64,000 nucleotides of DNA from Takashimella koratensis. Its lineage: Eukaryota; Basidiomycota; Tremellomycetes; Trichosporonales; Tetragoniomycetaceae. The notes below the pieces were generated by a model, which saw nothing but the letters and a program-made list of their open reading frames with translations, did not search any database and was not told where the DNA came from. Position 1 is the stretch's first letter. Each line of letters begins with the position of its first letter. Positions 1 through 64,000 of the stretch are shown here, one piece after another. The translations under genes were made by a program, and so were the position numbers. Location of the stretch: positions 868,001 through 932,000 of the forward strand of contig BCKT01000006.1 in assembly GCA_003116875.1 (NCBI GenBank), given 5' to 3'.

Positions 1-661
1 ATGCCAACCACGTCACGATAATTGCCCCAAAGTTGAAAGTCACATTGTATAGCGATCCGACGATACCTCGCATTCGAGGGTGGGCGATCTCTTGGCATAG
101 GACTGGGGCGCAGGTGAGGGCCGCGGCGATACCGGCTCCAGCGAGGACACGGCCGCCTGCGAAGACGCCGACGGACATTGCGGCGGCTTGCATCACGCAG
201 CCGGTGAGCACTGGGGTGAGTGAGGGTTTAGGCAAGAGACGTACGGAGGATCATGCCGAACAGTAGGCCCATACGGCGGCCGAACCAGTCTTCAATGTAG
301 GAGGCAGGGACCGAGGCGATGAGACCGCCGAGAGGGACGGCGGCGTTGATGAGACCAAGTCCGCTCGAGGTGGGGTGGCCCATGGCTGAGGGTGTCAGAG
401 AAGTGTGTACGCCCGACTCACTGGCGAGGTAAGCTGGCATCGACTGGATCGAGCCAGTGAGCGACTTGTCGTACCCATCGGTCGCTTGCGTTATCTAGTA
501 CCATCAGCTCCGATGGGTTAGTGCAGAGCTTGACTCACGTAGATTGCGACGATCACCAAGATCGAGTGGAACAGGCCCTTGTCATTCCACCAGCTCGATG
601 CGGTGTTGTTGGCAAACTTGGACCAAGGTTGGTCTTTCGGCTGAGAGTAGAACCACATACG
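1..661 (-). CDS. MFS sugar transporter (hexose/lactose permease type), C-terminus beyond window edge
   Basis: Plasma-membrane sugar porter of the major facilitator superfamily, predicted to import a mono- or disaccharide by proton symport. Exons on the minus strand are 661..539, 494..245 and 210..<1; the introns have GTGAGT and GTACGT donors. Visible family signatures are the first loop after an N-terminal stretch rich in Trp, the GRRMG loop between TM2 and TM3, the GRVLAGAGIA segment and the PRMRG motif, all in sugar-porter order. Only about the first 190 residues lie in the window. A strong acceptor (CTAAC branch, TTGTCAG) lies just upstream of the first in-frame ATG at 658, so at least one short 5' exon probably lies further upstream; I could not place it with a matching phase. 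The family is clear; the substrate is not. Confidence 0.85.
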
Positions 662-2115
662 CTGACAAGGAGTTAGGTAACGAGGTAGACGACGAGATAA
701 AGTTGAACCCGATGGTCTGGTGGGATGAGTATGAGATCTGGTGGAGGAGGAACGCGGAAAATGACACCCCGCTCAACCTTTTAATCGCAGTCACCCTTGG
801 GCAGCAGCACCTCGCATAATCATAGTCTCTCTTCCGCTACGCTGTTCCATCCTCCGTCGTGCCTTCCATCTCTTGCCATGACCCTCGGCTCCTCACCTTA
901 CCAGCCGTTGCCTCGCCTCACACGTTTGCTCGCTTCTTGCTCGGATGGCGTAGATGACCCGTACTCACGCACGTTTACGCCGGCTTCAAGATGGTGGTGA
1001 GATGGAATAGAAGATAGTAATGAGCTTTTCCGCATTCTTGGCGTCCCCGCGATGGCCGATGGAAAAACAGCACCCTTGGGGTCCGTATCATCTTCCCGTG
1101 CCTGTATCCACTTCACACGTTCGAAAAAGGATTCGCGGCGAGGAGGGAGGCGAGAAGGGGTGCCGCGCCCAATAGCGTAGAGTGAGGGTTTGGTATTCTC
1201 AAAAAGCAGACGGGCAAGAGATGAGAGGTGGGCAAATGCCGGAGAGATTTTCCGGGAAGATTCGGAATTTTTCGCTGATAACCCAGAACAGATCCGAAGC
1301 GTGGTCGCAGCACACGTTGTTGACTTTCGCTTCGGCTGATTGGTCCCTGTCTCTTCTTGCTTGTCTGGCGGCGCCGCACCTCGTCTGCCTAAGGGGACCG
1401 ACCGAGGCAGATGTGGAACACGAGAAGCGTTACGCGTTCGGACCGAGAGATGGCGAGTCGCGGTGAGCAATTCCGACTAGACGAGAGGACGCAACGTAAC
1501 GCGTTCGTGCTCTGCACGTCACTGGCGGTGCTGCAGGGGNACCTCCTTTATCCTCCGTCGTCCGCCGAGAAAAGCCGATCTTGATCGAGCGCAGCCGGTT
1601 ATGTGGATACCATCTCCTTCTTTATTGCGTCACACGTGTGAGACAGTCCAAGCTGTCTGGCGCAGTCTGGAGAGTGGAAACGTGGGACGCTAGAACATGC
1701 CTGCAAGCTGCTCGGCGTGACAGAACCTTTCTGAATCAAGCAAGACCCCAGAGGTTCCAGCGCGTGGACGGAAAACTCGACCGAGATAGCTGATGTCGAC
1801 AGATAGCTGATGTCGACAGACCGCTTCCCTCTCTGAGACGAGTGGAGACGAACGTTTATCGCAGACGAGGGTAGTCGCGACGGACACCACTTCCGGTAGC
1901 CCTCTGCCTGAGTTGCGCCATGAGAGGGGACCTTGTTGATCCACGTGCGCTATCGTGAAGTCCAGATGTCTCCAACAATCCGAGTCGGAAGGGATCACTC
2001 CTGTTTGTCGGATGAAGGCAAGTCATGGGTACCATACATAACAAGAGAGGTGCATATATGGTACAGAAGCTGTCTTCCTCCACGCCCGGTTCCAGTGGGG
2101 ACTGTGCTATCTCTA
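662..2115. other. Intergenic region, no convincing gene
   Basis: Open frames here (for example 898..1470 on the minus strand) are Arg/Ser/Pro-rich, begin at non-ATG codons and show no family similarity or splice logic, so I treat them as chance. The stretch probably holds the promoter and undetected 5' exon(s) of the sugar transporter. It contains one unresolved base at 1541 and a short perfect tandem duplication at 1784..1817. Confidence 0.5.
1784..1817. repeat. Perfect tandem duplication of a 17-bp unit
   Basis: The unit AGATAGCTGATGTCGAC occurs twice back to back (1784..1800 and 1801..1817), followed by a further AGA. It sits in noncoding DNA; it may be a recent slippage duplication or a doubled regulatory site. 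Confidence 0.9.
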
Positions 2116-3027
2116 TCACGACGAGTGAAGCTTCTTCACTGCTAGATCGAGGAGGATTCGAGAGTACTCCTGATGAAACCATCCGAGAGCGCGTGCGGCG
2201 ACCCCCAAATTCCCGGCCTTGCTGGCCTGACTTGGTAGCCCCTCCCCTGCCGCCCCGTCGCTCTCCGCCTCGACTGCCTGGGCGCTCTTTCCGGCGTACG
2301 TCAAGAGGCTGGTGAACACGACCTTGACCGTCTCCGCAGCTCCACTCTGCCCAACCGAGTCGTTTTCGACAACAGCGAGGGAATGGTAGCCCCCCGCCAT
2401 CTCGAAAGTCCTTCCAAGCGGTCCTGTGGGGTTTTGGAGAGCGCCCCACTCGAATACCACGGGTCCAGAGAGTATGCGCATTTTACCCGTAGACGTCGCG
2501 CCGAGGTTAGGACGCGTGTGTTCCCGGACGAGAAACTGGGACAGTCAGCGATGTCTCTCAGCCTCACTGGTGAAGTGTCTCTCATCACTCACTCCATTGT
2601 TCATCAACAGTAGTCCTGGCTCAAATGCCGCTTCCGCTTTCCCCTTTCTCACCCTTGGGTCCTTGGCAAACCCAACCACATCTCTACCCTTTGACCAGCT
2701 ATTCACCATATCCAACATCTTCCCTTCAAGCCTGAGAGGCCATGTCGTCCAGAATGCCTGAGAGAAAACCGAGGCCTCGTCATCCAGCACTGGTGTGCCC
2801 GCGATCGAAGCGGCGGGTGAGATGGTCCGTGGACATAGGAATCGGCGGGGGATGGTGGCTTCCCACGAGTCGGCCACGTGGCATCGCTCCCATCCCTCGC
2901 CCCGGGGTAAGAGTTCGGGAGGAGCCGGGAGGGTAGGGTAGAGACGGGCAAGGCGGAGGTGTTCGTAGGTGATGAATGCGGCGCCCAGGGCGGGAACACT
3001 GATGAGGACGGTGCGTAGGAGGGGCAT
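2116..3027 (-). CDS. Uncharacterised protein with one N-terminal membrane segment
   Basis: Two exons, 3027..2593 and 2535..2116, joined in phase 0 across a 57-nt intron (GTGAGT donor, CTGAC branch, CCCAG acceptor), giving 284 residues. Residues 5-25 form a single hydrophobic segment (VLISVPALGAAFI), consistent with a signal anchor; the rest is soluble, with a Trp-rich stretch near residues 50-60 and an Ala-rich C-terminal half. The ATG is the first in the frame and follows a stop. I do not recognise the family. The next gene upstream on the same strand is the mitochondrial-type protein at 3596, about 570 bp away. Confidence 0.7.
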
Positions 3028-3595
3028 ATGGTTTGATTATGGTGAGTTATGTCTGTTGGCTAGTCCGAGCCGAGAGGTGAGTAATGGTCGCATTTTTATA
3101 GCCGGAAGATTGCGGGATTGGAAGCTGCGGCAGCTGCACTTGCCGTTTGAATTTTTGCCGTCCGCCATCCCGCCGGAGCGGACTCGGGACCACCGTCGCA
3201 ATGTCCGTCTGAGTCGGCACTCGTGTCCTGCACGGGCGCCTTGATTTGTCAGTGCCGCAAGGAGTTGTGGGGATCTCCGCCCCGTCGACACCAAGAGACA
3301 CCACGGCTCACCCCGTGGCTCTTCGACTAAGATTTCAGTAGACAACACACTCCACCTCATACAGTCAACATTGATAATGGCGACATGTGCAAGGACGATG
3401 CATGAAATGCGATGCAATGTCAAGTCTATTACGGCCCTCACCCCCTACATCTCGCTCTTGGTCCCTACGACACTAGAGATACGCGGTCGCAGACGACGCC
3501 CTCTGTGCGACACCTGCCCGCTCGGGAGTCGGCGTCGCTGAAGGCCTAGTCGGTGGTTGCTCCGCTTTCGACGCTTCGTTGACCACTGTCACCCG
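3028..3595. other. Intergenic spacer
   Basis: Between the start of the 2116-3027 gene and the stop of the next minus-strand gene. Overlapping open frames here are Arg-rich shadows of each other and lack splice-consistent structure. It probably contains the 3' UTR of the upstream gene and a promoter. Confidence 0.5.
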
Positions 3596-4207
3596 TCAGC
3601 ATCTTGCTTCCACACCCAATTGCTTGGCAGTTGCACACAACTTCCTGTGTTGCGGACAGTGCTCACCTTGTGCCCACTCTTTCATCGCGGCTTCCTCATC
3701 GTCCACCTTGGCCCCCTTGTCCTCTTTTCTTCTCCGACCTAGAATCACCTCTCTCCACCCTACATTCCTCATCTCACCCATCTCCTCCTCTACCGCTGTC
3801 CTCGTCACTTTTCTCTCTCTCAGCCCCACCATCTCTAAAGCCCTCTGTACCTCCTCCGCATCGACTCCCTCTCCGCCGCGCAGTCTCCCAATCAGGTCCT
3901 CAAGGACGGTGATCTGTGCCTGGTGTCTGTCGAGGTCTTCTTGTGCGCGGATCCGCTGCCGCAAGAGGTGGACTGCAAGGGAGGTGATGATGGACCACGC
4001 GATGAAGAAGGGGATCAGAGGACGCAGGCGCTGGTGGATCGGCGGAGGGCGGAAGGGCGGGAGCGAGCGGAACGGGTCGGAGGGGGTGGGAGTAAGGCGG
4101 GCGGTGTGGGCGAGGCGGCGAGGCGCGTTGACGCGAGATGGTGTGCGGGGGATGTAGTCAAGGGAGAGGCGCGAGGAGGACGCTCTGGGCAGTGCTGTTC
4201 TCCACAT
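3596..4207 (-). CDS. Putative mitochondrial membrane protein with coiled coil
   Basis: Single-exon frame of 203 residues from the ATG at 4207. The first 45 residues are Arg/Ser/Pro-rich without acids (start MWRTALPRASSSRLS), typical of a mitochondrial presequence. A hydrophobic segment, roughly residues 68-84 (LIPFFIAWSIITSLAVHLL), is followed by a charged, probably coiled-coil region rich in Arg, Glu and Gln. This matches small inner-membrane proteins with one TM and a coiled coil, but I cannot name the family. I chose this ATG because the longer open frame upstream has no presequence-like start. It is divergently paired with AHA1 across 189 bp. Confidence 0.65.
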   Translation of the reverse strand: MWRTALPRASSSRLSLDYIPRTPSRVNAPRRLAHTARLTPTPSDPFRSLPPFRPPPIHQRLRPLIPFFIAWSIITSLAVHLLRQRIRAQEDLDRHQAQITVLEDLIGRLRGGEGVDAEEVQRALEMVGLRERKVTRTAVEEEMGEMRNVGWREVILGRRRKEDKGAKVDDEEAAMKEWAQGEHCPQHRKLCATAKQLGVEARC

Positions 4208-4396
4208 GATGCTGGAGCGTCTGATTAACGGGACGATTGAGAAAAACGCAACTGTGTTTTGGGTGAAATGAACGTCACGTGACCCACCCATCGATGATGC
4301 TGTTTCTAGAGTTTTCCTCGAGCCCATGAGCAATCTCCTTCTGCCTTTGAATCATCGTCTCTATCTACTCCCAGTAACCTCACAACCTTCGTCAAC
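4208..4396. promoter_or_regulatory. Short bidirectional promoter with E-box palindrome and heat-shock-element-like site
   Basis: The 189 bp between two divergent start codons. Positions 4274..4283 read GTCACGTGAC, a perfect 10-bp palindrome around CACGTG (the bHLH/Cbf1-type core). Positions 4304..4316 read TTCTAGAGTTTTC, which fits the heat-shock element TTCnnGAAnnTTC with one mismatch. An HSE would make sense for AHA1, whose homologues are Hsf1 targets; this functional reading is inference. Confidence 0.5.
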
Positions 4397-5931
4397 ATGT
4401 CCGTGGTCGGCGACCCCAAGCCCCTCACCGCTTTCCAGCAGAGCTACCACTGGCGCGTGAGTCTCTTCTCCAGCTCGTCGCGTCGTCTGCCGGAGACGCT
4501 CCATTCACAGCCTATACCTCCTTTGCAATCAACTGACGCACCGCTTCTGACCATACCCCAAACAGAACAAGAACTGCGGGCCGTGGGCGCAGGAATGGGT
4601 CAAGAAGACGCTCCCGGGTACCAAAGTCGATGATGGCGCTCAGTCTGCATCGATCACCGAGGTCACGAGCGTCTCGGGCGACTGCGACTTGGGTCAGCGC
4701 AAGGGCAAGTGAGTGGAGTTTGGAAAGGCTTTGGGATGAGTATGATCAATGTTCTAGCTAACATCATCAGACTACTCACCATCTACGACCTCGAGGTGGA
4801 GATGAAGTGGGAGGGCAAGTCCAAGTCAGGCGAGGACGTCAAAGGGCACCTCAAGGTCCCCGAGTTCAGCCACGAGGCTATTGATGGGTTGTCCGACTAC
4901 GTCGTGAGTTCGGAAACATGCGTTGCTGACAAAAGTTCGACTTTTCGCTCACCTCTGCGTCCAACGCCGAGTCGAACGCGCTGCTCGCGTACGTCCGACA
5001 GGCTCTCCCTCCTGTGCTCAAGGAGACGTTCAACGGATTCCGTCAGCAGCTCCTCGAGGCGCACGGGATCTTCTCCGACGGTTTGGTCGCGGGTACCCCT
5101 TCTGGATCGGGTACCTCCACCCCTGGAGCTGGCGCATCTTCGTCCTACTCCCCTGCTCCTCCCGTCAAGTCCGCCGCCGAGGCTGCTCCGGCGCCCGTGG
5201 CCGCGCCCAAGCCGAAGATCGGGAACACCGTCGTCGTTGAGACCCAGGCGAACCTCCAGGCGAGCGCGGACGATATCTGGGGGCTTCTCACGGACCCGGC
5301 AAAGATCCCGATGTGGAGTCGTTCCGCGGCCAAGATGGTCTTGAAGAAGGACGAGCCGTTTGAGCTGTTTGGTGGGAATGTCGTCGGAAAGGTCGTCGAG
5401 TTTGAACAGCCGAAGAAGCTGGTGCAGACTTGGCAGACTCGGAGCCCAGTATGGCCAGCGGGTGAGTGTGGTGATGGAAGGGTGAGACTGGTGCTGACGA
5501 GAGCTCCTAGGTCACTTTGGGACTATGACCATCACGCTTGCCCAGGGATCGGACTCGACCTCGGGTGAGTAACGAGTGGGATCCTTGGCTGACCGTCAGT
5601 GACATTCTCCCTCGAGGGCGTTCCTTCCGGCAAGGAGTCTGAGCTCGAGCAGGCGCTCGACACGTTCTACATCCGAGGGTAAGTCGCACCGTCCGAGTCT
5701 TGGCTGACCAATCACAGTCTCAAGCAGATGGGGTTAGTGCAGTCTTCTTCTTCCCGCTCGTTCAAGCGGGCACCAGCGACCAAGGGCCGGCGGCATAGGA
5801 AGTCATCCAAGAAGTCTGGACCGTCTCTACTTCAACGATGCCTTCAGCCTGAAGTCCTTGGTCCTGCCGCGCTTGTCGTGCTCGTCGGGGTCTTTGCCAA
5901 GCTCGTCTCGTCCTCTTTCGCCTCGAGCTAG
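4397..5931 (+). CDS. AHA1: Activator of Hsp90 ATPase (Aha1 family)
   Basis: Cytosolic co-chaperone that stimulates Hsp90 ATP hydrolysis. Exons: 4397..4456, 4566..4708, 4771..4903, 4936..5461, 5511..5564, 5600..5678, 5718..5931; all phases agree, giving 402 residues. The N-terminal Aha1 domain starts with the YHWRNKNCGPWAQEW region and runs to about residue 150. A Pro/Ala/Ser linker follows, then the C-terminal AHSA1/Bet v1-like domain (WSRSAAKM, FELFGGNVVG, SPVWPAGHFGTMTITL). The usual FGFG-like ending after GLKQMG is absent; the frame continues through a basic linker to a hydrophobic stretch (AALVVLVGVFAKLV) before the stop. An optional 66-nt intron (5733..5798) would shorten the linker but keep the tail. 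Identity of the two domains is firm; the last exon is less certain. Confidence 0.93.
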
Positions 5932-6201
5932 CATCCTCGTTCAAATGTCAGTTTAGGGTACAGGTATGCTGACGTGTCCTTGTTGACTTGTTTCTAGTCT
6001 CGGATCGATCCTCTAAGCCTTGTCGAATTGAAGACGCACCCCCTATATTCACAAAAGCTCCATTGCATAGTACGGGGAGAGAGTACAAGAGTGTTCCGTT
6101 CCTTTGCGATCGGCTCCTAGTTCATATGCCACATTTTGTCCAGCCCAAATCGTTTCCACAGAACCGAGGTCAGTGCAAGTATCGCCTGATCAGTGATTGA
6201 A

Positions 6202-7009
6202 TCAGCGAGTGAGAAACTCCCCCAACGTTATTAGTACGATCTGCGCCTCGGGCTTGCTCATGAAGTACTATCTCGTGTCAGTATGGTTCCAACGCCCTAC
6301 TTACCGGAGGACCGGTCATCTGGCGCCAGTACAGGACAAACGTCTGAACCGCGGCTTTTTCGTGCACGTTCAGTGGCTGCCCAGCCATGAGCCGTCTCTG
6401 CAGGGCTCGGATGAACAGCTGCACTTCGATCAACCACGACCTCACACCCATCACGGGTCCCTGGGTCGTTGTGAGAGGCTCGATCAGCGCATTGAGGCAG
6501 TGCAAGTACGCTTGCACTTGGTTGTAGTGCGGGTTGAGGATCGGCGAGGCCTTGAGCTTGTTGAGCTCGCCTTGGATCGCAAGCATCGCCCCGCCCTGTG
6601 GGCCCATGAGGGCGTTGGGGGAGAAGACGTTGCGGATGGAGCTGAACAGCATGGCGTCGGTGTCGGCCACGTCGATAGGGGCGAGCTCTGTGGAGGGTCC
6701 GACGGGTGAGCGAGTGGCGTGGCTGAACAGCGCAGACAGCGGTGGGCTAGTGTGGATCACTGGGAGGGGCTGGGGGCGTTGGTGAGAACTCGTGGTGGCG
6801 ATTGGGGGCTCAGCTGGAAGGGTGGCGTCACTATATATATCTGCCCCAGTCCAGCGCTCGGGCAAGGCAAAACTAGCTGTGTTTGAAAACGGCCGAGTCG
6901 GGGCTTCGTCACGACCGTTGATAACGCAGGGGATCGAGTGCGGAGTCGGGACGGGGGCCGCGCGAGGCGGGGTTTTGGGAGGAATGATGGAGTGTGAGGC
7001 TTGTCGCAA
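6202..7009 (-). CDS. Uncharacterised helical-domain protein, C-terminal exons
   Basis: The last two exons are well supported: one ending at 6305, a 37-nt intron (GTAAGTAG donor, ACTGAC branch, GATAG acceptor), and a final exon 6267..6202. They encode a Pro/Thr-rich region followed by a predicted all-helical domain of about 120 residues (from MLFSSIRNVFSPNALMG to the Tyr-Phe-Met-Ser start of the last exon and the end LGEFLTR). The open frame starts near 7009 with a non-ATG codon just after an in-frame stop, so the 5' part must come from upstream exons, perhaps those at 7151-8232. I recognise no family. The end is confident, the beginning is not. Confidence 0.55.
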
Positions 7010-7150
7010 CTGCTCGGCGCCTCAACCCCGCTTGCTCAAGCCCGCGGCAGCGAGGGAGAGCGGGGGCTTTGGCGGAGACAATTGGGCGGTCGGGCAAGGG
7101 CAGACAGGAGTGAGTCGGCGGAGAGCGGAGATGTGGATTCTCGTGTGGGT

Positions 7151-7867
7151 TTATGAGGGAGTAAAAGTGAATGGGCTAGGTTGTAACGTTAGTGTGGATT
7201 GATGCTGAGGATAGGGGACGACTTTCGGGGCCGAGTGGTGGTTCAGTGGTGACATGACAACGTCAAGGGTGGAAGATCTGCCCGATTGGCTCAAGTAGGT
7301 CTGACTCTGGATATGCGACTTCGCGCCCAGCGGCGATCGGTGACCCCCAGGTAGACAGTCAGATCTCCCTATTCCCCGACACGTCTGCGGAGTGCGAAAC
7401 AACGGGTGAACGCGGAGGAGCTGCGCGGGTACTCGCGGGTCTGAGTAGGAAGAGTTGTGAGGATGGTGCTTATCGGCAGCTCGCGGTGAGTCGTTGTTCG
7501 GCCGAGCGGTGGGAGAGGAAGAAAGGAGGTCTAGTAGGGGTCGGAGTTGGAAAGGACGAGTGCAGGCGGAAATGGGGCTGGGCTGGGTTGGGTTGGCCGG
7601 TGAAGAGGTGGGAGTGGGGTTAGGAGTTAGCTTGCTCATTAGCGCCCAGGTCTGACCGCAATAGCTGGTGGTAGGGGTCTGGGGTGAATGGAGAAGTGAT
7701 AAGGTGTGTTGGGCAAGTCCTCGAAACTCAATTAGAAGGCTCGGCCGCCGCAATGAACTTGCCGAGACGGGCTGTAATGTCGGAGCCGAGGCTTGCTTGA
7801 ACGACCTAGCTCGGCGAGTACGGCGAGGGTCTCGACCAGCGAGCGGTAAACAACGGGCTAGGTGCAC
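7151..7867 (-). CDS. Low-complexity open frame, possible upstream exon or separate gene
   Basis: Long open frame on the minus strand (238 codons) rich in Pro, Ser, Thr and His. The first clear ATG lies near 7645, giving a disordered Pro/Thr-rich start (MSKLTPNPTPTSSPAN). The composition resembles disordered regions of fungal regulatory proteins, and it lies between two better exon-like frames on the same strand. I could not find phase-consistent splice sites to join it to the 6202-7009 exons, so its status is open. Confidence 0.3.
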   Translation of the reverse strand: MHLARCLPLAGRDPRRTRRARSFKQASAPTLQPVSASSLRRPSLLIEFRGLAQHTLSLLHSPQTPTTSYCGQTWALMSKLTPNPTPTSSPANPTQPSPISACTRPFQLRPLLDLLSSSPTARPNNDSPRAADKHHPHNSSYSDPRVPAQLLRVHPLFRTPQTCRGIGRSDCLPGGHRSPLGAKSHIQSQTYLSQSGRSSTLDVVMSPLNHHSAPKVVPYPQHQSTLTLQPSPFTFTPS

Positions 7868-8232
7868 TCCGCAGCGGGTAACCGCGGGTACAACGCCTCC
7901 ACCGTCATGGCCGCTAGCTGATCAGCAAGACGCCGTCTCCGCTCGACCGGCCAACGTTGAGTGGGGTCATTGACGAAACAAACTCCGATGATCCACAGTG
8001 CAGTGTCTACACTCAGTCCGGGGTCATGTATCAGATAGGGCGGTCCTTTCAGTGTCTGGTCAAGAGTAGGGAGACGGTAAGAGGTGGTAGAAGGCGAGGT
8101 CGTTGCCGTTGGAGAGTGAGGTGGAGTCGAAAGCGTGGGGTCAGTACGACGCTCACGCAGTGCGAGCCAGACCTCCTTCCGAAGGCTAGGTGGGTCATGG
8201 TCAACACCGATGGTCAACACCGAAATGGTCTA
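7858..8232 (-). CDS. Exon-like open frame of an uncharacterised protein
   Basis: The frame opens after an acceptor-like GTTAG at 8233 and runs to a stop at 7858. Its second half looks like folded protein: a segment with DTALWIIGVCFVNDP, then a charged helix ending ADQLAAMTVEALYPR. It has no credible ATG of its own, so it is either an internal exon of the gene ending at 6202 or a separate damaged gene. A Ser-rich open frame (8214..8498) precedes it but I found no donor in the right phase. Confidence 0.4.
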
Positions 8233-8603
8233 ACATATCTGACAGACCCTTCGTGTGCAGTCTGTACGTCCAATCTATGGGAAGCCGGGGCCAAAACACA
8301 CCCGACGACCCTCAAACTAGGACTGTCTCTCTCGCCAACTTGTAGGTCGGAAAGAGATCCGAACGACGACTGCGGTGCCCAAGCCGTGGAGGTGGGGGAT
8401 GAGCGGTGAGTGTCCAAGGTGGCTTGAGAGAAGAGAAGAGAAGAGGAGCGACGAAAATGAGAAAATTTCAAATCCAAGAGTTGTGTGACATTCAGCAATA
8501 TTGAGGCCGTCTCCTATCAAAACTACGTGCAAAGGCTTTGAGTCTCGAAGATGAATGACGCATTGTACCCTCCTACCCAAGTGCTTATGCTCTCCAGCTG
8601 TTT

Positions 8604-8948
8604 CTAGAACGAGTCGAGGCTCGGTCCCAGGACATCATCCTCCAATAGCATCTGGCTATATTTGGCCGCGGAACTCGCAGTCGCATGGACTCCAGCAGCG
8701 ACCTTCACTATGCCCAATGCCTCTGGGTTTGTAGGGTCGAGAGTTTGGACAAGGCTGTCCAAGTCGGTTAGAAAGCCATTCATCGAGTCTTCCCCTTTGC
8801 TGTCACCTTTCGGCACTTTGTCACCAGATAGAAATTCTCTCATGGTGCCGGCATTCGAGGAAGCAGCTTTAAACGCTTCAATTGCGGTTTGGATCTCCTG
8901 CACCAGCGTGACCCCCGTGTCGGGGTTGGTTAGTATGCAAGTGATCAT
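8604..8948 (-). CDS. Small-paralogue family, left array copy 1 (short, no second exon found)
   Basis: Open frame of 114 residues from an ATG at 8948. Its middle (GFLTDLDSLVQTLD, then an Ala-rich helix with ASSAAKYSQMLL) lines up with the AFLTNLEDFGASIDHAI and SYASAWEYELL segments of the intact copy at 9757-10338, so I place it in the same family. It lacks the N-terminal Trp motif and stops shortly after the core, with no sign of the second exon. It may be a truncated copy, or the true 5' exon may begin further upstream. Cellular role unknown. Confidence 0.45.
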   Translation of the reverse strand: MITCILTNPDTGVTLVQEIQTAIEAFKAASSNAGTMREFLSGDKVPKGDSKGEDSMNGFLTDLDSLVQTLDPTNPEALGIVKVAAGVHATASSAAKYSQMLLEDDVLGPSLDSF

Positions 8949-9051
8949 TGGTTTGCGATGAGTGGGGGACAGATCCAGTTCGAGCTGTAGCTATTCATAC
9001 GTTCGGGGATCACGCATACGTGCTCACAGGGAGTAATAAGGAGCGCGACAA

Positions 9052-9469
9052 TCAAGGGAGCGAGCTTGTTTCAGCAACTCGATCCTTTCCAGCTTTCTCC
9101 TTTCCACAGTGATATTGATTGCCGCTAATTGGTTGTAGATATCGAAAGGAGTCAGGGAGCTTACCCACATAACGTGTTGCCGCAAGTGGAAGGCCACATA
9201 AAACAAGAAGGCCTCGGTCCAAGGCCTTCAACAAGTGGACGGGCTGGAACGCAAAGTGACGGGTCAAGGTGATGGACGATCAGGCTACCAATCCTGGCAA
9301 ATAACCGAATTTCCCTCGCCCCCTGGTCTTGCGCAAGGTGGATGACACCGAGTACGGCAACAAAGTGTAAACGCCACCCATGTCCTTCAGTCTTGGACCG
9401 CATCTTCTCGAGCCCTACGAGCGTTGGTAGGAACCCACAACGTTGCACTCTTTTAGCATAATTCTCCAT
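9052..9469 (-). pseudogene. Small gene with a degenerate MYND-like end, possibly a remnant
   Basis: Exons 9469..9165 and 9124..9052, joined in phase 2 across a 40-nt intron (GTAAGC donor, TTAG acceptor), would encode 125 residues. The middle (GWRLHFVAVLGVIHLAQDQG) reads like an armadillo/leucine-rich helix. The end (CGNTLCG, then NQYHCGKE) resembles a MYND zinc finger that has lost several Cys/His positions. MYND-finger proteins with helical N-termini are common in basidiomycetes, so this may be a truncated and decayed member. It lies between copies of the small-paralogue family but looks unrelated to them. Confidence 0.35.
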
Positions 9470-9756
9470 ATCCTCCTTTTGAAGGGAGATCGAACGGAGG
9501 TGTTACGCAGGGTAGTCAGTGGACTGGTCCGCAGGCAGCAAGTGAACGCTGGGTCGTGTGAGTGTATGGGATTGAGCGTACAGCTCCGCTGTCACGGGTA
9601 ATAAAAGCCTCAGGCTATCCACTCTTGCTGTGATCTGCCACGAGGTTTGATAACCATGCATGACCTATAGCTTACGTAACTCCTCTACGCCCGACCCAGC
9701 AGCCCCACGAAACGAGCTTGATAAGTCCCACACCTCTGGCTTGAGCCCCTAGCAGA

Positions 9757-10338
9757 CTATTCTGTAGTCGCCGTGTCTCTGAGAAGTTTCTGGGCCTTGC
9801 TAACGAACTCTGTGTACTTTGACTCCTTGATGGCCTTGGACCAGTCATAGTCGCTGGCTAGTTTCTGAAACTTGGCTTTATCGTCTTCCAGGCCCTCAAC
9901 CTTTGTCTGCTCGCCAAGCTGGAGCAGTGAATTGCCAACAACCAAAGTGGCTCTGCACGCGTTATTAATATTGCCCGATCCGTTCACTCACGTTTGCCTC
10001 AACTCATCGTCCATTGCTTGTCTGACCATGTCCAATCCCCATATGAGGTTGGAGATCGAAGCGTGGTTGTCTCTGTCTGGCAGAAGTTCGTATTCCCAAG
10101 CGCTGGCGTATGACTCTAGAGAACACACTGCACCAGGGGTAAGCTCGCCATTATTCGCCGTGATAGCATGGTCGATGGAGGCTCCAAAATCCTCCAGATT
10201 GGTCAAGAAGGCCTTCTGTGCCGAGGACTGTGACTTGCTGGCGCTCTTGCCAACTGTCTTTGCAGTAGACGAGATCGTTCTCCACCAATCTTCCTCAGGC
10301 TTGATGTCGATCAAACAAAAGACTAGGAATGGGTCCAT
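9757..10338 (-). CDS. Small-paralogue family, left array copy 2 (intact)
   Basis: Exons 10338..9992 and 9952..9757 (phase-2 intron of 39 nt, GTGAGT donor, TGCAG acceptor) give 180 residues. Residues 14-20 hold the family's N-terminal motif (EEDWWRT); the helical core follows (AFLTNLEDFGASIDHAI, then a Leu/Ala helix around SYASAWEYELL). The second exon opens with ATLVVGNSLLQLGEQ, almost shared with the copies at 10877 and 12262, and ends in a charged helix (WSKAIKESKYTEFVSKAQKL). There is no signal peptide or membrane segment, so it is probably intracellular. Function unknown. Confidence 0.75.
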
Positions 10339-10420
10339 GTTCGTAGAGTAGCGTCGAGGTGGAAGAGGGGATGTAGGCAAGTCTGATGTCTTATAGTGTG
10401 CGCAAACCCTTTGCTTACCT

Positions 10421-10505
10421 CGGGAGTAAGTTCAAAGATCAAAGGAGTCGTTTGGGAGGCGGTCGAGTCTGTCTGCCTCGGTAGGAAATGAGATCCCTTA
10501 TAATG
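10421..10505 (-). promoter_or_regulatory. Upstream block shared by two array copies
   Basis: This segment upstream of the 9757-10338 gene and the segment 11570..11650 upstream of the 10877-11481 copy share CGGGAGTAA, then GATCAA(A/G)GGAGTC, then GATCCCTT(G)ATAA in the same order and similar spacing. The shared order indicates duplication of the promoter together with the coding unit. Shorter matches to the GGGAGTAA / CAAGGGAG words lie near 9030..9060 and 14070. Confidence 0.55.
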
Positions 10506-10876
10506 TCAAACTGATACCTCCATTCGGTCACAAAAAGACCCAAAGGTGACGCCAACAAGATGGCGCTTAGCGGATTACCTGCCGGACCCTCCCTTGAATC
10601 GCCAGAAGACGCCGTTCGACCTCATGGCAGAGAAAACGCAGAGGAAAAGGGAGGGGAACGGCGCTCGAGTGTGGAATGGCAAGCAGGAGACTCGCGCTTA
10701 GGTGAACTGAACGCCGCGGGTCACCCCTTATCGGCCCAAACGGTATGTAACAATCTGCAGTCTGATGCTCTGTTGAAACCACAAGTGCATCTCAGCTACT
10801 CGGTCAAGGTGACTGGCCACAATACCGATTACCCCCTTCCTCCCTGAGCATCCTCATCATCCTCCTCAGGGAAAAG

Positions 10877-11481
10877 CTAAGCCGCAGAGCTAACCTCTGC
10901 TGGATGACTAATCGTCGTCGTCGTCACTCCAAGAAGCTTCTGCACCTTCTTGATGAAGACCGGCTGTTTCGAATGCTTTATCGCCTGAGCCCAATCATAA
11001 GCTCTGATCCGTTCATCGAGCTTGGCCCTTGATTCATCCAGCTCTGCGACCATTGATTGCTCCCCAAGCTCGTTCAATGACCTGCCGATGAGTAGGGTCG
11101 AGCTGTACAAGTTGTCAATGGTGATTCATCCTGCCACTCACACTTGTACCGCCTCCTCATCATCACTGAACATGGCGAAATTCTCCAGCGCCCACGAAAG
11201 TTTGCCGACCGAGATCCGAGTCGGGTGCTCTTCGGGCCATTGATATGCCCATCCTTTAGTCGAGGATTCGAGCTCGTTCACTGCGTCACAGGAAATGTAG
11301 AAGTCTTGGTTCGAGAGTGCTTTTTGGACGGACTCTCCAAACTCCTTGAGTCGGCGAGGTACCACTTATCAAGAATTTGTGGGGCAGTCGGGACGCTGGA
11401 GCCAAATTTGATCGCGTCATCTGAGATATCTTGCCACCAATCTTTCTCAGAAGCAATATCGATGGTCATTTCGATTGTCAT
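10877..11481 (-). pseudogene. Small-paralogue family, left array copy 3, frameshifted
   Basis: Exon 1 runs 11481..11142 and exon 2 11102..10877 (GTGAGT donor, GTACAG acceptor, phase 2). The start (IASEKDWWQDISDDA) matches the family's N-terminal Trp motif, and the second exon (STLLIGRSLNELGEQ, later WAQAIKHSKQPVFIKKVQKL) is close to the 9757 copy. Between about 11344 and 11350 the frame breaks: the N-terminal frame runs to DKWYLA and the conserved RLKEFGESVQKAL core continues in another frame. Restoring the register needs one extra base. No normal intron can span the break. Either a real one-base deletion or a sequencing error. Confidence 0.65.
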
Positions 11482-11569
11482 GCTTGTCGCCAAGAAGTGT
11501 CTGTGAGGGAATTGTAGTGTAGTGGCAATTCAGGCATTTGTATGTGCTGGACAGAGCAACGGTTGACAT

Positions 11570-11650
11570 CGGGAGTAATTCGATGATCAAGGGAGTCTTT
11601 TTTGCCTGGACTACTATCTCTAACGCTATAGAGACTGGATCCCTTGATAA
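11570..11650 (-). promoter_or_regulatory. Upstream block of the frameshifted copy, partner of 10421..10505
   Basis: Contains CGGGAGTAATTCGATGATC, then CAAGGGAGTC and GGATCCCTTGATAA, matching the block upstream of the neighbouring paralogue. A TATA-like word (CTATAGAG) lies between the last two elements. Confidence 0.5.
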
Positions 11651-11887
11651 CTCACCCCGAGCCCTCCGTTGAGCTGGAAAAAGCCGCGGGGTCCCCAACG
11701 GCCATCCCCGAATTCTTGTGCAGCCCCACGCGTTCTCTTGATGCACCAAAGCCTCCGGCTCACTAGTCGAGGAGGTGAGTGTCGGAAAACAGTCCATCGA
11801 AGGCGAAAGGGGAGCAAGGGCTGACCCGAAGCTTTTCACCAAAGTCCTTGCACAAGCATGCATCGCCATTCCCATGCCTCCCCACAA

Positions 11888-12127
11888 TTAGACCACCTCC
11901 CATCGAAAATTGGAACAGATGAGCTTGGTACCAGGCGTCGCTCCTTTGACAATCCTCAATCCTTTCAACACCTCGACAAGAGCCGGTATGGCGTTCACAA
12001 AAGACGGCTCGGTGGGTAATTTTGGGTAGGTGATGGCCCAGACTTTCTTGATCTTTTGTGGTTTGTTTAGCGTGAAAAAATTATGAAAGGAAGGCATGCC
12101 TACAGCCGAACGGTTCAAACCTGACAT
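11888..12127 (-). pseudogene. Relic of a family second exon
   Basis: A 79-codon open frame whose central part (VWAITYPKLPTEPSFVNAI, then a Leu-rich helix) resembles the ends of neighbouring second exons: the DW..AIK.SKY..FV motif of the 9757 copy and the KYPTVPLFAAFF segment of the 12262 copy. No first exon, Trp motif or core is present nearby. I read it as the 3' remains of a lost family member. Confidence 0.35.
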
Positions 12128-12261
12128 GAGGCGCCAGGTACAGTAGGCAACAGCACGTGATAGATTTTATCGCAACATATTTGAGCATCTCGGGGCAGAC
12201 TCTTGCCAGTCAGCTACAACGCGATTGAGCCAAACCCCGGATGTCTACAGGACCTCTTGGA

Positions 12262-12913
12262 TTAGCAAGAGATGTCGTGTTCGTCTCTCGGTGCCGTGAA
12301 TTGGGCAAATATTGTATACAGGCTCTCCTCTGAGTCGTACTCCCATCCCTCGCTCTGGCAGACGGTGAAGAAAGCGGCAAATAGAGGCACGGTTGGGTAT
12401 TTCGGCTGCAAGAGATTTGACGATGCCGTATTCCTCTTCTCACCAATGAGCCGATTGATGGTTGCCCTCTCGCCCTCCTGACCTGTCACTTCATGGGCTT
12501 GACCTATAGTGACAATCGAGTCACCGATGAACAACGTGGCACTGTGGACGTTTCAGTACTGGTCCCTCAGGCTACACCTACGCGTCAAGTATTTCCTGGG
12601 GCTTGGCGATAATCAGCGTCATCAAGCAAAGAGAGAGCATCTTAAGAGGGAGGTAAGAGCTGCTGGTCTTTTCCAGTTGGAAGCGATACCTATCGGAAGA
12701 ATCGGAAAGCTTGCGCAACGAAGCAGTAGAGACTTTCGTAGGGTGTTCCGGCAGCGATTCTCCAAACTCTTTGAGGTCGTGGAAGAATCGCGTTTTCTCG
12801 GTCGGACTGTTTACGAGTGAGTTCAGTCCACTGCTGATCGACGAGGTTGCAGAGACGAGAGCGTCCCTGACTTCTTTGTCGATGGGAACGTCGATGTACT
12901 CGGGATAGGACAT
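12262..12913 (-). CDS. Small-paralogue family, left array copy 4 (intact)
   Basis: Exons 12913..12582 and 12541..12262 (40-nt phase-2 intron, GTAGGT donor, CCACAG acceptor) encode 203 residues. The N-terminus is acidic (MSYPEYIDVPIDKEVRDAL) and replaces the usual Trp motif. The core TRFFHDLKEFGESL matches FFNTLKEFGGDV of the 13295 copy and RLKEFGESV of the 10877 copy. Exon 2 begins ATLFIGDSIVTIGQ, the family's conserved opening, and continues with a charged helix and a Trp/Tyr-rich end. No membrane segment is evident. Function unknown. Confidence 0.7.
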
Positions 12914-13294
12914 GGCTGGATGGCGGTGACGGGCAGATATTTGAGGGTAATGATGGTGCGTTGGATGGAGACTGCCTGGCGCACGAAGACTGTGAACGCC
13001 CGCTGCTACTGCAAAGGAGAGCGTGTTTTGGGAAGCCGACTGCCTCGAAAGGATCTCAAACTGTCGGTCATTCACACAGCTTTGACTGCACCGCGTGAGA
13101 CGTGGTCAGGAAAGGGTTTTGTCCCGCTTTTGGCCAGAATTTGCATCCTTTGAGCTACCAGAATCAGCCTGCTTGCAGATACCACCACCCGAGAGGAAAG
13201 TTATGCATACGTCGTGCTACCCATGAACGCACCAGCCTTCCCGAATCAAATCACTACAGACCCAAGGGGTTGTCTTCAGAGGTCTGGAGAGCAG

Positions 13295-14004
13295 CTAATT
13301 GCGATGACGACCCAACACCAACACAGTCAGCACCCCAGCCGAAAGTGCTACAAGCGTCGCGATAGTGTCTGGCAGTTGTTCTCGGATGGCACCCAGAGTG
13401 GAAGGTTGCGTCGGCGCTTGCCGAGCGCTTTCGCTTGCTCTCTCCGTCGTGCGGCACGAATACCACTCTTCTTTCCAGAGTTTATCGAAATCGGTTATCA
13501 AAGCTTTGGCAGACTCGATACCTTCCAGCTCACCAAGCATTCCGATTGACTGTCCAGCCATGAGTAGGTGACTAGATGTTAGCCAAGTTTGAGTGCTCCC
13601 GCTTACAGTCGTTTCCCCACCTGGGTCGCATCCTCTGATTTGCCGTGGAACCAATCCATGGAAGTTCTTAGGCTCTTTAACGCCGTACCCAAGACGCTGA
13701 CTTTGTCAAGGACGGTGCTTTCGTCGAACTTGGGGTCGTACTGGTTTTGGGACCAGTAGTCCTTGCTGTCTTGACCCAATTTCGCGAATGCTTCCCGGGA
13801 AAGCTCACATGGAGAGTTTGACAGCGCTGTATGCACGTCTCCACCAAATTCCTTGAGAGTGTTGAAAAAGTTTCGCTTGGCAAAATGAGTCTGGTCAGTA
13901 AACTTTGAGATCTGCAAAGTGCTATTCGACGTAGCTACGTCGGCAAGAGCCTTCCATTGAGACTCCTCAGGTTTAAGATCGAGAGTGATGAGCTGGGTGG
14001 ACAT
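13295..14004 (-). CDS. Small-paralogue family, left array copy 5 (intact, C-terminal membrane segment)
   Basis: Exons 14004..13607 and 13571..13295, phase-2 intron of 35 nt (GTAAGC donor, CTAAC branch, TCTAG acceptor), 224 residues. N-terminal motif KPEESQWKALADVA; core RNFFNTLKEFGGDVHTALSN, then AFAKLGQDSKDYW. Exon 2 opens HLLMAGQSIGMLGEL, the family start, and ends with a hydrophobic segment (TIATLVALSAGVLTVLVLG) and a short basic tail, which predicts a C-terminal membrane anchor. This copy aligns best with the right-array copy at 56812 (W..., F....F....AL, AF......KD) and therefore links the two arrays. Confidence 0.75.
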
Positions 14005-14410
14005 GATTGTAAGTGAGATCGTTGGTTCGAGCGGGCTCGTTCACATCGCTGTTTATGTACAGCTGGGGGCTATCGAGGGAGTAAGAGGAGGACTCCGTTC
14101 ACCCCGGACTGTCATTCATTATCAAAGCTGAGCAATGAAAGGGCGACCACGCAAAGGAGCGATCTGAAGAGCCACGTCAAGGGAGCCGACGCCCGCCATG
14201 GCCTGGACCCTCTGCTTTTGCCATGGCCTGGACTCTATGCCTGTGCAGTCAATTGAAGGCCATTTCATCTGCCAATATCTCTGACGTGTCGGAAATGAAC
14301 ATTCCTATCGACCACACCTCTTTGTTGACCGTACGGTGGCCAAGCGTCCAGTGGTCGCTCGTCGCCACCAGAGTCTGAAGCGCGCGATACTCCGATTCAT
14401 ACAGTGTCCT
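14005..14410. other. Spacer between the left array and the conserved core
   Basis: No gene seen. It contains the word GCCATGGCCTGGAC twice, about 24 bp apart, near 14195 and 14219. It presumably holds the promoter of the 13295-14004 gene (a GAGGGAGTAAGAGGA word near 14070 resembles the shared array block) and the 3' UTR of the AIR gene. Confidence 0.5.
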
Positions 14411-16842
14411 CTAATACCCTCCCGTATACTTTTGCCCCTTGTTCCCCTGCGCCTTCTTCTCCTTGACCTCTTTATCCATCTCCTGCCCCCATTTCTCCAC
14501 ATTCCCACCTCCATTCCCACTATTCCTAAACGCGCGCTCTTCTGGATCTGTATCAGAGGAGATCTCGCCTTCCTCTTTACCCGCGAGCTGCCGCCTTCGT
14601 CTTCGGATCGCGCTCTTGCTCGTCCCTTCCGACGGCGCGGGCTGAGTCGACGTCGCGAGCGGGCTAGGTCGGGCAGGTTGGTTGGCCTTGTCCCGCCCGT
14701 TACCGTTGAGGTTGACTGGTCCCGACCGCCGTGCCGGTGAGCCAGTATCCAGAGCACCGCGCGCCCGGCCAAGGATGGATACTTGCGCAGGACGAGACCG
14801 TGGACCTGTTGGTGTGTTGTCCGGACCCGGAGACATGTTGAGCTTGCCAAAGGAGATGGACGTGCGTGGAGGTGCCGATCCAGGGCCCGGTGAACCCGAT
14901 ATCCGGTCAATCAGGTTCTTGTGGCCAAATGGGAGGCGCTGAGGCGATCTAGATCGTGACCTGTCTCGTCTATCACTGTCTCTCCCCCTATCTCTGTGCC
15001 TATCCCGGTCTCTCCGGTCGTAATCTCGCCTCTCCGAATTCCACGGCCGCTTAGATACACGACTGAGGAACTCTTCCTCGTCGTCGTCCCTTGTTCTTTG
15101 CCGATCCCTGTCACGCATTCGCTCCCGCTCCTTCTCTCGCCCCTTACGACCCGCTCCTTCACCCTCGAACCCACGTGCGACGTACGGCAGCGGGCTGGCC
15201 CCTCGTTGACTACGTTCGTGCCGCCGGTCGCTATCTTTCTCGTCGCCGAACCGGGTGTGTGCGCCGAGACCTTGGCCACCATACCGGCGTCGGGAGAGGG
15301 CGAATGGTCCACTAGACGCGGTAAAGTGTGAGAACGCAGAGTGCGTGATAGATCTTCCAAGACTCCCTCGTCGCAAGGTACACTCCTGGAATCATCAGTA
15401 AAGTCTTTTAAACACTTTACTCACTTCACCTAGATGGCCCTCCTAAACAGATCAGCTTTCGGCAACACCTATAACCCACCTTTGCGCAATTGTAACACCA
15501 CTCGTCCTCTACGTCCCCACCAATCGCCTCGCGCTCCCATTTTGAGCTATCCTCTCTGTGCTCTAGCTCGCGCTTTTGACCCTTCTCCGACCTGTAGACG
15601 TAGATACGCCACAGCGTAGGGCACGTATTCTCGGTATGATCCCAACCGCTGCATTTTCGACAGCTCCCACCTCGGTTTGATCGAGATGAGGGGGTTGGGC
15701 AGTCCTGACAGGGTCAGCCCTGGTAGCAAAAGTACTCACACCACGTCTGTGACCTCTTTGCCCACAGCCAAAGCAGACCATACCCATTGGGCAGTCTTTA
15801 CGCTCATGCTCGTCCTCCTTCCCACAGGTCGTGCACTGAGAGTCAGCTGTGACCAAGAATGTGGACGCACGATGATATGTGGACATTCAAACTCTTTGTG
15901 CCCCGGTCGCTTGCACTTTCGACACAGCATTCTCTGATCCGCATTGGCCAGGAAGACTGCCTCTTCACTCTCTGGATCTGTGGACACAAAGTACCTCGCC
16001 ACGCCCTGGTGGGTCAACAAATGAATCTATCTACGACTCACTTTTGACCGATCGTCATCGAGGAAATGCACGCCCTCCATGTCGATGACCTCCTCGTCAG
16101 TCTCTTCTGCCTGGCCCTCGTCTCGGGGCCGCACCACTACATGGGCAGGCAGCAACAGCCCGTCTACCTCTTGGCTAGTCGCCTTGTCTTGATCTGCACT
16201 CGCGAGCGTGACGTGGAATTTGTTGCCATCCTGGACGACCCCCGGGTCGATCGAGGTGCTGAACAGCGCCGGAGGGTCAAAGTGGCCCCCACGGCGTCGG
16301 ACGCGTGGAGTGTTGACCTCTTCGATTTCTATTATGCCAGTGTCCACTACGCCAGGCGACGGAGAACGAGTTGGCCGCTCGACGCTGGAGATGATTGATC
16401 GGTTCAGAGGTGTGAACGCCGTGGGACGGTAGCTGTCGGGTTGAGGGGTCGAGGGTTCCCTGGACGCAGCTTCCTGATCTTTTACACCGCGAATGATCGA
16501 GCGAAAGAGATTTGAACCGCGCTCTTCGTGACGGTCTACTTGCCGGCTGGGTCCAGCCTGAGGGGTTGACACCTGCGGGTTCATCTCCTCATCCTCCGAG
16601 TCCTCAGACAGTAGGGACAGGTCGACGAAGAACGAGCTCCCGGTGTGAGGTGCCAGCGTGGACGGTTTCCGCTTCGAGGGTGGAGGCGACTTTACCGATG
16701 GCGTGGCCGAGCGCGAGGTAGCATTGGAGCGTGGCTTGCGGGGTTTGGACGGTGATGAGGGTGTCGTTGTGGACGAAGCCTTGCCCTTGATTGAGATACC
16801 GCGGTCCTTGTCCTTGCCCGACTTGCCTGGTGACTTGGGCAT
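14411..16842 (-). CDS. AIR1/2: Zinc-knuckle RNA surveillance protein (Air1/Air2, TRAMP complex)
   Basis: Nuclear RNA-binding subunit of the TRAMP poly(A)-polymerase complex, which feeds RNA to the exosome. Exons: 16842..16042, 16005..15871, 15835..15740, 15704..15480, 15442..15425 (18 bp) and 15385..14411; all phase 0, 749 residues. Five CCHC knuckles appear in order: CRKCKRPGHKEFEC, CTTCGKEDEHERKDC, CFGCGQRGHRRGDC, CRKCSGWDHTENTC and CYNCAKEGHLGEEC, the last spelled across three exons. The linker between knuckles 4 and 5 carries LWRIY, the family's IWRxY motif used for Trf4/5 binding. The N-terminal 260 residues are Ser/Pro-rich and disordered; the C-terminal 320 are an Arg/Ser/Asp-rich tail. 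Without the 18-bp exon the tail would look like a separate gene. Confidence 0.92.
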
Positions 16843-17273
16843 GACTGGCGGCGATGGTGTCGAGGTGGAGAGAGTTGACAAATTTCTGAAACTTGGTCGT
16901 GTCCTGCTCAGCGCAGTCTCAGTTGCTACAGATCGTCCCACAGGGCATTAGGATTTGTGCTAATTGCTGATTACTCTGCCCTTCCTAATCCCCGAGTCAG
17001 TCTCAACCTCTACCGAAAAAAGAAGCAGGAGAAAAAAACGGTTGAGAAAAACGAGCAGTTATCTCTCAACCTCACATCCATCCTCATCCTCCAGCCGCAT
17101 CCACCTTGTCACCTGAAGGACAGCTCACGCCCTTCCCTCGCGCTTCCTCCCTTGTCCCCTCCCCAGCCCTTGACTCCCGCAAGGAGCAGCTTTGTGGTTG
17201 AAAGGAGGCCGCACGCGAGCGCACTCTTGATATCGACTCAGTCTGACTCATTCCCCTCTTCTGCACCTTCACC
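16843..17273. promoter_or_regulatory. Divergent promoter region between AIR and IleRS
   Basis: 431 bp between two divergent start codons. Contains an A-rich block near 17010-17060 and pyrimidine-rich stretches before the IleRS ATG, typical of fungal housekeeping promoters. An in-frame GTG-started extension of the AIR frame reaches 16941 but has no ATG. Confidence 0.5.
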
Positions 17274-20200
17274 ATGTCGTTCACACTGCACGATCGTGAG
17301 TGAAGCCATCATCCGGACTCGACACCGTACTGACTCGCTAGCCTCCAAACCGATCCACATCCCCACGGCCGAGCACAATGTGCTCGAGTTCTGGCGGGAG
17401 ATTGACGCCTTCAAGCAGTCTCAAAAGCTGTCCGAGGGCCGACCCGAGTACAGCTTCTTCGACGGTCCGCCTTTTGCCACCGGCAAGCCTCACTACGGCC
17501 ACTTGCTCGCGGGTACCATCAAAGTGAGCATGACTCGGAGCAGCGCTGACCCCTAGGACATTGTCACACGTCACGCCCACTCGACCGGTCACCACGTCGA
17601 GCGTCGTTTCGGATGGGATACGCACGGCTTGCCTGTCGAGCACGAGATTGACAAACAGCTCAACATCAAGGGCAAGGACGATGTCATGGCTATGGGTATC
17701 GACAAGTACAACGCCGCCTGCCGAGAGATTGTCATGCGTTACTCGAACGAGTGGAAGAGCACTGTCGAGCGAATGGGTCGATGGATTGATTTTGAGACGG
17801 GTTACAAGACCCTCGACCCGACGTTCATGGAGAGCGTCTGGTGGGTCTTTGGTCAGCTTTGGGAGAAAGGTCAGGTTTATCGCGGTTTGAGGGTTATGCC
17901 TTACTCGACTGGTTGCACTACCCCGCTGAGTAACTTTGAGGCCGGCGAGGACTACCGCATGACCTCGGACCCTGCTGGTGAGTAGTCTGGTGAGATGAGG
18001 CTGACAACAGTGACCGTTGCCTTCCCGCTTGTTGACGACCCGTCGACATCTCTTCTCGCCTGGACGACCACGCCGTACACTCTCCCTTCCAACTTGGCGC
18101 TCTGTGTTCACCCCGAGTTCACCTACGTCAAGATCCACGACTTTGAGCGGGATCAAAACTTTATCCTCCTCGAGAGCTTGCTGGGTACCATCTACAAGGA
18201 TCATGCCAAGAAGCCCGATGCGAAGAAAGCCGAGAAGAAGGACAAGGAGCCCAAGGAGCCCCAAGAGCCCAAGTTCAAGAAGATTGGCAGCTTTGTCGGC
18301 AAGGACATGGTCGGCTGGCGATACACCCCAATGTTTGACCACTTTACCGAGCAATTTGAGGACCGTGCCTTCCGAGTCTTGTCCGATACCTATGTTACCG
18401 ACTCGTCGGGTACCGGTATCGTTCACCAGGCGCCAGCGTTTGGTGAGGATGACCACCGCATTTCCGTTGCGCACGGCGTTGTTAGGGACGACGAGATCCC
18501 GCCTTGCCCGATCGACGAGGCCGGCAGGTTCACCGACGAGGTACCCGAGTACAAGGGTCTGCACGTCAAGGAGGCCGACGCGGTCGTCATCAAGGACCTC
18601 CAGAAGAAGGGGCGACTGATCATGCGTAACGAGATTGTCCACAGCTACCCATTCTGCTGGCGCTCGGGTACCCCGCTCATCTACCGTGCTATCCCTTCGT
18701 GGTTTGTCCGTGTCGCCAAGCTCTCCGAGCAGCTGGTCGAGAACAACGAAAAGACCCTCTGGTGAGTAGATACTAGTGTGAAGCTGAAAGCAGGGTTCCG
18801 GCTCACGTTGGCGAGGGCCGATTCGGCCAGTGGCTCAAGAACGCTCGTGACTGGAACATTTCGCGGAATCGCTACTGGGGAACGCCCATCCCCCTCTGGG
18901 TCAGCGAGGACTACGAGGAGGTGAGTACAAGTGTGAGCCTTCTAACCTCAGGTCGTCTGCATCAGCTCCATCGAACAACTCGAGAAGCTCTCCGGCGTCC
19001 AGGGGATCAAGGACTTGCATCGCGAGAGCATCGACCAGATCACCATCCCGTCTCAACAGGGCAAGGGTGTGCTCCGAAGGATTGAAGAGGTCTTTGACTG
19101 CTGGTTCGAGTCGGGCAGGTGAGTACCGCTAAAAGGCTTTGCTGACCACAGCATGCCATACGCTCAATCACACTACCCCTTTGAGAATGTTGAAAAGTTC
19201 AACAAGACCTATCCTGCCGACTTTGTCTCCGAGGGTATCGACCAGACCCGCGGATGGTTTTACACCCTTCTCGTTCTCGGGACCCACCTCTTCCAGACCG
19301 CACCGTGGAAGAACCTCATCGTCACTGGTCTCGTCCTCGCGGCGGACGGGAAGAAGATGAGTAAAAAATTGAAAAACTACCCGGACCCAATGGAGGTTGT
19401 GGAAAAGTACGGAGCCGACAGTGTTCGATTGTTCCTCATCAACTCACCCGTTGTCCGAGCCGACAACTTGAGGTTCCGTGAAGACGGTGTCAAGGAGGTC
19501 CTCGCTACAGTTATTCTCAAGTGGATCAACTCGCTCAACTTTTACCTCAACCAGGTCGAGCTGTACCAGCAGTCGACCGGGAGCAAGTTTGTCTACGATC
19601 ATGACGCGCCGAAATCGGCAAACGTCTTTGACCGATGGATCCTTGCTCGATGCCAGAGTCTCATCCAGCTCGTCAGTGACGAAATGTCCGGTGGGTACTA
19701 TTCTCATCACCGCTAACCCCAGCATACCGCCTGTACACGGTCATTCCGCGATTGCTCGAGCTCATCTCCGACTTGACCAACTGGTACATTCGCTTCAACC
19801 GGAAGCGTCTCAAGGGAGAAGGCGGTGTTGAGGACACCCTTGCGGCGCTCAACACGCTGTACGAGGTTTTGCTTACCCTCTGTCTCACCATGGTGGGTTG
19901 TCAGTACTGCCCTTGCTAACATTAGTCCTCGTTCACGCCGTTCACCTCGGAAATGGTGTACCAAAGCTTGCGAGCGACCACGCCAGCATCCAAGACTGAC
20001 GAGGATGTTCGCTCCGTCCACTTCCTCGCTTTCCCCTCGGTCCGCAAGGAGTACTTTGACCCGGTTATCGAGCGACAGGTGCAGCGCCTCAAGGCGGTCA
20101 TCGACCTCGGCCGTGTCATCCGTGACAAGCGCACCCTCAAGGTCAAAGTGGGTTTGGAGCCAGGGATTTGGCTAACCCTTAGATGCCGCTCAAGGAACTC

Positions 20201-20893
20201 GTTCTGTTCCATCACGACCCAGAATACCTCGAGGACGTCCGCTCGCTCGAGGGCTACGTCATGAGCGAGCTCAACGTTGTCGAGATGCGCTACACCTCTG
20301 ACGAGGCCGCGACAGGTATCAAGTACCGTGCCGAGGCGGACTGGCCTACGCTCGGCCGCAAGCTGCGCAAGGACATCTCCAAGGTCCGCTCCCACTTGCC
20401 CAAGATGACTTCGGACGAGTGCAAGTCGTACATTGCCGACGGCAAGGTCACGATCAACGGTGTCGAGCTCGTCACTGGCGATCTGATCATCACTCGTTTC
20501 GTCGAGATTCCGGCGGGCGATGCGTTTGAGCCCGCGACCGACGAAGACGCGATCATCTTGCTTGATACTCGCCGACACCCCGAGCTCGAGCACATGCTCG
20601 TCCTCCGTGCCCTCTCGGCGCGCGTCAACAAGCTTCGCAAAGAGGCCGGGCTCAAGCCGACGGACAAGATTGATGTCCTCTATGCCTACGACCAAGGCGA
20701 GGAGGACGCGCTGGCTATCGCTGTCGCCGGTGGGGATGCAGAGTACCTCGCTCGCGCGATCGGCGGTGCGCCCATCCCGCTTGTTCAGGCCGGTGAGGGG
20801 AGGAAGATTATTTATACAGAGACCAGGGTCAAGGATGATGAGATGGAGGCGGCGGAGAAGTACATCTTGACTTTGGCAGAGCGCCTGGGGTGA
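17274..20893 (+). CDS. ILS1: Isoleucyl-tRNA synthetase, cytoplasmic
   Basis: Class I aminoacyl-tRNA synthetase that charges tRNA-Ile and edits misactivated valine. Ten exons: 17274..17295, 17342..17523, 17557..17977, 18011..18761, 18794..18920, 18952..19118, 19152..19690, 19723..19892, 19926..20147, 20183..20893; all phases agree, 1103 residues, the normal size for the eukaryotic enzyme. The HIGH signature is PHYGHLLAG and the KMSKS loop is KKMSKKLKN. The editing domain includes the [11 protein letters not shown] segment. There is no mitochondrial presequence (start MSFTLHD then P), so this is the cytosolic form. A Lys/Glu-rich insertion ([19 protein letters not shown]) lies in the editing region. 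Confidence 0.97.
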
Positions 20894-21125
20894 TGGATCA
20901 ACGTAGACTCGTGCAGTCAACTCTTTTCGCTGTTAGTCGTATCTCTCTTATTCCCAGTTGCATGCATGAAGCGAGGCTTGGTTTCTACGGCGACTAGGGT
21001 CAGGGACGCAGAATAGCAGGGGTCGGACCAGGTCCAACCTTTGACCTGTAAATTTCGACTCCGAGTCTGATCCGAGAAGAATCTAGTGACTCCCTCACTA
21101 ATCCATATCCTCGGCAGCACGCGAC

Positions 21126-23367
21126 ATGGTGAGTACGAACCCGAGCATCGCGTCGAGGGGGTCCTCAGTCCGGACCCATCTTCCTCTCTCGCATTCACTC
21201 CAACACTGTCTCTGCGCCGCTTGACGCCCTCTTACTGGTTACGTACCTAGTGACTAACTCTCAACCTTGCCTCGCTCTCCTACCCATACCCCAATCCCAC
21301 CCTTCCCACCCTGCCCACCCTGCCCACCTCGCCCTCTACCCACCCATTTCACCTCTCAGGACTACTCCTCCGACGCACCCATTTCGCGCGAGACATGGGC
21401 TCCTCGTGACCCTCCTCCCCCCCGCGGTGGAGCCTACGCCCCGCGGCCCGACTACGACGAGCGGAACAACGGTCGAGACCCGCGGTACGGTGGTCGAGAC
21501 GATGGACCGCCGCCTCCGCCGTCTAGAGCAGGTGGGATTGAGGGTGATATTGAGATGAGGGATGGACCAAGGGGTGGCCGGTACGGCGGTTACGAGCGGT
21601 GAGTACCGGTTGTGGATTGGTTTGCTCTCTGTCACTCTCTTCACTGCTTTTCGCTCTACTCTAGAATCAAGCCTATCACGTTTCCTTGCTCCATCTCTCC
21701 ACCTCCTGTCTCGCTCCTTGCATCATTACAGGCTGTCGCACAAAGACGCGAGCCTTCGACCTCTTTCTTCCCTTTGTCCCGCTGGCCAAGGGTGAACACA
21801 TAGGAGGGGTCGGGTTGAGGCGACGTTGGTGTAGAGAGCCATTGTATCTCTTCCCTTTGTCCACACACCCACACCGAGGCTGACGCTATCCACTTTCTCT
21901 CATAAACTCCAATCCCACTCTTGCAATCACCCACCAACATCCACTATGACATTCATCGCCGACGGCGCTACGACCCCTGCGCATCCTGTTTCTCCACGGG
22001 CGTGCACTCCTCCTCGTCGTTCACTCACTAGGGAGCCTCCGGTCGGTATGGACCGCGACCGCCCGGCGCCTCCGCCCGGTAACGGCGGTGCGCCACCCCC
22101 TCACCGCCCGACCAACGCACCGCCTACCGACCCAAACCCCGTCCTGGGCGTCTTCGGCCTCTCGATCCGTACCCGCGAACGAGACCTAGAGGACGAGTTT
22201 GCACGTTATGGAGAGGTCGACAAGGTTATCATCGTCTACGACCAGAGGGTGAGCAATGGTTCTTCCGCTTGGCTTCAGTCTGCTATTCAGAACTGCACCC
22301 GTCCACCCATTCTTCCACCTCGTGGTCAAGACATGTAGTGGAGAGGAAAAGGGACAACAAGCCACATCCCATATTGCACCCAAATCCAAGACAAAAGAAC
22401 GGCCAATGCTGAAACCTCCAACTTGAACTAGACCGACCGCTCCCGAGGCTTTGGGTTCATCACCATGCGGACCGTCGACGACGCCGCGCGGTGCATCGAA
22501 AAGCTCAACGGCGTCGTCCTCCACGGCCGTGCGATCCGAGTCGACTACTCGGCGACGCAAAAGGCGCACGCCCCGACTCCCGGAGAGTACCGCGGCGAGA
22601 AGAGGTGTAAGTGGATCTTTTGCGCCTAGGCCTACTTGGCTACTGTGAATGCAAGCTGACCTCGGTGATTCTTGCAGACGACAGCATGGGACCGAGGAGG
22701 TACGATGATAGGCGGGGTGGCTACGGTGGTGGCGGCGGGTACGGTGGTGGCCCGAGGTACGATGATAGGCGGGGTGGGTACCCCGGTGGCGACCGATACG
22801 GCGAGCGCGAGCGCTACCCTGACAGGTGAGCGTCACTTGCAGCTGCCAAGGGGATGAGCTGACGCGACCTGCAGAGACGGATACGGTGGTCGCCGCGATG
22901 GCGATGACCCTTATGGCGGACGCAGCAGGCGCGACGAGTACGAGCGCGGTCCTCCTCCGGCCGGCCGTCGATCCCCAAGGCAAGTCTCTCATTACCCAAA
23001 ATACCTCCCTCAAGTACCCATCCAACCCCTCCATTACGATGTCTATGAGCGGGAGCGTAGACGGGAAAGGGAAAGGGAGCCGCGGTACCGTCTTAATGGC
23101 TACGGCGGTTTCAGTGGCTACGACTCTATCTCTGAAGACGGCTACCACGACCGCAATCCTCACAAATCTGGCTACAGCTACCACTCTTCCCATTCCCATT
23201 CCCCTGAAGATCGTGTCCCTCAAAACCAACAGCAAGAATATGTCCTGACGTTTGAACAAAGTCCGTCCGCTTGTAGGCCGAGGTACGATGGTGGATCCCC
23301 AGATAGGCGTGGACCCCCTCCCCCGCGCGATTACGATGCGGTACCCGTCGAGCACCCGAGATATTAG
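21126..23367 (+). CDS. TRA2-like: Transformer-2-like RRM splicing factor
   Basis: Nuclear RNA-binding protein of the Tra2 group. Exons: 21126..21128 (the ATG alone), 21360..21598, 22032..22248, 22432..22606, 22678..22825, 22875..23367; phases agree, 424 residues. The single RRM has RNP2 LGVFGLSI and RNP1 SRGFGFITM. It is followed by [20 protein letters not shown], which matches the linker just C-terminal to the Tra2 RRM (VDYSxTxRAHTPTPGxYxG). The flanks are Gly/Tyr/Arg/Asp-rich, with a repeated RYDDRRGGY unit after the RRM rather than long RS repeats. Intron 1 (231 nt) directly follows the start codon and intron 2 is 433 nt, far longer than neighbours. Confidence 0.88.
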
Positions 23368-24156
23368 ATCCGGGCCACAGGAGGCGCGTCGGATTAGTCG
23401 AAAGCGATTGGTCATTGTGGTCACTTTTACCTTCAATCCTGGTACCTCTTGGTACCTCCCGGTACCTCTCCCTCATCCCCCACCCCTCCACACCCTCTCT
23501 CTGATCCTGTACTCATACCCGACCTCAGACCAGTCCCATGGCCACCAACCTTCCTTCCATCTTTGGCAATCAAGGCGTGAAGAAGAAGCAAGAAAATCCG
23601 GTGACGAAAGAAAAAAGAAAACTGCAAACCCCCAAACAACCCCCAAAATATGCCCTCAAGGCGATGAAGAATGAATACGGTCAAGCTGCGTTCTGTCAAG
23701 GCCTTCTCTCCAAATCCCAAACGTCGTTCTACGTCTTGGATCAACACGTTACGACTACGTCTCAGATCCCACCCCTTCCCCAGCTTCTCAATCCGTTCGT
23801 CGCTCATTCTCAACGCAGCCTCCTCGTTGCATGTACTCACGGTGTCCTCCTACCGGCTCGACAACTGGGCCAAACATCAGACTAACCCTCCGTTTCCATA
23901 TAAGACCATGCACCATCCCGTACAACTCGCAACCATCAACGAGCAGATGCCATTTGTACGACCTGACCTTGAAGAGAATCTCACCTATGCAAGTGTGCAA
24001 TTGCGTGCAAGGGAAGCAAGTAACGCTTTGAGCCCGGAGCACTGTATACATGGAATGGATGATGCGTACAATCAAATCGAAATGGGTCAGGACGACGTGG
24101 TAGACAAGAAAAGGTCAAAAGTAGAAGCAGAAGCCTTCCATAAAGACAACCGCCAA
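23368..24156. other. Convergent intergenic region
   Basis: Lies between the stop codons of the TRA2-like gene (+) and BUD23 (-). A plus-strand open frame at 23671..24195 overlaps the BUD23 end and shows no family or splice support. Likely 3' UTRs of both genes. Confidence 0.5.
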
Positions 24157-25296
24157 TTAGAATTGGACTCGACGCTTGCGTGCGGTGTACTTTGAATCTC
24201 TCGGGACGCTATATCGATGTCAGCTCATGCACAAATCTCTACTCACCCTTCTTTCCCACGAGTCCTGTAAAGTTCCTTCTTCTTCAATACCCAATCCTTC
24301 ACCGCTACCTCTTTCTTCCCCTTCTTCCCCTTTCCTCCACCCGTATCCTTCCTCCTCCTTCTCTCGTTCCTAATCTCCTCTCTCCTCTTCACTGCCTCTG
24401 CCTCGGTCATCTCTTCCCCATCTAAACCCTTGGGAACCTCTTGCGACCCGACCATCAAACACAGGTACATTTTCCTCGCTTTCCTTGAATTTGGGTAATC
24501 GACGACCAGACCACCACCGAACCCGGCACGCTGGGCGCAGGTGGTGATCAGTTGCACTTGGTCGTCGGAGGAAGGGTAGAATTGGAACACGGCTCGAGAA
24601 GGGTTACGAAGTGCAGAGTGGAGGGTGGTGAAGAATCGAGTCAGGCGTTGGGGTGGGGAATGAGAGGACGAGTCGGCGTTGAGAAGCCATTGGATGACGG
24701 AGATGCTGCAGGGGGGAGAAGGGTTAGCGGAGGGCACAGGTAGAGGCCACTGTCCGTACCCACCTGATCGCGCCGTCAAATGTTCCCGGCCGGAAACCGA
24801 AGCCCTGACCGATATCTTGCAAGAACAAATCGCCCTGGACTTCTCTCTCCAGCGCGACCTCTGCCTAGTCAGCTCGACCCGTACTCATTCCTCGGACTCA
24901 CCAAGCATGCTTGGGGCGATATCCACACCGACCCAGTAATGCCCATCCTCATCGAGCAACTCTCCACTCAATCCACTCCCACACCCGATATCCAGAATGT
25001 ACTTGCTTTCTTCCGTCCCAAGGGCCAAAAGCTCTAGCGCGCGTTCCGTCATCTGCGCCTGAATAGTCTGCACACGGGTACTAAGGGGGTCAGATACTTC
25101 TACGCACTCAACTAGATGGAAGGGACCACACTGGACAACTGCAAGTGTGCCAATGGGCTTCTGTTCACTCACTTGCCTGTGTACTTCTTGGCCTCGGTAT
25201 CGCCATACCACTAAGCAAGGATCAGCACAAGCGTTGTGGGAAAAGGGGAAGTTGACTCACGATTTCTGGCGGCGCCAACTCTTCCGGTCGAGACAT
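24157..25296 (-). CDS. BUD23: 18S rRNA (guanine-N7)-methyltransferase Bud23
   Basis: SAM-dependent methyltransferase that makes m7G at the conserved 18S rRNA position (G1575 in yeast) and aids 40S maturation, working with Trm112. Exons: 25296..25261, 25210..25173, 25080..24902, 24860..24764, 24705..24247, 24208..24157; phases agree, 286 residues. It starts [20 protein letters not shown] and KYTGNTRVQTIQ. Motif I is [12 protein letters not shown]. The WBS_methylT C-terminus is present: a Lys/Arg-rich helix, [13 protein letters not shown], then across the last intron [15 protein letters not shown]. The gene is divergent from the GCP5/6-like gene. Confidence 0.96.
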
Positions 25297-25636
25297 GATG
25301 ACTAATAAAGCCTCTCAGTGAGTTCGTGAGCTTGGTTCCGTCTTGCTCTCGAGCCTGAGTTGCGGATGGTGTAAACGTCTTGGCTGGGAGGATGGTAATG
25401 GCCAACTCTCTGAATCTTGGAAAAAATACGCTCGAGGTGACGAACGGCACGTGACTTGGACCACGCCACGTGGCTCCCACATGGTGAAACCTCGGGGTCA
25501 CTTGTCAACAAATTAGGTCGCGTAGTGGTTCAGTCTCATCGACAACATCATCTCACCCAGCTCGAAGCAACTGCGTGAGAGACCACACGCTCGTAAGAGG
25601 TAGACAGGGCCTCGAGTACTCTTGTCGCATATCGAT
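25297..25636. promoter_or_regulatory. Divergent promoter, BUD23 / gamma-tubulin complex gene
   Basis: 340 bp between two start codons. Two CACGTG cores lie close together near 25449 and 25474 (GGCACGTGACTTGG and GCCACGTGGC), candidate bHLH sites. Confidence 0.45.
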
Positions 25637-28600
25637 ATGGCGCAAACGTCGACGCTATTTCGCCTCCCACCTCTGTCCGAGGACGCGTTCAACCTCTCTA
25701 TCGATTCCCGGCCTATCGTATCCGTTGAAGCCAAGTTTGCCCTCCCACCACTTGACGAGCATGCCTCTGGCACTGAGCGGCTCTTAAGCGACTTTGGCAA
25801 GTTCTCACTCTACACCGATTTGAAGAGACCCGCCGAGGTTCCGCAGGTGGACGGCAGGGAGGAGATCGATGGTGGTTTGGAGGATGAGGTGGAGGGTATA
25901 GACGGGGTCTGGGAGGAAGTAGGAGATGAGAATGCAGAAGCGGGGCCTAGTAGACCCACAAAGCTGTTCGAGGTGAGTGCTAAGAAAAGAGATAGCTAAT
26001 GGCAGCCTGTGAGGACATGGGACAAGGATGACGAGCCTGTTGGGTTCCTCTCTGAACAGCCTGCTGTCTTTGAAGCACTAATCACGAAGTACGTCTCCTT
26101 TTCTCACTGGTACCTAGCTAACTGTGAAACCTACTCAGAGCCGACCCACCGCTCACTCTCCCTCGACTACGAACGACCGCCGTCGTCCCTACTCGCGACG
26201 TGAAGAGCCTGCTGACCCTCCTCGTCCGCTCAACAACAGGAACAGTAACGACTGACGCTCTGCGGTGGAGCTCGAGAGAAGGGAGGTTGGTGTATGCGGA
26301 AGAAAAGGGGAGGTTGCAGGGTGTTGCCAGGGGTACGGCCGTTTCGTGAGTAACTAGAGAATGGGTCCGTTGAGGAGAGCTGATGTCCTGGTGTAGGTCT
26401 ATTGCCACGCTGTTGGAGGTCGGGACGGCGGTACGGAGACTAGAGATCATCGTCGACACTCATTCGTCTACGTAAGTGCATCGCAGCTCTGTGGAATCGC
26501 AGGGATTGAGCTTCTGACCAATCTCGCCTCTCGCCGCAGACCCCTGACGCCAACACATCACGCAATGCTACACGCAGTCTCGACTTACCTCACATTCATT
26601 AAACAGCGGCTCACCGTCGCGATCGAAGAGAATGGCGCAGAACTCGTACCGGCATGGACGAAATGGAGTGTCGTGTTGAAGGACGTCCGCGAGCTTGCTG
26701 GGAAGCTATGCGAGGTTCTTTGTTGGGTGAGTTTCCCAGCTTCAAACACCAGCTGTCGTCCTCAAACACCAGCTGACATGACTTAGCCCCTCAACCAGGT
26801 GAAACCTTGCCACCTGCCCCCACGCGCCTCGTCCCTCCTCACCCACCTTCACGCCCACCTCCTCGCACACCTCTCCACCTCTCCCGACCTACACCACGGT
26901 CCAATCGCCCTCTCTCTCGCTTTTCTCCTACACCAATCGTCCGCTCCCTTCCTTGGGCTCCTACACCAATGGGTCGGCCTCTCCGACTCTTCTGCAATCG
27001 ACACAGACCCCGACCCGATCTCTCAACCATGGGCAGACGTCGGAGTCACTCGGACCCTTGTGCAGACCATCGCTGGGGCGGCAGTAACAGGGAGTGAAGA
27101 GGTCAAGTGGGAGTATACCTTCTCAGCGAGGAGAATGCCAGGTTTCATCCCGAAAGACGCTAGGAGGACACTCTTTGAGGCAGGCAAGAGTCTCAGAGCG
27201 TTACGTGATGCTTCAGGGGGCCTACATCCGCTTTGTTACTCTTCATGGGGGTTGAAGGGGTCTTGGGGCTGGGGAAGCGATTCAAAGGGATTGTAAGTGA
27301 TTGCGGCAACAAGTACTGACCGACAGCGAGGTTAAAGCCCACGTCCGTCGAGTTGATCGAGAGTTGGAGACTTGGCATACCACACGGTCCAACACTCGAC
27401 CTCTATCTGGGTCCTCGTCCATCTCCAGCTTACGCCTGCCCAAGAAATTGAGAAAAAGCCTACCGCCTGATTTCATCCAAGCTGCCGAACCCGCAAAAGT
27501 GAATCTACCTCCCACGATGGGCCAAGAGCTCTGGGATCTATTTGGCCAAGCGCCCGGGTCACACCTCGTCGCTTCTGGTGACTCGACACTCTGGGCGCCT
27601 ACACCTTTGGACAACTTGGAATCGTTCATCGCTCGTCATTCGGACCCTTTATCACCCCTGATCCCCGATGACAGTCCCAGTTTGCAACTGTACATCACCA
27701 ACGAGCTTCTCGCGCCTCTCCTTGCTCACTCGGAACTCATCACGCGATCCCTTGTCTCACTTTACCTCGACGACCTGGGGCTACTTGATCACCTCGATAT
27801 CCTCCGTGCGTTCTGGCTGGGCGGGGACGTCGGGTTCGCGGAGAGAGTTGGTGCCGCGCTATTTGGGAAGGATGGGGCGGGGGCGGGGGAGGCCCTAGGG
27901 ATGGGCCGACGAGCGAGGACCCGCGCGAGGCTGGGGATTGATGGAGGCCTAAGCCGGGAGAAAGAAGTAGACGGAGAGTGGGGGATAGGACTCGGTTTGG
28001 GTCTAAGTGAGAGGGCCAGTTGGCCACCGGGAGGTGCGGAGCTTGCGTACGCGCTAAGGACGACGTTGGTTGATGAGAGCGGAGGGAAAGGGGCGGCGTG
28101 GGATGGGATAGAGGATAGAGTATCGTTTGCGATCAAGGCTCTACCCGAGGATCAGAAAGATGGACGAAGAGCGAGGTGGCTGGATCCTCAAGGTGAGTCA
28201 AAAGGTTGTAACATGCTGACATTATAGCTATCGAGTGAGTTGGTTGATCACGGGGATACTGATGATTACAGAGCGCTGGATTTCTTGTACCTCGCGTATT
28301 CGCCGCCACCAGCTATAGGAATACTTCTCCCGTCGTCCATCATGGCCAAGTACCAGACGATTCTTAATCTCTTACTCCGTATCGCGCGGTGCAATCGGGT
28401 CGTCCGGTCGTTATACTGGGATACGATTCACTCGAGTCACAACGACGAGGTCAAAGTCGGTGTTGACTACCGTCCTCGGAACAGGCAGCAAACGCTGTTC
28501 AGGACCCTTCCTGAGATCGAGAGGCTCGTGCGTGGGCTCAGGTTCAGGATGACACACTTTGTCACCGCCGTCGAGCAGTACGTGATGGATACGGCAATCG

Positions 28601-29404
28601 GGACGAATTGGGATGTCATGAGAAAGAGGTTGGAGAGATTGAGAAGAAAGTCGATGGATAGTCGACCTGTTACCCCGGCTCCAGATGAGGAGGATTTCTT
28701 CGAGCTCGGTTCGGAACCCGACTACGACGGGCGTGACGGTGAAGACGGCGTGGACCTACCCGACGAGGAAGAGGACGTGGCCAAGCTTAACCAGCTCCGT
28801 TCCGTCCACTCGGTGGTATTGTACCATGGCGTCGTACTGGACCGGATCTGCCGCGCTTGCCTGCTCACCAACCACGCAGGACACCAGGTGACTTTCAAGC
28901 TCCTCATGAGCTTGTTTGGGCTGGTACTGGATCTGGGGAAATTGGTGAAGGAGGTGGAGATGGGGATGAGGGGTATGGAAGTGGAGGAAAGCGTAGAGAG
29001 GATAAGGAAGGAGTGGGATGATAAGGAGGTCGTGTTCGTGAGTACTACCGGGAGGTCAAAGTTTGTGCTAACACGTGTTTGGCTCGACTCTGCCACAGCT
29101 GCATGCACTCGAAAGGCTGTCTCTACGGACGCCTTCGAAACCGGCTGTAGCCGCGGCGATCGACGACGATGGCAGCGGAGCGGCAGGTGCCTCGAAGCGA
29201 GGAGAGAACGGAACCCAGTCTCTCCGAGAGACAGAACACGATCTGCAGATGTTGCTAGAAGGAGAGAGGGCGGAAGAGGATGAGATGGGCCCGGGGATAG
29301 TGGGAGGGAGGAGAGACGCGGGCGTGTCAGAGTTGCAAGAGTTGTTGCTGAGACTTAGGTTGGGCAAGTCGAGAGTAAGGAGGAGGGAGGAGGATGGGAT
29401 TTGA
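25637..29404 (+). CDS. Gamma-tubulin complex component, GCP5/GCP6-like (Spc97/Spc98 family)
   Basis: Subunit of the gamma-tubulin ring complex that nucleates microtubules. Exons: 25637..25972, 26006..26088, 26139..26345, 26397..26471, 26540..26726, 26787..27292, 27327..28192, 28228..28234 (7 bp), 28272..29037, 29099..29404; phases agree, 1112 residues. The GRIP2 region is recognisable by ILLPSSIMAKYQTILNLLLR, the RMTHFVTAVEQYVMDTAIG helix and YHGVVLDRICRACLLT; the N-terminal half carries the weaker GRIP1 region. An acidic insertion (PDEEEDVAKLNQL region) before the last helices and the overall divergence favour GCP5 or GCP6 over GCP2/3/4. The ATG at 25637 was preferred to an upstream TTG. The 7-bp exon is required to keep the frame. 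Confidence 0.85.
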
Positions 29405-30826
29405 GTAAGGTGGAGAGACGGTCGCAGGAACGAGCACGCGAGGAAGATGAAACCGCCACAGGGCTGTGACTGGCGGAGATTACCGCTTTGGGCAAGTATT
29501 CCCCCGATGAGACAACAATGTATCAACTCCACTAGCGCACACAAGCTCTTGGACTGCCCATGGACGCGACGGGACGCGTGTATGCAGTGTCGAGCGGGGG
29601 TGAGAAGGGGAGAGGGGACGGTGCGTCTACGGGCGGTGCACATGGGTGGAATGCAAGTGATCGAAAGGTCGAAGGATCGTAGAGGCGAGATTGGAGCCCG
29701 GTTGATAATGGCAAGTCGGGGCAGGTTCAATGAATGAATAGGACCCGTTGGCATGTGGACCGGGAAACCTTGACTCGGACTGACAAAGTTAGCCTAGGCG
29801 ATGGGAGAGGGGGGNNNNNNNNNNNNNNNNNNNNNNNNNGGGGGGGGCGCTGGGGGAATGAAACGCGCCAAAGTGTATCCCGTTCCTCGTCTCCTACCAT
29901 CAAGCTATATCCAAATCAGCCAGGAGAAGTGCCTGCATCGTTTACTCCTGGTCTGGTCCTGGGGTCCAGAGTGGCCGCGTCTTGCTCGCGACATGACACG
30001 GTGAGGTCAAGACGAAACAAGACGAGACCAGGCAATACTCGACGAAACAAGAGACAGACGGGGGCGGTCCTAATTGCAGTGTTGAACAATCGCACAATCC
30101 CCATTGACTACGGGAGGGCAAGATCACCAGCGCATTAGCCGGGTCGACGGTAACAACTGGTAGCTAGCGTGAGTGACGAGGTCCGTGTCTGCGGTCTACG
30201 GCGGGGGGTTCTGGGCTGGCGCTGATGGCTTGGACCTAGAGAGATCGTCTCCAGGGAGGCAGGCGAGAGAATACACCAAAGGACGCTACGGGTCTATTCA
30301 GCCGTCAACCCAGTCGACCACTGGTCAACTCAGCCCACAGCCCCGAGGACAACTTTGTCTCTCGGGTCATCGCTACCTCGCACGGCCCTCGTCACGGCTC
30401 CTGCACCTCGCTCGCCCGCTTTTGTTATCACCTGGATCGTGGGGATTGTCATTGTTCGTCGTCGACCCACGGTCCGCTCGGTTCTCGTCTCGGCGCACGG
30501 TCCCCCAGCCATCACATCATCCCTCCCTCTCCTCTCTTGCCCCTCTATCGCCTGTTGTTTCCCTTGACGACCATCTCGACCGACCCTCCAGGCCCGGGGG
30601 AACAGAACAGACCGGATCCTGCTCGAGATTAGCAAGGCTCCAGTGAGAGTTGACTGTGGGCTACTGCCCTCGCCCGAGTCCATCATCCATCACCCCGGCC
30701 ATCCCACAGCCCCTCCCTTTCACCCTCACCCTCACCCTTCACTCTATCCCACCTCTTCCCTCTTAACCTGTTACCGATCCACCCTCATCCACCCTCCCCT
30801 TTCCCTCAACCCACCCCGCCTCCACC
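29405..30826. other. Long intergenic region with a poly-G assembly gap
   Basis: No gene supported. A 25-base N run (29815..29839) is flanked by G runs on both sides, so the missing bases are probably a G homopolymer or G-rich repeat. The segment 30005..30060 repeats GACGAAACAAGA-like words. From about 30360 to the kinesin ATG the plus strand is strongly pyrimidine-rich, as in other promoters here. Confidence 0.5.
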
Positions 30827-33800
30827 ATGCCGCCAGCGACAAACACCACCCTTCGACGGAGGGCATCCCTCGTCTCCCCTCTACCCACATCACCAAATCT
30901 CACCATGCCCCGATCCCAGTCCGCCACCGGCCTCTACACCAAGAACGGAATCACACCCAGCGAGAGCATGAGCAACATTGGCGACGACAACAAGGGCCAG
31001 GTCAAAGTTGGTAAGTCGCATCATTCGCCACCGCTGACAACAGTCGTGCGAATCCGACCTTCCGACCCGGACGACGCCAACGTCCCACCAAAATATCGCA
31101 ACACCTTGGTCCACCCAAACTCCACGGCAGAGGTCAGAGTAGACTTCGACCCGTCCACTTTGGCAGGAAACGGCGCTTCCTCGTCCAAGCGGCATCCAAC
31201 ATTCTCCTTCGACCGTGTCTTGGCCGAGGATGCAAGTCAGGTGGACCTGTACGAGGCCACAGCCAAGGACTCGATCGAAGAGTTTCTCAAGGGCTTCAAT
31301 GTCACCTTCCTCGCGTGAGTCGCCGACCCTTGCAAACTGACCCCCCTAGATACGGCCAGACGAGCTCGGGCAAGTCCTACTCCATGGGGACCACCGGCGA
31401 AGACACCGACTATGCCAACCTCGAGAGCAATCCGAGAGCGGGCCTGATCCCACGAACCGTCGAGACCATCTTTCGTCGTGCCGAGGAGATCCGCGCCTCG
31501 TCTGGCCCCTCGGCCAGCTGGGAATGCCGGGTGAGCTTTCTCGAGCTGTACAACGAAGAGATTATCGACCTCCTCTCGGGGTCTCAAGTGACCGTCAGTA
31601 TTCGCGAGACCCAGGATGGCCGTATTGTTTGGTGTGGTGTCCGCGAAGTCAAGGCTCGCTCAGTCGCAGAGGTCATGACGCTCCTGCACGATGGGTCGGC
31701 AAGGCGACGTACGGGGTCGACCAACATGAACTCGACCAGTTCTCGAAGTCACGCCATCTTCTCCCTCACCCTCACTCAAACCCGCCGATCAGAATCCCCC
31801 TCGGTCAGTGAATTCGGCGTTTCCAGGTTGAAGCGCCCTTCTTCCGCTGTGGGGTTGTCCAACCCTCGTTCCCCGACCCCGACGTCAAAAGTCCCCCCGT
31901 CAAGTTTTGGCCACAAGACGAGCTTGCCCCGGCCTAACAGTATGCACCTGGGTGCGCTCGAGCGAGACCCAGGTGATATGGTCGTCGTCACGGCCAAGTT
32001 CAACATGGTGGATCTCGCCGGCTCGGAGAGGTTGAAACGTACCGCTGCACAGGGCGAGAGGATGAAGGAAGGTATCTCGATCAACAGTGGGCTCTTGGCT
32101 CTCGGCAATGTCATCTCTGCTCGTGAGTGTGAGCTTTGTCCAAGCTGAATCCATGCAGTCGCCGAGCCAGCGAGGAACCGCGGGCACATTCCTTATCGAG
32201 ACTCGAAGCTCACTCGAATGCTGCAAGGTGGGTCGCAGTAGAGACTCTGCTGACAACAGATTCTATCGGTGGCAACTCGCTCACCACCATGATCGCCTGC
32301 GTCTCGCCTATCGAATACAATGTCAGCGAGACACTCAACACTATCAACTATGCCTCACGAGCTCGGAAGATCAGGAACACGCTGTCGAAGAACCAGGTGG
32401 AAGTGGGGTGGGACGATATCGAGTACCTCCGCACTACCGTGGTCAAGCTCCGTGCAAAGTTGGCGTCGGAAACAGGCGTCAAGGGTGAAGGCGAGGGTAC
32501 ACAGACCCAGGTCGAGCTGCTCAACGATCGATTGTCTGAACTCCAGAGAGAGTTTACAGAGGTAGGGTAGAACTTGGATAAGCTGACACTGCAGTTACAG
32601 AACCAGTACTTTGTAAAGTGTCACGAGCTTGTCGCGCTCAACGACGCGAACACTGGAGAGGACGAAAAAATCCGTGTCTTCAACGAGACCATCGAGCCTG
32701 TGATCCTTGAGTGAGTGCGACTCTGGAAGGTGCTGACGGCAGGTATGAGAAGGTGGTCAATTCGCTTAATGCGCAATTGGCGGAACTGCGTTCAGAGGCG
32801 GTAGGTCAGGGTGTGAAGCGAGCTAACCTCAGGATCTGGCGGTGACTATGAACACCGAGAGCCAGCAGGCGTTATTTGCAACGAAAGAGCGCTTGACACA
32901 GAACGAGGGCTACGTCGAAGAGCTTCGTGGCCGCGTTGCCAAGCTCACCGAGAGGAACGAAGCTAGCGAGGTGAGTCTGCGGGCGATCTTTGCTGACGAT
33001 AGGCCCACATCCGCGCGATGGAGTCAAACCTCCGCACACACGCCGACGCCGAGGTCGAACACTCGGAAGTCGTCGCCCAGCTCTCGACCGAGATTCAGCA
33101 GCTCAAAGAGCAAAGCTCCCAGTACAACAAGTACATCTCCCAGCTCGAATCTCGCCTCGCCTCGTCCGACAGCCGGAACAGCGAGCTCCTCGCTGCGGTT
33201 GAAAAGTACGAGAGCGAGTCTGTGAAGCGTGACGACGCGTATCGATCGCTTGAGCGCAAGATCTCCGCGCTCGATCTCAACCAGCAAGATGCCAAGCTGA
33301 TGGCCGAAGAGCTCGAGCAGAGGGACAGGAAAATCAGTGATCTTCAAGATCTGCTCGCCGCTCAGTCTCGTGAACGACCGATTCCCGAGCCCCAAACGCC
33401 ACACAACGAGTTTGAAACGCCACCGGAGACGCCGCCACAGACACCGGTCATCTTCAGGTCGATTGCAGAGGACACTGACGAGGTTCTCTCGCAGTTACGC
33501 AAGGAGAACGCCGAGTTGGCTGAGAGGCTGCGTGTCACTCAAGAGGAGTTGAGCGCAGCTCAAGCTATTCCAACGTCACCGTCGAGCAAGCGAAAGAGTA
33601 GTGGGGAAGAGTCGAGCGAGTCGGGATCGACCCCTCAGACACCGAAACATCGAAGTAGAGCACCTTCGCCTGAAGTACTGGAGGAAGAGAACTTTCACGA
33701 CTCACTCCCCGCGCTTGTCTCGCCAACGGATATACCATCGTACGCGACCACTCGAAGGGGTTTTCGCCACAGCCTGGGTCCGCCAAACAGCAGGTTACTT

Positions 33801-35649
33801 CGGTGAGCCTATACTTGTGCTTAACTAACACCAGGCCACTCTCGCTGTCGCAGGGGCTATCCTCATTGGCTGCATCGGATGGCTCGCCGCGGTCCTCGTG
33901 GAGCGCTCCGATTGGTATGCTCTACGAACAACAGCGCCCGACCAAGCGCCAGAGCATCCCCTTTGATCTCAAGCCTCAGCGTTCGATGCAGAGTTTGGAG
34001 ATTGACAATGCTTTGCTCCAAAAGGTAGGTGATTGCACTTGTGGTGACTAACGTTAGACTGTGACGGATCGAGAGGCGCAATTGAAGCAACGAGAGAGCG
34101 AGATCAAGTACCTCAAGAAGACCCTCGAGGGTCAGACGCTGGCTATCCCGTCACCGTCGATTGCGGTAGAGGAGGCGATGACTCGGATTCGCGACGAGCA
34201 TGCGGTGGATATGAAGCAACTCAAGTCGGCTCATAACGAAGAGCTCGAGTCGCTCAAGTCTCAGCACGAGGTGGATCTTGGGCAGCTGCGTCAAGTGCAT
34301 GAGGCAGCGATCGCCACGGCTCACGAGGGTGCCCAGGAGGAGAAGAAGCAAATCCTCGCTGCTGTGGACGCTCGTCACTTGTCCGAGATCGATGCGCTCG
34401 AGTCCAAGCACCACGCTGCCGTCGCTGAGCTTGAGAAGAAGCACGATGACGACCTTGCAGCTCTCCAAGCTGAGCTGACGACTCTGTCCGAGTCGCTCAA
34501 AGCGGTTCAAGACCAGTTAGCCCAGACGACCGCCGCCAAGACAACAGTCGAGCAAGAACTCGCATCGAGGCCCGACCCATCGACCGTCGTTAGCCTCGAG
34601 GACCACAACATTGTCATCGCTGCCATGGAGCAGATGGAAAAGACCATGGCCGATGCCGAGGACGAGCGGCGACAATTCAAACTCCGCGCCGACCAGGCCC
34701 GGTTTGAGCTCAGTCGGATCCGGGACGAGCACCAGGTTCAGCGATCGTCTGATCTCAAACAGATCGCCGAGCTGGATACCCGCCTCTCGGTGCTGTTGAC
34801 CGCCAAGTCCAAGGAGATTGACGAGCTCCAATCGCCGACGAGCGCGAGTGGGAACCGAGACTCGAAGCAGTCTGCTGAAGGACGTGACCGAGCGTCGAGG
34901 ACCAAGCTTCCCCCGATCGGACCGCCACCGAGCGCGCCCTTGCCGCCACTCCCACCCGTCGTAGGTGTCCTCTCGCCGGCAGGAAGCAACGCCAACCTCC
35001 CGAGCCGCGAAAGCACGCACAGCGTCGAGACGGACAAGGTCGGCTCAGGATCTCAGCTCGATCTCTCCGGATCCAGTCGATCGGACGGAGGAAGGCCACG
35101 GTCGATGTCTGCGGGTAAGGTTGAGCAGATTGCGTTGGAGCGGGACCACGCGATTGCGGAGCGGGACGAGGCGATTCATGAGGCTACGGAAGCAAAAGAG
35201 AAGGTTTCGCAAGTGGTGAGTGACTGGCTGGGACTTTGCTGAAGGTGCAGGAGCAACAGCTACAAGATGAGAAACGGCAGAACGAGACCACGACTCGTGA
35301 TATCGTCGAGCTTCGCAAGAATAGTAGGTTTATGACTGGGACAAACTAACGCTTGTAGACAGCAAACTCAAGGTCCGTATCGACGACGTTACCCGTGAAA
35401 TGTCAGATATCAAACGAGATCGAGACGGTCTGAAGCGTGAGATTGTCGAGGTTCGAGACGAATTATCTCGTGAGAAGACAATCCATGAGAGTGATTTGGC
35501 CAAATTGGATCAAGCGAGGTCAGAGGCTGTTAGGCACAAAGCCAAATTTGATCAATTGGTCGATGCGAAAGTGAACAATAAGACGAGTCAGAAGTTCAAG
35601 GTGGGTCCATGAATAAGAGCTCGTCTGACGCTGTTGACAGTGCTTCTGA
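30827..35649 (+). CDS. Kinesin motor protein, kinesin-4-like
   Basis: Plus-end-directed microtubule motor with N-terminal motor and long coiled-coil stalk. Fourteen exons: 30827..31010, 31044..31314, 31350..32122, 32159..32227, 32260..32561, 32595..32710, 32743..32800, 32833..32970, 33003..33802, 33835..34024, 34058..35215, 35251..35323, 35359..35600, 35641..35649; phases agree, 1460 residues. The P-loop is [13 protein letters not shown], switch [14 protein letters not shown] and switch [11 protein letters not shown]; the neck begins [20 protein letters not shown], as in KIF4-type motors. The motor carries a Ser/Pro-rich insertion of about 60 residues before switch II. Heptad-rich coiled coils fill most of the rest, with a Pro-rich break near residue 1030. 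The last exon adds only Cys-Phe before the stop. Confidence 0.9.
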
Positions 35650-36025
35650 GCAATAACACCGCCACCGAGTAAACACCCATATCGGGTTATAACGACTGTA
35701 ACGACCTCGACGATTGTCTTTGTCCACCTTTAACCATTCTATACCCTCGTTTTGTCTCTGGGCTCATCGTGTCTCTGTCTGGTAGTTTCCATTCCCATAC
35801 ACCTGTCCTTATCCACCCCCTTGTTATAGTATCGTTATGTTAGTAGTATCCCGCGTGCAGGCTTATCCGTGTCAGTCAAAGCCTCGTAGTGTTTACAATA
35901 TAAACTGCCGTTATCCCATGACCCGACACGAAGATACCCTCTGATACCCTCCCCGAAGGAACTCTCCCACACCTCGCCAAACACAGGGTCGGACCTCCGT
36001 TCTCGCCAATATCCATGACCCGGGT
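35650..36025. other. Convergent 3' region between the kinesin and GCP2
   Basis: 376 bp between two facing stop codons with no open frame of interest; pyrimidine-rich, with TTATAGTATCGTTATG-like AT-rich words near 35824 that may serve 3' end formation. Confidence 0.45.
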
Positions 36026-39000
36026 CTAGATCCGTAACGTGATCTGGTGTAACCTCGTCACCAGTGCTAAAAGGGCGACGTTTTCTGACCCGGCGTTGCT
36101 ACAAGATGTCAGTGATCCTTTACCTGGGCCATGACCATTCACTCACTATGTCACGGCGTCGAGATGGACCTGACGGTGTCAGTTCCTCCAGGCGATCCGA
36201 CCTACCTGAGTATGGTGATTAAAGTTGATCTCAAACTTTGTCAAAATCATCCACCGATGTTCTGCCTTGACAGCGTCGGATTCAAGAACAGGATCTGCAA
36301 GGAACCTTCCCAATGCCTTGTTGAATGATTCTTGGTACGCCACGAAAGCCGACATTGTCGCCATGAGCTTTGCGTAGACCTGCGCGTCAACTTGATACAA
36401 GACCCCACGACTCACCGAAAGAAGTTTCGAGTTTGTGAGCATACACTGTTTAAGACAAGTGTCAAGGAAATCGATATGATCACGCATGAGTTGATCAACT
36501 GTCTGAACTCTTGCCAATTTACTCTCCAAACTCCTCCAATTCGATTCTAGTACCTCCCCTGTCGCATACGCCAAGACCTGTCTGACGAAAGCGAGCATTC
36601 TCGTACGAAGGGAGAAAATTCGAGTTTTCCAATTGTCCATATCTGCGTTTCCAGTGGAATTGCGCCACTGTGGCTCTTTATGTTCTAGCCACATGGAGGA
36701 AAGGGCGGATTCGAGGTGGTGTAGGTGGAGAAGGAAGCGGAAGATGAGCTGGTATCGGGTAATGGTTTTGCGTGAAATGACGAGGGAGAGTGGGAATTTG
36801 ACAGAGTAGTCAAACGCCACGGCGTCGATAGCTGCGAATTAGCGTTGTGGATAACCCATTACTCACCAACGAGAACCTTTTCCGGATCACTGCCCTTGTC
36901 CACATCAAGCGCAAAATCAAGCTCTCCATCTTCTCCAATACTCCCCGTCCGCGAGACAATCTTCATCAACCACTCATACAGGCCCTGGCTCGCCATGGTG
37001 ACCTTTAGATTATCCTTGTACGGATCGTTGGAGCTCGAACTTGCCGGGTTACGTACAGCGACATCGAGGAGAGATTGGAGCTTGACGATGGATACGGATT
37101 TGGCTGATTTCCGGGTAAGATCGTTATTCGCTAGGTCGAGAAAGTTGGTAAGAAAGTCGGACTGGTCCACGAAGAAGAAGTGTTTCATTGATCTGGACGT
37201 TAGTGTGGGGTCAAGGTGTGACTCACCGGAGATGCGGGATCAGCTCTTGTTCCTCCACAAGGAGCTTGAGCAGCGCCTTGTTGGCGTGGATATAAGCGTC
37301 CTCTATCCGCTTGTAAAACCTAAACGGTCAGTCTCGGAACCAAAGACAACCCACTTTGGCTCATTCATCACGATCATCTCATCTTCGTCCGCGTCCACGT
37401 CTCCGGGTTTCTTCACCTCGATCCCACATTCGCGAATCACGTTGAGGTATTTTCCAGCGAGGAGGATCTTGTGTTTCCACGGCTGCAGAAAGGCCGGAAT
37501 ACACGCGCCACCTGGAAGTCGGTTCGTCCCTGGTCTCGGCGGGGGTACAGCCGCTGATAACGACGGGCCCGACTTGCCTGCTCCGACTTTGGACGAGGAA
37601 GCGAGGGACGAGCCGTCGCGCAGCTATGTTGTTAGCAAATCCCTGTCGCAGTCACTTACAGTGTATCGCCGCTCCCAATACTCATCGGTATAGTCGCTTT
37701 CCAAAACTCCCTTGGTAATGTGCCCACTCTCCTTGACCATGAACTCGTCGAATGGATCGGCGAGGTTCCCCGTTGAGATCCATCGAATCAACATACGGCT
37801 ATACGGCTGGGAAGCATGCAATAGCAGTTGCGAATGGAGTGTAGTTGCCGTTGGATCTCTGACAAGTCAGCTCCTTCCCCACCTTTACTCACCCGCTCAT
37901 GGTCGCCTCTCGCTCCCCGATGATACCCAGCACCTCGCCGCCGAGAATGAGGCCTCCTCCGCCGATGAGCCCCTCCTGCGCCTTGAGGTTTTTCATGAGC
38001 CCCTTGAGACCCGCCCCACCCAAACCGAGCTCATCCGCCAACCCGCCGAGCCCGTCGTCGTCGTCTGACGCCTCGGAGGCGTCCGGATTAACCTCATCGG
38101 TCTCCAGCCCGAGGCAGAGGGAGGACAAGAGGGACATGGTGTGTAGCGTTGGGTGGAGATGGAAGTAGAGCGTTTGCAAGGTGAATGTCGAAGAGGAGAG
38201 AAAGAGGGATTCGAGCTGGGCCGTGAGAACGCGATATTCCTGGAGGGTCAGCTGTTGAACAGAGACGAGCCCACCTTGAGCATCCCGCGGATCCCGCTAC
38301 CGAGCGCGTGGCTAACCATGCCAAACTCTTGCCCGTTTCTGTTTATATCAGTCTTTTGTCGTGAAAGTACGCACCTAGACTCCATGGAAGCCTCGACGGA
38401 CGAGAAGAATGTCGCGAGGGGCAATAATCGCTCCACCAGGCTCAGCAACGACGGGTCTGTCCAGCTTAGCAGAGTTCTAGTAGAGGCACATACCAAGCGA
38501 TGCGTCGACCTTCCACTTGGCTCCCTTGAGCCTTTGATCCGTATCGAGTGGGTCGTACCCGTCCGCATAACGTATCAACGACCCCTCGACTCCCTGTACC
38601 CTTTATCAGCACACTTTTGCCCAGGCTCGCCACACTCACCTGAAGAACAAAAAGGATATCCTCGCAGACCCAAGCTTCTTGCACTTCCAGTGGCACGCCA
38701 TCTAGCAGCCTCTGCTCTACTGGTTCAGTCTGTTCGATCGTTCTCTCCACAATCTCAATCTCAACTTCGCGTTCCCTGATTTTTTCTCTCGACTTTCGAC
38801 CGTCTCTCAATCTCTCCCTCTCCCTCTCAAGCCCCTCCTTGTCTCGTTCTCGCCACTCGGGAGCCTTCCCATTCCGCATACCCGCCTCGTCTCGCTCTAG
38901 CCGCCGAGATACCATCGTTGTGACTGTTGTGCCCGATACGGACGCTGGGCGGGATGAGGAAGGGTCGGCGGTCTGGCGCGAGCCGGATCCTGAGGCGACT

Positions 39001-39520
39001 GCAGAGGAGGTAGAGACGGTTGCAGAGGAGCGAGAGGAAGGGCGGCGTTCGTCTCGAGCCAAACCGGTGATGGAGGACGGGATGGATGGCCTGGAGGTGC
39101 GAGAGGAGGGCTCACTCTCGACTGAATGAGTCAGCTGCAGCTCAAGACAAGTCACCCTAATGACTCACGTTGTCGCGCAATGGTCGCGCCATCAGCTGAT
39201 CGCTCGAGCTCTTCCAAGATGGCCCCGGTTTTAACTCGTCGAACCGATGCGAGGGTACCAGCGAGCTACAAGAGTCAGCGCTTGCAGTCTCCTCGTCCTT
39301 GTATTCCACAACCTCTAGCATCCACGCGGAGACAGTATCGCTTGCACACGAGCGACTGGTTGATCGAAACGCCCATCATCCATTGCCCTCCACTTCCTCC
39401 GCTACCAACCTTGTTGTATTCCTTGTCCGTGAGCGACAGCCGACTGCTCGTACTCGTATTCCTCTGCCTAGGCCGCGGGGTGAACGGGACCGTAGTCCCC
39501 GACGGTACTCTTGAGGACAT
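36026..39520 (-). CDS. SPC97: Gamma-tubulin complex component 2 (GCP2/Spc97)
   Basis: Core subunit of the gamma-tubulin small complex. Fourteen exons on the minus strand: 39520..39410, 39265..39169, 39121..38640, 38593..38494, 38456..38375, 38338..38275, 38239..37893, 37858..37660, 37623..37355, 37319..37227, 37192..36867, 36831..36206, 36169..36147 (23 bp), 36098..36026; phases agree, 963 residues. GRIP1 includes YSRMLIRWISTGNLADPFDEF and YWERRYT. The GCP2 hallmark SMKHFFFVDQSDFLTNF follows, then the FDYSVKFPLSLVISRKTI and YQLIFRFLLHL segments of GRIP2. The N-terminal 200 residues are disordered and Ser/Arg/Glu-rich. The last two exons (ending HQITLRI) rest on splice signals and the short helix expected at the family's C-terminus. 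Confidence 0.93.
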
Positions 39521-40548
39521 GGTGATGGTGGTGGTCGTAATGGTTGGTGGATGATTTGTTGACAATCGCGAATATCTCAACGACGCGACGGTCATCAATC
39601 TCAATTTGATTCCGTGTGTGGCACTTGGACTGCGGTTAGTTGGAGATGACTCGACGATTGTTGCGCCTGCCTAGTCACTGGCTATTCACCCATCCCACTA
39701 GCTGTATCGAGAGCTTCCAGCTGGAGATGATGGACGGGACGTTTCATCCAGGCGATCGAGGGGATGGAATTCGACCCAGATTCGCATCGTCACCTCCAGT
39801 GACAATGTCTCACTCTGTCTCTGTCTCCCCTCTTCAGCCACCAAGTCTCTCATATCACTAACCCAACCTCGCTATCACCCCATCCCTCTTCATCCTGTGC
39901 TTATCGCTCAGTGCCGACCCCACCTCTCAACCTCCTTTCACCACCTCTCCTCTCACTCTCCTTTCACCTTACCCCGGTCTTTGCTCCGTACGCGCTCCAC
40001 ACCTCTTTCCTTTCACCTCGCTCCGCTCGCCGATCACCGAGTATTGCCCCCACAGTCAATCGTCAAGCCGTGTGTTACCGTCTCTCACCCGTCTACACCT
40101 CCGCACTACTCCACCCAAGGCTCTACACGTCACTCTCTCCATTCACCCGCCCGCTCGCTATCGTGCACCAGCCCCTACGACTGCGCATGGGAGAAGGGGT
40201 ACAAAAGAAGACCTATTTACCGGCTCCACGACGTGTGTCCCACCCACCGCTTGGCCGGGCGCCGTGTTTTCCCCGGCTCACAGCTTGGAGGTTGCACAGA
40301 ATCGTCAACTACCCGGTCGAGTCTATCGACTTTCGAGCTCACTCGACCCACAACGACTGGACACCGTTTGACCATCTCCTACATACTCTTCCTCCCACGA
40401 AGCGGTGCAAAGGGCTCACAGTTACTCTTGATCAAACCCAAACTAAGATCGTAGCATTTCCCTACCTTGACACCCATCCATCCAGCACTCTCTGTCCACC
40501 TCTACGATCATCCAAATCTTCCTCCTACCGCTCACCCTACCGTTCAAG
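39521..40548. promoter_or_regulatory. Long divergent promoter with a strongly pyrimidine-rich plus strand
   Basis: 1.03 kb between divergent starts. From about 39820 to 40548 the plus strand is dominated by C and T (CTCTCCATTCACC-like words), creating long open frames without coding character. Probably promoter and a long C/T-rich 5' UTR of the gene at 40549. Confidence 0.5.
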
Positions 40549-42063
40549 ATGCCCGTCGCCCTGCATAACCCACACCCATCGCAACCAGCAGAGATGCAGC
40601 AACTCGCGTAGGTGCCTCTTCTCATCTCCCACCTGGTACCTCTCTCGTACTGACCCACCAGCGCCGAGATCGATACCCTCCGCGCCAAGATCCAGGCAGT
40701 CCACGAGGTCCGCGCTCTCCGTGCCGACTTGTCCACTCTCACCCGCCGCCCCCCTGACGCCCTATCCACATTCACCAAGCCCCCTCCCCCTCCCTATCCC
40801 CCCTCTACCCCCCTCACCTGCAAACCCCTGCCCGACCCTGTTCAACCCCCCTCCACGCCCAAATCCCGGCTCGGCCGCTTCACAGCTCCATTCAACAAGC
40901 TCTCTCGCCGCCGATGCGCCCCTGCCCCTGGTTCTGGGTCCAAAGTCTACCCTTTCAAGTTCCACGCTCTCGACGAGTCGTCACATGGTCTTTTCTGGCG
41001 TCGCGGGTCCGACGAATCGGGTACTACCGCCTCTTCTACGACTTCCGAGATCGAGAGCGATCCTGGCGCCGGTCTTGACGGCCAGCCCGCAGAGCTCCTA
41101 GCGATCCTCGCGCCTCTCGTGTCGGCGCTCCAACAGCTCACCGCGCGGTTTCTCAAGCTCACCCCGCCCACCGGACCACTTCCCGGTGTCACATGGGACG
41201 AGGTCAGTCGGAGTCTGGACGAAGCATGTGGAGCGCTTACCCGGCTCGTCGAGGATCTGAGGGGACCGGGTCTTCACAGCCGGCCTACCAGAGCCGCTGG
41301 TGTTACAAAGGACCGCGAGGTCGGCGAGAACGGCGCTGGTGTCGGGGTGAACCTTGCCTTGATTGGTACAAACCCCGCGACTAGCTCCGCTCTCACTGAT
41401 CCCACTGCGGCGGGAGAGTACTCTTACGACCTGGAAATGCGGGCACTCATGCTCGATGCTCTGGTGAAGAAAGTCTCCACCGAGCGAGGGGCGGTACGTA
41501 ATGCGATTCGAGAACGACAACGCGCTCTCGACCCAGGCGCCAACCCTCGAGCGGAGTCGGGTTCACCGTCTCGGCTAGGTCTAAGCAGCCTCAACACCAG
41601 CCTTACCAATACCGACGACCCCAGCGATCCCTCCACACCTTCCAACACCACCCCTACCATCAACCCCTTTGGCAGCCTCACGCCCGACTCCCGTTCCAAC
41701 CCATTCATCGTCCACTCCACATCCCTTCGACTCGAATCCGTTCGTCGACCCAGTTCCTCCAAAGCTATTTCACCCGTATCCATCTCCTCTTCCCCAATCT
41801 CGTCACCTATTGCATTCGGGACGATGCTTCAACCTGGGCCCTCGTTGAGCCCTAGCGGCCGCATCGGGACTTTGATCCCGGGTTTACCAAACCTGTCCCA
41901 CCTATCGCCGCAGCCATCGTATCGAGCCTTCATGGGGGGTGTGAACAGTGCAGCGGCATGGTCCTCAAATGTCGTAAGGCTCGGTAGCTTCCAGGCGTCG
42001 GCGCTGTTCAGCCCTAGCCCTATCGCAGTGAGGAGGTTGGCAGGGGACGGAACGAAGGCGTAG
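40549..42063 (+). CDS. Uncharacterised, largely disordered protein
   Basis: Exons 40549..40607 and 40662..42063, 54-nt phase-2 intron (GTAGGT donor, CTGACCCACCAG acceptor), 486 residues. It starts MPVALHNPHPSQPAEMQQLA and an Ala/Leu/Arg helix; a Pro-rich region follows, then a basic patch (KSRLGRFTAPFNKLSRRR). The middle 200 residues carry helical segments (LLAILAPLVSALQQLTARFL; a second around YDLEMRALMLDALVKKVSTE). The last 200 are Ser/Pro/Thr-rich with NPFG and NPF words, which can serve as EH-domain ligands. No recognised domain. Confidence 0.75.
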
Positions 42064-42224
42064 CCGAGAATCTCGGCAAGGTTGAGCCGTTGTCAGTAGC
42101 GGCAGCGGGAGAGTCCTCCCAAATTGATACCCTTCCACCGTGTACACCATAACCCGGCTTGCTTGTCTGTTGTGACCATAGATCTCTTCAATGTAAACGC
42201 CTCTACATCTCTACCTCACCTCCA

Positions 42225-44555
42225 CTACATCTCGCCATCCCTATCCCCCGCATCGAACCGCTTCTCATCAAAGTACCTTGCAACCTATTACCATCAGCTC
42301 GGCCAATCACCACGCGAATGAGTCACTCACAATCTTCCTTCCCCCAAAGAACCGGCCATCCAGCTCTTTAACCGCTCTCCACGCTCCTGCCATTCCGGAG
42401 AACACCACAAAGACGCGTAAACACTCTGCCGGGTCCTCGGGTGGGGGTTCGACCATGTGCAAAACGACCCGCTCGACGATTCTGTGGGGTGAGTCGGTAG
42501 AAATTAAAGTGATTAGCCATCTTTCCTTTCTCTCGCACGATCCCACGTCCCACCATCATCCACTCGTCCATACCGACTCACCCATAATTCGAGCATTCTG
42601 TCCCTATATCCTCCGCAATCTCCTCATCTACCTCGTCGACACTCTCCACAACTCTCAACAAACAAACCACTCTCCCTTCCTCTCCTTTCCTCTCTCTCTC
42701 CTCTCTCTGTCTCTCCTCCTTGTCCAAATTAACGATCCTACCTCGCGCGGTCGGTGCCTGCACCCATTTACGTTGTTTCGCGTTCGCGGCGGCGGCTTTC
42801 TGTTTCGCGAGTTGACGTTTAGAGAGCTTAGATGTATCGACAGAGGCAGTGACGTGTTCTGCTTGAAGAGCGTGGATAATACCTTCACCGCGGACTCCGA
42901 GACCTGTGCCCTCGACGTGGCCCCATTTGCGGAACACTGATAATCAGGATAGGGAATAAGATGGTACTCACTTTTCTCTGCAAAAGTCCCGCTTTGACTG
43001 AGAGTCAGCTTGTGCCACCAAACTCCACTCACTCGTCATCTTCTGACACTACGGGAGCTCTGCTACCACCTCCTGCCAACGCCGCAAACTTTGCCGCAAT
43101 CGCCTCTGCTGCCCTCTTCTTCTCCTCCAAGAGTGCTGCAAAGCCAGGTTGTGCTCCCGATCCTACTGATGCCATTGGTCCTCCCGGTGAACTCCCCGAG
43201 CCCACTGGCGGGCGGAACGCAGCTACACCCGGTGCGTTGGCCGCCAAGTGCGCGGGAGGGGGCTGGAACCCCGGAGCCCCCGAGACGTGAGTTGGGGGCG
43301 TTGATTTGGGTGCTGCTGCAAGCAGGTGCGCCGGGGGCGGTACGAACCCCATTGGGCGGGGCGGGTAGTCATCCGTTGGAGGCGGCGGTTTGTCTTCCCC
43401 TGGCAGTGGAGGAGGTTGTGAATTGCTCATCGCTGCTCGTCGAGCATACGCGTCGTCTCCCGATTCCTCCCTCGGGATGTACGCTGTAGGTTGGATCTGA
43501 GCTTGGGACATGGCGAGTCGGCGAGCGTACGCGTCGTCGCCTGAGACGACCGGACCAGTATGTGCCATGGCGGCTCGTCGCGCGTAGGCGTCGTCGCCGG
43601 ACATGGAGGGAAGGGTAGGCGGAGGAGCGGACGGTGGGACGCGAGCAGGAGGCGGGGAGTATTGTTTCGGCGGGGCGAAGAGTTTTGGTGCTGCGTGAAC
43701 AAGGGACAGAGGGATTGGGATGATTAGTATATGCTCTCTAAACACTCGTGTAACAGCTGTGATCACTCACCGTCTCGCCTTGGCGCATCTTCACTTGAAT
43801 CCGAATGATAACTACTCTCTGCACCACTCTCTTCCTCTTCCCTCCTCCTGGCCCTCTCGGCGTTCCGCTCTTCACGTATCCGACGTCGAAAGGCCTGGTA
43901 TTCGCCTAGGTCGTTGGGTCGGTTCGGGTCGTATTCTTCTTCTGGGTCGAAATTGTGAGAGACAAAGTAGCGCCTCTGTGGTTGAGAAGAGATGGGGGAG
44001 CAGTTAGCATCTAGCTCTCAGACACCCTCAGACATCTCCTGAACCAATCGCACTCACCTTTTTCCTTTGACGCTTCTTCTGCCCGTCATTCCTATCCCTC
44101 TTCCCCTTCTCCGCCGCTGCAATCGTCATTGCCGGCGCTCTTGCCAACGCTTTCCCATCTGGACCAAGCACGACTTGCTCTTTCTCTTTCCCCTTGTCGT
44201 TTGCTTTCCCTCTTGCTTCCTCTCCATCTTTGCCTTGTCCGTCATTCACCCCAACCGTTCCATCATCTTGACCCTCTACCCTCGCTTTTACCTGTGCTGG
44301 AGTGCTAGGTTGGCTAGAATACACCGTCGCGTTACCGGTATAAGACGTTCGTGGAGCTTTGGCCGTGGTCGATTTGATCCTGGGTGCAAACTTGAGTGCC
44401 GCAGAGGATTCCTTTGACCCAGACGCGGCGGCAGCTGTGGTCGGTGTTGCAGGTGTCGAAGCGGAGGCGGCGGGGTCGGAGGGCTCGGTCCCATTGGCTG
44501 GGGCAGCGATGGACCGAGCTTTGTCGGAAAAGGTGATGCCTGAGAACAGCGACAT
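42225..44555 (-). CDS. SPF45: Splicing factor 45 (SPF45/RBM17) homologue
   Basis: Nuclear splicing factor with a G-patch and a C-terminal UHM-type RRM. Exons: 44555..44058, 43975..43771, 43690..43033, 42997..42972 (26 bp), 42936..42582, 42481..42331, 42284..42225; phases agree, 650 residues. The N-terminus has RYFVSHNFDPEEEYDPNRPN. Three SGDDAYARR(A/L)AM motifs lie in the Pro-rich middle. The G-patch begins GTFAEKMFRKWGHVEGTGLG, spelled across the 26-bp exon. The RRM contains VVLHMVEPPPEDPAECLRV, the UHM-type Arg-Phe-Phe (ELDGRFFGGRKI), then VARYFDEKRFDAGD. UHM domains bind Trp-containing ULM ligands of SF1, U2AF65 and SF3B1. Confidence 0.93.
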
Positions 44556-44735
44556 GCTGTTGGCCAGGGGTTGGAGGGGGTTGGAAGTGGGTGGACTAGA
44601 GCTGAAATCAATCGCTGTCTAGATTTCACATTTCAACCTACCTCCACCGCACCAGCGGCACCAACGAGCACTCACCCAGCATCCATCCCATCCCTCTTCC
44701 ATCAACTCATTCACCGCCCACCCCTTCAAGCCACC
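44556..44735. promoter_or_regulatory. Compact divergent promoter, SPF45 / IES6
   Basis: 180 bp between the two divergent start codons; C/T-rich on the IES6 side. No specific site identified. Confidence 0.45.
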
Positions 44736-45747
44736 ATGTGAGTCTCCCTCTTTGCCCCGCTGATATCTAGGCCCCCGAGACCGCCTGGGCGCGGTGGGTT
44801 CCGTAAATCGAACGCGAGCACCCCGGCGTCTGATGAACCGACTATTGTGAGTTGAGCCGGGGACAGCCTGAGTCGACCTCGCTCCGCTGACCCCATCCCT
44901 CACACCTCACCCCTCATCCCTCACACTTCGCTCCTCACACCCCACCCTTCACCTCACCCCTTACCCCTGCTACCACCTCTCGACCCTTCCGAACCACCGC
45001 TAACCCCTCCCCAGTCCCTCGCCGAACGACTCAACTACGCCGACCTTGCTCGTCCCTTCAAGAACCCTTCTTTCGTCTCTCGCCTCCCGACTCGCACTGC
45101 CTCTGCCTCTGCCTCTTCCGTCCGGAAATCCGCAAAACAGATTCTGGTCCTGGAACGCGAACGAGTCTCTGGCGGTGATGGGTTCCTCTCTGCCTCCCAA
45201 GTCGCTGCTCGAGCTCGAGGCGAGACTCTCGATCCATCCAAGAAGAAGAAGAAAGAGACGTTTGTCTTTGGTGGACCAGGGGGAAGAGGGAAGGCATTGT
45301 CTGGTGCCGCAGCGGCAGCGGCGAGGAGAAGGAGTGGGGCCAATACACCAGCGACTACGGGAGCGGAGAGTGGGAGGAATTCACCGGATACAGAGGATGT
45401 AGAGATGGATGTGGATGGGAAGGACGAGGATGGGCAAGAAGAGGAAGGGGATGGAGAGGAGATTGGGGAAACGCCAAGGGGGGCTATGAAAGAGGTCATC
45501 ACTTGTGGGTTGCTTCAATCATGGACTCATCGGCTGACCCGATCTAGACCACACACCAACGGCTCCGCCATCCCTCCTCCCGCACAAGAAATACTGCGAC
45601 ATCACTGGCTTGCACGCAAAGTATACCGACCCGCGATCCAAACTTCGGTACAAGGGCCTCGAGGTTTGGACCATTGTCCGTACCCTAGGTCCCGGTGTCG
45701 ACCAGGCGTACCTCTCTCTCCGCGGGGCTCAGACTTCGCTCAAGTAG
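44736..45747 (+). CDS. IES6: INO80 chromatin-remodelling complex subunit Ies6 (YL1 C-terminal domain)
   Basis: Nuclear subunit of INO80, equivalent to human INO80C. Exons: 44736..44737 (AT only), 44771..44846, 45015..45504, 45548..45747; the start codon is split AT|G by the first intron; 255 residues. Conserved features are RPFKNPSFVS and SAKQILVLERE in the middle, an acidic segment, then the YL1_C domain HKKYCDITGLHAKYTDPRSK with YLSLRGAQTSL at the end. The split start is supported by a GTGAGT donor directly after AT, CTGAT before the acceptor, and in-frame continuation through a phase-0 intron. Confidence 0.9.
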
Positions 45748-45996
45748 GCGGCGTCCCTTGTCCCCAGGGTTGTAAGTACGGCGATACCACTCTATACCTG
45801 TCTCAGATGTATACCACTTGCATGCGTAAGGAAGATGTAGAGGGTCGGAAGGGAGGGTATCTACAATAAGGAAGACCAGAAAAGCAAAACAGCGTACTCT
45901 CGGCGCTCTATCCTAGGAACGGAGGGTTCAATACAGTTCCCCTCTGGCGATGCCATCGAGGGACTTTTGCTGCCACAACCGTGGAGACCAGTGGCC

Positions 45997-46939
45997 CTAC
46001 GCCTTGACGGCCTTCTTGGCGTCGTCGACAACACCGACAACAGCGTCCTTGGCGTCCTCGAGCTTGGAAGTCACAGGCAGCTTCTTCTCCCTGCCGCCGA
46101 GGTACCAGTAGTTGATGAATCGACCCTCTTGGATACACTGAGCGGTGGCGTTGGTCGCGTGGCATGCGAAGAGGAGGTAGTTTCGGGGCTGAACGCGCCA
46201 TGCGAAGCGCATGAAGATCATCCTGGGCCGGGGTTAGCGCGAAGACGGTGGGGGTAGGAGCGAGTGGAGAGGAGTGCGCTCTCGCTTATAAGGTGGGGAA
46301 AGGAGGCAGAAGAGATGATGGGAATGGCAGAAAACACCGAGGAAGTAAGAAACACCAATGGTGCGATGTGCAAAGGACGGGAGACGCAGAGAGAAGAACG
46401 CACGAGTAAACGGCAAGGGTAGGGGACATGACGCCCGAGATGTACTCCTCATCCTTGTTGACGACGTCGGAGAGCGCGGCGATTGGGAGACCCCAGTTGG
46501 CGACCTGGTGTGTGTTAGTTGATCCCTCCATCTCTTCCACCAATCGAGCCCTCTATCCCGTTCCCGCCGTCTCCAGCTCTACTCGTCTCATCCGCCATGA
46601 TCATAGACATACCGGGCCCCAGAAATGTGTGCCTAAAGTCACCGTCAGCTATGGTCAACCACTTGGCTACCCAACAAAAAGCGGCCCACTACGCACTGAA
46701 AAAGTACTTTCGGCCAGCGGGAGATTGAATCCAGTTGATGAATTGGCTACGGGGGGGTAGCAAACGTATTCAGCTCAGTTAGGGTAGGGTGTGCCCGACG
46801 GCTGTGGGTGGGTCGGAGCGGAAGAACGGTGTTGTTTTGGGGCAAAGGTTGAGGGCACTTACGACCTGAACAGTGGGTCAGCTACGCAAGAACGGGGGTA
46901 GGTTGGGATGGAGACAGCGAGGAGAGCAACTCACGCCAT
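45997..46939 (-). CDS. MPC1: Mitochondrial pyruvate carrier subunit 1
   Basis: Inner-membrane subunit of the MPC1/MPC2 pyruvate importer. Supported exons: 46746..46697, 46632..46613 (20 bp), 46504..46404, 46222..45997, preceded by 46939..46935 (ATGGC) and probably a 3-nt exon 46865..46863; 134 residues. Signatures are [39 protein letters not shown] and [19 protein letters not shown]. The acidic/Lys-rich C-terminal tail ([20 protein letters not shown]) is longer than in animal MPC1. Both 5' mini-exons have good flanking splice sites, but skipping the 3-nt exon would also preserve the frame. Confidence 0.93.
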
Positions 46940-47122
46940 GGTGTCTAGTATTGATGGGGTGGAGTGGGAGGTGGTGAGTGGTGATATGGAGATGAAGCAG
47001 ATGAAATCTCGAGACGACACCGAACTGGGCCGAGGTGGAAGCGGCAATGAGTCGGTGACCCGCAATCCGCGGGGTGCCACACTCGGCGTTACCACATACT
47101 GCATAGGAATTCCATACTAGTA

Positions 47123-48548
47123 TTACTCAGGCCCCGAGATGACACACTTGATCACCATCCTCCCTTCCGAGTCCTTGCCCGCACGAGTCAGCTCAAACGC
47201 CTCGAGCGCTTGTTTGAACGGGAACGTGTGCGTCAACAGCGGTTCCAGGTTGACCAGCCCCCGCGCCACAAGATCAATCGCGAGCGGGCTGTTGACGTCA
47301 GCGACGCTTCCTAAACACTTACTAGTCGCCAGAACCGTATCGCCACGATCCCTTGATGTTGATCTCATTCGTGATGGTTCGGAACATTGGGATGGCAACG
47401 TCAGGCGGTCCAAACCCAGTCTGGACGTAGGTGCCTCTGTGCCACGAGTCAGTCACCTCAATGCACACCACTCACCCCGGGCGGATCGCGTTGAGGCCCA
47501 TCTGAATGCAAACCTCGGCTCCTGTCGCATCAACGACCAGATCGATCGACCCGGGTCCTCTCGCAGGGATCCCGAGGGAGAGGAGCAAATCCCCAGCGGC
47601 TCTGAGGGCGTACTGTGGCCTTGCCTCGCCTTCTTCCTGCTTGATCGGAACGTACGTATCCGTCGCGGCATAGCTCTTGGCAAACTTGAGTCGGTCGGTA
47701 TTGATATCCACCGCGACGATACGGCCTGCGCCGAGACCCTTGGCGACTCCCATGCAGAGAAGACCGACGGGACCGGCTCCCATGATCAGGACGTTTTGGT
47801 TGGTTCGGAGCGCGCCCACGGTCGCCACAGAGTGAACAGCAACGGACAAGGGTTCCATCATTGCTCCGTACTCGAGCTTGACCGAGTCGGGGAGAGGGTA
47901 CACCAGGTCCGCGGGTCTATGGCGTCAGCTTTGCCGCGTGGTCCACTTACAGTTTGTAGTACCTCTGAAGAGTTCCGTGGAACGGCGGATAGGCGGCAAA
48001 CTCCATATGCTCGCAGATTTGGTATCTCCCACTCCTGCAGTCTGTGCACATACGACAGGTCGTCCCTGGCTCGAGAGTGACATTGTCACCGACCCTCAGA
48101 GCGCGCTTGCCCACTACCTGTCTAGCGGCGGCCTTGTCGGTTCCGTTGGACTGGGCGAGCTGCTGGGTAAGAGTATCGGCAGCAGCAGCTTGGGTGGCAA
48201 CGTTGGCGCCAAGGCGGACAATCGTGCCGCTGGATTCGTGACCAAGGCACATGGGGCCAGTGCATTTGGCAAGTCCCATGGCTCCGTGGTGGTAGAACTG
48301 GGTAAGCGGGGGTTTCATATAGACTTACGTGAACATCAGAGCCGCAGATCCCCTGGGGTCAGCTTGAGACAATGTGAAACTTACAGTCTTCTTCACCTCG
48401 ACGAGGACCTCGTTTGGCTCGAGGTCGGGGACGGGTAGCTACAGGGTGAGTTCATTTCCGACGAGGCACTTACCTCCTCATAAGACGTCTTCAACGCTCC
48501 ATGGAGGATGAACGCCGGGTTGTCTCGAGGCTGAAAGTCGGTAGCCAT
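47123..48548 (-). CDS. Zinc-dependent polyol dehydrogenase (xylitol/sorbitol dehydrogenase type)
   Basis: Medium-chain dehydrogenase oxidising a polyol to a ketose, most likely xylitol to xylulose. Exons: 48548..48474, 48438..48385, 48352..48329 (24 bp), 48297..47951, 47916..47476, 47436..47323, 47288..47123; phases agree, 406 residues. Catalytic zinc residues are the Cys of GICGSDVHFYHHG and the His-Glu of GHESSG; the structural-zinc loop CRMCTDCRSGRYQIC has all four Cys. The Rossmann motif is GAGPVGLL, and the Asp of VDINTDR at the end of the second strand favours NAD+. An Ala/Gln-rich insertion of about 35 residues separates the GHESSG strand from the RVGD turn, unusual for the family. L-arabinitol or sorbitol dehydrogenase remain possible. 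Confidence 0.88.
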
Positions 48549-49102
48549 GGTGGGTGGCGAAGGAGCTGTGGAAAAAGGTCTGACTTGAGAATGGAGCTGT
48601 CGGGATAAGGGGTAATGGAGCTCGTCGGGATGAAAGTGAGGCGTGTATCGGGATGAAGAGGTAACCAAATGCCGACGAGGGAGACAGTGAGGAAACCAAA
48701 TACACCGATGACAGCGAGGGCGACGATACACTTGGCATGGCTCCGGGTGTGCTGACGCGCTCATGACCGGGCAGACGCTCGGGTACGGGCCATGACCGAG
48801 AGTGAAGCAGACCATGCAATGACGGCTACCGGCAAAGCGGATGAATGCTAGTCCCAGGTGGAGGACGGTGGGGCACCCCGGCCCCGCACGTGACCTACCC
48901 CTTCGGCCGAAGCGGGAGCGAAAGGTACACGTCATTAGTTCTGCCCAGCCTCTGTACCTGATACGCGATCTGGATTTTCGAATTTTGGCCTGTTTTTGGT
49001 CTTTTTTTTTTTTTTCTTTTTTACCGAGTCGGCAAGCACCAGCCCTCATCTAGCTTGAACGTGTCGCATCTTTTCATCCTTCTCCCCTCCATCCACACCA
49101 CC
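48549..49102. promoter_or_regulatory. Divergent promoter, polyol dehydrogenase / ILV2
   Basis: 554 bp between two starts. A T-rich tract at about 49003..49021 is a candidate nucleosome-depleting poly(dA:dT) element on the ILV2 side; GCACGTGAC near 48887 carries a CACGTG core. Confidence 0.45.
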
Positions 49103-51383
49103 ATGCTCTCTCGTCAATCCCGGGCGCTTCTGCGCGCAACCGCAACCAACTCTGCCTCCCCGGCCGTCGCCTCCTCCTCCTTCTCCGCCCTCACCGCTGC
49201 CTCCCGGAGACACCGATCGACCGACCGATCTAGCTCTCAATCCGCCAACGTTCACACCTCCTCGGCTGTCCAGGCCCCCAGCAGGCGTGTCGAGTACGAG
49301 GCGCCCCAGGGTCGCGGGATCACCCTCGAGGCCAAAGCGAGGATCCGCGAGCACGTTCGAAAGATTCAAAGCAGCGCGACTCAGAGTGCCGGTGCCGCCG
49401 CCGCCATCCGACCCGAGCCAGCTCAGCACTTCCAAACCCCACCAGCCCAGCCCGCCGACCTCCCTCACGCCCCGATCGCCCACACCGCCGACCCAAATAT
49501 CCGCGATGGCTATGACCATTCGTAAGTCACAACCCCGAATCACACTGACCCCCAGGTTCATTGGCATGTCTGGTGGCCAAATCTTCCATGAGATGATGCT
49601 CCGACACGATGTCAAGCAGGTCTTTGGCTACCCTGGTGGTGCCATTCTCCCCGTCTTTGACGCCATCTACAACTCGCCCCACTTTGACTTTGTCCTCCCG
49701 CGCCACGAGCAAGGTGCGGGTCACATGGCCGAGGGATACGCGCGCGTCACTGGCAAGCCCGGTGTCGTCCTCGTCACCTCTGGTCCAGGTGCGACCAACG
49801 TCATCACCCCGATGCAGGACGCTCTCAGTGACGGTGTCCCCATGGTCGTTTTCTGTGGTCAGGTCGCGACCAACCTCATCGGCTCCGACTCGTTCCAAGA
49901 GGCCGACGTTGTTGGTATCTCCCGATCGTGCACAAAGTGGAACGTCATGGTCAAGGACATTACCGAGCTTCCCCGAAGGATCAACGAAGCTTTCAAGATC
50001 GCCACCTCGGGTCGACCGGGTCCGGTTCTCGTCGACTTGCCCAAGGATGTCACCGCTGCGATCCTCCGATCGCCGATCCCGGCCAAATCGGTCCAACCAG
50101 GCCAATCCCCTTACCTCCCTTCCAACCCGATGACCCCGGCGGGACCCTCGTCCACCCCGATCCCCGGTGACGCCGCTGCCATCGCCGCCGCCGCCGACTT
50201 GATCAACCGCGCGAAACGACCAATCATCTACGCCGGTAACGGTGTCCTCTCCTCCCCGGACGGTCCCAAGCTCCTCAAGCAGCTCTCTGACATTGCCTCG
50301 ATCCCCGTGACCACCACTCTCCAGGGTCTCGGTGCTTACGATGAGCGTGACGACAAATCCCTCCATATGCTCGGTATGCACGGTGCCGCCTATGCCAATT
50401 TCGCCATTCAGGAGGCCGACGTTGTCATCGCCCTCGGTGCTCGATTCGATGACCGTGTCACCGGTACCGTCCCCAAATTTGCGCCCGCCGCTCGTGCCGC
50501 CGCTCTCGATGGGACTGGCGGTATCATCCACTTTGAGATCCAGCCCAAGAACATTAACAAGATTGTCGAGGCGCAGATCCCGGTTCTCGGTGACGTCGTT
50601 GCGTCAATGGCCGAGCTCATCCCCAAAATCGAGGCCGTTGACCGTTCCGCCTGGGTCGCTCGTTGCAAGAACATGAAGGAAAAGTACCCGTTCACTTTCA
50701 GCCCGAGCGAGAAGGGCCAAAAGCTCAAGCCGCAGGAAGTCGTTCGTGAGCTCGACCGACAGGCCGAGGCGATCGGCAAGGAGAACGTCATCATCTCCAC
50801 CGGTGTTGGTCAACACCAGATGTGGGCGTGCCAGTACTACCGCTGGACTCAACCCCAGTCTTGGATCTCATCCGGTGGTCTCGGTACCATGGGCTTTGGT
50901 CTTCCTTCCGCTATCGGTGCCAAGGTCGCCGCTCCCGAAAAGATCGTCGTCGACATTGACGGTGACGCTTCATTCTCCATGACCGCGATGGAACTCGCTA
51001 CCGCCAGCCAGTACAATATCGGTGTCAAGGTTCTCCTCTTCAACAATGAATTCCAAGGGATGGTCGAGCAATGGCAAGATCTCTTCTACGAGAACCGATA
51101 CTCTCACACCCGAATGACCAACCCGGACTTTATCAAGCTCTCGGAATCAATGGGCGCAAAGGCTCTTAAGGTTAGCAATATCGACGAATTGCCAGCAAAG
51201 ATGAAAGAGTTCCTCGAGTACGATGGGACCCGACCGATCGTCATGGAATGTATCGTTAGCTCCGAGCACGTCTACCCAATGGTCCCGGCCGGCAAGGCCC
51301 TCCACGAGCAGATTGTAAGTTGTACCTTGAGTCAAGCTGACATGACCCAGCTCCACCCTCTCCTCCGCAACAAGTCGGGTTAA
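49103..51383 (+). CDS. ILV2: Acetolactate synthase catalytic subunit, mitochondrial
   Basis: Thiamine-diphosphate enzyme catalysing the first common step of valine, leucine and isoleucine synthesis. Exons: 49103..49521, 49556..51314, 51351..51383; 736 residues. The N-terminal ~70 residues are Arg/Ser/Ala-rich without acids, a mitochondrial presequence. The TPP-activating Glu lies in RHEQGAGHMAEGYARV. The TPP-binding motif is DIDGDASFSMTAME ending in LLFNN. The FAD/regulatory surface includes FQEADVVGISRSCTKWNVM. The GQVPT segment of other fungi reads GQVATNLIG here (see findings). The last intron (36 nt) has no stop and keeps the frame, so retention would insert 12 residues. Confidence 0.97.
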
Positions 51384-51931
51384 GCATCGACACGTTCTCT
51401 CGTCTGATTCAAAACAGCTCGTGTAGGGCGATCCCAATCTAGGTTTCACTTATTTCTTGTCGTTATAGCAAGCCATAGGGTTTTCAGTAGCATTCCTCCC
51501 CTTTTTGATTGTTCATCTATGAAGGTCAAAGAAGAAAGCGACTCCGTAACGTAGCACACTACCCGTTGACGATGTATCTTGCCTCTTGGTCAATCGTGGG
51601 CATCAGTTTATCGAGACTTCTAGTAAGACAGCCATCGAGCCGCCTGGTGTTTTCAAAAAACCCTCTGCCGTTGTTTCCGTGGTGGTCTGTCGTCATGGGG
51701 CGTTTGGACGGGGTACACCAGCCTCAATGCTCTGAACACCTCACCTTTGGCGCAAGAATGCTCCCGCCCTCTCCGTGAGGAGGGTATCGAGCGTCAAAGG
51801 ACAGGTCAAAGGACAGTATCCCTTTGATCCCCTCGGGAGTTGTTTGCTCACCACTTACTGGTTCCACTCCAAAAAACGGGTGTATCTAACCCTCTCCACC
51901 CCCCTCCCCTTCCCCTCTTTCCTCTCTACCC

Positions 51932-52004
<73 letters not shown>

Positions 52005-52062
52005 GCGCGCACCACAACCCCCTCCATATCCGTCAGTTCAGAGCAACGCAACGCAAATTAAC
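51384..52062. other. Boundary between the conserved core and the right array
   Basis: No gene seen. Contains the ILV2 3' UTR and, close to the next start codon, an AC microsatellite. Confidence 0.5.
51933..52010. repeat. (AC)n microsatellite grading into (GC)n
   Basis: About 35 AC units run from 51933 to 52002, then CGCGCGCG to 52010. It ends some 50 bp before the ATG at 52063. Alternating purine-pyrimidine tracts of this sort can form Z-DNA and are length-variable. Confidence 0.95.
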
Positions 52063-52497
52063 ATGTCCCAGTCAACTCAAATGTACGGCCTCCTTCTCAA
52101 CGGGGGCACACAGGTTGCCCCGGGCTATGGAAACCTCAAATCCTCTGCTTCCTCCCTCTTGAATCGACGTGGCTTGAAAGCATGGATGTTCGCGCACCTG
52201 ATTTCTCTCTGGCCATTGGCGGAGGGTCTGGTCCGATCGAGCCAAGGCGTCTACTTGGACGAGTGGCATCAGGGTTTTATCCACGGACTCAACACCACCA
52301 AGCTCTGGCAATCAGAGACGAGCGCTGAAAGCCTTCTCTACCGTACTTACATAGACCTTTACCCACTTCATAGAGCAGCACTCAACTGGTCAGTGCAGAA
52401 CGACATCCCCGAGAAACTTCAGAATGCTCTCGAAAGCATAGGTAGGGCGACAACAGCCTTGACCGGAACTCAGACACTCGAGCAGCGCTTGAGGTAG
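52063..52497 (+). CDS. Small-paralogue family, right array copy 1
   Basis: ATG at 52063; 144 residues if the frame runs to the TAG at 52495..52497, or a splice at 52493 (GTAGGT donor) leads to a very short exon. Its second half matches the 53249 gene over about 70 residues: F(I/L)..L..T.LW...T(S/T)AE(S/N)LL, then ...LE.......RL(K/R) at the same phase-2 donor. Residues 35-60 contain Trp-rich helices (LKAWMFAHLISLWPLAEGL). Exon 2 seems truncated compared with its neighbour. A possible minus-strand gene overlaps its end. Confidence 0.6.
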   Translation: MSQSTQMYGLLLNGGTQVAPGYGNLKSSASSLLNRRGLKAWMFAHLISLWPLAEGLVRSSQGVYLDEWHQGFIHGLNTTKLWQSETSAESLLYRTYIDLYPLHRAALNWSVQNDIPEKLQNALESIGRATTALTGTQTLEQRLR

Positions 52498-52772
52498 GTT
52501 CAGGTGTGAAAGATCACTAATCACCTTTTTAGCTCGTGATCTTGCCTTCAGACGGATCTTCAGGTAGTCAAGGGATACCTTGTGGATCAAGGGATTTGGG
52601 ATGAGACGATGGGAACCGAGCTGGAGACGGTGGGCGGCGAGTAGCTGGTCTTGATGATGTCGTACGGCTTCTTGTTTCCATTTGTTCCATACCACATGCA
52701 CGTCCTCAACACGACTGTGAAGAGCTCACCATGAGAAAATGATGAGACTTCCAGCTACCCTTGGAATCTCAT
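52390..52772 (-). CDS. Possible small gene on the opposite strand, convergent with the 52063 copy
   Basis: A 325-nt exon-like frame (52714..52390) has strongly biased third positions and reads like folded protein (VWNKWKQEAVRHHQDQLLAA, then HRLQLGSHRLIPNPL). A mini-exon 52772..52759 (Met-Arg-Phe-Gln-Gly) can be joined in phase 2 across a 44-nt intron, giving 112 residues. The intron lacks a clear branch point and the frame runs antisense to the last part of the neighbouring gene, so the C-terminal portion may be spurious. Family not recognised. Confidence 0.35.
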
Positions 52773-53248
52773 GTTTCACGGTTACCGAGTCATGGTTACC
52801 GATCGCCTTTTCTCCGGTAACCTTGACCTAGCGTCGACTACCACGCACGAGCCTCTCGGCCCCACCCCCGACGTCGACTCCTTCCATTCATCCTTTGCTT
52901 ATCTCCTCTCGCTCCATTGCTGACTGCAAACAACGGAAGCGCCCGTCGATCCATTGTCTTCCGATCGTGGGAAAGCGGCTGTGGTGCGCGCGGTGGTCCT
53001 TTCCTTCACATCACCATGCACGCCGTGCACGCCGGCAGCCCGGGGGTTAAAGGAAGCGCGAGTTTGTTCATGCATCACCCGGTCACTCGGTCGCGACGTG
53101 GGGTGCAGCATGTTGCATGAAACATACTAAACCGTGGAGCATAAAAGAGACTCCCCTCCCCTCCCCACTGAGCCCCACATCTCACTCACTACTGACATCT
53201 CCTTCAGTCCAACTTACTTTCCATAGCTCGCGCAAACATCCAACCAAC
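52773..53248. other. Spacer in the right array
   Basis: No gene supported. A GC-rich imperfect palindromic patch lies near 53012..53040 (CATGCACGCCGTGCACGCCGG). The last 100 bp are pyrimidine-rich, as expected just upstream of the 53249 start. Confidence 0.45.
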
Positions 53249-53935
53249 ATGCTCAAGTTTGGCGAGATCCCCAACATCCTCCCCGCCAGCCTCCTCCCTG
53301 CCAACATCCTGCCCACCGTTGGCCGCTCATTCACCAAATACTTTCCCAAACCCCTCATCTTCACCTCTCCTTCCGCCCCAACGACCCCTGCAGCCCCAGC
53401 GGAACCTACTGCCCCTGCTCCACCACCTACGAAGTACCCCCAGTACATTAGTCTCCTGCGCCTTGGACCCACTGTCCACATCCTCGTCGAGACTGGCCGT
53501 TCATGTACCCTCTGCCCTTGCGACCCGACTTTCCTCGATGCCCTCGCCAACACTTACCTCTGGGACATGGATACGACCGCCGAAAACTTGCTCAACCTCC
53601 CTACTGACAAATTCACCGGTCTCTACGCCGCGACGGAAGGGTTCCTCGCTCGACGGGATATCTCGGAACAGGTACGAGAGGCGTTACACCTGCTGAACGA
53701 GAGTATCAAGTCGGTAGCGGCTTTGGAGGGCGAGGAGAAGCGGTTGAAGTGAGTAACAAGGGAGAGGGGTGACTGACTGGTCAGCAACTTTGAACAGATG
53801 CGGTACGCGCTATGGAGTCTGTACTCCCACCTTGCGCAAGAGGAGAGAGCGGCTCAGGAGGCCTTGGCTGCTGCTGAGGCGGCAGAGGCAGCCGCGGCGG
53901 TGGCGGCGGAGAAGGAGAAAGCTAGCAATGCATAG
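53249..53935 (+). CDS. Small-paralogue family, right array copy 2
   Basis: Exons 53249..53748 and 53785..53935 (36-nt phase-2 intron, GTGAGT donor, CTGACTGGTCAG acceptor), 216 residues. N-terminal 45 residues are hydrophobic and amphipathic (ILPASLLPANILPTVGRSF), followed by a Pro/Ala linker. The conserved part (FLDALANTYLWDMDTTAENL, then a helix to EGEEKRLK) is shared with the 52063 gene. Exon 2 starts FEQMRYALWSLYSHLAQEE and ends in a long Ala/Glu helix. The N-terminus could be a weak membrane or organelle signal. Function unknown. Confidence 0.7.
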
Positions 53936-54502
53936 CTTGCCGTGAATGTGGCTTCATTCGTAGATAGTACCGTACGTTGTGAATTACCCTGGCTGTCTGT
54001 TCAAACCTCTCGCTCGTTCTCCTATACCCAGCGACTCATGCACTACCTCAGATACCCAGCACCATCCGAAATTCACAGTCACCTCCTCTCTACCGTTTGT
54101 CGGTTGTGGTCTTGCGCAGTTCTGGGTCCATGAGGCGTTGATTACCTCCTTGCAACCGTCGGCTCACCAGTCTCAAACACGTCAAGCCCTTTCCTTTCAG
54201 TCTTTCCTTTGGGCAGGACATATGCACTGCGTCATACAGCCGAGCGGGGAGTGGAAAATAACATGGAAATCCGTTGAACTCTCCTTTTATCTGCACGCCG
54301 GCTCCAAAGGCCAGAAAGGATTGTTGTTGAAGTCAGTCGTGATCGCACTCCGCATATGGCTTGCAGGAAGACTGATCATGCTTTTTGCAAATAGTCCCGT
54401 GTTGTCAGGCTTCCCAGTATACGATTTTCGTACTATATAATCCCCTTAAGTCCTTGCTGAACTCCCAATACCGATCGAGGAAGCAACGACACACCAACAA
54501 GC
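53936..54502. other. Spacer in the right array
   Basis: No gene seen. A TATATAA box at 54434..54440 lies about 65 bp upstream of the next start codon. Confidence 0.5.
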
Positions 54503-55127
54503 ATGGCAGACTCTGTGGAACTATATCGTGCAAACGATCCGTTTGTGAAAGTCGACAACACGAAATTCTTGGAGAAACTGTCGATGACTTTGGGCGTTAT
54601 CTCATCCGATTACACGTATCAGGGGACACCTTTTACGGCAGCTCAGATCATGACTTCGGAAGTAGTGACAACGATGCAAGCCCTGACTAAGGAGGCTAAG
54701 TCAGCACTCAAGCGTAGCAGTTGTTCACTGAACAAACAGCCTATAACGGACCTGGTAGCGTGCCTGAGGCAGTATTCCGAGACGCTTAGCGATGCGCCCA
54801 AACTGAAGCAAAGTGTTGACCATCTGGCCCACTTCCTTGAGATGTCAAAGACAGATGCGTCTGAGCTGTACGTTCTTGCGAGTGAAACTATAGCCTAGGG
54901 CATGCCGCTGACAAGTAGGGCTCAGGATGCTGTCATTGAGTATTCAATCCGCCCAAACGTTTCTGAGGACTCATCTCAAGAAATACAATCTTCAGGGAAC
55001 TGACTACATCGAAGTCCCACCAGGCGATGAAGAAGAGGACGGCCGGCCAACTATACGCAGAAGGGACCCATCTTGTTTTGAGCCAATGACAACTTTTTTG
55101 GCAGGAGGCTTTCCGCAAGTTGGGTGA
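54503..55127 (+). CDS. Small-paralogue family, right array copy 3
   Basis: Exons 54503..54867 and 54926..55127 (58-nt phase-2 intron, GTACGT donor, CTGAC branch, CTCAG acceptor), 188 residues. Exon 1 has the family layout: a polar start, a central helix (AQIMTSEVVTTMQALTKEA) and a Leu-rich helix (LVACLRQYSETLSDAP). Exon 2 opens with a helix (SIQSAQTFLRTHLKKYNL), followed by an acidic loop (VPPGDEEEDGRP) and a Phe-rich end without a clear membrane segment. An alternative acceptor seven bases upstream would give a shorter tail in another frame; I preferred the longer one. Confidence 0.6.
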
Positions 55128-55840
55128 CGGGGCAGTTGACGTTTCCATGGCTAGTTCCCCCTTGATGCCCAATAGTAAACCTTTGGGAGGCAGTTTCGGA
55201 TGGATAGTCTTGGATTTTTGACTTGGTAATTGATTGTGATGCAGCGCTACTATTTCGATGTGTTGTTGCTTGAGGTTGTGTGTGCCCGGTTAACGCAAAC
55301 GACAGAAAGTGACGAGGCTGGTACAGACTCCTGTTGACGCCAATGTCGTCGCTTAGTAAGCCCACGAATTGGCAAGAGGTCGGATATTGGTCTTCTCATG
55401 ATCAGATACAGACCGTTTCGTCGTCAATCCCTCGCTTAGGGAGCTGTTGAGAGCATCGCTCATTCATTACGCTCTGTTGTGGCCGCAGGATTATAACCAG
55501 CGGTTGAAACGTGAAAATGCAAAGCTGTCGACAATTGGTAATCCATTCACGCGCCTCCCACCACTCATTGTCCACATGGGAGACAAGTGCGCCGTTTTTA
55601 CACCTTTTCCTTTCCTCTAGCCCTCCTTATGCTTACTGTTTCAGCATGCCTTTGCATACATTTCACTCTTTTGGTGTTTCATTCGGGTGCGAAAACAAAA
55701 GAGCGACTACGCCAAATTGAAGCCGCTTTATTTGAGTCTCTCTGTTGGAGGCCAAGTTAGTCAAATATACATTTCTGAGCGCCGCTTTCCAGTCGCCACC
55801 GCATTTCGTTCTCATAAGCATACACTTACTAACACAAACT
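55128..55840. other. Spacer in the right array
   Basis: 713 bp with no supported gene. AT content is higher than elsewhere, and short open frames have no family match. Confidence 0.5.
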
Positions 55841-56457
55841 ATGTCAAACTCGGCAGGATTAATCGGCCTCTCTGAAGCTGAGGATTTCTGGAAGGCAGCT
55901 TCGGCCACGTTGACCGGTATAGGTTCGCTCAAGCCCCCGTGGTCGGACAAGTCTCAAATTGGAGTAGCAGTAATAGAGGCGATCGATAGGAGCCAAGAAA
56001 TCGGGGCATCGGTGACGGAGGCACTCCGGACTAGCTCGGTGCGGCTCTCTACAACGCCAGTGCTGAGCCTCTCCTCTTCCTTGCGGCAGTATGCTCTTTC
56101 GTCCAACGAAGACCCCGAAACGGTGGACCCGTTCAATAAGCTAGCAAGCCAGCTAGAAATGCTGGCGAGAGGGAAGTCAAATGTTGAAGAAGCGATCTGG
56201 TGAATTTCATTGGCCCGTGAGAGCTGTAAGAGTTAGCTGACGACGCACCATCCAGGGCCGATACAATCAACACAGACGCGCTTCAAATTCTAAATGAGAG
56301 ACTGGCGTCTTTGAGCGAGAAGAAGACATCGTTCAAAACCACAGACATAGCTAAATGGTTGCTAGGGCAAACCGCTGCCCGGGTCTTCCTGGGGTTGGTC
56401 GTTACAGCAGCTGTGAGCGATGCAGTTTGGGGGCCGTCTAACCTTGGCTGCCCTTAA
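55841..56457 (+). CDS. Small-paralogue family, right array copy 4 (membrane-anchored)
   Basis: Exons 55841..56199 and 56256..56457; the intron splits the Trp codon TG|G; 186 residues. N-terminal motif LSEAEDFWKAASATL fits the family's Trp motif; the core includes IEAIDRSQEIGASVTEALR and LSSSLRQYALSS. Exon 2 begins ADTINTDALQILNERLASL and ends in a hydrophobic segment (ARVFLGLVVTAAVSDAVWG), predicting a C-terminal anchor. Its size and junction are nearly the same as in the 56812 copy. Confidence 0.72.
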
Positions 56458-56811
56458 GTACGCCTTAGGCGCTCCATAGGCAGTAATCTGTCTCGACTGC
56501 TACTACGACGTGCTGAGTAGTCATTTTCGATATCCTTGATGTGAGTGTGTACAATAGTGACTACCAGCAAGCTGTAGGTGAATATTCGCCGCCAGCTTGC
56601 GGGTGAGTGTCAAACGAAGTGACGTTTCGCTATCCTTTCAAGGTTTCTCCTTGGAAAGTTGGTGTTGTCTCTGTGTTGTCTAAGGAGACAGTACAAATAA
56701 CCCAACCCCCAACTCTTGCTCGATATTCACTCCCACATTTGTCTTGCCACCAGCTTATTTGCTCACCGTTTTCTAGCAGCAAACACAGTACCATTGTCAG
56801 ACACAACCAAG
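56458..56811. other. Spacer in the right array
   Basis: 354 bp with no gene; it serves as promoter of the 56812 copy. No shared upstream block with the later copies was found here. Confidence 0.45.
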
Positions 56812-57424
56812 ATGTCAAACGACGATCTAAATTCAGACCACGGTCTCAAAATAGACCTATCAGAGAGCGCAGCGGATTGGAAAGATGCTTACGAGAAGAT
56901 TGACAGCATGTGCACGGTGGAAAACCAGCGAAACCTGAGTCTGTACCCACCTTTTGGGTGGGACTCGACTTTTGTCGCTTCATGTCAGTCTTTCAGCAAT
57001 GCCATTTGTGAAGCTTTGGCTCTGAACCCTCCTCTGCTTGCTATGTCGGCTTTCGAGGAATTTGCGACAGCCGCTAAAGACTTTGCCACCCGATTGAGAG
57101 CACAGAATCTCCCCGAAAACTCAGGTATCATCACAGAGCTTGAGAAAGCGGATACAGATCTCTCTGCCGTCTCCAAGCTGTCTTCAGAGGATGAAGTTTG
57201 GTGAGTAACGCGGATACGCTAGACCTGACACCTCTTCCAGGGCCTACAGTCTTGTTAGCGGAACTATTGAGCGTCTTACCGATCAGCAGGTGAAGGACCG
57301 CACCAAACAATTGGAGAAGAGGGATGCTGCTGTCAAGGACATGGAAACGATCGTGACGAGCATGGGTGTGGTCGCTACTGCCAGTGTTCTGATGGCAGTC
57401 AACAATATCTTGAACCTTTTGTAA
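56812..57424 (+). CDS. Small-paralogue family, right array copy 5 (membrane-anchored)
   Basis: Exons 56812..57200 and 57241..57424 (40-nt phase-2 intron splitting TG|G), 190 residues. N-terminal motif ESAADWKDAYEKIDSM; core FVASCQSFSNAICEALAL, then FEEFATAAKDFATRLRAQN and a Glu/Leu helix. Exon 2: AYSLVSGTIERLTDQQVKDR, a charged helix, and the hydrophobic end MGVVATASVLMAVNNILNLL. This copy gives the clearest bridge to the left array: W, F....F....AL and AF......KD align with the copy at 13295-14004. Probably an intracellular tail-anchored protein; role unknown. Confidence 0.75.
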
Positions 57425-57857
57425 CCCCCCCTTTTTAGCATCTGAATCCAAGGCAGAAGGTTGAGCAAGCCGAAGGAGTCTGCATTTACGTACGTTGCAT
57501 GAATGATGACACAATAAGCTTGCCCATTTACTCGGGGGCAGGGATGGGACTCTTCCCCTCCAGCTTCCCTTCCCCCCTCCCCCCCTCCCCCTCCTCATAC
57601 CACACCCCCAAACCCCTCGCGTCATCTCTGCCCCACCAACCCCCCCCCCCCCCCCACCCCCACACCATCACCTACTCACACACCACACCCCCTCGCCACA
57701 CCCCCACACCCTCCGAGAGCCCCGCCCCAAACGGGGGCGTGGTGCTTGGTCTCCTGTCGTCGCCCCTCTTCCCCATGGCGCCTCGGTGACCACGCGGCCC
57801 AGCGAAACAGCGACTCGACCATCATCGGCGCTGTCCGTTGCTATACGGCCCTGACTT
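57425..57857. repeat. C-rich low-complexity tract
   Basis: From about 57545 to 57730 the plus strand is composed mostly of C with CACC and CCCCT words, including a 15-base C run at 57641..57655. No gene supported. Such tracts can form i-motif/G-quadruplex structures and are poor templates for sequencing. Confidence 0.7.
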
Positions 57858-58550
57858 TTGGGCGCAGCGAGCCAGTCGCTGCGACAAGGGGGTTCCACGC
57901 CCGAGCCCCACAGATCAGTGCCTAGCAGGAGTTCGCCAATCGGCGCCACCGAGCCAACGGCCCCGCAAGGCATTCTCTCATCGCAGACATCTGGAGCTGT
58001 CAATCTCTCGAACCATATCCCCATTTCTTGGCGACCGACCAATTGCCTCTCGGATGAGGCAGCAAGAGCCATCCTCAACCCTGCCGAGATGGAATCCATT
58101 GGCGAATGTCCCGAATTTGGATCACAACTCGCCTCGGGAAAGGACATTGTCAGGAACGGTGAAGCCATCCCACCCTTGCTCGTCAACGATATCCAAGTAT
58201 CGTTTGACAAGAGGCACCCGTGTCTGCTCACGGGCGCCCAATATCTCGCGGATGCACGGGGCGGCCACCCCTTGCTCAAAGCCTTCGTCGACTTCATCGT
58301 ACCGACGCTCAAACGTCACGGAACAGCAGATCAAATCTACGGGTTTGGTCAGTTGTTCCGCACCGGCGGATTGAAGAACGGGAAGCGCAAGGATGGGACG
58401 GGATTTGAGGGGGGAGCGGGAATGAAGATGGTGAGGGTGAAGCTGGGCGAGATTAGGAAGGGAGGAGATGCGGTTGTGAAAACCAAAATTGACGCTGTTG
58501 TCAAGTCATTGGGAGCGAAATACGCCTCGCACATTGGTTGGTCTGGTTGA
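57858..58550 (+). CDS. Uncharacterised protein, 5' end unresolved
   Basis: Open frame of 230 codons to a TGA at 58548..58550. The frame opens with TTG; the first ATG lies near 58089 (MESIGECPEFGSQL), so either the protein is about 154 residues or upstream exon(s) are missing. The sequence looks like a folded domain: LLVNDIQVSFDKRHPCLLTG, then HPLLKAFVDFIVPTLKRHG and a Gly/Lys-rich loop. Preference for C-ending codons supports coding. It does not resemble the small-paralogue family between whose copies it lies. I recognise no family. Confidence 0.5.
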   Translation: MGAASQSLRQGGSTPEPHRSVPSRSSPIGATEPTAPQGILSSQTSGAVNLSNHIPISWRPTNCLSDEAARAILNPAEMESIGECPEFGSQLASGKDIVRNGEAIPPLLVNDIQVSFDKRHPCLLTGAQYLADARGGHPLLKAFVDFIVPTLKRHGTADQIYGFGQLFRTGGLKNGKRKDGTGFEGGAGMKMVRVKLGEIRKGGDAVVKTKIDAVVKSLGAKYASHIGWSG

Positions 58551-59491
58551 ATAGTGTGTTGTATTCTTTGTGGGGCCCTTTCTGCGTGTATAAACCGCTA
58601 TTTTTCTGGCTTCTTCTTTCTATGTATGACATACTCAGGTGTTCCCAATCGTACACCTTTTGCCCAGCTTTCATCTTTTTTCGACAACGGGGTGGCGGAA
58701 GGAGTGGTGTCATAGCGCCACTATCTCGTTATTTGATAACGAACTGTGCCAAGCCATCAGACGAAGCGGATATATCGTAACCCGTGGACAGATAGTTGCC
58801 TCTTGAATAAATTAACCTATCAGAGGGCAAACGCTACTGTACCGCTACCACAGGGGGCTTCTTGGATCGCCGCGCTTCGCTCAGCCGCTGCGGCGGGTTT
58901 GGATGGAGCGCCTGAGTAAAGCCTGCCGTTGATACAGATCTGATACGTGTCGGGCTCGATGTCGATATCCAAGCTCTTGAGTATGATCAGCTCTCCCCAC
59001 CAACAAGCCAAAATGTGCCTTCCAGATCTCGGTGAAAGGATGAAAGCGACAGGTTGGGGGTGTTTCTCGTCAGTCAAGAGATTTTTCCAGGGTGGAGACT
59101 GATTCGCTCGGTCGAAGTCCACCTTGGCCGTCCGCCGACGCCTTCAACCCTTTTGGAAGACGATTCCCTGGCGCGAGGTGCTGCAGAGCACGCAATGGGG
59201 TCACGGAGTCTCCGTGAACGTGTTAGAAAGTGCTTTCGCGACTCTCAGAGAAAGGAGGAAAGCGACAAGGTGGAAGCTGTCTCTTGTCAAGCTGTTTCTT
59301 GTCGCTCAACGGAACGTTCCTACGTCATCAAGTGATTAGGCGGCACCACAATTGTCTTGGACGAGGTCAGAAAGCCCCCCCCCCCCCCCCACCGCCCTCA
59401 AAATGTTAGTACCACAACAACAACCAGCCCGACGCCAGCCACCGCCGTCTTGACCATCCATACGACACTTTGAGTACAATCAAGACCAATC
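58551..59491. other. Spacer with a partial copy of the array promoter
   Basis: Positions 59030..59060 (GTGAAAGGATGAAAGCGACAGG) resemble the AAAGGA-GAAAGCGACA part of the block at 59220..59300, so an older partial duplicate may lie here. A C run occupies 59375..59390, about 100 bp upstream of the next start. A minus-strand open frame (58820..59122, 100 codons) has no clear support. Confidence 0.4.
59220..59335 (+). promoter_or_regulatory. Duplicated upstream block, first of three
   Basis: Contains TGTTAGAAAGTGCTTTCGCG, CTCTCAGAGAAAGGAGGAAA, GCGACAAGGTGGAAGCTGT and a CAACGGA..TTCCTAC..CATCAAG end. The same words in the same order occur at 60493..60590 upstream of the next copy, and a decayed version (TGCTAGAAAGCGCT, GGATGCAAGCGAC) at 61800..61850 upstream of the third. 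Confidence 0.7.
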
Positions 59492-60135
59492 ATGAGCCCC
59501 GCTGCCTCAAGCTTCAACCCGGAAGCCCGACTTTCTCTCGAGGGGTTCGAGGACCAGTGGCGAGAGATCTACTATCAGCTCTCGCTCATCGGCAGAATCG
59601 AACTCGACCGCGAAAGCAGCCCCTTCGCTTCCTCGTCTGTACCCGAATACAAAGATCTCCTCGCTTCTTGCGACGCATTGCGTGACGCCATCCTCATATC
59701 TCTCGAGAGAAAACGGCCTCTCCCCAAGGATTTGCTCGAGCGCGTCAGCGCCGCAACAAGGGCGTACGCGGAGACTCTCCGGGGCTCATCCAACCACACT
59801 GGCGCTAGACTCGAAAGTCTGGAAGCGGCAGTGACAAGCTTTGCTCTGGCAGCAACGGGCGAGTCGTGAGTGGTATCGGAATGTATCTAACTTGAGGCTG
59901 ATTCTTCGGCTCTAGAGCTCACAAGCTTACTCAGGCAGGTGTTAACTCCCTTGCTGTACATCGAGTCCTGACTCACGTCGAGGATTCGGCCCACTACCAA
60001 GCCACTGAACAGGCGCGTGCGGCATACCTGAGGGAAAACCCTGTCGGCTTCGTCGCCGAGGCTGTGACTCAGGCTTTGACTGAATTTGTGACCGACTTTG
60101 TTACCAAACTCTCCGGTTTCTTTGGTGGAACCTAG
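59492..60135 (+). CDS. Small-paralogue family, right array copy 6 (intact)
   Basis: Exons 59492..59865 and 59916..60135 (50-nt phase-2 intron, GTGAGT donor, CTGATTCTTCGGCTCTAG end), 197 residues. N-terminal motif LEGFEDQWREIYYQLSLI; core YKDLLASCDALRDAILISLE, then an Ala-rich helix. Exon 2 opens AHKLTQAGVNSLAVHRVL and ends with an amphipathic rather than fully hydrophobic helix (VTQALTEFVTDFVTKLSGFF). Its promoter and 3' region are duplicated with the next copy, so the unit is a recent tandem duplication. Function unknown. Confidence 0.72.
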
Positions 60136-60729
60136 TACTTCGGCATTGTCGGTAGCTGCTCAGTACAGTTCTAGTACTACAGTACCAACTCACACACCGT
60201 GGAAGGTTTCCAGTTTGACAGAGGATCGGTTTGATTGTGATGACAAACTAGCATTGCTTGCCAGCGGCTCTAGCTTGGAGACGTCAACGGCAAGGTTTTT
60301 TTTGAGGAGCCATGCACACCATCCTCGCTTTTGGTACAGAGCGAACTTTTCCCTAGGCTGCTATGGTGGCAACCCTCTCAGTGCCACCTCACCGCCCCAC
60401 CGGTCTTTCCCGCGTTCCCATACCCTCTTTCTCCCCCTCGAAGCCGAACTCAACGCGGCGTGACGGTTTGGAGCAATGCATCTGGGCGAACATGCTAGAA
60501 AGTGCTTTCCCGCCTCTCAAAGAAAGGATAAAGCGACAGGGTGGAGCTGTTTCTTAAAGATCAACGGAGATTCCTACCTCATCAAAGTAGCTTAACAGCT
60601 CCATGTGTGGTTTGGGCTAAAGCCTTCCCCTCACCGCCAAGAGTTTCTTACTGCAACAACCACATCCACCGGTCCCCAGGCCAACAACTCGATCGTCACC
60701 ACATATCCTCGAGCAAACCAAGACCAATC
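60136..60729. other. Spacer: duplicated 3' segment plus duplicated promoter block
   Basis: 60205..60300 (GGTTTCCAGTTTGACAGAGG, TTGCTTGCCA, CTAGCTTGGAG) matches 61399..61480 downstream of the next copy (GAGTTCCAGTTTGAAAGAGG, TTGCTTGCCA, CTAGCTTGGAG). 60493..60590 matches the promoter block at 59220..59335. Together these define a tandem repeat unit of about 1.2 kb. Confidence 0.7.
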
Positions 60730-61342
60730 ATGGAGACCATTGCTTCGACTTCAGACACCAAGGCCGGTCTCGATCTCTCGGGATCTAAAGCGAGGTGGGA
60801 AGCAATACACAGCGACCTCACAAAACTCTGCAACATCAACGACATTCGCTCGCAAATTCCCCACCCGCCCTACCCGTGGATTTCTGGCTTCATCAAGTCT
60901 TGCGAAGACTTCCACACAGCGAATCGCAGCTCGCTTGACTCCAAGCAACCACTTTCATGGACCCAAATCAGGCTCTTCGGGAAGGCGGCAAGAGACTTCG
61001 CGGGGGTATTGGGTCATCCGGGCCTTACTACCGAGCCCAAGCTCCAAGCTGTCCTGGACGCGACAGCCGACGCATTCGAGGAAGCGTCAACAAGAGACTC
61101 CAAGGAGTGAGAGCAATCATGATATCTCGACATGTGGCTACTCTTCGTACCACAGGGCCGTCCTTCTCGTCGAAAAAACTCTCCTCACTCTTTGCACGAA
61201 ACATGCGGACGATTGAGATGAACAGGTGAAAACTTGGGGAAAGGCTGTCGAGGCGGATCCTGTCAACAGGCTGACAGGGTTTGCCACTGCTGTATTGACC
61301 AAGTTGAAGGAGGAAGTGTCCCGCATCTTTGGAGAGCCCTGA
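60730..61342 (+). pseudogene. Small-paralogue family, right array copy 7, in-frame TGA in exon 2
   Basis: Exons 60730..61106 and 61156 onward (49-nt phase-2 intron, GTGAGA donor, CCACAG acceptor). Exon 1 is intact: GLDLSGSKARWEAIHSDL, then FIKSCEDFHTANRSSLD and FGKAARDFAGVLG. Exon 2 (AVLLVEKTLLTLCTKHADD) meets a TGA at 61214..61216, giving 145 residues. The same frame then stays open for 41 codons to 61342, and that part (WGKAVEADPVNRLTGFATAV ending SRIFGEP) matches the C-terminus of copy 6. So this is a single nonsense change in an otherwise preserved gene, a readthrough site, or a sequence error. Confidence 0.65.
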
Positions 61343-62031
61343 TTGCACTCCAAAGTCGGTAGCTACACATTACTTTCTGCAGCAGTAGCCATCCGTACAG
61401 TTTGAAGAGTTCCAGTTTGAAAGAGGGTCGTTTGATTCCGATGCCAGGTTTATTTGCTTGCCAAACACTAGCTTGGAGGCAGACAGAGGCAAGGAAGGGT
61501 CTTCTCACTATCCCCTGAACCGTCTCCAAGCTACGATCCTGGTCTTCAGGCTTGTTCGCATTCACCCAGACTGCCCTCTGGGTATCACGTCACTGCTCCC
61601 CTGCGCTATCCCCCCCTCCTTAGGCGAGCCCCCACCCTCAACACTGACCGTCATTCCCCAACTCTTTGCCCAGAACCGACCCACAAGGCCTTGAGAGCAG
61701 GTGACAAGCTCCGGCCGGTTGACAACTCGAGGCGCCTTCTGAAGCCAACATATTGTGGCATCTGGGGCAATGTGCATGCCTACTACGTCATGACAAACGT
61801 GCTAGAAAGCGCTCCACAGCTTGGACTGAAAGGATGCAAGCGACGATCGGTCGGTCGCCTTGGCCGTTCAAAGGAGAGAAGGCTACGTCATGAAGTCAGC
61901 AAGCAGCAATGGTTGGTGTGGGATTTGAAAGCTCACCCTCCTCTCCCCACCTTAGCTCCTCCTTCTCCCCAACCACCGACTCTCTCCAGCCCAGTCTGGA
62001 CCAAATCGCCTTGAGTTGAACCATACCCATC
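61343..62031. other. Spacer with duplicated 3' and promoter segments
   Basis: 61399..61480 is the second copy of the 3' segment at 60205..60300. 61800..61850 is the most divergent copy of the array promoter block. No gene seen. Confidence 0.6.
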
Positions 62032-62660
62032 ATGTCGACTCGAGCCGACTCTGACCTCTCCCGCAGCATCGACGTTACTGAGGAACGAGGCGAGATGAGC
62101 AAGCGCGGATGGGAGGAGCTTTACAAAGAGATTCAAGAGCTTTCCAACACCAACGACCCACCCGTTCAGAACTTTTGCTACCGTACCGATGATACATTTC
62201 GCTCGGAATGCGTCAAGCTATCCAAGTCCATTCACGATGCTCTCAACTCTTCTTCTCATTTGGTCCCAGTGTCCTGCTTTACACAATTCTCGACCGCCGC
62301 GGCCGACTTTGCGAGACGTCTACGTCGGACCGTCCATGAACATCGTCAGGACACCTATCTGATCAATGACCTGAACGCCGCCGCCTCCGAGCTTTCCCGT
62401 GTGACGTACCTGGACGACCCCGAGTGAGTAATAATGTGACCATTGTAGTACGTCCCTAACACAACCAATACAGCGTCTACTGCGCTGCTCGAGAAGCTAT
62501 CGGCATTCTCAGACACCGACAGGAGCTGGACTTTGTGGTCGCTGAGGCGTAGGCGAAGGGCGGGACCAGGAAGGAGATCCTGTCGGCGATTGGCTTGGTC
62601 GTTGGTGTTGCTGCGGCTACCGAGCTCTTGAGCATGATCAACTCTTCCTCGACCAATTGA
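62032..62660 (+). pseudogene. Small-paralogue family, right array copy 8, in-frame TAG in exon 2
   Basis: Exons 62032..62423 and 62474 onward (50-nt phase-2 intron, GTGAGT donor, CTAACACAACCAATACAG end). N-terminal motif MSKRGWEELYKEIQELS; core FRSECVKLSKSIHDALNSSS, then FTQFSTAAADFARRLRR. Exon 2 (VYCAAREAIGILRHRQELDF) meets TAG at 62550..62552, giving 156 residues. The frame continues open for 35 codons to a TGA at 62658..62660 and encodes a hydrophobic helix (EILSAIGLVVGVAAATELL) like the anchors of copies 4 and 5. The stop therefore removes just the predicted membrane anchor. Confidence 0.65.
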
Positions 62661-62749
62661 GCGAGGTTTGATCACGTGGATGTACAGAGAGATGAAAATC
62701 AGTGCGCGTCCATGGTCACAGCGATTTGCCTAGTATCTCCGATGACTAT

Positions 62750-63578
62750 CTACCACGGAACCACACCCCCCTTCTCCACCATTTTCCCGGCATCCTCATC
62801 CCTTTCACCCTCGACCACCTCTTTTACAAATTCCCCACCCTCTGAGGCATCCGAGGCACCGGCAGCTGCCATATCCTCCTTACTGAGGTACTCCCCACCG
62901 AGCCCCGTGGCGAGGTACCCGGGGTTCACAATCTGGACCAAGACCTTGTCCTCCTTGAGGACTCTCTCCCATTCCTTGGCCATCATAGTGAACGCCGTCT
63001 TGGAGGTACGGTACGACGGCATCTGGTAGTATGGACCCTTGGGCCAACCTGCCGGCGGCGACGCGTTGAAAGGCATGGGGTAGGGCAGGTACTCGAACGA
63101 CCCGACAGAGGAAGAGATGAACACGATTCGGGGAGTGGTTGATTTGAGGAGAAGAGGCACGAGGGTCTCAGTGATTACCTGGGTACCGACGACGTTGGTC
63201 TCGAACGACTTGGACCAAGCTTCGCGGGAAGTCATGGATCCGTGCGCGATGTGTCGGTCGAAGAAGGCGCCTGGGGTTAGTGACGTCAGGGAAGGGCTCA
63301 CCGGCATTGTTCACGAGCACGTCGAGGTGGCCGAATGTCTTGGAGAGGAACGAGTGGGCGTTTTGGATACTCTTGTCGTCGGTCAGGTCGAGCTGGATGA
63401 CGTCGAGCTTGTTGGAGACGGACGGGGTGGTGAGGGTGGTGATTGCCTCACGGCCACGGTCGAGAGAGCGAGAGCCGATGATGATAGTGTAGGGCTTGGG
63501 AGAGTGGTAGAGCGCTTTCACGGTCTCAAAGCCGAGGCCGGTGTTACCGCCAGTGACGAGGACGATTTTTGCTGCCAT
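62750..63578 (-). CDS. Short-chain dehydrogenase/reductase
   Basis: Classical SDR with NAD(P)-binding Rossmann fold. Exons 63578..63302 and 63270..62750 (31-nt phase-1 intron, GTGAGC donor, CTAACCCCAG acceptor), 265 residues. The cofactor motif is VTGGNTGLGFETV; the LDLTDD strand-3 Asp and the NNAG motif (split by the intron) follow; catalytic residues are Ser in FISSSVGSFE and Tyr/Lys in PSYRTSKTAF. The Ser-Arg after the second strand (GSRSLDRG) suggests NADPH. The C-terminus is Glu/Gly-rich. Resembles fungal carbonyl-reductase-like SDRs; the substrate cannot be read from the sequence. Confidence 0.92.
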
Positions 63579-63833
63579 TGTGGGAGGTGGGAGGTGGGAG
63601 GTGGGAGGTGGGNNNNNNNNNNNNNNNNNNNNNNNNNNNNNNNNNNNNNNNNNNNNNNNNNNNNNNNNNNNNNNNNNNNNNNNNNNNNNNNNNNNNNNNN
63701 NNNNNNNNNNNNNNNNNNNNNNNNNNNNNNNNNNNNNNNNNNNNNNNNNNNNNNNNNNNNNNNNNNNNNNNNNNNNNNNNNNNNNNNNNNNNNNNNNNGG
63801 GAGGTGGGAGGTGGGAGGTGGGAGGTGGTGAGG
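63579..63833. repeat. GGGAGGT minisatellite containing a 186-base assembly gap
   Basis: Heptamer GGGAGGT units flank an N run (63613..63798) on both sides in the same orientation, so the gap is almost certainly more of the same repeat. The array begins only a few bases upstream of the SDR start codon (63578), in its promoter or 5' UTR. The four-plus G-triplets per 28 bases meet the usual G-quadruplex pattern. Confidence 0.9.
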
Positions 63834-64000
63834 TGGATTGTGAGGACGTCTCGAGGTCTTATATATGTTGACAGAGCAGCACACCTCGGGCAGGCTTATG
63901 CCTATCGCGACCGAGCTTGGTCATGGTGTTGCGCTCGCTCACGTTCAGAGAGCCAAGAATGGAACAAATGGCGTTAATCGGCCATTTTCCGTAATCCACC

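Follow-up and report, generated by a model that had tools for sequence, protein, structure and literature searches.

The window, a stretch of 64,000 nucleotides from the genome of Takashimella koratensis, contains two outward-facing arrays of small genes on either side of a core of roughly 38 kb. Together, the arrays carry what largely holds up as a single real protein family with 10 members, L2 to L5 on the left and R3 to R8 on the right, accompanied by a separate pair of genes (R1 and R2) and a repeated upstream element. The features are as follows, with E values taken from leave-one-out profile searches.

L2, 9757..10338, minus strand: exon 1 at 9992-10338, phase-2 intron at 9953-9991, exon 2 to a stop at 9757; 180 aa; E=1.3e-5
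L3, 10877..11469, minus strand: damaged-looking copy, exon-1 similarity falling in two frames; exon 2 shares 48% identity with that of L2 over 63 aa
L4, 12262..12913, minus strand: exon 1 at 12582-12913, phase-2 intron at 12542-12581, then exon 2; 203 aa; the most diverged copy
L5, 13295..14004, minus strand: exon 1 at 13607-14004, phase-2 intron at 13572-13606; 224 aa; E=1.2e-12
R1, 52063..52494, plus strand: exon-1 ORF of the separate two-member family with R2
R2, 53249..53749, plus strand: exon 1 of the separate pair with R1; 53749-53784 can be modelled as a short phase-2 intron
R3, 54503..55003, plus strand: exon 1, intron at 54868-54918, proposed short exon 2; 149 aa; E=7.5e-6
R4, 55841..56457, plus strand: intron at 56200-56255; 186 aa; E=9.6e-12
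R5, 56812..57424, plus strand: intron at 57201-57240; 190 aa; E=1.4e-15; exon 1 used for structure modelling
Upstream element of R6, 59209..59285, plus strand: further copies at about 60481-60555 (upstream of R7) and at 59002-59067
R6, 59492..60135, plus strand: intron at 59866-59915; 197 aa; E=1.8e-7
R7, 60730..61342, plus strand: intact exon 1, stop codon within exon 2; 145 aa before the first stop; E=2.9e-10
R8, 62032..62660, plus strand: intact exon 1, stop codon within exon 2; 156 aa to the first stop; E=4.8e-11

A preliminary description of this DNA had placed about 13 copies in one superfamily, and while the single family stands, its membership does not. The minus-strand copies of the left array are L2, L3, L4 and L5, but the two others once counted there, a copy at 8604 and a relic at 11888, gave no match to the main family at E≤50. 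Likewise, R3 to R8 were borne out as plus-strand members of the right array, whereas the copies at 52063 (R1) and 53249 (R2) reached a probability of at most 0.6 against both array profiles, matched each other at E=1.5e-5, and are another small family. With two copies unsupported and two forming a separate pair, the family therefore has 10 members rather than about 13.

Homology was assessed by leave-one-out profile searches of 2191 ORFs from the window and 40 kb of flank, which recovered eight of nine copies at E≤1.3e-5. Exon 1 of L4 alone reached only E=0.62, while L4 with its exon 2 matched R3, R4, L5 and L2 with a probability of 79.5, a value equalled by none of 100 shuffled queries. A model built without L3 found this copy as two pieces in different frames (E=7.5e-8 and 5.6e-4). 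Between arrays, the right-array profile matched the left-array profile with a probability of 88.8, against at most 0.4 in 60 column-shuffled controls, both profiles coming from one window and the shuffles being made on the left alignment only. An alignment no better than shuffled sequences had been named as a result that would break the superfamily; the real alignment is far better than the shuffles. The link between the arrays is uneven and runs mainly via R4, L5 and the profiles: a right-only model matched L5 (E=6.3e-6), a piece of L3 (0.0078) and L2 (0.074) and did not find L4, and a left-only model found R4 (E=9.7e-7) as the sole right copy; of the right copies, R4 is the closest to the left array. 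In a tree of nine of the 10 members, from which L3 was left out and in which one of six inner branches is well supported, R5 to R8 cluster together (98/97), apart from R3, R4 and the left copies, and a single group of right copies is still allowed (71/81).

The gene structure proposed earlier was recovered in all nine modelled copies (L2, L4, L5 and R3 to R8), which present open first exons at the claimed positions, of 111-133 codons with one intron base included in some of the reference sequences, followed by a short phase-2 intron at a common place. A CTRAY branch-point motif occurs in seven of 11 introns, a set that includes R2 and L3, compared with 1.0 expected, and none of 2000 shuffles scored as high; the L3 intron, scored one base too long, lacks the motif as scored. 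The R3 intron holds CTGAC, and the second exon of R3 is a proposal with a weak donor. Three of the 10 copies (L3, R7 and R8) look damaged, and sequencing errors could lie behind an interruption. The N-terminal tryptophan ascribed to most copies precedes helix 1 in seven of the nine aligned. The reported lack of a signal peptide fits the hydropathy of the N-terminus, the measure used here, which is low in nine of nine copies (KD19 over residues 1-44 at most 0.75); secreted effectors were rejected as candidates on this same measure.

Structure prediction points to a four-helix domain encoded by exon 1, with one predicted strand before helix 1 and another between helices 2 and 3. AlphaFold gave a mean pLDDT of 69.7 and a pTM of 0.59 for a nine-row alignment headed by R5, and 65.1 and 0.56 for a left-only alignment of four rows headed by L5, in which the first strand falls within a stretch below pLDDT 50. 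Structures that differed between copies would have spoken against a superfamily; both runs placed helices and strands in the same order at modest confidence, in a comparison of element order between alignments that have three left rows in common. The proteins had been described as belonging to no known family, and searches of Pfam, the PDB and a large protein database indeed gave no significant match, so that the strong hit to a known domain that would have ended the claim of novelty did not appear. Structure searches with both models returned generic four-helix matches only, S23-type (2rld), Avd and copper-storage four-helix proteins being among the structural rows of both.

Exon 2 is less uniform. 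A hydrophobic segment near the C-terminus (KD19≥1.6) is present in R4, R5 and L5, the last of which ends in a strongly hydrophobic segment with a maximum of 2.21, and R8 holds such a segment behind its exon-2 stop. R3 and R6 (KD19 0.94), together with L2 and L4, whose highest value (1.58) falls in exon 1, have no hydrophobic C-terminal tail. Since only three of the seven copies whose exon 2 is uninterrupted have the segment, a membrane role would not apply to the family as a whole. Tail-anchored membrane proteins as a class have one hydrophobic segment close to the C-terminus and lack one at the N-terminus, an arrangement that R4, R5 and L5 resemble and from which the other four uninterrupted models depart.

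As far as detectable, the family appears to be confined to one locus. Genome searches with exon 1 of five members and exon 2 of L2 returned places within the window only, bar one match on contig C12 that contains a stop (E=0.87). Each single-protein query picked up just one or two of the nine remaining members, L4 never among them; because these searches are weak, equally diverged copies elsewhere would be missed. The upstream element was likewise detected at this locus alone.

The impression that these genes diverge fast is supported in part. Between R6 and R7, exon 1 keeps 46% and exon 2 43% of bases, in a gapped unit alignment that gives some identity even to unrelated DNA, such that values near 50% mean little; the upstream element keeps 83% (83-86%) and a 95-base downstream block 74%. 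The element copy at 59002-59067 is 78% identical to the R7 copy, but identity in the upstream stretch falls to 56-57% against R8, where the effect is weak. Of the 36 pairs, 11 exceed 20% identity. In 10 of these, differences are most frequent at codon position 3; in 10, dS either exceeds 2.2 or is undefined, the exception being R3-R4 (dN 1.01, dS 1.39); and none of the 11 has dN above dS. Position 3 being the most variable and dS mostly saturated, no positive selection is shown. GC3 is 0.50-0.65 in the family and 0.65-0.76 in four ORFs of the core, two of which (17995-18765 and 28240-29283) were named by inspection rather than by Pfam match, and the low values would fit weak expression.

Several explanations may be weighed against these observations. 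One is an ordinary lineage-specific family that plays no part in conflict and is weakly constrained, its tandem copies drifting and decaying under little selection; the chance of this is not far short of even. The three interrupted copies, the low GC3 and the lack of any significant Pfam match, defence-related or other, are in line with it, as is the excess of third-position differences, which indicates constraint rather than diversifying selection. However, exon 1 is open in nine of 10 copies despite mostly saturated dS and the upstream element is conserved between R6 and R7, which together suggest maintained expression.

It is much less likely that the genes encode four-helix cell-death executioners of the HeLo, HeLo-like (HELL) or MLKL kind, which serve fungal self/non-self recognition. 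A helical bundle, as predicted here, would be common to both, and HeLo and HELL are of fungal origin; yet HeLo-type domains act via their extreme N-terminal helix, according to PMC12881547, whereas none of nine copies has a strongly hydrophobic N-terminus and the hydrophobic part, where present, is C-terminal. Profile searches agree, since hmmscan gave no HeLo row at E≤5 when queried with exon 1 of R2 and of nine main-family copies, or at E≤1 with six spliced proteins and R1, and a genome search run frame by frame found nothing for PF14479 at E≤0.01. Still more improbable is an origin from a decayed mobile element or from a virus, which would account for a multi-copy, partly interrupted family with no relatives found, but not for a common spliced intron with a branch-point motif, nor for members and an upstream element detected at one locus only; moreover, viral contigs yielded no relative of R5 and Foldseek gave no match among viral proteins at E≤0.001. 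Diverged tandem genes near conserved ones resemble, at first sight, a mating region, but position contradicts mating-type-linked recognition genes and makes them the most remote candidate, as contigs C2 and C15 hold the matches to STE3-type receptors, and C2 also the single homeodomain match (Homeobox_KN), 26 kb from STE3, while the window, on C6, has neither at the locus.

Orphan gene families are common in fungi, many of them supported by no more than one unverified ORF. In this case, homology and splicing signals, along with the predicted fold and the interrupted copies, point to a real family with a defined anatomy. We lean, with limited confidence, towards intracellular four-helix proteins, part of them bearing a hydrophobic tail, that form a lineage-specific family evolving by birth and death. 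This reading starts, at the level of sequence, from homology, gene structure, interrupted copies and the lack of a detected paralogue elsewhere in the assembly. In its favour also stand the agreement of the two structure predictions, the third-position differences as a sign of coding constraint, the R6/R7 flanks that are in part more conserved than the exons, and the tree. The family would grow by tandem duplication and lose copies by decay, with uninterrupted genes giving intracellular proteins of 149-224 residues, in which exon 1 would provide the four-helix domain and exon 2, after the phase-2 intron, a helical tail, which in R4, R5 and L5 (and in R8 behind the stop) would hold a membrane-type segment. 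Such proteins may serve as helical modules for binding, some of them at a membrane, with a sequence turnover that may reflect diversification of binding partners.

A recognition or conflict role, the first functional guess, is possible, though less likely than not. Rather unlikely is the reading that tremellomycete yeasts have a previously undescribed class of proteins for recognition or conflict inside the cell, in which a four-helix domain with changing C-terminal tails, soluble or membrane-anchored, would diversify in tandem arrays under a common upstream element and serve to tell self from non-self, to defend against viruses or as a killer-type selfish system. Should population data show balancing or diversifying selection, the family would point the way to systems of recognition or defence in basidiomycete yeasts. 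As for the layout of the locus under the birth-and-death reading, the outward-facing arrays may derive from one ancestral array split by inversion of the core.

Profile comparisons and gene models show, at the level of sequence, that the small genes flanking the roughly 38-kb housekeeping core include a genuine family of tandem copies. Its members have an intron in common, some of them are interrupted, and they were detected at one locus. The family has ten supported members (L2-L5 in the left array, R3-R8 in the right), with a separate pair (R1, R2) on the right:

9757-10338, minus strand: L2
10877-11469, minus strand: L3
12262-12913, minus strand: L4
13295-14004, minus strand: L5
52063-52494, plus strand: R1
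53249-53749, plus strand: R2
Starts 54503, 55841, 56812, 59492, 60730 and 62032, plus strand: R3 to R8

Nine copies (L3 not among them) were modelled with a single intron each, giving a stop-free exon 1 of 111-133 codons whose aligned products share the consensus I-D-L ... W ... F ... F ... AL ... L ... YA..L. When a profile of the other eight copies was searched against 2191 ORFs from the window and its 40 kb flank, eight of the nine were recovered at E≤1.3e-5, the exception being L4 (0.62 only). With its second exon included, L4 reached a probability of 79.5 against R3, R4, L5 and L2, and 0 of 100 shuffled queries did equally well; R3, L2 and R6 each beat 100 of 100 shuffled queries; for R3 the probability itself was just 18.7. 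A direct comparison of the left-array and right-array profiles gave a probability of 88.8, and 60 controls with shuffled columns reached at most 0.4; the single superfamily proposed in the preliminary description withstands shuffling. Single-array models reach across the core only in part: the right-only model matched L5 (6.3e-6), a piece of L3 (0.0078) and L2 (0.074), and the left-only model matched R4 (9.7e-7). L3, absent from every model, was detected as two pieces in differing reading frames (E=7.5e-8 and 5.6e-4), while the best family-model match in the 40 kb flank was only E=0.33.

The phase-2 intron claimed at a common place is present in all nine modelled copies, spanning 35-56 bases behind the fourth predicted helix. 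Across 11 introns (ten family copies and R2), CTRAY lay 8-30 bases before the intron end in seven (shuffled mean 1.0; seven reached in 0 of 2000 trials), as would be expected of genes that were spliced. Exon 2 opens with a stretch common to L2, L3, L4 and L5 and, more weakly, R4. At a threshold of a 19-residue mean of at least 1.6, the C-terminal region holds a hydrophobic segment in R4 (1.67), R5 (1.65) and L5 (2.21), and none in R3, R6, L2 or L4; in R8 such a segment (1.97) sits beyond the stop codon.

About 13 copies had been claimed, of which those at 8604 and 11888 gave zero matches at E≤50 and those at 52063 and 53249 are unlike the family. These last two, R1 and R2, resemble each other (E=1.5e-5) and showed no resemblance to the main family in profile comparison; a genome query with R1 returned R1 and R2 alone. 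They are best described, from these comparisons, as a separate two-member orphan family adjoining the right array, though a very remote link to the main family is possible because they share the orientation of the right array and R2 can take a short phase-2 intron. Between R5 and R6, 29 plus-strand bases (58969-58997) match the terminal part of R8 exon 2 at 86%, and behind them comes a copy (59002-59067) of the upstream element, the stretch otherwise found 5′ of R6 and R7. The two pieces may be what is left of a further copy in this gap, for which protein-level support was not found. The gap between R5 and R6 also carries a 230-codon plus-strand ORF (57858-58550), for which Pfam gave nothing at E≤0.01.

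The statement that the family is not a known one also stood, as Pfam, PDB and the protein database yielded no significant match within the searches' stated sensitivity. Lineage-specific tandem families are already well known, so the family is new as a family and known as a kind, unless a function is shown. Queries of the 25.1 Mb, 24-contig assembly (window at C6:868001-932000) with exon 1 of R5, L2, R4, L5 and R7 and exon 2 of L2 found nothing beyond the window copies, bar one stop-containing match on contig C12 (E=0.87), taken as chance. Every exon-1 query retrieved just one or two of nine other members, and none retrieved L4; equally diverged members elsewhere would therefore be missed. An unrooted tree groups R5-R8 together (98/97) and puts R3, R4 and the left copies on the opposite side; its five other inner branches are not well supported. 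Left copies face left and right copies face right, an outward layout that could have arisen if inversion of the core split a single ancestral array.

The encoded proteins are predicted to be intracellular, each with a domain of four helices and a tail that varies between copies, and they may act as binding modules, part of them at membranes. Birth and death of tandem copies, combined with exons that change, is typical of recognition and conflict genes, and the family could plausibly have such a role. Nearest by kind are the HeLo-type cell-death domains, which act via an extreme N-terminal helix (PMC12881547). The family proteins have no hydrophobic counterpart to the helix so described (no strongly hydrophobic N-terminus in any of nine copies; maximum 19-residue mean 0.75), and no HeLo profile match was found among them or, at E≤0.01, in the genome; the family is not assigned to this group here.

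Damage is visible in L3, whose similarity is divided between frames, and in R7 and R8, each with a stop codon within exon 2; sequencing error is possible behind any single interruption. Among the 11 of 36 copy pairs exceeding 20% identity, position 3 is the most-differing codon position in ten, and dS is above 2.2 or undefined in ten, R3-R4 being the exception in both (dS 1.39, dN 1.01). Protein-level constraint is present, and dN/dS and codon positions in these pairs gave no sign of positive selection. The claim of fast divergence survives only in part. R6 and R7 keep 83% of bases in the upstream stretch (59209-59285 at R6) and 74% in a 95-base downstream block, against 46% in exon 1, 43% in exon 2 and 55-57% in other flank. 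Because comparison with R8 gives only 56-57% upstream, with 43-46% in exons and 38-44% in the 3′ flank, the contrast is mainly confined to R6-R7. It may be read as conserved regulation beside faster exons, or as homogenised flanks; the upstream stretch was not detected elsewhere in the genome outside this locus. Family GC3 is 0.50-0.65, against 0.65-0.76 in four core ORFs.

Between the arrays, Pfam matched a kinesin motor, an acetolactate synthase, a zinc-binding dehydrogenase and a gamma-tubulin-complex C-terminal piece. The best match to the synthase comes from Cryptotrichosporon argae (88% identity, 87% of query covered), followed by Kwoniella and Cryptococcus, which makes the source a tremellomycete yeast, probably one close to Cryptotrichosporon. 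The gamma-tubulin-complex C-terminal family is represented by ORFs on opposite strands, 27301-28227 (plus, below the Pfam cut-off) and 36179-36820 (minus); the region may hold two distinct members of the complex. The genome search placed STE3 matches on contigs C2 and C15 and a homeodomain match on C2, the window lying on C6. On C2, the STE3-type receptor and homeodomain matches (2043636-2044573 and 2070774) are 26 kb apart, which suggests linked mating loci; on C15 (465003-468970), the STE3 matches fall into two clusters separated by about 3 kb, which may represent two additional receptors.
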